A stretch of DNA of 64,000 nucleotides from Parelaphostrongylus tenuis. Lineage: Eukaryota > Nematoda > Chromadorea > Rhabditida > Metastrongylidae. Location of the stretch: NCBI GenBank assembly GCA_019055375.1, contig JAHQIW010000907.1:62001-126000 (forward strand), given 5' to 3'. The notes under the pieces were generated by a model. The model did no database searches. It worked only from the letters and a program-made list of their open reading frames with translations, and was not told the origin of the DNA. Of the stretch, positions 1-64,000 are shown piece by piece. The number at the start of each line of letters is the position of its first letter. Positions within the stretch are counted from its first letter, which is position 1. The translations under genes were made by a program, and so were the position numbers.

Positions 1-117
1 GACACGCGGAATGTGATCAACGACCAAGCGTCATTTAGTCGAGAGTGATCTCAGTACAGCAATATACAAGGGTGATTTGGTCAATAAAGACCTCAGAACA
101 CCACTCTCCTTCACAGG

Positions 118-16975
<16,858 letters not shown>

Positions 16976-17632
16976 CTGAAAGAAGCCGTTTATTTTTGGA
17001 AATCCTTAACTGAGACTTACAATAATATAGATATTCATGAATATGATTGTATTTGGATAGGCCCTCAGTAATATGCACTAGAAGCCACATTAAACATCCT
17101 CCTGATTCCTCTAAGTCTAAAATTAGGATGAACCATTGGAAAAAAAAACAGTAAAGCATAAGACACATTGGATGTCAGACTTTCACTAAAGCTCGACATG
17201 AATACCAGAACAATCTTACGAATTAACCTTTTCAGAGTGAAAACATCAGTGTAAAAAATCTTTAGAAATTTTTGGTGATTTAAAAAATTTCAAAAATGAA
17301 TGAATGGAGAGTAATCCAACGTTACAAATGATACGGCACCTTCGCCGATTGATTTCCCAGTTTAGTAAAGTTCATTAAATGTTGTGCGTAAAAACAACCA
17401 GTGACCTTCTCCACATAAAAGTTGAAGTGTGGCTTTTCTTTGATGGGTAGACATTTGAATTGACTTCTGCTCTGCATTTGTAGATATCAGAAGTACAACC
17501 GATATTACAACTGATATATCTAATATTTGTCAGCGTGACCGGGTTCAATGCCGCTTACCAGGCCAACCATTGACGGTTAGTTCCCGACAGATTGATACAA
17601 TTGTGTCGAAGAAAGTGTGATGAGAGAACGGA

Positions 17633-17745
17633 GCGCCAGTAGTACAATGGTTAGCACGCACGCCGGAAAGGGAAAAATGCGGGTTCGAATACCCTTACGA
17701 CATCCAAAGTTCTGTACATCGCTCAACATTACTGATTAGGTATAA
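17633..17745 (+). repeat. tRNA-like repeat unit, single arm
   Basis: GCGCCAGTAGTACAATGG ... GCGGGTTCGAATACCC, then GTACATCGCTCAACATTACT matching other arms. Confidence 0.45.
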
Positions 17746-17936
17746 GAAGTGTAAACTTAAGAAGTAGAAGTGATCGCTGTATCATGCCTTTTAGGTTAAA
17801 TTGGCCAGCCATCGCTTTTCAATCTCAGGAAAATTTTTGAAAAACGATAATTCGTAAGAAAACACATTGTCTATTGCCTAAATTTTCTGTTGGCACTTTC
17901 AAGCGAAATTTCCGTGCAATATCGAGCTGAACTCAC

Positions 17937-18017
17937 TTCAAATCTCAAGCCAGCTGAGCTTTTCGAAATAACCATAATAACAAGCACATATCCTATCAGT
18001 AATACGATCTTCATCAT
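17937..18017 (-). CDS. Possible first exon of a small secreted protein
   Basis: An ATG opens a 27-codon exon: two Met, a Lys, about 14 hydrophobic residues (IVLLIGYVLVIMVI) and a Ser-Ser-Ala cleavage-like site, then a good donor, GTGAGT, in phase. This is what a signal-peptide exon looks like, but I could not place the next exon, and a hydrophobic run by chance is quite possible in AT-rich DNA. No family recognised. Confidence 0.2.
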
Positions 18018-18354
18018 TGAAATCAGTGATGACAGATAGAACACATTACAAAGTTTGCATGATGCTGCAGAACTTTTTGTTATCACGGGCTGTTTTATCC
18101 GATGGGAGATGAAGAACATTAATCAAGAAGCTTTCTCCAAAAGTCCTATAATATTCAGTATAGCGGGGAGATTTCTATCAAATTTACGCTGCCTGTACCG
18201 TATTACCATCTAACTACTGGATTATTCCTACTTTTAAGCGAACAATTCACTCACAAGCGCACAAAGAATAAGCAAGATCGACGCAGATCGCCGAAAATGT
18301 GATAAATGGAACTGGTAGTTTCGTGAAGATTTCATTGAGTACTTTCATATTCGA

Positions 18355-18990
18355 CGGTTTTTAAGATCTCGCTTGATATAAGTGCATCCTGACTGCATAT
18401 TCTGAGCCTTTTGTGAGGTCTGCTATGGTCACTTATGCAGCGCAATACACGTGTTTTGGCCCCGTCTCGTGATCTGCATGGTACACTTCGTCTGAGCCAA
18501 TCCCCCTCGAGGGATAACCCCCTAACATGTAGGAATCGCACGACATACATGTTATACCGTATGTAAAGTGAAAATTCACTTCACTCACAGATAACATATC
18601 AGTGCATGTCCAGTGACATGCTGTTAAGATGTATTAATTTTAAGCAAGGTCTCTAAAACAGTCGAAATATAAAGATATTATGATATAAATCCCAGCCTGG
18701 AGCAATCGACTTCAGTCTCTGCAATGCCCGGTGATCATGTTGCTGAACATGCAGTGATATGTTATCAGTAGGTGAATCAAATTTTCACTCTACATACGGT
18801 GTAACATGCTTGCGTGTGATTCCTCTATGTACGGGGATAGTAGCCCGAAAGGGACTGAATCAGAAGGGTACTGTGTAACTGGCTACAAGGCAGAAACACG
18901 TGTATTGCACTGTATAAGTGTCCATAACAGCCCTCATGAAAAGCTCAAAATAGCTGTAATGATTTTAGTCAGCACTTTTTCAAACCATAG
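18355..18990. repeat. Hammerhead-element inverted dimer (A2)
   Basis: Outer arms read ..GCATATTCTGAGCCTTTTGTGAGG type at the left and its inverse at about 18920-18960. Ribozyme relics at about 18437-18490 (minus) and 18868-18910 (plus) keep GAAACACGTGTAT-like stem III but have broken core boxes. The central CAGTCGA ... CCCAGCC ... ATCGACT hairpin is at about 18658-18712. Confidence 0.55.
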
Positions 18991-19314
18991 TAGAAAACTA
19001 TGACGGAACTCAGTTGCACTGCCTGTTCACCTCATCAAACTCCTCGGAGTAAAGACTGAAAGAAAGTTTTTCTCCAGCTTCTTTCCTCACATTTTTCCAT
19101 ATCAATTAGTGAATGACAGTTCATAATAAGGTATTAGGAATGATACATATGCCTTTCCCAAAAAAATTACTAATACAAAAAAGATTCGACTCTTCTAACT
19201 ATAATAATCTGTCGTAGAAATTGCTGGAAAATGCGATGTTAGTGGTCAAAAATCGAAGAAATGAATAAGCGGAATTCCTTCGAAATTACACTCATCTTAA
19301 GTATAGAACTGCGT

Positions 19315-19835
19315 CTAACCGCGAACCCAATTGGATGTGTCTAAATGGCAAGGGCTCTCACCCTCAGCGTGTGAACGACTCCGCCTCCTCAGCCTCAGCG
19401 TGAGAAACAGCTTCCACCTTCCTCTCTGCGACTCAACCTCAGCGTGGGCAATCACTATCTGTCGCACTCCTCTTTGACACTCAGAACCTGTCCATTGGAA
19501 AGAACATTGTTGGTTCGATCCCCTACTCAAAACTTAACTATAGTTTTTTGGTGTTATCTTTTTGTTTTCACTACAATATGCCCTTATCACTGGCACACCA
19601 AATGACATCATATCTCATATTGTAATACCGTGATACACGGTGAAGTGTTGTGGTAGGGAATCGAACCAGCAACCTTCTTCCCGCTGGATGGATGCCGACT
19701 GGCAGGAGTGAGACCGACAGTGATTGCCACGCTGAAATTAGAGTCGTTGGGGTGGGAGGGTGGAGCTGTCTCCACGATGGGGTGAGAGCCCTTGCCAGTT
19801 AGACAAGCTCAGTCAGAATCCTCGGAAGTCAAACG
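19315..19835. repeat. Large foldback element (family F)
   Basis: Same family as 12843: GGCAAGGGCTCTCACCC at 19348 and its inverse GGGTGAGAGCCCTTGCC near 19780. It lacks the nested inner repeat. Confidence 0.6.
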
Positions 19836-20084
19836 ATTGAGAAGTAACCACACCTCTATCACTATACTTTTTTTTAGCATACATGGCGGTGTGCCTAACA
19901 ATGCACCATAGCCATTTAGCACTACAGATTTTTTTCCGAATTACAAGCTGCACATAATTTGAGATGGATAACATATTAATCGAAGAAGGAAGAATACAAA
20001 ACGAACTCCTTAAGGTAAAAAGACATTCGATAGGAATGTCAATACATGTTCCACTCTGTCTACCCACGCATGCGTTGATATTTA

Positions 20085-20160
20085 TGACATATATGTATAC
20101 ATATATATATACATATATATGTATATATATACATATATATATATATTATATATATATGAT
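20085..20160. repeat. AT/ATAC microsatellite
   Basis: Alternating TATA with TATAC units. Confidence 0.9.
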
Positions 20161-20619
20161 AAGTCACAAGCCAAGCAAAAAAGCAATAACCTTATTTAGC
20201 GACTGTTGTATCAAATATGCTTGTTTAGATGGTCCATTGATGATACATTCACGTGCCAGCAACCTGAACAGCATTCATTCGATTACTTAACGAAAAAGGA
20301 ATACATGAATGGTAAGGAAGCAGATTCTAAACTGATGTGTTGGAGACTATACCGGTCCATAAGATCAAAAAGAAAGATCAGGCATAAGATCTTGCAGACA
20401 AAAATAGGTAAGAAGCACGGATTATACAAACTGAACAAAATCGGCTAACGATATCGAAAAGAAGAAACGAACAGGCGAAACTTCTAGTGAATTAAGTAGA
20501 CTCAAAGACTGAAGAGGGAACTTTTTGCTTGTATTAGAAACAAAAGTAGCAGCGAATTGCATTACGTTAATTTCCGGTCATAAGGTAACAAGTGAATATT
20601 AGACCTAATTAGATGTACA

Positions 20620-21280
20620 AGAATTTTTCATAGGAATCTTAGTAGTCATTCGAAAGCTTAAATCTTTGGCTAGAGCCGTAAGTGGCCGTTTTGAAAAGAG
20701 CCTTTTATAACGTTGTAAAGTTCAAAGTATATTATGTTTCACACGCGCATATTTCTTGTCGGACAGAACTTGTTTTCTAGATTGTCAGTAATCATTCGAT
20801 AGCGTATGACCTAAAGATTCCCGCGCTGTACTTATTTTCTGGAAAGATCGTTTCTCTGCAGTACAATTTATAGGTGAGCAGGGCAATTTTGGTTTCCAAC
20901 GAGGTTGAGGGGCGAGGCACAGGGAGGATGCGGTCTTTTCAAAACGCTGGTAGATAGCTTAACCCTTCTGCGGGTCATGAGAATGTATAATTCTTGTTAT
21001 TCAATTAGCGATTGTTTCTCGAAACTCCAAATTGAACGTATGACTCTAATACTAAAAGATTTGCTCTACAAGTTTATGTGCTTTTCGTCTTTTCACCAAA
21101 GTAACAGTTGAATTGCCCTACCGATGTATAACATAATCTTATTTTAGATGTTAGAGCGTTATAAAAGGGTCTTTTCAAAAACCAGCCACGTACGGCTCCT
21201 GCCAGAAATAAATTCAAGCTTTCGAATGATTACTAAGACTTCTAAGGAAAAATCTTACAGCTAATGAAGTCGTACAATCA
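20620..21280. repeat. Degenerate dispersed repeat with GCTTTCGAATGATTACTAA motif
   Basis: Repeated phrases CGAATGATTACTAAGA, AGCCACGTACGGCTC and ACAACCTTTTATAA-type recur here and near 500-700, 1050-1240, 22370-22700, 24290-24480, 25900-26160 and 36110-36560. Probably an old MITE family; boundaries not definable by eye. Confidence 0.4.
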
Positions 21281-21311
21281 TGTTCTCTCATAATCAAAAA
21301 GAGCCTATATT

Positions 21312-21590
21312 ACATCTACGGCGGAGCGCATAGAGCAATGACTAGAGGTAACTTGTAATACACGCAGCGTGATCAATGGTTCTACCTCACGTCCGAAGCT
21401 CATCAAGTTTTTCAAATCTCCGAGGTTGGCAAAATGGCACCAGAGTTGTTTGAGAGGATAGTAGGACTGGCCGATGCATTGGTATTCCACCACGAGCTGT
21501 TGTAAAAACCAAGTATGCACTCAATTGAGCTCCTAACGATGCCTGATGAAGTTGAATGTATGGGAGCATGGTTCAAGGATTGATCAACAT
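21312..21590 (+). mobile_element. tRNA-derived SINE (S1), degraded
   Basis: GGAGCGCATAGAGCAATGACTAGAGG head, B-box-like TGGTTCTACCTC and a GATTGATCAACATAGAG end. Confidence 0.55.
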
Positions 21591-24500
21591 AGAGTTTTAT
21601 TACTTATCTTATAATTCACACGACCTAGCGTCATATACTGTGCTTAATGAAGCGGTTCTTTCATTCTGTTCTTTCCATACAATCGCTATTCCTGGAGGTC
21701 TTCAAACTTCTGCAGTGTAAATTTAGTTGGTGAGGGACGACTGTACGCTTTTGTGAATACACCCAACATCGGTTGAGCTGATTCTCCCTCCGATTTTGGG
21801 AAAATGCTTCATGTTCTAGCGCTTCACTATACGCAGTCATTAGCCTTTTCAGATCGTAGGGAGTTCTTTCTAGTCTGCTAGCATTCTACTGAAGCCGGAA
21901 GTCAGATTGTCCCACTGCGGGGTTAAACTACTGACTATAGTTGTGTTGCAGGGCATCAAAACACTTTCCAAGACCCTATCATGTAACTACGAAAGACGAT
22001 TAGAAGCATTAAAAAATTCTTCTACACAGAAGATAGTAGGCCTCTCGTAGAAATGAAGCAATTCGTCTGTCTCAAATAGAATTCACAAACTTAGCATTTG
22101 TGAGCACTTGCTCTTTTTCTTTTCCTATACATGCAATCCCTACGCGCCAGTACCTTTTCGACAGACGGATCGTCATTTGTAAGCAATAAAATATTAGAAG
22201 CAGATAAATAGACAATAGAAACGGCATCCCAAGTCTTCGAGTCATTCTGTTTAGCTCAACTTGCAATTAGAACTTGGGGAGCGAACAAAACAATAGGAAC
22301 GGCTCACAATCTCAGCATCGCATTCTGCTAAATAACCACCATTAATCCGTTCAGTTGGCGCGCACTTGAGTTGGCACATGACTTTTTGAAAGCCTTTTTT
22401 CGTTTTTCCCCAAACTTTCATTAATCATTCGATAGCCTAATCTGAGCGATTCCAATACTATGCGCTTGTTTCCTGAAAAAGCCTTTCTAGTGCGCTTAGC
22501 AGCAAAAACAAGTCCGCGCTACTCTTTCGGAATGTGCTTTTTGCTCGGATAGGATTTGTAGGTGGCTTTTCAACAGAGTTCCATACTTATTTGATAGCTT
22601 ATAAATCGCCGATTCTTAAACTGGGGTTTAGTATAGAAAAAATTCCCATAGAGCGTATATGCACCAAAAGCACACAATCATGCAGAGGAAATTGTGGTAT
22701 ATCAGAATATCGAATAATATTTGAACGGGGAGTCAAACCTCGAAAGAAGATAGGAAATCGCACCTTTCAGAGGCGGTAGTTGAAATCGCTGCTCGCAGTG
22801 CGACTTTCGTTATTCACTTGGAATTTTTTCCCGGCTCAAAAGAGATCTCAAGGTTCCTCGTAGTAGGATTATAGAAAAGACTTTGCTACACCGTTCTATT
22901 AGCATTAGCCTTTCTTTTCGTTTGATATTACCGCTTTGAAGTTATGAAGAACCCACAATGGCTTTCAAGCCACGGCTGGTTTACTTCGGGTGTGAAAAGT
23001 AAACTTCGTTTCGCCCTTACACCGCCCTGTGAAGACCTTCTTGAAAACTAATTTAAGTTCAGAGTTATTGCGATATTAAATATCGAGTAATTGCTAAAAA
23101 TCTAGCCACAATTCATCCCAGATCCTAATTCGGCGAAGAAGCAGACCGAGTGTGAAACATTTTCTTCGGGAGCTACAATGATCTAGAAAAGGAAGTTAAA
23201 TCAGGAAAGAAGCACAATATTGAAACCGGCGATATTCCAGCTTTCAACTATTTGCTAAACTCTTAAAATAGCCCTGCCCAGCGAAGAAGGCCTACGCACA
23301 ATCGTGTGCTAGGACAAATACACGCCGTCTCGAACGAGTTAATGAAAGAATTGCTCCAGGTTTTAAACCACTGAAGATGGATATCGGATCATGACAACGG
23401 TGGAAACGAGTCATCGACAGCTACCATTTCAACACATAAGAAGCTGGTGAATCTATGAATCACAGTTGAAGGTCCTTCACAAAAATCAAGCAATGGAAAC
23501 AGAGTCTTCGAAAACCTTACTGCTCTTGAAGGTCCGAAGTGCTCAATGAATGGATATCGCGCTAACTAAGCGAAAAGAAGAGTACTATCCTTGACTAAGT
23601 TCTGTGATTCTTTTTCGCAACAAACGTAAAAACGTTTATGATCATGGAATGTGGGAAAAAGTTCTGTCGTACTGGCTGAGAAGATGATTTCCTACACATG
23701 TATCTTGTGCGAATTTGAGCTCATCAGCAAACTAGTTTCTTGCCCATCGAACGATATATCATTTGTCTACACCTTCAGCATGGAGCTGTCCGAAGAAGAA
23801 ATTCGTCTGCTGCTCCACATCCACTAAAACTGGGTGCCAACGCTCTGAGGCTCATCGACAAATCTGCAAGGCGTTTGTTGACGAAATTTGCGATGTTGTC
23901 AATTGTCTCAATGTGGAAGATCTTCGATCATTAATTTGTCCTCTGTTTGAGCTCAAATGATATACGAAAAAATTTTTGGTTCCTTCTGATAATAAGGGGA
24001 CAATGGAAACCAATCTCATTCGCTGGAGAGGAACTTGTGATATGAGTGTTAACTAACCAGAAGCTGAGACTACAGCCTCACGTCGCCAGTTTTCAAAAAA
24101 GCGTTTTCTTGACGATGCTACAGCAGACTTCTTGCGTTGCAAGCGTATATATAACTCGCCGGAAAGTTCTCCTTTTCAGGATATAAGCACACCGTTGGAA
24201 TCAGAAACGATTATGCTATCGACTGATTACCAAAAGCCTAAAGAAAGGGCGGTGTCCGGCGTGAATATGCGCATCTGGGACATAGTTTTGTGCGGATTTC
24301 ACAGCGTTATAAAAGTGAGTTTTGAAAATTCGAGCATGTGGAGCTCTAGCCAGAAATTTAAGCTTTCCAATGATTGTCAACACTCCTATTAAAACTTCTT
24401 CTCCAGTGAATGAGGTTGGTTTTTCATTTGATCTCCTACAAAGAAAAATCCGACTTTTTATACACCTTGGAAGTACGACAGAATTTTTTCTACAACCTAT

Positions 24501-24830
24501 TAGATATTTAATTCTTGCTAAAACGAAGGCTGACGGTCGTCTCCGTACAAAAACATGATATCCACTGAATCTTGATGGATCATGACGAACTATTGCAACA
24601 AGAAAATGTCATGAGCAAAGCATCAAAGTGAACCCAGAACTGGACCTCCTGGACCTAATGACAATCAGAGCATCATTCGCTGCACACACCCTCACTGTCG
24701 AAATGCTTCCGAAATGGAACGATTTGAAACTTCCACTAGGAGAAAAATTGTTAAAGAAACCGTCTTGCCATTGAAACTCCATCTCACTGCACTGTCATCA
24801 AACCATCCACCAAACAGAATATATTCTTAA
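21590..24830. other. Intergenic, no gene seen
   Basis: Apart from the mariner fragment at 23780 and degenerate dispersed repeats at 22370-22700 and 24290-24480, I see no exon-like ORF with splice sites, tRNA or other feature. Confidence 0.5.
23780..24000 (+). pseudogene. mariner transposase N-terminal fragment, broken
   Basis: MELSEEEIRLLLHIH, a stop, then KLGANAL and EAHRQICKAF in shifted frames: the first helix-turn-helix of a mariner transposase. Confidence 0.45.
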
Positions 24831-24975
24831 CTTAACCGCTTTTAGCGACAGTATGATGCTACAGATATACTCAGTGATGTTGAGTGATGTGAAAACTTTG
24901 ACTTCAGGAGAGACTCGAACACGCATTTCACCCAAACCATCCATCACTCGTCAGATTGTTCAAACGTTCGAAACA
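24830..24975 (-). repeat. tRNA-like foldback arm, single
   Basis: CCGCTTTTAGCGACAGTATG landmark, GTTGAGTGATGTGAAAACTT, then the minus B-box AGACTCGAACACGCATTTC. Confidence 0.45.
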
Positions 24976-24984
24976 ATATAATCT

Positions 24985-25505
24985 GATAACATAATCTTGA
25001 ACCTTTCGTGAGGTTTGTTATGGGTACTCATACAGTGCAAGACACATGTTTCGCCCTTACAGCCTCGTCAATTGCACGGTAACCTTTTCCTCCAGTCATT
25101 TCCTCGGAGACCTACCCACATAGAGGAGTCGACGAGGAACATTTTACACTCGACGTACGGTGGAACAATCATCGTGGCGTTCTTTCGAAGTGTCGAGTGT
25201 GATTGACTGTCAATTGCATGGCGTATGGCTGCGACGTGGGCATATGCATCAAACACCACAATCGCCTATAATTTTTTGAAAGAACGCCACGGTGACTGTT
25301 CCATCATCCGCCGAAAGTTAAAAGTTTGTCGTCGACTCCTCCACATAGAGGGCATATCCCCAAGAAACTGGCTGAACCAAAAGGTCACGTGTGACTGACA
25401 TGGCTGGAAGGCCGAAACACGTGTCTTGTACTGCATAAGCGCCCACAGCAGACCTCAAGCAGAAAGGCTCAGAATACATTGTCAGATTATATTGTTATTA
25501 AGTGA
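24985..25505. repeat. Hammerhead-element inverted dimer (A2)
   Basis: Arms begin and end with the same inverted sequence (CTTTCGTGAGGTTTGTTATGGG left, its inverse near 25440). Ribozyme relics: 25036-25078 minus (core TTGACGA) and about 25387-25427 plus (core CTGACAT). Confidence 0.55.
25036..25078 (-). ncRNA. Hammerhead-like motif with C3 changed (A2)
   Basis: Minus strand stem I GTGCAA/TTGCAC is perfect and stem III is ACAT/GTGT before a GUC site, but the core reads TTGACGA instead of CTGACGA. Likely inactive relic. Confidence 0.45.
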
Positions 25506-25509
25506 GGTC

Positions 25510-26400
25510 TCAAAATCGTCGATTACAATGTTTGTCACATATTCTACGACCTCAGAGAGAATGAATTCCAGACCCATTCAATGATATTCCTGAAGCGAGA
25601 ATCCGCGAGCATCTTGGTGGATGACGGATTCAAGGCATCAAAAACGAATGAATAAATGAAGACAGAGATTAAACTACATCCTTTCACAGACGGCAGCATA
25701 ATCAATGTCACCAGTGGCGCGCAATTTTCGTTCTTTCACAGATTTTTCTCTTTATTCGGAAAAGATTCTAACTTCTCTGTATCACTCTGATAGAACACGA
25801 TTTTCTCTAAAAGTAAGTATACTAAATGTGCATATACAAGTCCTACGTGCAAGAAAACTCCGAACGTGAAACCTAATTTTATTTTCATTTTCGCAGTACG
25901 CTATGAAAACCTTTTGAGAATCAGTTTAGGCAATCAAATTCGCCAAGATTTAAGCTATCGAATGAGCTTAATCGATCCACAGACTTTCAGCTGAGCAAAT
26001 AGGCAAACCGAATGTGAAAAATAATTTTATTTTCGCTGCTACAGCGTACTACAAAGGCGTTTTTGAAAACCAAGCAAACATGTGGGATCCTCAAGATCTA
26101 AGCTTTTCAATGATTACTTGAAAGCTTTGATAAAATGCTTTATTCAGTGGAAAAAAGAATTCGAAATTTTAGAGTCGAATGACCCTCATCGTCGCGAAGG
26201 ATGATAACTGTATGAAATATGAAGAGAACCTGCTACTCACTCTATTACGAAATGGACGAAGTCGTGTGCATATGACAATTAGAACAAATGTCAAGAGGTG
26301 AGATTTTCAAAAACTTCTCTCGATAATAAAAAATAGTTTCTATTTCACTATAGATTCTGGGATCAATCTTCAAATGGCACGGTTCGACCTACAAAATCAA
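25510..26400. other. Intergenic, degenerate repeat only
   Basis: Contains the dispersed CGAATGATTACT-type repeat near 25900-26160; nothing else recognised. Confidence 0.45.
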
Positions 26401-26830
26401 TAACATTCTTATAAGTGATGTATAGTGTTTTTATTGTCTTTCTTCGCAGTCTTATGATGTTTCATATGTACCAAAGAGAACTGAGTGGTAAACAAAATAG
26501 GACTTTGGCTGGGAGTCGAACCCGCGTTTCATTCATACCGGGAACGCGTGCTACACTACTCCACCGAGGTACATTCGCACCACCATCCATTCTTCGATAT
26601 CTCTATGATAGCTATTAGCTACCAGCCTTTAACAGGTTTGGTCGGGTACGCGACTAAACTCTATAAAGCCAATTGAGCCGACAACCATTGCGATAATTGA
26701 TACTCGAGATTCATAGTGTTTTACTAGGAGAAACGCGAGTTCGACTCCCGCCTGAGGTAGTATTTTTGCTCATCGCTCAATTCTCTTAGTATAATTGGAA
26801 CTCTTACGAGTCTCATGACTCTTTTATAAC
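26400..26830. repeat. tRNA-like foldback element
   Basis: Minus unit GGGAGTCGAACCCGCGTTTC at 26511-26530 and plus unit GCGAGTTCGACTCCCGCCTG at 26733; the interval includes the family's spacer with CCTTTAACAGGTTTGG. Confidence 0.5.
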
Positions 26831-26984
26831 CAGAACCGACTATCCCAAAAAGATTTACGCTCGAGGGTCCAACTTAGAAGTCTGTCAATTATGCAAAGTT
26901 GTCAATCTATTAGAATATAATATGGTGTACCACTGTCTACTGCCTTTAGCACTACGCTGAACTGTCTCCCGAACAGGACTCTTT

Positions 26985-27160
26985 CTTGTACGGTGATGTG
27001 CACAACATCTGCGTTAGGCAGGACTTGAACCCGCACTTCACTCAATCTGGGAGCTCGCACTACAGCTCTAACCCGTTGCACCACCACCCCCAGAGCGGGT
27101 GAAATGCGGGTTCAAGTCCCGCCTGACGCAAATGTTTTGCACCTCACTCTTAATCACTGG
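26985..27160. repeat. tRNA-half foldback
   Basis: Minus arm with AGGCAGGACTTGAACCCGCA at 27016 and plus arm GGGTGAAATGCGGGTTCAAG at 27097 followed by CCCGCCTGACGC; arms nearly abut. Confidence 0.6.
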
Positions 27161-27324
27161 GTATACTGCTTCCTATAGCTTTAACAAAGCAATTCCACTT
27201 AAAAGACGAAGAAGAAGACTTTAGAAAAGTCATCGCTGGAAAAGAAATGAGCGAATAACGGGAGGAAAGGCAAGAAAGATGATAATGTAAAAGCATAGAG
27301 AGATAAAGAATGAGTGGTGACGCG

Positions 27325-27420
27325 AATGCACCTCTGTGGTGCAGTGGTAGCACGCGTCCCTCGCATGGATGAAACGCGGGTTCGACTCCCGTCTGAGACC
27401 GTATTTTTGCTCGCCACTCA
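27325..27420 (+). repeat. tRNA-like repeat unit
   Basis: A box TGGTGCAGTGG and B box GGTTCGACTCC are intact, but the ends do not pair as an acceptor stem, so not a tRNA gene. Confidence 0.5.
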
Positions 27421-27739
27421 ATCTCTTCGGTATTTATGACGTAAAACACCAAAGATTTCGAATAGCGAGATAGAGAACGAAATTGACTAATCTCAGTGTT
27501 CTCAAGCGACCTCGGCGAAAGACAGAACACCTTGAAATCGAGGGATTTGCAGAAGAGAAATGAGAGGTGTAGCTCTACGAAAAACAGCTAAGACAGAGTA
27601 AACAGACTACTTTTTGATCTACCACAGGGAAAAGATAGAAGTGGATTGTCGTTGGAACAGACTGATATTGATCGGAGATGTCGATCAATAGTCGACAGAT
27701 GATCTGTTATTGATTGATGACGATTTTCTAATGAGGTGG

Positions 27740-28110
27740 GGGAAAAAATAAAGGACGACGACACACGGCATCAGCTGAACGCGCGTAACTCCGCAACCGC
27801 CGCCGGGACTCCCCGCCGCACCACCCGCCGCGAACAGCGCCTGTCTGTCGTCTCCACCACAGCGGCGCTCTCTCCCCAACACCATGCCATCCGCCGTCCC
27901 CACACCCGGTCACACTATCACCTGTGCGTTGCGTGTCTGGGTCTCCGCATATGCACGCCGTATCCGGCTACCTCTCGCCCGTCATGCCATTCAGTCGTGT
28001 CTGCGTCTCCTCTCACTTCGCAACTGTTTTGTTCGGCTTCGAATTTGCCGTGTTCTCTCATCGACCGACTAGCTTCTCACGCTCCTCCACGGCTGCAATC
28101 GATATCTCAA
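27740..28110. other. GC-rich island in the repeat desert
   Basis: About 370 nt much richer in C+G than the surroundings, with many CpG, open in several frames on both strands and without resemblance to the repeat families here. Candidates are a promoter with 5' UTR or the missing first exon of ogt-1 on the minus strand; neither can be shown from the sequence. Confidence 0.35.
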
Positions 28111-28227
28111 TGACAAGTTCGAAAACCCTTGCTGTCCGATAAATTTGGCCTTTTTTCAAAACCCAGCGCTATCGAGCGTCCTATCGAAGACTTTATCTTT
28201 TTCTGGAGTATCATAAAGCATAAGAGC

Positions 28228-28545
28228 GCATGTGTCGCAGTGGTTAGAGGTGCTCTGCGTCGCACACGAGGTCGATGGTTCGATCTCGCGCCCTGGCTCA
28301 CTAAGCCATCCATCACTTCGGGGTCGGTAAATTAGTACCAGACGGCTTTCAGACTTGTTTGTGAGGATAAGCAGCACTGACTCGGTTCAGCGGGAGGCCA
28401 CAGCGAGTCATTGAAAAGGCAAGATATGCATCCAGTCACCTCAAACGGAGTCAAAAATTGAAGACGAACGCATGGCGCATTCCATTAGGATTGATCAACG
28501 CCGGGAGATTTATCCTTTTATCCTTTATCATGAGCAAAATGTAGA
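28228..28545 (+). mobile_element. tRNA-derived SINE (S1), full length
   Basis: A box TGTCGCAGTGG at 28233-28243 and B box GGTTCGATCTC at 28277-28287, spaced as in a tRNA. Tail TTTATCCTTTTATCCTTTAT. Possible imperfect duplication ATCATAAAGCATA / ATCATGAGCAAAA at the ends. Confidence 0.8.
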
Positions 28546-28631
28546 TCAGCAGCGCTGGCACTACCCGCAGGCATTTGTGGCTGAGTTCATTGAATACGAC
28601 GCACTCTGCCTAGCCAAGTAGGCGTACTTAC

Positions 28632-29055
28632 TTACTTGGATACTTTGACGGTCCGTCTTTCACGAATTGTGCGGGCCCCAGCACATGAAATGTTTTGTTT
28701 CCCGGAGTCCTCAAGTTAGCCTAGCCGGGGCTTTTTCGGGTCATCACCACATTAGAACATTCGCCTGGCCCTTGTGGATCAGAGAAATATCACCATCATG
28801 CGACTAGTAGCTCTACCAAGACGGCGATCGTTCGTGGTTCTTTAATATTAGCGGGGCTTTCCGGGTAGAAACATCTGACTCCTCGCCTTCGGTGGCCCTG
28901 CTGGGGGTGCAATCCCCCGCTGTACTTCTCAGTTCGACACCCAAAAACACCTACCTGTCAGCCACGACAAGGCTGTGCACCATTTGGGAGCAGAAATTCT
29001 ATCAAGAGGAGATTGACCGCTGTAAAAAAAAAAAACAGAGGCAGCGACTGCTAGA
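28632..29055 (+). repeat. Interspersed repeat (family G)
   Basis: Opens TACTTGGATACTTTGACGGTCC and runs about 370 nt, including TTCACCACATTAGA-like, GCGACTAGTAGCT and CTGCTGGGGGTGCAATCCCC segments. Matches 63632-64000 over its length. No coding seen; class unknown (a retrotransposon 3' end is possible). Confidence 0.55.
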
Positions 29056-29377
29056 TTACAATAACGAACTCTCCATATGGAGTTAATGTCACTGTGGACT
29101 CATGGCAGAAAGATGTCCTCCTGAACCACGTGCTATTTACAGACTCACAGCAGTCCCAAACATGACTTGGCGGCTCGGATTTCATTCCGTTTTAGAAGAA
29201 ACTATGAGAATGACAACATATAGCAGTGCCTTCCAAGCGACTATTTTGAGACCTCACACAAAAACTCAATTTACTGTAATAGAATATATCCGGTGATATT
29301 GAGCAATGTGCAAAACTTCGACGCCAGGCTCGACCACAACCCGTGATCTGTAATTGCATATCTTGCGAAAGAGTAGA

Positions 29378-29975
29378 TCTTTCCTGACAGCATATTTTAA
29401 GCCTTTCATGAGATCTGTTATGGAGCACTTTATACAGTGCAATACACGTGTTTCGGCTTTGCAGCTTCCTCAATTGCACATAACCTCCCGTCTGAGTCAA
29501 TCCCTTTCGGTTAGAACCGCCTTACATAGAGTAATCGTCGACGGACATGTTACCCCGCGTGTAGAATGAAAATTCACCTCATCTCGGATGTATTGACTTT
29601 AAGCGAGGTCTTAAAAAACAGTCGAATATAGTGGTATCATATTAAAATTACCAGCCTTGAGCCATCGACTGTTACTCACTGCAGTGTCCGGCTGGTCATG
29701 TCACTGAACATGCATTGATATATCATCCGTGGACGAAGTAAATCTTCATTTTACACACGGTGTCATTGCTCGTCGCCGATGTCTCGACGACGTAAGGGTT
29801 TCTCCCAACGAAAGGGGTCGGCTCAGACGAGGGCCACTGTGCAACTGACGAGGCTGCAAGGCCGAAACACGTGATTGCACTGTATATGTGCCCATTACAG
29901 ACCTTATGAAAGGCTCAAAATATGCTGTCAGGGTGTGGTAATTTTAGCGAGGTCTTAAAAAAGCAGTTAAATATA
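29378..29975. repeat. Hammerhead-element inverted dimer (A2)
   Basis: Left arm opens GACAGCATATTTTAAGCC and right arm closes with its inverse ending ATATGCTGTC. Minus ribozyme relic at 29437-29478 (core TTGAGGA), plus near-intact ribozyme at 29839-29880. The central hairpin CAGTCGA ... ACCAGCC ... ATCGACTG is at about 29622-29681. Confidence 0.65.
29839..29880 (+). ncRNA. Hammerhead ribozyme, one base missing at the cleavage triplet (A2)
   Basis: Stem I GTGCAA/TTGCAC, core CTGACGA, stem II GGCT-GCAA-GGCC-like and GAA are present; stem III reads ACACGTG with its last U missing, which removes U16.1. Probably inactive, or another single-base sequencing error. Confidence 0.55.
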
Positions 29976-30261
29976 AAAGTAGATCTTTCGCTGATTTAAT
30001 GAAGAACTCTGATTTCCTCCGTCGCCCGTTGTTCGATATCATGAACAAGCCATCTCAACTGAAATGCGTTTTTGACAAAATTCATCGTCCTTCTGTTTCA
30101 GCCAAAGTGCATTTGGCGGACATGAACAGGATCACACTGCGGTTGCGCCGCCCTTTGTTCCTATTGTTCTTGATTGTAAAGTTGCCACGTGTAGATTACA
30201 GTGCTCTGATGTGATATAGCCTGAATCCGATAAATGTTGCATCGCAGAAAGAGTGTAACAG

Positions 30262-31025
30262 ACTAGGCGCCGCGGTAGTGCAATGGTTAGCACGCTCCCT
30301 TTGGAAAAGAGTGAGATCCCGGTTTAACTCCTTCCCAAAGTCCAAAGTTCTACAAATCACTGAACGTTATGCAATATAAAGTTATAACATTATATTACTA
30401 CTAAAAACGATTAAATGAAGAATTCTGGTCGATTACATATAGTCTCAATGTTAGCTAAGATACCCACACGCAAATGTCGAAATCCTTCGAAGCCTGGATC
30501 ATCTTGCTGAAGGGAGCATGCTCCTTCACTAGTTCCGATGAGGCATTAAACCAATTGCAGGTAGAAGCTTTATCTAGGAAATCTATGTATGCAATCCCAT
30601 TTTGTTAAGTGATGAGCAAAATCATCGAATGTCGAATGGGATCCGACCCGTATTTCACCCTTTCCAGGACATATACTAGCCATTGCACTACCAGCGTTCG
30701 TTCTTCCAGCAATCTGTCAGTAGCCGACCGTCAACGGTTTGGCCTGGAAAGCCGACATCGCACTGAAATCAGTCGCGCCGACAGATAACAGAAATATGTA
30801 TGATCGATTAGAATACTTTTATTAACCACTTTTAGCGGTGATATGATATTACGAATATGTATCCAATAATGTTGAGTGATGTGCAAACACAGAGAGAGTG
30901 ACAGCAGAACGAGCGCCGATAGCGCAACGCTTAAGCACGCGCCCCGTAGAGAGTGTAAATATGGGTTCGATTCCCGTCCGACGTCCAAAATTTGCGCATT
31001 ACTCAACTATTACTCAACTCATTAC
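30262..31025. repeat. Cluster of tRNA-like foldback units
   Basis: Plus unit 30270-30345, minus unit 30625-30700, plus unit 30910-30990 (GGGTTCGATTCCCGTCCGAC), with the spacer landmark CCACTTTTAGCGGTGATATG at 30825. Confidence 0.5.
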
Positions 31026-31034
31026 GTGGGGCTT

Positions 31035-31470
31035 TGAATCGAAACACTCCCGACATGCCTATTCAGCTTGATGAAACGTCCTGAATCGACGCTAACGTAG
31101 GGATTGTGTTCCATTGAGCTGAAAAGTCATAATCGGACAGCTCTGCGTCTGGACTGTAGAATAGGTGCAACAAGACCTCGACTCCCTCCAATTCATCAAA
31201 ATTTTCCTCAATCTTCTTTGCGGTGTGAGGTTTGGCATTGCCTAACGGAAACAGCGCACGCTTTCCACGAATCATTGTCAAGTACTATACTCCCAGTACG
31301 CATCGTGGACTCGATCCAGCTGTTCGCAGTAGAGTTGGGCATTGATAACGCAAAAATTTTGAAGTGACTGAAAAAATACTCGTAAACATATCCACCTCCA
31401 CCCTGACAAGTCCACAAACTACGCCTGGTATAGTAGTCTAACACAATAGAATATAAAGTCTTCATTGACG
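31035..31470 (-). pseudogene. mariner transposase C-terminal fragment, broken
   Basis: VKTLYSIV-like segment and, in another frame, GNAKPHTAKKIEENFDEL and LFYSPDAELSDYDF correspond to the HDNARPHTA and PHPPYSPDL...DY blocks with several replacements, including in the catalytic stretch. Confidence 0.55.
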
Positions 31471-31687
31471 CTACCCCAATATGACAGCTTTGGGTAGGAC
31501 GAGTATGGAGAGTCTACTAAGTCTAAACGCCATTATTGGACAGGTTAAGGTGACGAGTCGTACTTATGAGCGCTCTTACTACTCAAATCCCCGTTATGAG
31601 CACCTGATTATCTAAGCTTAGAATATTAACTACGATGTCATGGAATTGCTCAAGACGAGATGCACCACCTGTTTAGCGCCGTCTATA

Positions 31688-31992
31688 ATAACAAAAGGCT
31701 AAAGCTCTCGGCGTTCGATCAATCCCTGAGGGATGCGCCATGTATTCGTCTTCAATTTTCAACTTCGTTTGAGGTGACTGAACGCATCTGTGAATTTGAC
31801 CTTCACGATGACTCGTGGTGTCCGCTCGCTGTATCGAGTCAGTGCTGCTTATCCTCCCAAAAAAGTCTGAGACGTACCAATTTACCGACCCCGGAGGGAT
31901 GGATGGCTTGGTGAGCAATGAGCGCAAAATCGCACCGTCGGCCTTATGAGCGATTCAGAGCACCTCCAACCACTGCGCCAGATGCGCTCTGC
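31688..31992 (-). mobile_element. tRNA-derived SINE (S1)
   Basis: From the tRNA-like head (CTGGCGCAGTGG complement near 31975-31986) to CTCTCGGCGTTCGATCAATC at 31703; body diverged about as much as its siblings. Confidence 0.7.
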
Positions 31993-32317
31993 CGTTTTTA
32001 ATAGTAGAAAAGGATTGCTCTTCGAAACAAGAGGCAATAGAACAGTCAAAGGCATTGACATCCTCTTCATCACGGAAAAGAAAACGAAGATAAATATCTA
32101 ATCCAAAACCAGCATTGAAGGATTTTTCTGTGTATGCACCAACTCAAACAGGGACGAAAATGAGGTTGAAGCTTTCTGTATGGAAGTGTGGAAGTTTCAC
32201 AAAAGAGGACAGTAATGCCGATACCAATGTAAGCCAAAGTTATGTATAACGTCGTTTTGAGGCTCATTGATTGGAATGAAACGAAAAGAGTGGGCGAGTG
32301 TTTGACTTTAATATGAA

Positions 32318-32585
32318 AGCTCTCAGCGATAATCAATCCCATAGGAATACGCCATGCATTCGCCTTTACTGAATATTTTTAAAGGTCATTGAATGCACAT
32401 CTGACCTGTACAATGACACTCATGCTCTGAGGCCTAATATTTATCAGTAGTGCTTACTCATCCAAGACAAAACTGGTATCGAATTTCTAACTCTGCATGG
32501 ATTAGAGGCTTGGAGAGCCTTAGACGCGGGATCGTACCAACAACTACGTGGTGCAGGCCACCATTGACCACTGGGTCAGGCAAGC
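32318..32585 (-). mobile_element. tRNA-derived SINE (S1), degraded
   Basis: Recognisable from GCTCTCAGCGATAATCAATC and CCACTGGGTCAGG at the tRNA-like head; about 20 percent diverged by eye. Confidence 0.55.
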
Positions 32586-32589
32586 CAAA

Positions 32590-34230
32590 GTTTGCTGGGG
32601 TTATGTAACCAATTCGCTCATAATAGCTAACTATATCGATAGAAAATTGAAAAGACCTATCAGATTCTTCGCGCTAGTGCTACGAAGACTGTTTTCATTG
32701 AAGGACGTTACTCTCCATAATCACGCGATTCATCAATCACATAGAATCACACGAGCCATAGGCATCAACTTTGTGCGAACCCGCAAAAGTGCAGAGAATC
32801 AGTCTTAAGAAGAGAGGAGCAGTGGCAAGGTCTTGATCTGTAGGATGGAGGAAGGCATGAATCCTGTAATTTATTCGGCAATGATCATCACACAATCACT
32901 ACGCAGAATAATTACGGGCAACTCATCTGTATCCACTAATCCTATCTCTTCAGCAGCCACGTCCTCCTCCTTCCATGAAACCAAGGGGGACTGATATTTG
33001 CCAGCGATACCCATTCAAACTCTGACGTACTGTGTACTCGGTAAAGAATCGTACAAAACTCTGTCCACACAGCACCGGCAGCTGATCTCATTTGAAAACC
33101 ATTCCACCAATCTACATTAATACGCTGACTCTACTCATCGCACAATTTGCCGAATGACTCAAACATCTCATGCATCATATTATGCTGATCCCACCACTTC
33201 TTGCAATCCATTCCTTTTCTAACATCCTTATTCACAAATGTCTTTAAACAGCTCTTTGTAGAAGTTCACCTCCTGCTTGAGGATTTTACTTTTGTTAAGA
33301 ATTTCGTTGAATGCCGGTAAAGTTTATTATTTGCGAGTCCTGTGATAGTAGCCGTGCCAGGACGCTTGTATGTGAATTAGAGGGGTTGAATAAATCCCAG
33401 ACATCTCTAATAATAATTTTCCGATTCAGGAAGGGTGAGAGGATTAGTGGGCTCGGCGCAAGGTTGAATTAAGGCCCGGGCAGATTAGGGGTTACCCTCC
33501 ATCTTATCCATTCCTTGCACGTTGCTGTAAGAATTTATGATTCCAAATCAACGGAAGATGAGCAGACCGTGTTGCCTCGCAGAAAAGAGACTGCGATGAC
33601 CTTTACAGCTGTCACTTTATCTACTTGCTACATTTCGTTTACAGACCTTTCACTGGAGAAATAGTCAACAAAATTGAACATATAAACGAATAACAGCAAT
33701 GTGAGTAAGCACAAAATCGAGAAGGACACAGTACGATAAACCACATCCACTCAATCTGGTGACTCATTGAAGGATCACGAGAGTGCAACAATTGCTCCAT
33801 CTCAATTTCGTCAGTTTGGATAAGCTTTTGACTCATTTGAATCAGTAGTAGTCAAAGAGGTTCTGAATAGCCTTAGCATCCCTACTCAGAAAAATTTTAC
33901 TTCTAGAAAACATTCATCAACGCTATCAACAATAATGTAAAGATGCACGTTCGACTGGTAGATACTATCGCGCCTAAATTATTTACAGTCACTCTTGAGA
34001 ATAATTTTGCTATGACCGTTTAGAAAAAAATGTGAGTGAAAATCGATAAATGCCCATCGCTTTGCTGTCGACATCATTATAATACTACGCTTGGATAGAA
34101 CGTTCTGAGACACTCTAGTAACCATAAGATAGCTCCCATGCACACCACGGGAATATTACAGCCCCTTATGTGGGATTTTCCCCGTGAAGGCGTGGATATT
34201 AATTGTCTTTATTTCCAGTCTGAAAGCCTC
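32590..34230. other. Intergenic, nothing recognised
   Basis: About 1.6 kb without a supported gene. Short Pro/Ser-rich reading frames at 32850-33200 have no splice context and no family match that I know. Confidence 0.45.
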
Positions 34231-34234
34231 CGAC

Positions 34235-34665
34235 ATGTCCAACGTTACAATCGAAGTTCGTGCTTTATTGCGTCATTATTGGAGTAAGGATCCTTTACAG
34301 CGAGCTGAAGTCGATGAAATCAACGAAGTTGAAGGGGAAGGCACTACAAGCAAAGGGACGCTTATTTCAGCGCTTTAGTGCCAGAGATTTCGAACTCGAA
34401 GACAAGCCTCGTCCAGGACATCCAACATAGTTGAACATCAAAGATTTGATTGCGGCTCTGGAAGATGAACCGCCGTTAAGTGCTCGCGAATTGCCTACCA
34501 AACTTGATGTTTCACATACAACTCTGCTGACTCATCTCCACCAGCTTAACTTTGTTTATAAATGCACGACAAGATCTGCATGAACTCACTAGAGCACAAT
34601 CCGTCAAAAGATTCGACACTTGTCAACTGCTCAACAATCCACTGAATGACCGATTTTGGAAACGG
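34235..34665 (+). pseudogene. mariner transposase N-terminal half, broken
   Basis: EVRALLRHYWSKD ... INEVEGEGT, then after a shift RDFELEDKPRPGHPT, a stop, and LSARELPTKLDVSHTTL: both helix-turn-helix motifs of a mariner transposase. No TIRs or catalytic part seen. Confidence 0.65.
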
Positions 34666-35129
34666 ATACGGCTCCGAAACTTGGGGGAGCGACTGAAAGA
34701 AAGTCGTAGGAAACGATGGCGTTTCTTTTAAAGATAGTTATTAATGCTTTTGTTTCAAATTCATGCATAGATTTACAATTTTTTACCAGTGCCCCAACTC
34801 TTTTTTTCCAACCCACTATTAGCAAAAATTCACCTGGTTGAGCTAATAATGTTGATAGACTACAACAATGCTTGTGGAAAAATTTGTTATTGTGCGTATG
34901 TCAAGAAATACGCACGAAAAATGATGTTTCCGATGCCTCGTTTACGCTCCAAGTAGCAAATATCTTCCATTGCTACCGTAATGTGCATTTGGGTAATGAT
35001 TTAACGTGATGAACTTAGCTATGACTTAACTAAGAACACTCGAGTTCGTGAGCATCGTTTTGAATCCACGATATTTTTGCGTGAGCATAATCACCGGAAA
35101 CCTAGTCGCTACGTAGAAAGGATCCTTGA

Positions 35130-35400
35130 TCATCCTATAATATTGAAAGTGTATTGGAGAGTACTGGATGGAAGTTGAAAAACAGTCGATGAGATGGATC
35201 AATCTGTATTTACCAGCAGCTATCCATCGACTGAAAAAGTGGTGAATAATACAATATCATTGTACGTTATGCTATAACCACATACGTCTCCCCACCCCTA
35301 CTATCAAAGTCGTGTTCAGTGTGCGTCGGTTCAGTGTGCTGCATGGGCGATACCTCCGAAACGCGTATGGCTCTGACGTAATAACCTCTGTGAGGCTTGA
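35130..35400 (+). repeat. Degenerate hammerhead element (A3)
   Basis: AACAGTCGATG ... TTTACCAGCAGC ... ATCGACTG at about 35181-35233, CCACATACGTCTCC at 35279, and a degraded ribozyme with CTCCGAAACGCGTA at about 35353. Core box not preserved. Confidence 0.45.
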
Positions 35401-35439
35401 ACATTCTCACAGATTATACGATGAAAGTCATAACGACAA

Positions 35440-35760
35440 TCGGTTTATACCTAATAGTGTAGAGTGCTGTGCAAACACGTTTACGTCAGGCGGGATTTGA
35501 ACCCAAATCTCACTCTATTGATACCATAAGTGGTTTCAATGTCGATGACGACTATCCCGCCAGACCGTAGACAGTTAGCTGTTGACAGATAAGGCGTTGT
35601 AGCGTAGAAATAGTGCTGTGCAAAACGAGCGTCGAAAGTGCAACGGTTAGCATACGCTCCCGGAAAGAGTGAGATCTGGGTTCAAATCCCGTTTGACGCT
35701 AATTTTTCTGCACAGCACTCTACATTATTGGGTATATTGTAACATCATAACACCGCAAGT
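35440..35760. repeat. tRNA-like foldback element
   Basis: Minus unit from AGGCGGGATTTGAACCC (35489) and plus unit 35630-35700 ending GGTTCAAATCCCGTTTGACG; outer ends GTGTAGAGTGCTGTGC / GCACAGCACTCTACA are inverse copies. Confidence 0.6.
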
Positions 35761-36664
35761 GGCGATTAGATAAAATCAATTCTGATTGCAGTCGGTAATT
35801 GGTCATTAGGTTCAGCGGGATTCAAGCACAGCGCATGATTATTGTCGAAGAGATAAACAAACTTTTTCCAAAGATTTTTGCGAAAATTTCCGAAAAAGTT
35901 TATGAAACTGAACATTGAATACGACAAGGATGATGAATAAATTGGTGGCGCAGCGTGCGTCACTCGACGATCATCAGGAGGAAAGGTGATCGTGATAATG
36001 CTGCAGCGATGACTGGCTAGTCAACTAAGGCAATTTTCTCTTCAAGAAAAAAAACAGTACCAAAATTGTGCACCGTTCTTTACTATAACAATTTCAATTT
36101 TGCGTAGTGAAACTTTTGGAAAAACCTAATACTTCACTTTGTTTACATTTTTCGTTCCGTTTCGCAAGTTTCCCCATGTTTCCCCTTCTTTCTAAATTGA
36201 ACTTGAATATTGCATCAACTCTTAGAGTCCACTCATGATACATAGAAATGAGAAGCTGAATGGAAACGCTGTTGAGGTGAATGAAATACGCTAGTGTTGC
36301 TTAGAATGAGGGTAAGTGGGTCACTGTGGCATGATGTCACTTTGCCACCAACATTGTTTTCGCTCCACGAAAAGGTTTGTGAAAATCAAATTCAATTCAA
36401 GATTTATCGCAATTTTGTTATCGAATAAATGCTGAAACTCTGTTGCAAAGCTGTCCACAATCTCTGGCCGAACCAAATGTGCTCGCCAAAGATGAAGCGT
36501 AAATTTATTTTCGCTACTGCACCGTAATAAAAAGGTGTATTCAAAATATCACATCTTTCGATTCGAGTGTATTCTTGAGACCACAGCTCAAATTTCAATA
36601 TGCCTGATAATCATTGTTTGAGTCACGCATGTCAGTGGTCTGTCAAGGAGGGCTGACTTGTAGA

Positions 36665-36707
36665 GCCTGATACACGTGTTTCGATCTTGCGATCTCGTCA
36701 GTCGTGC
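36665..36707 (-). ncRNA. Hammerhead ribozyme, core intact, stem I with two mismatches (A1)
   Basis: Inverted partner of the intact copy at 36993. Core CTGACGA, stem II GATC-GCAA-GATC, GAA, stem III ACAC/GTGT and cleavage A are intact; stem I GCACGA against TCAGGC has two internal mismatches. Confidence 0.6.
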
Positions 36708-36992
36708 TGTTACCCTCGTCTTTTGCCTAATCTCTGTGGGTGCTCTAGTCACATGCGTGGCTCAAATAATGATTATCAGGCATATTGAAATTTGAGGTGT
36801 GGTCCTAAGAAAACACTCGAATTGAAAGATAAGATATTTTGAATATACCAGCCAAGAGCAATCGAGTGTACAACACTCTATGTTCGGTGAGATTTTCACT
36901 GGACATAGAGTGTAAAATGTTCGTCGTCGCTAACTCTTGGTGTGGGAACTGGAGCACTCACAGAGATTAGCAAAAGACGAGAAAGGGTAACT

Positions 36993-37035
36993 GCCCGACT
37001 GACGAGATCGCAAGATCGAAACACGTGTATCGGGC
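36993..37035 (+). ncRNA. Hammerhead ribozyme, type I, intact (subfamily A1)
   Basis: Every part of the fold is present. Stem I GCCCGA (36993-36998) pairs with TCGGGC (37030-37035). The core box CTGACGA is 36999-37005. Stem II is GATC-GCAA-GATC (37006-37017), four perfect pairs with a GNRA loop. GAA is 37018-37020. Stem III is ACAC/GTGT (37021-37028), only four self-complementary pairs. Predicted cleavage follows A37029. The very short stem III is the form known from animal retrozymes and other metazoan repeats, which often work better as dimers. Confidence 0.85.
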
Positions 37036-37204
37036 TCTATGGTATAAGAGAGTGGGGTAGGAGGTATTGTGTGAAATCTAACCACAATAAATAAACCGCT
37101 CGCTTCTTGCTCAAGCGGTGATGGGCTGTCGATGTCTCCCGTCAACATCCTCCATTCAGTGTAGAATCAAAGTTGTGCTAAATATTTTTTTACCCGACCC
37201 GTTT

Positions 37205-37280
37205 TTCGATCCAATGAATCATTGACCTTGTGTGCAACGCAGGGCACCTCTAACCACTACGCCTCATGCGCTCATAATTG
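37205..37280 (-). repeat. SINE S1 head fragment
   Basis: GCGCATGAGGCGTAGTGGTTAG type head on the minus strand and the adjacent B-box region, then ends abruptly. Confidence 0.5.
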
Positions 37281-37659
37281 AGCGAATACCAATCCTTTTT
37301 GCGTTTGCTTCGTTTTCTTGCATCCACATCCATGAGCATCTTGAAACTGTCGTTTTCGCGTGTGGCTCTGACTACTGCTTGAGGATCGTCTTCTTTATGT
37401 ACATTGTTAACTGCTTGCCGAGGTGATTCTCCGTGAAGCCTTGGGACAGCTAGCTCACAGAGTTCTCACCTGAAATTTAGGGAATGAGATGTTTCAGAGC
37501 AGAATTGTTGCCAACTCTTAGCACCGTACTCATGAAGAGCGGAATCACTACCATGTGCGATACGACGTGTCCATCTATCAGCAACCTACCCTGAACATTT
37601 TGGCCTGATAAGCACACATCGGCAGTGTAGCCAAAGAGTGATAGCAGAATAGGAACCTC

Positions 37660-37750
37660 AATAATGCAATTGGTTAGGACGCGCCACCGCAAAGTGTGAA
37701 ATGCGGGTTCGATTCTCGTCTGACGTTCAAAGTTTTGCATACCTCTCAAG
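37660..37750 (+). repeat. tRNA-like repeat unit, single arm
   Basis: GTGTGAAATGCGGGTTCGAT followed by TCTCGTCTGACG and the AAAGTTTTGCA landmark. Confidence 0.45.
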
Positions 37751-38650
37751 GTTATATGCTATATGTGTAACATCATACCAATGCTAGAAACTGTTGAATT
37801 TAAGAAAATCCTTGACAATTATAAGAACACATTTCAATGTCTTTTTTTTGTGGAACACGAAAAGAGGTGTGGTGGTTTCCTGGAACAGTCGTTTTACCGC
37901 TTGTTCCTAAAAAGAATTGGATATACAAAAGAAAATCACACGTCAGAAAGGGGAAACTTTTCATAAGGGAAATTTAAAGGGCAGTCCAATCGCGCACACT
38001 CACCACAGCGCCCATTTCATCCGAAACGTGTTAAAGCATTAATAGAGTCACTATGTCATCTACATCTCTTGGATGTCTCAAAGCAGCAACGCCAGTCCAG
38101 GTATTCTCTTCCCAGACCGAAACATATTTGAAAGTTCTTTGCTTTTCTAAATTCTCGCTAATATCTGCTCGACATGTAATCTTCAGAATCTATCTTCCTG
38201 AGTTGCCTATCACATTGACAACGAGGCGACTCCTCTCGGAGCTTTACTTTTTTCCGATGATTGATCTTCGTTTACAAGTTTTTTCCTGGAAGTCTTCTGA
38301 TCATACGATAGTTTGAAGTTTCGTGATGTAATGTTATGCGTCGCTCGAAGAAATTTCTCTTTAGTAATCTCCACTTGATTGCTTGGATCACGGACTCTGT
38401 TCACTCGACACTTTTTTTTTTTTTTGAAGAGAATTGTTTGAAATAATCGGGTGACCAATTATGGCGAGGACAGTTATTCTTGGACCAATTGGGATTTTAT
38501 CGAAAGTTGATAAACTATGTAATGATTACAGCTAGTCCAAGAGGAACAGTTTCCAAATTAGAACGGTGCAGAAGATTAGGCTTCCATGGAGCCTTACTTT
38601 TTTCCATCTGCTGTAATTTTCTTTCTAGTTTTCACGTAGCATGTGTATAT
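37750..38650. other. Intergenic, nothing recognised
   Basis: Two open frames of 67-87 codons occur here, but codon content and lack of splice signals do not support genes. Confidence 0.4.
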
Positions 38651-38654
38651 TTGA

Positions 38655-38682
38655 ATGTATATATGTGAGTATATATATACTA

Positions 38683-38722
<40 letters not shown>

Positions 38723-38725
38723 TTC
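38655..38725. repeat. AT microsatellite
   Basis: About 70 nt of alternating AT. Confidence 0.9.
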
Positions 38726-39337
38726 TCAAGTTAATCAAGGACTACGAGAACATTAAACAACGCAAATTAGGCACTTTCTCGTTCCTCAACAAGCATTGTC
38801 TGCGCAGTCACAGAGCTGATCATCAGGAGAGCCTTCTTTATTCACTGTCTTAGTATATGTAGAGCGCAGTGTTTCAACCCTCTACTAGAAAGTGAACCGA
38901 CGGTTGGCTCAAACCGGTGTCTCGAGCGCACAAAGCTTTTCGCTACTTCAGTATCAGCAAATTAGGACGGCATGTCTAAGAGGACGAAACAGTCCTCATG
39001 GAAATTGATTAACGCTGAAGCTTTACCACCCTATCGTTGTTCACTATTGGATGGAGTTATATTTTCATTACATACATGCCTTTCATACATCTATTCACAA
39101 TCAACTAGTGTGTGAATAGTTTTCTAAAGACACATATATTTGGTAAAAAACCTGAAACCAAGCAAACAGGGAGTATATGGAGTGTACATGTTTGATTATA
39201 GGATTGATGACGTGAATGAATTTATGTGGTTTGGCAAAAAAAAAAAAAAAAATAATGATCCACGAAAGTACTTTTTGCTTTGTGATTTCAGCACAATTAT
39301 TAATGCTAATATACGAAGAGTAAAGGCATATACAGGC

Positions 39338-39575
39338 AGTGGTTAGAGATGCCTTGCAACGTTCACGTATTCATTGGTTCTATCCACGTCCCAGGCTCAT
39401 CAAGCATTCCACCCCCTTTGGGTCGGTAACAATAATAACGTGACACATTGGTAGACTATCGCAAGTCATCGTGTAGTTAGCCACATTCAGTCACCTCTAC
39501 AATGGTTGATAGAGTTGGATGCATGGTGCATCCTCAGCGATTCATCAACGCCAAGAGTTTATTTGTTATAGGAAG
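39338..39575 (+). mobile_element. tRNA-derived SINE (S1), degraded
   Basis: GGCAGTGGTTAGAGATGCC head through ATTCATCAACGCCAAGAG; the first few bases of the head and the middle are shortened. Confidence 0.55.
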
Positions 39576-39589
39576 ATCAAACGGAATTC

Positions 39590-40070
39590 TTTTTATTTGG
39601 CCGCTTCTAGTGGTGGTATGACGTTATGAATCACCCGCTGATGTAGACTGATTTGCAAAGCTTTCGCGTCAAGCGGGGCTCGAACCCGCATTTCACGCAA
39701 TAGTGGAACGTGTGCTCTATACTTTGTACTACCAACGCCTATTTTGCCACCGCTCTTTTCACGCTACAAAGCATTTATATATCAGCAACCAACCATCAAT
39801 GGTTTGTCATTAGTCGATATCAACATGAAAATCAGTCAAGCTGACAGATATTGGGTATAAGATGATCAGACAGAATTCCTCTAATTTAACCGCTTCTAGC
39901 GGTGGTATGAAAAGAGTGGCGGCAAAATGGGCGTCAGTAGTGCAAGGAATAGAGCAAGAGCCTCCGGATAAGGTGAAGTACGAGTTCGAGTGCCCGCTAA
40001 TGCAAAACTTTCGCGCATCACTCTGACATTATTGGGTTTATTTGTTGTCTCAATTTGTACGAAGTGGTCT
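39590..40070. repeat. tRNA-like foldback element, long spacer
   Basis: Minus unit 39665-39740 (GGGGCTCGAACCCGCATTTC), plus unit 39935-40010, and two copies of the CCGCTTCTAG(C/T)GGTGGTATGA landmark at 39602 and 39892. The S2 SINE follows almost directly. Confidence 0.55.
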
Positions 40071-40098
40071 TCCTATAACGTAACGTTACTAGCCGGAA

Positions 40099-40335
40099 TT
40101 GGGGCGCCGTGGCCGAGTGGTTGCGATACTCGTCGCGACCCGCGCGTGGCCTATCCCAACTTCCAGTACTAAGCGGCAGTTAACAACAAATTCCTAATAG
40201 ATCGCTACAGCCAAGCTATCCTCAAAAATGCAAGGATACGCTCGCGACCATTTCTTTCACCACGTTCATGAAGAAGACGAAAAAAGACTTGGAAGCCAGG
40301 AATACTGGGATCCGCAAAGTGAAAAGAAAAATTGT
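40099..40335 (+). mobile_element. Second tRNA-derived SINE (family S2)
   Basis: Head GGCGCCGTGGCCGAGTGG has the A box TGGCCGAGTGG (40110-40120) of Leu/Ser-type tRNAs; the body ends TGGGATCCGCAAAGTGAAAA. The B box is degenerate. Confidence 0.6.
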
Positions 40336-40563
40336 GAAGACGAATTATAAAGAGTATAAAGGGTAAAGTACTGACAGGATTACCGGTGATTTATTTCAAA
40401 AAAAAAAATCGCAAAATGAAATTTACGCGCAACCGCTCGAGTTCAGATGTTTATGTAACATGACTACCCAAATGAGAATAAGTTCAAAATCAGAATTGAT
40501 TCAATCCAATGTCAAGATCACATCAACTCTGATATGAACCAATACCACTATATTTCAGAAATT

Positions 40564-40569
40564 TTTATT
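40564..40569 (-). terminator. polyA signal of nuo-4
   Basis: AATAAA on the minus strand, 84 nt beyond the nuo-4 TAA, in an AT-rich 3' UTR. Confidence 0.6.
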
Positions 40570-40652
40570 GAAAAATTCTATTGAAAAGCTATTCTAAAAG
40601 CCTACTCAGAGCGAGTTCCTAATTTACAAATTACGATCGAGATATGATCGAA

Positions 40653-43600
40653 TTAGTGGTGTTGGTGAACGTAATCTGGATTGTAGTATAGAGAATCTCG
40701 ATCCAACGACGTTTCTAACGAAGATATGTCGTCATAATAAGCTTCCTTATAGTAGTACTCGTACCTAAACAAGTTTGATTGAACCTTGGAAAAGAGGCTC
40801 AATTTTTTATCCTCAAAAGTATAGACTTGGGCCGTCGAAAAAATAATAAACTGAAAAATTGTGAATCAAAAAACGACATGCTGAAAAAGATTGTCATTTT
40901 TTATAGGCCTTTTTATACTTAATACTAAAAAAGCTTACCACGGTTCTGGAAGATTGTGGTGAAGTCTCCAATTGAACATCCCCTTCATAGCGTCCCCGTT
41001 TTCTCTGATATAGCCATAACCATATGGCGATTTCAATACCTAAGTGGAATTGATAAGCAGGAGCTCGCATATTTCAAACTCTGTGGAACCCTGATAGGGT
41101 GATGTTAAGCAATATAGAGTCGATAGAACAAGTAAGTCTTATTTTGGTGTAAAGTTAAGAAGTCGTTCAGTCACACCTCATTGCGCATGACATTCAGAAA
41201 GTGTCCCTGATCGCGTGGATTAATGTAAAGTTCTCCAACTTCGTGAGTGGCTATTCCACTGAAAGCATTGAGTCGTGCATCCACTTTCGAGGTAACACTG
41301 AAACTTCGAAGAATCTGTCAGAAAACTGTTCGCATTTAGACAGACATCAGTGTCTTAGAGGTATGTACTCACTGTATTCGCTTTTCTACCCATCCGACCT
41401 CATCCAACACTGCGTACCACTCCTCCATAACATCTCCAGAATGCCATTCAAAGAAATCCAAATCCAAACGTTCAATATCTTCAACAATTGTGTCGGCGTC
41501 ACCTGGTCGTGTCCAGTCATAAGCCAGAATTTTAGAATGCCTCCTAAAAAACTTTGATAGAAGGTGAGCGTAGAACTGTGAATAATTTCACACACTATTA
41601 GTATGTTTTATATACTATCAGTCGGCTTGATACAGTGATGGTGAAAAATTGAATTCAAGATATAATCTAAGCTCCACCGCTGTTCATCAAAGCCACGGTT
41701 GTTGGAAGGAACTGATTGTGTTCTGATTGGAAGGCAACTATATCCGTTTTTGCTGATTAGAGAATAAAAAAATTATAACTATTCTACGAGATTATCTAGT
41801 CATTCTGACGAAACAAAGTTGAGGGCCATCTGTACTTGATTTCTTTGCGCATTTACCACGTGTGATGACGCAACGAAACAATTTTTCAACACTAGTGAAT
41901 CAGCCATTTCTGACTCTAATCCGCTCATGAAGTGTGCAGGACATCAAGCTCTGATAACTACGAAAAATGAGACCTGTAATTTACACGTTGCTTCTTACTG
42001 GCGATTCACAAATGCTTCAACTATCTAGAACAAGATGCACTTTGCATGCAGAAAATTTCAATCCTAATTTCTAAATCCGCTGATCTATCAATCTGTGAAT
42101 TCCAGAACACCATGCAATCATTCCTAAAATGATCTTTTGATAACCTCATAACTGTTCATTATGTAACGTTTCCTTCCTGAGCAAGTACCAAGCTACTAAT
42201 ATCAAGAACGCTGCTTAAGAATGACCGAACTAGAAAAAAGTAGCATATTAGAGAATCCGATAGTGTAGAACACTATTAGAACACGACTCGCTTGTGATCG
42301 CTTGATAACGGTCTATGCAGAACTTGCAGACCCTTAACTCGCGCTGACGCTCGAGACGGTGACCACCCAAATTTGAGTACGACGTACCAGATCTCTTGCA
42401 ATGCATGCGAAGACGAATAAATCTACGAAACGGGTTGACTAATCTTCGTTCGTATAATAAAACAACGAGTTGAGAAACTCAAAATCAAAGCATACTCTCC
42501 ACTAGACATGCGTAGGGCACAAAGACGTAATGCACAAGAATTTGATATGGAATTGGCATCTTCGCACAGGAATGTGAAACTTTAAAAAGTAAAATCCTCT
42601 AAATGTTCGGTATAACTTATTAAAACCTATAAGGTGAACATCGGAGAGAAATGTCCTGTGATTACGCACGAACTCGCACCTCAGGCTGATTTTTAACGTG
42701 AACCACACACAATCTTCGTCCATGAAGACTGTACTCTTCATCAACAACAAGAATGTTTTTGAGGAACACAGCGCTGATTAATCAAAAGAGCTGTTCACTA
42801 GGCAAATATTCATTACTCAGCTTTATGAGCTGTGGCTATGGAGATTTTAGGCTGAATTCATGCGAGTCAATCTGACCTTTTTATGCTCTGAAAGAGGTGA
42901 AGCTGATGAATCAGTCAGTCAGTGAAAAAATTCTTGACATTGACCTTGTATCTGCCGAAAAAAGCATCGACAAATTTACTATCTCCCGTTATTTTCAGAA
43001 CCTTAACAACAGAGTAATATTCTATATAATTTACTAGAACTGCAGCAGTGAATTATACATGACACAAGAGATCTCTCCGAGTTACCAAATATATTTCGTA
43101 GGTTAATATAATGAACGCCTCTTCACGAATTGTATGCACTAAAAATGCTAGATCTTGCTCGAAAAAATGAGTCAAAAATCTTTAAAAGATATTAAGCGTC
43201 TGTTCTTAAGAAATTATAAAAGTTTTTCATGGAAACAAACATCATAACAGAGTTGGAAGACCGACCTGTATTCCTTAAGAGAATCTTTATAGGAATCCTC
43301 GATTACTTTCAGGTAGCGTTCATCCAAAAAGGCAATCTCGTTAGCCTGATATTGCATCAACAATCAAAAGGAGTGAAAAAATCAAGTATGAAAACCATTT
43401 GGTAAAAAAACTTACATTTCCACGAGCCTTGATGTTCTCAAGACACTTATGTACCGGTGTGTCAAGAAAGACAACCAGATGAGGCCAGAAATGCAGTTGT
43501 GGTATAGCACATTTACGCACATAATAGTAGTGCTTGAAATCTAAGAAAAACATTTGATAGAGTTATAACTTTGTAAATCACCTTCGTCTCCAGTTTCACA

Positions 43601-45760
43601 ACAATTGATCATGTATAAGAGTAAAAGACTCTTTTCAACGCTTGAGGACACACTATCAACTATAAATGTGTATATGGCTCCATATATGTACATAAATGTA
43701 CACGCACACGTGTATATGTGTGTGCATGAATATGTATATATATATTATATATATATATATATAGATTTATATATACATATGTATATGTGAGCGCATGTGG
43801 CGCAGTGGTTAGAGGTGGCCTGCGTCGCGCACGAGGTCAATGTTCGATCTCGCGCTCATGGCTCACCAAGCCATACATCCCTCCGGGGTCGGTAAATTGG
43901 TACCAGGCAGGTCTCAGACTTGTCTGGGAGGATAAGCAGCACTGACTCGGTTCAGCGGGAGGCCACCGCGAGTCATTGTAGAGGCCAGATATGCATTCAA
44001 TCACCTCAAACAAAGTGAAAAATTGAAGTCGAATGCATGGCGCATCCCTCAGGGATTGATCAACGCCGAGAGCTTCATCCTTTTTTTATGTATATATACG
44101 CATGTATATGCTCGCTGCGTACACATATCACTGCCATTAGATATACGGTCTAGGAGAAAGATACGATGCTCGAAGGAATTCCTAGAGCGAGGAGGACCCC
44201 ACTGGGCTACTCTTGCACGCCATAGTGGAAAAAAGGAAGTGCTACTGGTGCCCGCTTAGGTCACTCAACGATCAACGGGACGACAGGTGATGCATGCACG
44301 TACATATTATATATAATATATATATATATATGTATGTATACATATACATGTATGTGTATATACATGTGTATATGTATACATGAATATATTACACGTGTAT
44401 GTATAAGTATATACATATGCATGTATGTACATCTACATGCACAAATGTAGAATGAACGCCCTAATAAATTTGCAAGTTGGTTCAACTCATTCATGATAAT
44501 GCATATGTAATTCAATTCGTATCTTCGCAAGAACTGAATGATGTTTCAGTCCGCTATTCCCCTCACTGCATGATATTAAATACCGAAGGTGACGTTGCAA
44601 GATTGCCAATCTTTTACATCAGCCGTCCGTAATAATAGATCCCCTCCACAATACAGTTTTGGTAATGGAACCTTCCATTATATAGCAAACTATTATTCTG
44701 AGAAGAAAACTATTCTTCAGATTTTACCATCAATGTCGATAACAGAGAACAAAATCTTACATTCGTGTCCTATGCAATTTTTGACTCGCATGGCATTCAC
44801 AAAAACGAAATCTGAATACGGGCTTCTTTCCAGAACAACTCCTTGACCTGAAAGAATGACACATTTTATAAGAGCTGATGAGATGACATAAATAAACCAT
44901 GGAGACATTTCCAGACATTTGTCACACTTACATCTACAATTACGATACTAAAAACAAATTGGAAACGAAATAGCTCATAAAGACTCCTTCCATGAAATAC
45001 TGGCAAGCTATGCCAGTTCTAAACCGAGAATACACATTGGCTGATTGTTACCTGTATTCAGTATATGGGCTACAGCATTCAGGTACTGATCGAAACGGCA
45101 TTCAAAAATGCGTTGCTGCATTTTTGCTGTCATATCGCTCATCGGATTTTTGAAAAACATGTCCATGTCAGGCATCCGGTAACACTCAGGAAACTAAATG
45201 AGTGCGATAAAATACAATAATTTGTTAAAAATTGGGGAAAAAACAAAACGGAGGAAATGATTCCCCTACCAAATGATAAAACTTCCTCAAATCATTCCCG
45301 TATCGATCAATGAGCACGTCCTCCATTTTGAACTCAGGCATGTAATAACAACCAAGATGATCAGCGAGTTCAGCAGCAATCGTACTCTACAAATAAAATG
45401 ATAGAGAACATTACCGGACAAAGTAGATCGGAAACACATAAGAAGTGCTATGAAAAACCAACAACACGCACAAGTACAATCGACGAACCTTCCCTGCACC
45501 AGCGTTCCCTTCGACAACGATTAGTTTGGAGTTCTCATGGAAATGAGCTTGAGTTCGATCACGAAAAGCATCCATGTAATTGAAGCCTCGTTCTTTATAT
45601 GGCCAAGGGTCAGGGTAGTCATCAGGAAGTCTAGATGTCTTAGTTTGTAAACATGGAGTTTGAAACGTAAAGCACTTCTAAAATTCCAACTAGCGTGAAA
45701 AGAACGCTTTTTAATTAACAGCTTATAGCGATGGTATTATGTTACTATACATATATATAT

Positions 45761-45796
<36 letters not shown>

Positions 45797-46289
45797 CACA
45801 TATATACGTGTATATGTATACTCTATGATGCAAAGTGAAGCGCAAAACATTCGCGTCAGTGAGACTCGAAACCATATTTCACCCTATGCTGGGGCACGTG
45901 CTCAAAACCGCTGCACTATCGACGCCTGTTTACCTCGTATCATAGTCCGTTGACGGCTGGTTGTTAACAGATAGATGCGTTGTAGCGTAGAAAGATTGGT
46001 GCCAAAACAGGCGTCGCTATCGCAACGGTTCAAGCACGCGCCCCGTTTAGGGTGACATATAGGTTCGAATCCCAACTGGCGCAAAGTTTTGCATCTTCAC
46101 TCCACATCACTGGGTTTATTGTGAAAAGCACTAGTCGAGATCTATCTACTGTACAAATTGTGAACACTACCGCAGTACGCTCTTGTGCACCATGCCCCGG
46201 CTTTGTTGAGCTACGAAAGTGCCACCGGTGAGCAGCGACCGGCAAACTGCCCTACTCAGCAGCTTTGGTATGGAGGACGCCATAGACAT
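40653..46289 (-). CDS. nuo-4: NADH dehydrogenase (complex I) NDUFA10-type subunit, complete
   Basis: Accessory subunit of mitochondrial complex I with a deoxynucleoside-kinase fold, on the matrix side of the membrane arm. Eleven exons join in phase with no break: 46289-46171, 45630-45489, 45386-45270, 45193-45052, 44847-44761, 43540-43416, 43345-43266, 41543-41390, 41314-41177, 41039-40939, 40764-40653, giving 438 residues. Exon 1 encodes an Arg/Ser/Ala-rich, acid-poor presequence beginning MSMASSIPKLL, as expected of a matrix-targeting peptide. Exon 2 ends in the P-loop VEGNAGAGK, with the Ser in exon 3. Then follow RMPDMDMFFKNP, VVLERSPYSDFVF and THEVGELYINPRD, all diagnostic of the nematode protein. 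The stop is TAA at 40653-40655, with AATAAA at 40564-40569. It lies 3' of rnp-7 on the same strand and was probably made from a shared pre-mRNA. Confidence 0.95.
43670..43788. repeat. AT/ATGT microsatellite 5' of a SINE
   Basis: Purine-pyrimidine alternation ending directly at the S1 SINE head. Confidence 0.85.
43789..44088 (+). mobile_element. tRNA-derived SINE (S1), full length
   Basis: A box TGGCGCAGTGG at 43798-43808; body and CTTCATCCTTTTTTT tail match the other S1 copies. Flanked on both sides by TA/CA-rich microsatellite. In nuo-4 intron 5. Confidence 0.8.
44290..44445. repeat. AT/ATGT microsatellite
   Basis: TATATA and ATGTATAC units over about 150 nt in nuo-4 intron 5. Confidence 0.85.
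45700..46120. repeat. tRNA-like foldback element with microsatellite, in nuo-4 intron 1
   Basis: Minus unit 45845-45925, plus unit 46005-46085 (GCGTCGCTATCGCAACGG ... GGTTCGAATCCC). An AT microsatellite at 45750-45822 sits in the left end. Confidence 0.5.
45750..45822. repeat. AT microsatellite
   Basis: Long (TA)n with ACATACAC interruptions. Confidence 0.9.
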
Positions 46290-46816
46290 CCAAAGCGGAT
46301 GAGGATTACGCCGATTTCGCTCTAGAAGTGCATATTCTCATATTTTTAGCACATTTTCCAAACATTTGTTAATAAAAACAGAGTTGTGGCGAAGTACCAT
46401 CACACATCATTTGCAGATTTCACCCAAAAATTTATTACGCAATGATCCAAAACACTTTTTACCACGATCGTATACACAAGAAACCACTCTAGAATGGCAA
46501 CATTTTTCGTGGTGCACTTCACTCCCAAAGACAAAATTGCTTCTTACGATTCAACAGACGTTGGAAATCTGCGTCATCCGCATCCTACAGTTAAACACGT
46601 GTGCTAAGGAACTCACCAAAAGTAAATAAAGGCTAGAAAAGCTGGGAAACTGCAAATAAACTGACAGTGTAAACCAACATTTCCAACAGTACTGGAACAA
46701 ATCCGCAACAGTAACTCAACTAAACCACTTTTCACAACTTCAGATGAAAACAACGATTGCAAAACTGTCAAGACACGATCAAATATGCAAATGAAGGAAG
46801 TAATACTCGCGAAATG
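46290..46816 (-). promoter_or_regulatory. Intercistronic region of the rnp-7/nuo-4 operon
   Basis: Between the rnp-7 stop and the nuo-4 ATG (527 nt) the minus strand has AATAAA at 46431-46436 and, about 108 nt downstream, a CTTCTAG acceptor (AG at 46322-46323) that is 33 nt before the nuo-4 start. A gap of about 100 nt between polyA signal and acceptor is the standard spacing for SL2-type trans-splicing in rhabditid operons. No promoter-like feature is needed to explain nuo-4 expression. Confidence 0.55.
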
Positions 46817-49800
46817 TTATCTTCTATCGCGACCATACGGTGGAGGAGGTCCACGAAAACGGCGATCATCACGTGCATATCCATTGTCTCTGAAAACGAT
46901 TAAGCATTGAATCGAGCAGACTTCTAGAATATTTTCAATATCTTGGTTCTAAGCTATCGAACCAATCAATGAAATGAAATAGCGAAAAACTACCTTCGGT
47001 CACGGCCATAATAACGGTCGCGATCGTATCGATCACTGCCGCGATTATTTGCACGTTCACGCGAACGACTACGGTGTTTTGAAGATCCATTCCTGTCGTA
47101 ATCACGGTGACTGTCTCGAGGAGGAGCACGAGGAGAATCTCGGTCGCGGTCGCGATCGCGTGTGCCGTCCAGTGGAGGTAATCCAGCAGCTTCACGTTCT
47201 TCAATAGCAGCACGAGATTCACGTGCACGTCTGGTATCCCCCTTACCACCACCTAAACGACGCCGGAGTAAGCACCAGAAAGATACCTCAGAAATTCTAA
47301 GGAAAGAAGATCCAACTGTGCAATTTTTTTTCTTCTTGATGCATCAAGAACGATGACACGGAACCCAAGAGAGAAAAACTTCACATGCTACTATGCCGTG
47401 ATTACTTACATTGACATCCTGTAACACTCAATTTTACAAAAACTCACCGAGTCTCCTAGGTAACCAAGACTTCTGAGTACGACCTCTTTCATAGTCCACA
47501 ATGAGCCTACGTCCATCAACTTTTGTCCCATCGGCCCGTTTGTAAGCATCTAAAATTTGTGGTCTGAACTCGTGTCAAAGAAAAGTCTTACCATTACCTG
47601 GCACAGCAGAGAAATTACACGCAGGGCTGGATGGTATTAAAAAGTTCGGCGGCTGATACTATTTAGAAAAGAACTTACGCAGCAAACTTACGGTCCGACT
47701 AAACTTACATTGCGCGCACAGAAATCACTGCCATCGAGGTACTGCACAGTGAGAGAAAACTTACCCGTATGCTTACCCGAAAATGACAAAAACTCGAAAA
47801 GTCACCTACACGCAAACAACTCACGACCGCTAAGAGGACAGTCGTGATCCCTTTTTGGGTATAATTTCGACTCAAACAAATTACAATGAATGGAAAGGTT
47901 TACCAATGCTCCGAAACATCGCCTAGTGTTCAACGACGAAGTTCAGATGAAGCTCAATTTTCTAACTCTACTACGAATCAAGTGTGCGTTGTCGTCTAAT
48001 TTTTAGAAGGCACATTTCACTTGATAATTAGAAGAAAAATGCCTTGACAAAACCGAGCACTTGGAAATCTTAAAAACTCCCAATTACGTTACGTTCAAAT
48101 GAACTTCGTCTCAAACAAACCTATTCATTCAACCAGTAACCAGCGCAAAAGCAGAATATGAACCTCTGGCGAAGTGCTGTAAGAAAACAGCAATTATTTT
48201 CGTAAAATGACTACAACAGATTAGCCAACTATGCTTGAGGTTATTAATAAGCGTAATGCAAGTTAGACATCCTACTAGCCGCGCACAACTCCCTTCAAGA
48301 TCATCAAATTTCTAAAGGTTAACTAGCTAGATAGAGACTAATGAAGAGGTAACTTGATTATAAGCTATAAGAAAACTGACTAGACATTTCCGCCTTATCA
48401 CTGTATTCTATGAAGGCATACCCTCGTCGGTTTCCCATTCAAATCGTGTATCATCACTAACTGAAAATACAACAAATCGCTGCATTCATTTTCAGCAAGA
48501 TTGGAAAAATTACTCTAATAAGTATAAAGACGGATTCTATTCGCTTACCTTCTTTATTTTTCCATAAGTTTCGAACTCACGCTTCAATCTATTTTCGGAA
48601 GTTTCATAATTCTGAAAAAAAATATATATGAACGACTCAAGAGAGTACCTATCTAGGTAACATCTAACACTTACAATTCTAGCGACGAAAAGCGTCTTGT
48701 ATGGATCCTCTGTGGCATTCGGATTATCAGCAGGATTCCATTGCGCAATACCTTGTTCTACCTAAGACAAAACAATCATTCATTTATGGAGACTTCTATG
48801 ACGAGATTGATACTAGGTTGGAAAGAAAATTTCCCATCGTTTGGATCGGAATGTCGTTTTTTCGTATGGATCGTGTAAGATTTTCACATCAATTGGAAGG
48901 TCTACTTCTTGCGCATCTATTGATGTGTAATTTGTCTATATCTGCTGCAAGATGGAAGTACCCAGAACTGGTTCGTCGAAAGCGCGCTTTGTTTCAAGAC
49001 ACGAAACCACACATAGTCAAAAAGACCAAGGCAAAGCTTAAGGGACTGGACGGAGTTAAGATTCTACCGCATCCACCCTATAGTCCGGATGTTCCTCCGT
49101 GTGATTACGGCCTTTCCGACCAATGGAACACTTTTTAGAAGGTCGTCCGATTTAACTCTCTCGATGAAGTTGAAGAAGCACGTTATGAGTTCTTTGATTC
49201 AAATCCAAAGGAGTGGTACTTCGATCAGATCCGAAACCTAGCGGGCCGATGGCATGAAGTGGCGGATAATGACGGCCTCTATTCTCAAGATTAGTTGTTG
49301 TTGTTGTTTGTTGTCTGAATATATTAATAAATTTTGAATGTTTTATCATACGATGGAAACTTTCTTTCCAAACTAGTATTAGCTCTCCTCATAAGTTTTG
49401 ACTCTAGAGCAAGCAGCACCCAATTTATTACCTTGAAGAAGTTAAAATTGCTTAACACCACTATTCATAGTGTAAGCGTTCTCAGTCTGAACACAATTTC
49501 TGCCACCTCTCATGCAACAAATCAAAACCGCTTCGTGCAAAATTTTCTGAGCTTTCTTTCAGTACCAAATTTGTCCACACTGCCATATCATGGTCGCTCA
49601 ACGAACCTTTGTAGCACTTTGCTGCGTTACGACTAGGAATTAGAACACGATGCACAGACCACCTTCGAGGACCATCAACCGTGCAAAAGCTCGATGACAT
49701 GTTCAGACGAACAACGTTTCGGTTCGTTGCCAGATCGCGCCGACAACACCATCTTGAAGGACCAGCTGCGCTCTAGACGTCCACGCGAAGTTGATAGCGA

Positions 49801-51736
49801 AGCCGTCATCGAAGCAACTGGAGGGGGATCCGACTTTGACTACCTAGGAGTTGGCCGACGATTTTGACTGTGGTCATGTGACAATCAGCAAATGTTAAGT
49901 AATCTTACAATTTTAATTACATCCGGTTAGTAAATTTGATGATTACCGCTCTAGAGGCCAAAACATATAAGAAGACCTATAAAAATACAGGTAATTTCAA
50001 AAAAACATGACAGTATTCTTTCCACCGAGGTGATCAATACAACCTAAGCAAACACAAGAACACGTACATTTGTTTACACGTGACATGATATATACGGAAG
50101 ATAGGAGACTATGGCTCAGTGGTTTGTGACACATGTCATCAAGAATTATCATTAAGCGTGTTAGTTTGACCCCCCCCCCCCGGCACTCTTGGAGTCACCT
50201 GGAAGCGCACTGGTTTAGTGAAATAGTAGCCTTCGAAATTAGAAACAGCAAGCTCAATTAGTGAACCTTTCTGCATCACAGAGCAAATATATGGTCACTT
50301 TTGCGACTCGCTCAGCCCTCATTTGCCACTTCGGGATGTGCTATTTGTCACTGGATATGGCATACAGCATGGATACTGCCCTGTCGTGATACCACACAGG
50401 CATTTCGCCTCAATATACCATATTAATTTGTATTTACACGACCCTCCATCACAATTTTTACTGTGCGGATCCCAATACTTCTAACATTCGATTCGCTTTT
50501 CGTTTTCACATTGAATGACGTCGAATACTGGTCGAGCATGTCTCCTTGCAATCTCGAGGATAGCCCTAGCTGTGGAGTTCCATGGGGCGTTCTTGTTGAC
50601 TGCCGGAGTGTTGGGGGTTGCGGTTCGGCCTCACGTGCACCGCGACGAGTATCACAACCACTCGGCCACGGCGCCCCCACATACATATGTACATGTGCGT
50701 ATACATACATATATACGTACATAAAAGGATAAGGATAAAGCTCTCGGCGTTGATCAATCCCTGAGGGATGCGCCATGCATTCGACTTCAATTTTTAACTT
50801 CGTTTGAGGTGATTGAACGCATATCTGGCCTTTACAATGACTCGCGGAGGCCTCCCGCTGAACCGAGTCAGTGCTGCTTATCCTCCCAGACAAGTCTGAG
50901 ACCTGCCTGGTACCAATTTACCGACCCCTGAGGGATGGATGGTTTGGTGAGCCATGAGCGCGAGATCGAACCATTGACCTCGTGTGCGACGCAGGGCACC
51001 TCTAACCACTGCGCCACATGCGCTCATATACGTACATATACATGCATATATATGTATGAACATGTACGTACACACATACAATTTGCATGGAATTAACAGC
51101 GTAACGTAACCAGTAAATCCATAGGAACATTCTAACCTTATACGCCAAAAGCTCTTCTTTTTCCCGTCTTCTTCTTTCTTTCTTTTCTGCTTTCGTTTCA
51201 ATGATTGGCTTTGGAGGAGTGTCCATAGGATCCTGAAAATGTTCCCATTAACTTAATTAGCTCCAGCTAGTATATTTTATTTGACCGCCTATTGCGGTGT
51301 TATGATGTTTCTATGAACCCAATGATGTCGAGTGGTGTGCAAAAACGTTTACGTCAGCCGGGATTTGAACCCAAATCTTACTCAGAAAGAAGATCCGAAA
51401 CAGTAAGATCTGGGTTCAAATCCCGGCTGACGTGAACGTTTTTGCACACCACTCTACATCACTGGGTTTATATTTATTTGCTTAAAAAAACATGTTCGTT
51501 TTATGAGATACCATTTCCTTCTACTCCCTGAAATTCTACTCTGGAAAAACATCTGACTACACCGAAAACGTGGTTCTCACCTCAAATAACTCAACATATT
51601 CAGCGATTCCTGTGATAGTGGTACATCGTCCTTTTTCTCTTTTGTCGATAAGCAAATCCGTCGGAGGCGGTAGATATGGAATTGGTGGTCTGGCTTCGAA
51701 TAGCGCCAAAAGATTCGGAGGCAGGCAGGCGGTCAT
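46817..51736 (-). CDS. rnp-7: U1 small nuclear ribonucleoprotein 70 kDa, one frame break
   Basis: Binds stem-loop I of U1 snRNA and helps define 5' splice sites. Eight exons: 51736-51581, 51232-51137, 48761-48675, 48611-48549, 48460-48381, 47549-47448, 47252-46994, 46889-46817, about 304 residues. N-terminus [20 protein letters not shown] is the hallmark start of U1-70K; exon 2 is a Lys/Arg/Glu-rich helix ([15 protein letters not shown]). The RRM runs from KTLFVARI (RNP2) through GYAFIEY (RNP1) to [13 protein letters not shown], then [15 protein letters not shown] and an Arg/Asp/Ser-rich tail ending YGRDRR. The start is fixed by a likely spliced-leader acceptor (CCAG) two bases upstream of the ATG. 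Exon 5 carries one extra base near 48430, between GKP and the RNP1 motif; both flanks stay conserved. Intron 2 (48762-51136) is inflated by mariner and SINE insertions. Confidence 0.95.
48816..49373 (+). mobile_element. Internally deleted mariner element, with TIRs and TA duplication
   Basis: Terminal inverted repeats GGTTGGAAAGAAAATTTCCC (48816) and GGAAACTTTCTTTCCAA (ending 49373) are flanked by TA on each side. Inside, plus strand, is the C-terminal third of a mariner transposase: [32 protein letters not shown], and after a frame break near 49137, [16 protein letters not shown]. The N-terminal DNA-binding part is missing. In rnp-7 intron 2, opposite strand. Confidence 0.75.
49490..49640 (-). 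pseudogene. mariner transposase C-terminal fragment
   Basis: Minus frame reads [15 protein letters not shown], the conserved end of mariner transposases, preceded by diverged sequence. In rnp-7 intron 2. Confidence 0.45.
49690..49900 (+). pseudogene. mariner transposase N-terminal fragment
   Basis: [17 protein letters not shown] followed in another frame by GDPTLTT and [15 protein letters not shown], the helix-turn-helix region of mariner transposases, with at least one shift and one stop. Confidence 0.5.
50458..50682 (-). mobile_element. SINE S2 in rnp-7 intron 2
   Basis: A-box complement CCACTCGGCCA at 50658-50668, 3' end ATTGGGATCCGCACAGTAAA on the minus strand. Adjacent to the S1 SINE at 50724, separated by microsatellite. 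Confidence 0.6.
50724..51025 (-). mobile_element. tRNA-derived SINE (family S1) with 13-bp target-site duplication
   Basis: Reads GAGCGCATGTGGCGCAGTGG... on the minus strand. Pol III A box TGGCGCAGTGG is at 51006-51016 and a B box of GGTTCGATCTC type follows. About 300 nt, 3' tail of ATCCTTTAT-like repeats. Flanked by ATATACGTACATA at 50711-50723 and 51026-51038, direct proof of insertion. Lies in intron 2 of rnp-7, about 110 nt from exon 2. Confidence 0.85.
51280..51475. repeat. Compact tRNA-half foldback, near-perfect hairpin
   Basis: Arms 51316-51383 and 51402-51468 are inverse copies of about 68 nt. Each holds CAGCCGGGATTTGAACCC, i.e. a tRNA T-arm/B-box plus acceptor half, and an outer GTGCAAAAACGTTTACGT segment. 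Only 18 nt separate the arms. Confidence 0.7.
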
Positions 51737-51746
51737 TTCTGGAGAG
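51737..51746 (-). promoter_or_regulatory. Probable spliced-leader acceptor of rnp-7
   Basis: On the minus strand a CTCTCCAG acceptor lies two bases before the rnp-7 ATG, leaving almost no 5' UTR, as is typical of trans-spliced nematode mRNAs. Confidence 0.45.
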
Positions 51747-52569
51747 AATCACTGATTAGGAGAATATCATGGCTTAAAAACTTTAAATGGACGTCGAATA
51801 GATGACAATGGACTTGAGTCCGACGGAATGTGAGCGTCCTCATGTACAATTATCTAACCGAAAAGAGGAGAGGATATGTGTGTGGCTAAGGCCAGCTCGA
51901 CTGTCTCAGGACTTGACACCCTAAGGGTACGGAATAAACTTCAATGACGTCATCACGTTCGGGACCACCACCACAACGGATGACGAGCACGAAAAAGAAA
52001 CGAAAATTTGAGATAAAAGAAGAGTTATTTTATCTTTAGGCTTCTAATAACAGTGCTACGATGTTAAGACCATATACGCGAAGATGTTGAGTGACATGCA
52101 AAACTCCGATAATCGGGAGGTGGATTCGTACCAACGCCTCACTGTTCGGAGGTCGCGCGTCAACCCCCACGGCCAAGGCCAAAAGAATCGGAGACCAAGA
52201 TTTCCAGAGCTGGACCAAACGAGTACCTACGTAAGCGAACAGATGAACGAAAAGCACAGATCTACGATCCAGGAGACAAATCCCACCAGGACAACTACAG
52301 CAGATGGAGCGTGACATCGATTGACGCGGCACCGCGAACGCCGTTTTCATTGGGGGACGGCACGCGTGCCAGTATTGATCCGCCCCGCGGGCGTGTCCTC
52401 GCGCATTTCCTTTGCGCCAGTGCCACTGCTTGACGTTTTTCCCCATTCGTTCAGTGTGTGTTCAGTTACCGTAACACGACTTGAAAAGGTCTGATGACGT
52501 TTTCGATGGGAGCGTCGATTCTCGGAGATTCGGGAAATCGAGGAGATGTTTGTGGACGGAACTCGTAGA

Positions 52570-52592
52570 TTTTCAGACGCTCCAAATCGACG
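52570..52592 (+). promoter_or_regulatory. Probable spliced-leader acceptor and 16-nt 5' UTR of the zinc-module gene
   Basis: TTTTCAG ending at 52576 is a consensus nematode splice acceptor placed 16 bases before the first of two tandem ATGs (52593, 52596), with no upstream coding exon visible. Trans-splicing is an inference from position. Confidence 0.5.
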
Positions 52593-55500
52593 ATGATGAC
52601 AGAGAGTGGCGGCGGTGGTGAACAGGCGATCATCGTCGATGGCGTCTATGACAAACAAGTCCTAGACATCGTCGACTCGTCGGTAGGTGTACACCGTTCT
52701 GTTCTGTGGAGACCAGCGAACATAGTCGATAGTTCGATCACAATATGCTTGGCAATTGTTTTTTGAGCCATGCATGTAGTCTGTCACAGGGAAACTTGTA
52801 GAGCCCGATGCACGACGGCTTTCGGCCTTGACAGCCTCGTCAGTCGGTCAGTGGCCCTTCGTCTTTAGCCAGTCCCTCCTCAGGGGGAATTCAACCCCGA
52901 TGCAGGGATGGCAAAGACGAACGTCTTACACGTTCCTTTAAGTGAAAACGTCACTGTTTGGGCGAGTGTTGTACCATCGATTGCTTTTGGCTGATATCGT
53001 TAGGTATATATCATACCTTTCGTTGCGTTTTCTGTTCCTTTCAGTGTTTTTTTTTTCACTTAATGGCGCGTGTAAAACTTTCGTCGTCGCCAACTTTATG
53101 TAGGGGGTTGGGTTTCCCCGAGAGCATTGACTAAGACGAAGGTCCCGCCCGAGTGAGGAGCCTGTCAAGCACGAAACGCGTCGATGGGGCTCTATAAGTT
53201 GCACTTTAACGGACCACATGCATGGCTCAAAAAACGACTATTAGGCATACTGGGTTTTGAGCGTGGTCTTAGGAAAACATTCGAAACCAAAAGTTCAATC
53301 GCATTTTCCTCCGTTAATGAGATTATATAGGGGTGGAATGGGCTCTGTTTCTGTAAAAATCCAGGAGGCGGAGTGGATATGAAGAAATTTCCATCCTACC
53401 TCTTTTTTTGCTACCTGAGGCGGGAGTTGAACCAGCGTTGCGACTCTTCGATATCTAAGTAAAACTTATAGCTTTCATTTCGAGTGTTCCTCTAGACCAC
53501 GCTCAAATTTTTATATCCCTAATAGTAATTTCTGAATCATGCATGTGGTCTGCTATAAGCACTTATACAGTGCAGGACACATGTTTCGGCCTTACAGCCT
53601 CGTCAGTTGCTTGCGTTTGAGCCAATCCGTTGCGAGGGAAACCCTCCTTACATAAAAGTGTACTCGTCATGTAAGAGCACTTCACCAATCAAATTTTCCT
53701 CCTTATTCTCTTTCCGCCTTCATTTTCCACACAGTTGGTAGCTGACAGGTAAATACGTTGGAACGTAAAAAAGTGATGAGCATAATAGGCGTCAGTGGTG
53801 CAACGGGTTAGAACACGCGCTCCCAGATAGAGTGAGATGTGGGTTCGAGTCCCGCCTGACGCGAGAGTTTTGCACAACACTCTATATCACTGTGAAGATT
53901 TTCACCCTTCATAAGATTACATTCGAGGACAGAATGTGCTCCATTTCTTGACAAATCCAGGATGCGGAGTGGATATATGCAGAACTTTCGACCTCAGGCT
54001 GGAGTTGAACCGCGTTGCACCCCCTCGATATATAATCATTTATGACACTGCCACAAGAGCGGTTAGATTATTCAAATAAATTTTATACTTTTATTCCGAG
54101 TGCTTTATTAAGACCACGCTCAAATTTCAATATATCCTTTCATTACTATTTAAGCCAACTTGTCATGTGGTCTGGTAAGGGCTCTTCTACAGCCCGAGAC
54201 ACGTGTTTCGTCCTTACAGACTCGTCAGTCGGGCAGAACCCGTCGTCTTTCGATCTTTTCTATAGTCAGTTCTCTCGGGAGCCTAGCTCTCCCATACAGA
54301 CATCATCGAAGACAAACGTTTTACACTCTATTCTAAGGATCTATTGAAATTTGAGCGTGGTTTCAACAAAGCACTCGAAATAAAGGTATAACATGATAAA
54401 AATACCAGCTAAAGAGCAATCGAGTGCACAACGCTCTATGTTAGGTGAAAATTTCACTTGACATAGAGTGTAAAACGTTCGTTTCGATGACTCTCTGCAA
54501 GGGAGAGTGGGGATCTGGAGAGAACTGATTAATAGAAAGATCGAAAGACGACGGGTTCTGCCCGACTGACAAGTCTGTAAGGACGAAAGACGTGTATCGG
54601 GCTGTACAAGAGCCCTTACCAAACCACATGACAAGTTGGCTCGAATAATAATGAAAAGATAAATTTTATAGTTTGAGCTATTTTGACTAGAGGTACTGGA
54701 TTGATTGACCTCGTATGAGAACCGTTTTCGTATTCTGACTGATTCATTATGTTGTGATCCTTTTATATTCGACTATTTCTCCAAGATTAGATAAATCCTG
54801 ACAGCATATTCAAAGGTATTATCTGCATACTCAAAAATATAATATCAAGTAACCATATTAAAAATATCAGCCTTGAGCAATCAACCATTGCTCACTGCAG
54901 CAGTGATATATTAGCCATTGGTGAAGTGAATTCGTTTTACACGTGGGGTGACGTGTTCGTCGACGATTCCTCTATATAAGGGGATTCTCCTCCGAAAGGT
55001 ATTGGCTCAAACGAAGGCACCGTGAAACTGGCGAGGCTGCAAGGCCGAAACACGTATATTGCCACTGTATAGTGACCATAACAGACCTCACAAAAGGCTC
55101 AAAGATACACTGTAAGGATATGTTCTAATCGTTTTGAACTGCCTCCCATCTTCCCATCTACTGCGCGGATCCTAGCATCTCCTTCAATTCGCTCCCTCGC
55201 ATCCCGTCGTCCGCGAAAGCTTTTGACTGTTTCTGTATGAGTGGATTGAGCTTTCCTTTCCCCGTGAATGTTGTTGAATGTAGAATTTTATCCTCCTTGA
55301 AGTCCTGGGATAGTACGCGGGACAGTTCCCACTCTAACCACTGAAAGTGAACTTCTCCCAGACAGGTCGGGTATGAATTTCTTGATCCTGGAGAGAGAAA
55401 TGGCATGAACTTTTCGAAGCAAGCTAGAGCAAGCTCGTGCTCATGACGTTCTACATCTTACTGGTTTTTATGTGCCAATCGAAAGTATTTAGGCAACCAT

Positions 55501-58500
55501 ATCTATAATCGAGAGCGCGTGTGACGCAGTGGTTAGAGATGCACTGCGACACGAGCTCACCAAGCCTCCTATCCCTCCGAGGTTGGTGAATTGGTGCCAC
55601 ATTTGTCTCGGAGGATAGCAGCATTGATCTGATACAATAGTCGGCCACCCGAGTCATTTTAACCCTCGTGGTCGTGGACCCATGACCTCTGAGCCTCTAA
55701 CCTTCAACGTGTTGCGTCTAACAATGGCGTCTAATGGCATTTGGTGTTGATAGGCTCAATACGTTAAGGTTGACATCCACTGTTAGACGAAGTATGCTGA
55801 AGGTTAGAGTACCAGAAGCCGTGGGTCTACGGTCCCGTAGGGGTTAAAGGCCAGATTCGCATTCAGTCACCCTAGAGGATACTTGATGAAGTCGAATGCA
55901 TGTGCGTCCCTCATGGGTTAACCAATCTTGGTGAGCTCTGGATGCGGAATCGAACCATCAACCATGTGTGTGTCGCAGAGCTGCTCTAACCACTATGCCT
56001 CTCGCTCCCGTAAAGATTTAAAAAAAGGATTATGTGGTTCTGTTTGTTGTAAGATGTGTCCATGCAAGGACTGTGTGAAGTCATCACCGTAGAGAATCGC
56101 TAAATCGGGGTAGATGTGGCAGCCCATGATTAGCATGCGTCTGGGAGGACAGTGGCCTCCGACTTTGTTTCCTATTCGTTGTACTTATCTCCGGATCGAA
56201 TGGTCAAGCTTATCATGAACTAAAAATATTCTAATTAATCATGCATTCCGCTGAGCTAGTGGTTCACCACTACATCATTTAACCTTTCAAGGACCATGAG
56301 AGTCATTTTGATGCTCAACGCGCGACGTCAAATCGTACTCAGCTACTGTAATGGCTAATGGCGGCATGACAACGTCACGTCTCGTGGGAAAGCAGGCAGA
56401 CATCCAGACACATGCAGAGCCGCTGGTATGACTGCCGCGCATTGGTCCTCAATGTGTTAATAACGATGAAAGTGATAAGCCACCAGAAGGGACAAGATGG
56501 GAGGGGGGGGGGGCGCTTAACGTCGTGTTTGTAAACGTGGGATATCCAAGCGTTAGAAATGTTTTAAGAAACTTCAAAGGCACTTCTAATGCTTGTGTCC
56601 TTCCACTTGATAAAAGGAGTATCGATCGATTTCAGATGTGGTTTTTTTCTGTACAGGTTACGATATCCTTTTTGTAATTGTTTCCGTCGCCAGGAGTTGC
56701 TGGAAGAGGTCGGAGAATACGACGAGTCCATTGACCAATCGCTTCATGACACGTATGGTGAAGAAGGTGAGCATGATACGACAGGCGATGGTTCGTACGG
56801 TGGAATGCCTCTCGATCTCTACGATAATATCGTAGAGTTTAAAAGGTCAGTCCACGAATACTTAACTCTTCCATGCAAGAACATTTCCTATATCTGCTTG
56901 AAGCTCAGTCTTTGGTGAATAATCTTCGTAGCTCTTCATTGCGGTGCTTTATGTATCTGTATTATTTTAGTTATAAGTTTGTAGTTCTGCTCAGTAACCT
57001 TCCAGCTGATTTCAAAATCTTCATAGTGTACCTTTACTTCGAGTGCTTTGTTAAGACCACGCTCAAATTTCATTAGATCCTGTCATTGTTATTTGAGCCA
57101 ACTTGTCATGTGGTCTGGTAAGAGCTCTTGTACAGCCCGATACACGTGTTTCGTCTTTAATAATAATATAATAAAAAAAGGATCTATTGAAATTTGGCGT
57201 GGTCTTAATAAAGCACTCGAAGCACAAGATATAATATGATAAAAATACCAGCCAAAGAGCAATCGAGTGCACAAACGCTCTGTATTAGATGAAAATTTCA
57301 CTTGACATAGAGTGTAAAACGTTCGTCTTCGATGACTCTCTACAAGGGAGCTGAGCTCCCGAGATAACGGACTATAGAAATATCGAAAGGCGACGGGTTC
57401 TGCCCGACTGACGAGTCTGCAAGGACGAAACTCGTGTATCGGGCTGTACAATACTAGACCACATGACAAGTTGGCTCAAATAATAATGAAAGGATTTTCA
57501 GAGTGTCTCAAAGGAACTAGAAGCTTCAACACATTGGGGACGACCCACATCCACAGCACTAGTCCCGCTCCCAATGGATCTGCGTTTTATATCAAAAAGT
57601 AGTAAACTGTAGAACAACTGAGCGTTTTTTTTTTTACAATCACATTAGAGAAGAACTTTCAATGCTAATCGATAACAGAACATAACACCAAAAAGACCAC
57701 TGGAAGCGTCGTGTTAGGGTATCGAACCAGCAATCTTCTTTGCAATGAATGGCGCACGAGGCACTCGTCACTACGGGCTGCTGGCCACAGAGCCTCCGCG
57801 CTCACGACGGGGAGGGATGGCGCTATGGGTCTGTCGCCCCAGTGGGTTAATATTTCAGAGTCATCAAACCTATACACTGGTGTATAAAGACAAGGGTAAA
57901 GGATGAAGCTTTCGGCGTTGATCAATCCCTGAAGGATGTGCCATGCTTTCGTCTCCAATTTTAACTTCCTTTGAGGTGATTGTTCATATCTGGCCTTTAC
58001 TATGACTCGCAGTGGCCTATCGATGTATCAAGTCAGTGCCGCTATCCTCCCAGACAATTCTGGTTCTAGTTCACTGACTCTGGAGTGATGGAAGACTTGG
58101 CGAACACTGAGCACAAGTAACAAATCGTCGACCCCGTGTGTGTTGCGTAGTGCACCTCTAACCACTGCGCCACCCGCTCCTTAGATAGTTGTAACATATT
58201 CGATTCGTAACGTATCTTATATGAAGTAACAAAATTGCGCTTTGGATTCATAGAGAATCAACTCAGATGTGGTAAACCCCTTAATAGGGACCAATCATTG
58301 TAGTAAGCAAGGGTTTGATCTGTAAAGGCCAGTGTTTAGGACCGGAACGTACCCTGCAAATATCGGTACTCGACATGATCGCAGCGCACTAAGTCATTGG
58401 CGGTTGGTTTTTTCATGGTTTTATATCGTTCATCTTTTTTTTTCTCTCGTTCAAAGTATTTGTATCAGAAGTCACTTACGAGAGAGAAACCCATACATCA

Positions 58501-60937
58501 ATCCTTACGTGAAAGAGAACAAATAATTTTGACAATTTTTGTGATTTAGTGCGAGATGTATGCGATTTGTGCTAGCTGATGACAATGAGACATTACTTTA
58601 CTACAATCCATCGAGTAGTGTGAATGATCAGCCAAAAGTGGTAGTCAAACGAGGAGAAGTTCGTCGTGTAATAGAACGAATACACGATCTCATCGGCCAC
58701 CTGGGACAAAAACGCACGTGAGTTCAAGCACCTGTAAGATAGATAAAATACGAAAGAATAAGTTCGGTAATGGTAATTGAGTGACCCTATTCGTACAGCA
58801 GGATTCCTTGGCCTTTTTTGGTTATTAGATAAGTTGAGGAATGATTACTTAACGATTTTACTCAGCGCAATCCGTTATCACAATTCACTGTGCACAATCG
58901 AGCGCTTCTAGCATTCGATTCGTTTCCTCGCGCTCACCGTCCCTCAAAGCTCATGGAACGTTTTCGCGTTGCCTAGGCTTCTACTTAAGGATTTCCGCTT
59001 TTCTCAAAGAAAGTTGGAGAACGATGGCCAAGACGATTCTCCTTCTAGGTAGTCGAACTAAGGCGTTCAGTTGATTGTACAAGAAAATGTTGGGAAAGGG
59101 GACCGAACCAGGGCATTGCTACTCCCACTTGAAAATTTGAGATGTAAACAAACTTGGAGTTAGAATAATGTTTCTTATTTCTTTCTTACTTTATTGATCC
59201 GTCTTCACAGTGCTTTTTTTTTCATCATTATGCGGATCCAGTGCTCCTAACATCCAATTCGTTTTTTCGGTCTCTTCGTGAATGTCGTAGAATACTGGTT
59301 GAGCACGTCTTCTTGCATTATCGAGGATAGCCTGGCTATGGCGTTCCATACGGGACGTTGTTGACTGCCGGAGAGAGTTGAAGGATGGGATTTCACCCGC
59401 GCGTGCCGCTATGAACATCACTACCAATCGGCCACTGCGCACGTCCCCAAATAACGTACCGGAATAATCATATAGACCATTAGAGCGATAACTCAAAGCA
59501 ATCTCGTGTAAGTCCACCACGTTCTTGAGTCCTTGTGTATTTGATGACCGAGAATATGGTAGGTTGTTGAAGGAACCAGTGTATGCCAGACTCCGTGATA
59601 TGCCACTGCTTAACGTTCGATTTTGCAGGAATATCTCATAGGCGAAATCCCATCTATCTAGTTACGGTACTTCGCTGGGTGTGGGGTAGCGTAGTGGTTA
59701 GTGATGTAGTGTATCATGAAGCAAGGTGAAAAGGAAGGCTGTTGTTCCATTCCTTTCCAAACATTTTAACAGTAGATCAATGGACACCTTAGAAAACGCT
59801 TAAATTCGGTATTTGAGGACGAGTAGTGTAGAATAATTAGTAGTAGATTAACAAATACTATTTACAGCAAGTAGCTATGATACGCTTCGCCATTTAGTCA
59901 CTTTACACTGTATTATTGTGGTCCACCTCATACCGCAAAATCAGCCCTTCAAGAAAACGTCTCCTAGGCTACATCTGACACGGCTTTTGTGTTGGATAAG
60001 CCATTGGCTTATGTAAAAACGTAGCAAGTAAGTCTGATGGAACGTCAATCGATAAAAGTATATGCATTGAGATCAATGCACTTCGTCCACTTCCACCGCA
60101 ACACATACGTTGCAGTCAAGACGTTTCCAGCATCACATGTTGATACGACTATATGAAAGCCACGAAGAATCACACTGACTTCATTTTTCTACTTTTAGTT
60201 GTTTTTCGTGGTACCTTTGAGTAAATTAGCAGTAGTTGATAGCCATCATTCCGGGGCATCTCCACACTTAGAGCTTAATCAAATGCGATAAGGCTGATTG
60301 AGCCATCTACGGTTTTGTGGTAATGTGAAGATCTCTATTTCAGACAGATCGTGGTTTTGAAAAAACTTCACTGGCGTTCCGTTCGGCAGGATGTGCGCAC
60401 GTTCATCAACAATTGTGCTTTCTGTAATCAGAAAAAGATTGAAGGGAAGAAAATCTTGAAGGCGCCGGTTGATGTTACGAGTTGGTTTACAGTTTAATTT
60501 ACAGAGACAGATAGACCCCCGCTTCTATTGTAGGCATTGATGACAATGATCACATATCTGGATCAAACGAGTCGCATATTTTCAGGTGAAAACTTCGATT
60601 TGAATATTGAGGTTCGGAGTAAGCCTGCGGAAAGCAACGAAACATACGATCGGTTGACGTTTAGTCTCATCGGGTAATCGCTCTTTCGTATGTCTGAATT
60701 CAACCCAGTGATACAGTCTCAATTATCAACCTTTCCAAAAAACCTTTTGTTATTGTCATCAGCTTATTACAACCTTTCAAGTGCAGTTTCTTATTCAGAT
60801 ATAATGAGCAAGAAGTACGTGCAGCAGCTGTTACAAGAATGACCGCGTACACATTCAAGGAGACTGCAAGTGAACTTCGAGGACGATTCGCTCGTCCAAA
60901 TTCCGTCAGTACTCTTTTCAACACGTTTTTTCAGTGA
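52593..60937 (+). CDS. Host-like gene with lone integrase-type H2C2 zinc-binding module
   Basis: Not recognised as a named gene. Six exons join in phase: 52593-52682, 56694-56845, 58550-58717, 60344-60480, 60586-60673, 60799-60937, coding for 257 residues and ending in TGA. A TTTTCAG acceptor at 52570-52576, 16 bases before the ATG, is probably a spliced-leader site. Residues 1-80 are Gly/Glu/Asp-rich and acidic. About residues 82-170 look like the zinc-binding module that precedes a retroelement integrase: a short beta segment (FVLADDNETLLYYNP), then a His-x4-His pair in IHDLIGH, 29 residues, and NCAFCNQKK with Cys-x2-Cys. No catalytic DDE integrase core follows; the rest (about 85 residues) has no motif I know. 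The exon 4 donor (A at 60480, then GTTGGT) is weak; reading through would stop after three more codons. Being spliced, unbroken and single-domain, it looks like a domesticated gene. It is divergent from rnp-7. Confidence 0.72.
52700..53290. repeat. Hammerhead-element inverted dimer (divergent A1) in intron 1 of the zinc-module gene
   Basis: Minus ribozyme at about 52802-52849 keeps CTGACGA, a strong stem II and GAA but has an enlarged stem III; plus relic at about 53146-53190 has C3 and other core changes. Central CAGCC...GCAATCGATG segment on the minus strand at about 52972-53000. Confidence 0.55.
53478..53690. repeat. Hammerhead element, single minus arm (A2)
   Basis: One arm only, from the CGAGTGTTCC...GACCACGCTC landmark to TGTAAGAGCACTTCACC. 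Holds the ribozyme 53570-53611. Confidence 0.5.
53570..53611 (-). ncRNA. Hammerhead ribozyme, core intact, stem I decayed (A2)
   Basis: Minus strand has CTGACGA, stem II GGC(T)/(A)GGCC type, GAA, stem III ACAT/GTGT and a C cleavage residue, but stem I (AGCAA against CTGCAC) has mismatches next to the core. Confidence 0.55.
53790..53880 (+). repeat. tRNA-like foldback arm with complete cloverleaf-like unit
   Basis: GCGTCAG and CTGACGC at the ends pair as a 7-bp acceptor stem; GTGGG-TTCGAGT-CCCGC is a T arm with a B box; a 4-of-5-bp anticodon stem CTCCC/GTGAG closes a 7-nt loop. The loop lacks U33 and the D arm is weak, so it is not a working tRNA. Followed by the family's GAGAGTTTTGCACAACACTC. 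Confidence 0.6.
54085..54660. repeat. Hammerhead-element inverted dimer (A1)
   Basis: Minus copy 54085-54345 with the intact ribozyme 54192-54234, plus copy 54345-54660 whose ribozyme (about 54557-54599) has G8 changed to A (CTGACAA). Termini are inverted: TTTATTCCGAGTGCTTTATT... at the left matches the right copy's AAAGCACTCGAAATAAAG. Confidence 0.7.
54192..54234 (-). ncRNA. Hammerhead ribozyme, type I, intact (subfamily A1)
   Basis: On the minus strand: stem I GCCCGA/TCGGGC, core CTGACGA, stem II GTCT-GTAA-GGAC (one wobble), GAA, stem III ACAC/GTGT, cleavage residue C (a GUC site, the preferred triplet). Beyond stem I an outer helix GGGTTCT/AGAGCCC can form, with TGTAGA bulged on one side, as in natural type-I hammerheads whose stem I contacts loop II. 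It lies in intron 1 of the zinc-module gene, antisense to it. Confidence 0.85.
54790..55130 (+). repeat. Hammerhead element, single plus arm (A2)
   Basis: Central ATATCAGCC...GAGCAATCAACC segment at about 54866-54890, ribozyme relic at about 55013-55055 (core CTGGCGA, A6 lost), closing with ACAGACCTCACAAAAGGCTC. Confidence 0.5.
55515..55925 (+). mobile_element. tRNA-derived SINE (S1) split by a nested TTAA element
   Basis: Head GAGCGCGTGTGACGCAGTGG; the B-box region is partly deleted. The SINE stops at 55658 and resumes at 55848 exactly in register, interrupted by the element described next. In intron 1 of the zinc-module gene. Confidence 0.7.
55659..55847. mobile_element. piggyBac-like MITE, TTAA target-site duplication
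   Basis: About 185 nt between two TTAA copies, starting CCCTCGTGGTCGTGGACCCA and ending with an imperfect inverse (TGGGTCTACGGTCCCGTAGGGG). The arms continue as an imperfect hairpin (CTCTAACCTTCA on both strands). CCC...GGG termini with TTAA duplications are the piggyBac signature; there is no coding capacity. Confidence 0.65.
55930..56012 (-). repeat. SINE S1 head fragment
   Basis: Minus-strand GGGAGCGAGAGGCATAGTGG through the B-box-like segment GGTTCGATTCCG. Confidence 0.5.
57030..57490. repeat. Hammerhead-element inverted dimer (A1), truncated minus arm, in intron 2 of the zinc-module gene
   Basis: Minus arm (57035-57160) is cut off inside the ribozyme, just after the stem III/GAA part. 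The plus arm (57178-57490) is full length: AATACCAGCC at about 57245, TAGAGTGTAAAACG, then the near-intact ribozyme 57402-57444. Confidence 0.65.
57402..57444 (+). ncRNA. Hammerhead ribozyme, near-intact (A1), in intron 2 of the zinc-module gene
   Basis: Stem I GCCCGA/TCGGGC, core CTGACGA, stem II GTCT-GCAA-GGAC and GAA are all intact; stem III reads ACTC/GTGT with one mismatch. It is on the sense strand of the host gene, so it would be present in that gene's primary transcript. Confidence 0.7.
57640..57850. repeat. Partial family-F foldback arm
   Basis: ATAACACCAAAAAG and GTATCGAACCAGCAATCTTC match the right arm of the 12843 and 19315 copies. Confidence 0.4.
57893..58182 (-). mobile_element. 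tRNA-derived SINE (S1)
   Basis: Minus-strand copy from CCGCTCC...TGGCGCAGTGG (A box near 58168) to the GCTTTCGGCGTTGATCAATC end and AAGGATGAAG tail complement. In intron 2 of the zinc-module gene. Confidence 0.75.
58880..59110 (-). repeat. Probable SINE S2-related repeat
   Basis: GCGCTTCTAGCATTCGATTCG and the TACTTAAGGATTTCC segment match the S2 3' half; head not recognised. Confidence 0.35.
59213..59445 (-). mobile_element. SINE S2 in intron 3 of the zinc-module gene
   Basis: CGCAGTGGCCGATTGGTAG head near 59425-59440 and GATCCGCATAATGATG 3' end on the minus strand. Confidence 0.55.
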
Positions 60938-61004
60938 ATCAAATAATTAACAATATAATGTAGAGGGATTCGGCAGCCCTTAGTTCTCCAATTACGAAAT
61001 GATT

Positions 61005-61565
61005 CAAGGCATCGACTGTTTTTAAAACCTCACGTAAACTTTCGATCCAATTTTTAAGAATGCTTGAAGCCTTACCCGAGGTAGGTACGCCAGGGTCATA
61101 CACCGGGTTTTGGAGGTCTCGCCCTTCTCTCCAGTGACCCACTCCTCACTCTAAGCCCTGCACTGTAGCAAAGAGGCGTGGGGCATGGGTCACTCACGAG
61201 GAGTGCGAGACCTCCAAAACACCATGGCACGTATGACCATGGCGTGCCAACCTCGGGTAAGGCTTTGAGCATTCTTAGAAATTAGATTGAATGTTTATTG
61301 CGAGGTTTCAAAAACGGTCGATGCCATAGATCAATTTTGTTCTACCAGCCATGATCCATCGACTGAGAAGTGATGATGACACAGTGTCATTGTACTCTGT
61401 GCCGTCACCACATACGCCTCCATCCTTGCTACAATGCAGGGCTTGATGTGGGGCGTGGGTCACTGACGAGGAGGGCGAGATCTCCGAAACACCGGTGTAT
61501 GACCCTGGCGTACCAACCTCGGGTAAGGCTTCTAAGCTTTCTTAAAAATCTAGATTGAATGCGAA
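61005..61565. repeat. Hammerhead element with direct-repeat ribozymes (A3), 266-nt monomer
   Basis: Three ribozyme units: minus relic 61088-61136, plus relic about 61186-61240 (CTCACGA core, cleavage position A61233), plus intact 61457-61505 (cleavage A61499). The 61234-61499 unit is a complete monomer of 266 nt between two like-oriented sites. The downstream flank after each plus site repeats (CAACCTCGGGTAAGGCTT at 61248 and 61513). Central hairpin GGTCGAT...TACCAGCC...ATCGACT at about 61314-61361. Confidence 0.72.
61457..61505 (+). ncRNA. Hammerhead ribozyme, type I, intact (subfamily A3)
   Basis: Stem I GGGTCA (61457-61462) pairs with TGACCC (61500-61505). Core CTGACGA is 61463-61469. Stem II is GGAG (61470-61473) with CTCC (61482-61485) around an 8-nt loop. 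GAA is 61486-61488. Stem III is ACACC/GGTGT (61489-61498), five self-complementary pairs. Cleavage is predicted after A61499. The stems differ in sequence from subfamily A1 while the catalytic residues are identical, which argues for a real fold and not mere repeat identity. Confidence 0.87.
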
Positions 61566-62534
61566 ACGATTGATAAGTGCACGTAGAATCCGTAGGCTTA
61601 CTCTCTTCTTTCTTTTTTTCAATATTTGGATCTGATGAAGCTTTAGTTGATTGACGGCTTATGGTCAGCATGTTTATGTGAAGTAGTTCGATCCCATACG
61701 TTGGCACCATGTTCTTCAAGTGACATGCCATTCTGTCGATGCTTCCACATGCCATCGTTTTCCTTCATAGAAGAACTGATCACTTTTGATCACAATATTT
61801 TGACTGCACTGTTGATGGGACTACCTTACACTATGTCTGTTTGTGTAACATATGGTCAAGGAAGGCAAATCCAAAGGTTTTCCGGAATTCGTTATAGTAG
61901 TTCTAACAGCACGTATATGGCATGCAACTTGACTCGTCCCGCACTCATTACACCCTGTCCTAGCACCGTAGTCGTGTAAAAAACACCGTAGATCGTGTCA
62001 AAACACATGGTCGTCTTGCAGAGTCTGGTCTCTAACAGTTTTCATCTACAAATCTCTATCACCTCATAAATAGAGGTATCTCAGTGCTGCTCAAGTAGCT
62101 CCGGACTAGTTCTGTAGATGCGATTGTAACTTTGATTTTCGAGCTTTCGGATTTTCTGGCGCTATTGTGAAGGCGTTGAACGAGCCGTTTGTATTCCTAA
62201 GTGGTGTTAACGAGCCTTCCCAAAGGTGAGTAATAACGAGTTTAAACTTTAGTTTGTGATAGTTTGAAAATTGTGTTTTCTAACCTTGCAGTATTTTCTC
62301 GCAGTCTTTTCTTCACGTTGAGAACTTTGACGTAACCATGACCATAGTGCTAAGAAGATGTTCGACTGACCATCTTGTTATGTGCGACGTGAACTTTCAC
62401 TATTATCAGAAACGTCTTGATCTTATTTTTGTTGTAGCTTGATGTTGAGCCATGAACGGCTCAAAAGCTGATAGTGCAACACTTGTCAGCTGGAGAATCC
62501 ATGGTCATTGTATACTTCTTTAACGGTTTGAAAA

Positions 62535-62535
<1 letters not shown>
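61566..62535. other. Intergenic, no supported gene
   Basis: An open frame at 61647-61979 (110 codons, plus) overlaps one of similar length on the other strand; composition is unremarkable and I recognise no domain, so I do not call it a gene. Confidence 0.4.

Positions 62536-62537
<2 letters not shown>

Positions 62538-62569
<32 letters not shown>
62538..62569. repeat. AT microsatellite
   Basis: Pure (TA)16-like run. Confidence 0.9.
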
Positions 62570-62571
<2 letters not shown>

Positions 62572-62736
62572 CATTTTCATGTTAAGAAGTGCACTGTCTC
62601 CACTGATTTCCATTGACTCGAATTGAAAGTAAAAGTTCATCCTCTGCATCGTGATCGTCGCGCCTCCTCTCGTTCCGCACTTCATAAGGTTGATGTGGGT
62701 GGATCTTCTGGCTTGTGTATTATAATATTTACAAGG

Positions 62737-62985
62737 AGCCCTATAGCCGTATGGCTAGTGATCCTCGTCGCAGGGTTGATCACCTCTCACAGCACTCTTC
62801 AGCAATTTATAACGGATGCCTACAGAACGCTTCCAACCTTGTTCTCCTCGAGATTGCAAGGAGATATACTCAACCACTATTCTAAGACGTTCATGAAGAA
62901 GACAATCCTCAGCCAAACGATGAATGCGAGGAGACGAATCGAGAGCTGAAAGAACTGGGATTGACACAATGAAAAGAAGAATAAG
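62737..62985 (+). mobile_element. SINE S2, degraded
   Basis: GAGCCCTATAGCCGTATGGC head, GAGATTGCAAGGAGATATAC body landmark shared with the 50458 copy, ending near AAGAACTGGGATTGACACAA. Confidence 0.5.
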
Positions 62986-63631
62986 AAACTGTAGTACGGA
63001 TCAAGTGATATAAACATGAATAAGTAGCATGCGTACTGCGGAAGTATAAACCGTCATCGTGGTTAACTCAGAGTCAAGCAAATGAAAATGCCTTAAGATT
63101 CAGGCAGACTCGTATCTCTCGTTTCTAACACATCGGTCTAGGAGAGCTTTTCAGACGTTACGTTTCAGTCATCGACAATATCGTTTCACTGTCTTCTAAG
63201 TTGAAGGGAAGTATAATTCGATTACACTTTGAAAATTAGCGAACGATCGTCTTGGCAAAAAAAATCCTGTTGCATTCGCTTGTGCACCCACGTTTATAAA
63301 TGTGTAGACGGAGTTTATGTACGATTTCTAGGTATATTACGACCATATCAATACGAGAGAGGCTTCTTACTTGAGATTAGCATTATTCATGTTTTCACGA
63401 CAATTGTTTTTATCTCGTTTATGAATTCTCCTGCTCCTGAACACACCTGACTACTTCATTCGTTTGATGTTCCACTCAGCTTGACTTGATGCGAATCCGA
63501 AAGTACATATAATAAATGATAGCCGTAGACACTTAATTTAAACCAAATATGAGATCAAGGTGGTCGACTATGTACCGTAGTTATTTGTGCGGTCTATGTT
63601 CACCTTGTTGAGAGTGAAATAACTGTTTTGT

Positions 63632-64000
63632 ATACTTATTTGGATATTTGGACGGTCCGTCTTCACGAATCGTGCGGACCCTTGCGCTTTAGCTGTTTGT
63701 TTTCTAGGGTTCCGACGTAAACCTAGCTAAGGCTTCCTCAGGTATTCACCACATTAGAGTAGTCGCTGGACCTTGTGGATAGAGGAAGTTACCACCTCGC
63801 GACTAATAGCTACCAAGACGAGGGTCATTACGGTACGGTTTACTCTTAGCTAGGCTTTCCGAGTGGAAACGTCAGACTCCTTCTCAGCTTGGCTGGCCCT
63901 ACTCTGGAGTCGAACTCCCCGCTATACTTCGCAGTCCAACACTCCTGAACACCTTCCGAACCACGATGAGGCGGTAAACCATTCGAGATTAAATGTTTTG
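63632..64000 (+). repeat. Interspersed repeat (family G), runs off the window
   Basis: Second copy of the repeat at 28632: GACGGTCCGTCTTCACGAAT, CCACATTAGAGTAGTCGCTGG, GCGACTAATAGCTACC. Its right end may be beyond the window. Confidence 0.55.

Follow-up and report, generated by a model that had tools for sequence, protein, structure and literature searches.

We identified, in a stretch of 64,000 nucleotides of Parelaphostrongylus tenuis DNA (the window, analysed at its full length), twelve short repeat elements, most of which are inverted pairs with a hammerhead ribozyme or its remnant on each strand. We propose, with a probability of about 60%, that they are retrozyme-like non-coding elements whose circular RNA was reverse-transcribed from both strands of the target site, most likely by an enzyme of the Penelope-like (PLE) kind. 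According to this proposal, a multimeric or read-through RNA would be cut by its hammerhead and closed into a circle, and a reverse transcriptase (RT) would cut both target strands. Each target 3' end would prime on the circle, one at a site A and the other at a site B; the two cDNAs would travel round the circle, often for about one lap, and would then be joined, giving an inverted pair in which both strands contain a hammerhead. We infer cleavage, the circle and the enzyme from the sequence and covariation of the elements and from the insertion footprint observed in the DNA, which consists of two internal start sites bounding a tail of about 40-50 nt, with both strands primed.

A strict motif script requiring the core and stems I, II and III found exactly three intact type-I hammerheads in the whole window, at 36999-37029(+), 54228-54198(-) and 61463-61499(+). 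These are the three copies that a sequence-only reading of this DNA had called intact, and the cuts predicted from the motif, after 37029, 54198(-) and 61499, coincide with those it had given. No strict match appeared in 60 windows simulated with a Markov-1 model at the dinucleotide transition rates of the real sequence, and chance matching was ruled out by this count. A loose pattern gave 46 matches against 16.3 expected, several ends of one site being counted apart. Strict and relaxed scans, anchors and a covariance model together yielded 21 hammerhead or decayed hammerhead sites, spread over 11 of the 12 elements. Three of the 21 are intact, with a CUGANGA...GAAA core, H17, and three helices with stem I open; the remaining 18 carry defects. 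The relaxed scan or the loose pattern revealed a full core with a defect elsewhere at 36701(-), 57408(+), 53606(-), 29845(+) and 52843(-), in line with the four or five such copies that had been anticipated.

In Rfam 15, the copy at 54192-54234(-) scored 38.0 bits for RF00163, above the gathering score of 34. The copy at 57402-57444(+) reached 27.2 bits, under the cut-off, and the other two intact copies were unreported for RF00163 in a permissive search of 30000-64000, so that the Rfam check suggested earlier confirms, on its own, one intact copy. We also built a covariance model from 16 hammerhead sites of the window and accepted matches at E<=5. It returned 20 matches, namely the 16 training sites, three further sites in elements (18871-18913, E 1.8e-9; 61455-61507, E 1e-4; 57132-57164, E 0.23) and one outside the elements (12384-12417, E 0.83) that we took as chance. 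The Rfam match above threshold, the motif counts against simulation and the covariation in stems I and II support the view that these repeats carry type-I hammerheads, as had been claimed. Viral contigs scanned with a 32-base hammerhead pattern gave no match.

Together, the twelve elements occupy 5788 bp, or 9% of the window, and fall into three subfamilies, F1, F2 and F3. The family had been placed at 36545..61565; it is present there, but the range is too narrow, since elements also lie at 4728-5348, 18322-18966, 24972-25535 and 29384-29977. Five inverted pairs belong to F1. In E1 (4728-5348, minus), the core is altered in the hammerhead at 4876-4846(-) as well as in that at 5253-5283(+). 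E5 (36548-37041, minus) combines the intact hammerhead at 36993-37035(+), with its predicted cut after 37029, and a second one at 36664-36707(-) that keeps a full core and four of six stem I pairs. E6 (52721-53290, plus) holds a hammerhead at 52843(-) and a decayed one at 53145-53193(+). E8 (54088-54658, minus) contains the intact copy recognised by Rfam, predicted to cut after 54198, together with one at 54558-54605(+) whose core reads CTGACAA and whose stem III has a mismatch. In E10 (57028-57486, minus), the hammerhead on the minus strand is truncated and the one at 57402-57444(+) has ACTC/GTGT as stem III.

Subfamily F2 has no intact hammerhead. Its inverted pairs are E2 (18322-18966, minus), with decayed hammerheads at 18437-18480(-) and 18871-18913(+); E3 (24972-25535, plus), with hammerheads at 25071-25041(-) and 25395-25425(+), both changed in the core; and E4 (29384-29977, plus), with a core change in the hammerhead at 29473-29443(-) and a broken stem III in the one at 29845(+). 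Its single arms are E7 (53470-53645, minus), with a hammerhead at 53606-53576(-) broken in stem I, and E9 (54841-55120, plus), with a core of CTGGCGA in the hammerhead at 55028(+). To F3 belong E11 (60990-61562, minus) and the single arm E12 (35175-35416, plus), in which the hammerhead core is lost. E11 carries a hammerhead remnant at 61134(-) and two forward hammerheads 270 bp apart, a decayed one at 61193 and the intact one at 61457-61505, predicted to cut after 61499.

All twelve elements have a GC content of 0.40-0.49, and Rfam reported no tRNA match inside any of them. Pfam revealed no RT or endonuclease domain in the 29 stop-to-stop frames of at least 110 aa in the whole window, which include frames overlapping E8, E10 and E11. 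E1 probably sits in an intron of an O-GlcNAc transferase gene, the one host gene recognised, because it is flanked by exons of that gene (Pfam GT41 and TPR; 1373-2514, 6324-6665 and 11035-11535, minus strand).

Next, we examined the pairing of hammerhead stems in an alignment of 16 of the 21 sites (the E2 5' arm, the truncated E10 3' arm and three E11 copies were omitted). Hammerhead pairs were formed in 89.0% of cells. Both sides of a pair were changed in 26 cells, compared with 8.7+/-2.7 after shuffling and 1-4 with slid partners, and the covariation score was 0.345 versus 0.181; the number of independent events behind these cell counts is small, because related copies recur in them. Stem I changes include C-G to U-A, C-G to G-C and G-C to A-U, and stem II changes include G-C to A-U and U-A as well as C-G to U-A, bearing out the compensatory change that had been claimed for both stems. 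Double changes affected 5 pairs (4.0 shuffled) and there were 14 further pair types (15.5 shuffled), neither figure being unusual. In a list entered by hand for 16 of the 21 sites, the other five being altered as judged by eye, 11 of 16 copies have a perfectly palindromic stem III (ACACGTGT, or ACACCGGTGT in E11). Palindromic stem III is seen in hammerheads thought to act as dimers, as described in excerpts of PMC3088659 and PMC7229834.

Are these hammerheads relics without present function, inherited from an old retrozyme and playing no role in the life of the element? Defects in 18 of the 21 sites would fit such a history. So would the conservation test, in which the ratio of hammerhead to flank conservation was 0.70 between families and 0.59 between arms of one element, leaving selection on the hammerhead through excess conservation unsupported. 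Furthermore, insertion in vitro by the Penelope-like protein of Anolis (PAc) was unchanged by hammerhead mutants (PMC11167929). Against this explanation stand three intact copies in two families and the covariation across families, which implies that the hammerhead was kept in the source lineages. On these grounds we regard the relic explanation as improbable. Predicted folds were mixed, with a z of -2.66 for 36988-37036 and of -0.18 for 54186-54240, and the minimum free energy folds of both segments had the core occupied by other pairs. Full-length E8 RNA was predicted to form a rod burying the ribozyme (-346 kcal/mol), as is expected for any palindrome.

To place arms on a common scale, we took units from single copies, set position 1 at the base after the cleavage site and mapped the arms thereon. 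Unit lengths are 320, 344 and 266 nt across the three families, with one type-I hammerhead per unit. The arms begin at two fixed points, A at about 60 nt and B at about 105 nt past the cleavage site. Ten of 11 A arms start at 51-80 untrimmed (45-68 when trimmed to element ends), the exception being E5 at 10; all ten B arms start at 96-130 untrimmed (83-118 trimmed). Alternative reference units placed A at 45-61 and B at 83-111, with E9 split. None of 20,000 uniform draws was as clustered as the observed starts, either in a first simulation with values hand-picked from the untrimmed and trimmed mappings or in repeats with the untrimmed values and with those from one single reference. One A and one B are found in eight of the nine pairs, and E5 combines B with position 10.

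The distance copied round the unit is informative too. Three elements exceed one lap, E1 with 1.34, E4 with 1.13 and the forward arm of E11 with 1.42 (referenced to its own unit), and in each the excess is also visible as a direct repeat in self-comparison (4726-4835/5040-5150 in E1; 29598-29630/29942-29975 in E4). E2 (1.05), E8 (1.02) and E10 (1.03) go about one lap, stopping near their own start, and the single arms E9 and E12 cover 0.90 and 0.92 lap, respectively. On an RNA cut by its own hammerhead, copying would stop at position 1. The stops nearest the cleavage site are those of E1 at 11 and of E10 at 302 of 320, the latter lying past the cut by 18 nt. A circular template accounts best for this, with tandem RNA as the alternative. 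Counting against the circle specifically, a tandem linear RNA could also yield more than one lap, and only E1, E4 and E11 clearly exceed one.

A stem-loop common to the three families lies at site B. In E8 it spans 54371-54427(+), with a stem of GCACTCGA/TCGAGTGC and a CCAGC motif, and its homologues are found at 57213-57270(+), 5011-5067(-), 36813-36869(+), 52973-53038(-), 18657-18713(+), 29617-29673(+), 61313-61367(+) and 35181-35235(+). Its general form is [C/A]AnTCGA..CCAGC..ATCGAnTG. We aligned it in nine of the 12 elements (E3, E7 and E9 omitted; one end of E6 lacking 8 bases). Among the nine sequences, pair 5-59 occurs as C-G four times, as G-C four times and as A-U once, and both sides are changed in seven cells versus 3.1 after shuffling. 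The motif CCAGC...ATCGA occurs six times against 0.17 expected, the pattern having been written after viewing the sequences. Several B ends resemble TCGAAnnnAAAG.

Self-comparison revealed the architecture that the sequence-only reading had left unnoticed, namely that nine of the 12 elements (E1-E6, E8, E10 and E11) are inverted pairs of 459-645 bp. We first read these palindromes, some of them with target site duplications (TSDs), as a MITE or other DNA transposon whose long terminal inverted repeats bear the hammerheads, the palindrome being inherited whole. This reading was dropped because an element does not have the same sequence at its two outer ends, which correspond to the separate unit positions A and B, roughly 40-50 nt from each other. 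Some copies above one lap, the grouping of arms by element and the unlike junctions among the nine pairs also speak against it, and we now consider it very improbable.

The grouping of arms was examined in 28 comparisons among eight of the nine inverted pairs (E11 and all three single arms omitted). Site patterns were element-specific in 481 cases, arm-specific in 49 and cross in 48; three of the 28 comparisons were uninformative (E8/E10 with 0:0:0, and E4/E2 and E5/E6 with 5:4:2 each). Within the same family the counts were 134, 24 and 12, respectively, and none of 200 re-dealings of arm partners reached 134 (mean 54.8, maximum 115). A maximum-likelihood tree was weak, with two of 15 inner branches starred. 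It joined the arms of E1 (88/97) and of E3 (99/99), and left those of E5 and E4 unpaired, the E5 3' arm going with E6 (88/92) and the E4 5' arm with E9 (85/73).

Shared changes within an element would also be expected if an inverted-dimer master were inherited and its arms kept alike by gene conversion, and conserved ends would fit as well. However, the arms of one element now differ by 7-35%, and junction positions vary among the nine pairs, including the relatives E8 versus E10 and E2 versus E4, making a converted master quite improbable. Snap-back synthesis of the second strand was likewise ruled out, because one arm contains sequence past the content of the other (as in E8, E10 and E4). 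On balance, the site patterns suggest that each inverted pair came from a single template and was made at or shortly before insertion, the palindrome itself not being inherited.

Clear TSDs of 10-12 bp flank three elements: CTATAAAACA in E1 (4718-4727/5349-5358), AGTAGATCTTTC in E4 (29372-29383/29978-29989) and ATAAATTTTATA in E8 (54076-54087/54659-54670). Their scores of at least 10 are reached by 0.1% of random pairs, a comparison that is flattered, as the ends were placed after an earlier TSD scan. E10 (around TTCATAGTGT/TTCAGAGTGT) and E12 have weak TSDs with a score of 7, reached by 4% of random pairs. The TSD scripts, run over all 12 elements, found none for the other seven. By eye, a possible TSD missed by the scripts is seen at E6 (AGTTCGATCAC/AGTTCAATCGC).

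Inverted pairs in the window are also formed by tRNA-derived SINEs, T1 to T5 (26985-27170, 35440-35776, 39590-40045, 45812-46125 and 51272-51476). Their same-template test gave 54 element-specific versus 11 arm-specific and 8 cross patterns, and visual inspection of T2, T3 and T5 shows a short end opposite one that has an extra hairpin and finishes in A-rich sequence. Inverted insertion thus seems general for this genome and not special to hammerhead RNA. These SINEs strengthen the case for priming on both strands and weaken inversion as a proof of the circle: because they form inverted pairs too, inversion alone is no such proof.

Twin priming is known for LINEs, and we ask whether a linear tandem RNA handled by a LINE-type RT could have produced the hammerhead elements, the inverted arms arising by frequent L1-style twin priming on two RNAs of a single locus. 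The tRNA-SINEs, whose RNA is presumably linear and which are nevertheless inverted, favour this explanation, and a tandem RNA would account for 1.1-1.4 laps. By contrast, the inverted arms overlap in content, unlike those expected from twin priming on a single linear RNA; each of the two starts has a set position within the unit; inverted pairs make up nine of 12 elements; and a same-direction hammerhead pair occurs, within the window, only in E11. We therefore judge LINE-type twin priming unlikely, while leaving it a real share of the probability.

The proposed circle, copied from both target strands, has its closest counterpart in PAc, which cuts and extends both target strands in vitro (PMC11167929). 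According to that study, PAc starts reverse transcription inside the RNA, within a stem-loop, with an optional 'tail' of 30-40 bp between two start sites; it prefers AT-rich DNA, and the PAc locus has a hammerhead. The hammerhead elements are alike in their internal stem-loop RT start, the use of both strands, AT-rich targets and a hammerhead in the RNA, and their tail of about 40-50 nt compares with the 30-40 bp of PAc. They differ in that A and B seem to be divided between strands, whereas the start site of PAc is alike on top and bottom strands. The footprint of two start sites with both strands primed fits Penelope-like mobilisation closely, apart from this strand difference. PLEs themselves carry an RT (and GIY-YIG) ORF, to which none of the 29 frames scanned with Pfam corresponds. 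PLE loci are also tandem with pseudo-LTRs, and PLE hammerheads are minimal variants, as far as excerpts of PMC6155905 and PMC7761336 describe them.

Metazoan non-LTR retrozymes, as described in the excerpted text of Cervera and de la Pena 2020 (PMC7229834), have a small unit, roughly 150-450 bp long, that carries a type-I hammerhead, a GC content below 50% and a TSD that, if present, is longer than 4 bp. The present elements agree with all of these features. Retrozymes are, however, direct tandem repeats there, while two same-direction hammerheads are found here only in E11 and inverted pairs, in which each strand has a single hammerhead, account for nine of 12 elements. The ribozyme is of a known kind and the elements are retrozyme-like; they are not classed as retrozymes because the direct tandem layout was looked for and not found. 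Schistosoma W-elements and Sm-alpha share with them a type-I hammerhead, short repeats and a parasitic worm as host, and are set apart by descriptions that, in the excerpts of PMC8490949 and PMC6155905, contain no inverted pairs with two start sites. Newt and axolotl satellites share the tiny stem III and palindromic loop, with hammerheads more active as dimers, and are set apart by their tandem arrays, again by description in the excerpts of PMC7229834. The parallel with SINE-like repeats and satellites drawn in the sequence-only reading is incomplete in this light, as inverted pairs, two fixed start sites and copies exceeding a single unit come nearer to what a retrozyme RNA would leave when inserted by a Penelope-like mechanism. 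Among the literature matches listed, from a search with subscription papers mostly outside it, there was neither a native nematode hammerhead family nor a hammerhead retroelement built of inverted pairs.

In the excerpts of PMC7229834, circRNA is proposed as the RT template of metazoan retrozymes and PLEs are named 'a strong candidate', with both the enzyme and the use of circRNA as template left open. The DNA analysed here seems to keep a record of this step in its two fixed starts, its laps beyond one unit and its two arms from one template. We put forward, at somewhat less than even odds, a broader reading in which one probably Penelope-like RT normally primes both cut strands simultaneously at two fixed sites of its partner RNA, hammerhead circles and tRNA-SINEs both land as inverted pairs, and laps round a circular template are preserved in the hammerhead elements. 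If true genome-wide, the RNA-to-DNA step would be readable from many insertions and open to tests in which a Penelope-like protein is used in purified form. The finding might also bring nematodes into hammerhead biology and explain palindromic repeats in such a genome.

Several other features of the window were noted. AT-rich simple repeats at 43650-45850 give many weak Rfam matches to microRNA families, which we took as artefacts. An ORF piece at 48683-49138(+) has no Pfam match and contains a motif of 16 protein letters that we presume to be mariner-like. The palindrome at 6917-7122 has CTGATGA...GAAAC in both arms; it was left uncounted as a hammerhead, since it has an extra base ahead of stem II and lacks stem I, and it is perhaps a decayed minimal variant. 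Palindromic repeats free of hammerheads are seen at 12893-13498, 19388-19786, 24007-24422, 448-1174 and 55658-55848, the first two of which are mutually alike and show, by eye, tRNA-like boxes.
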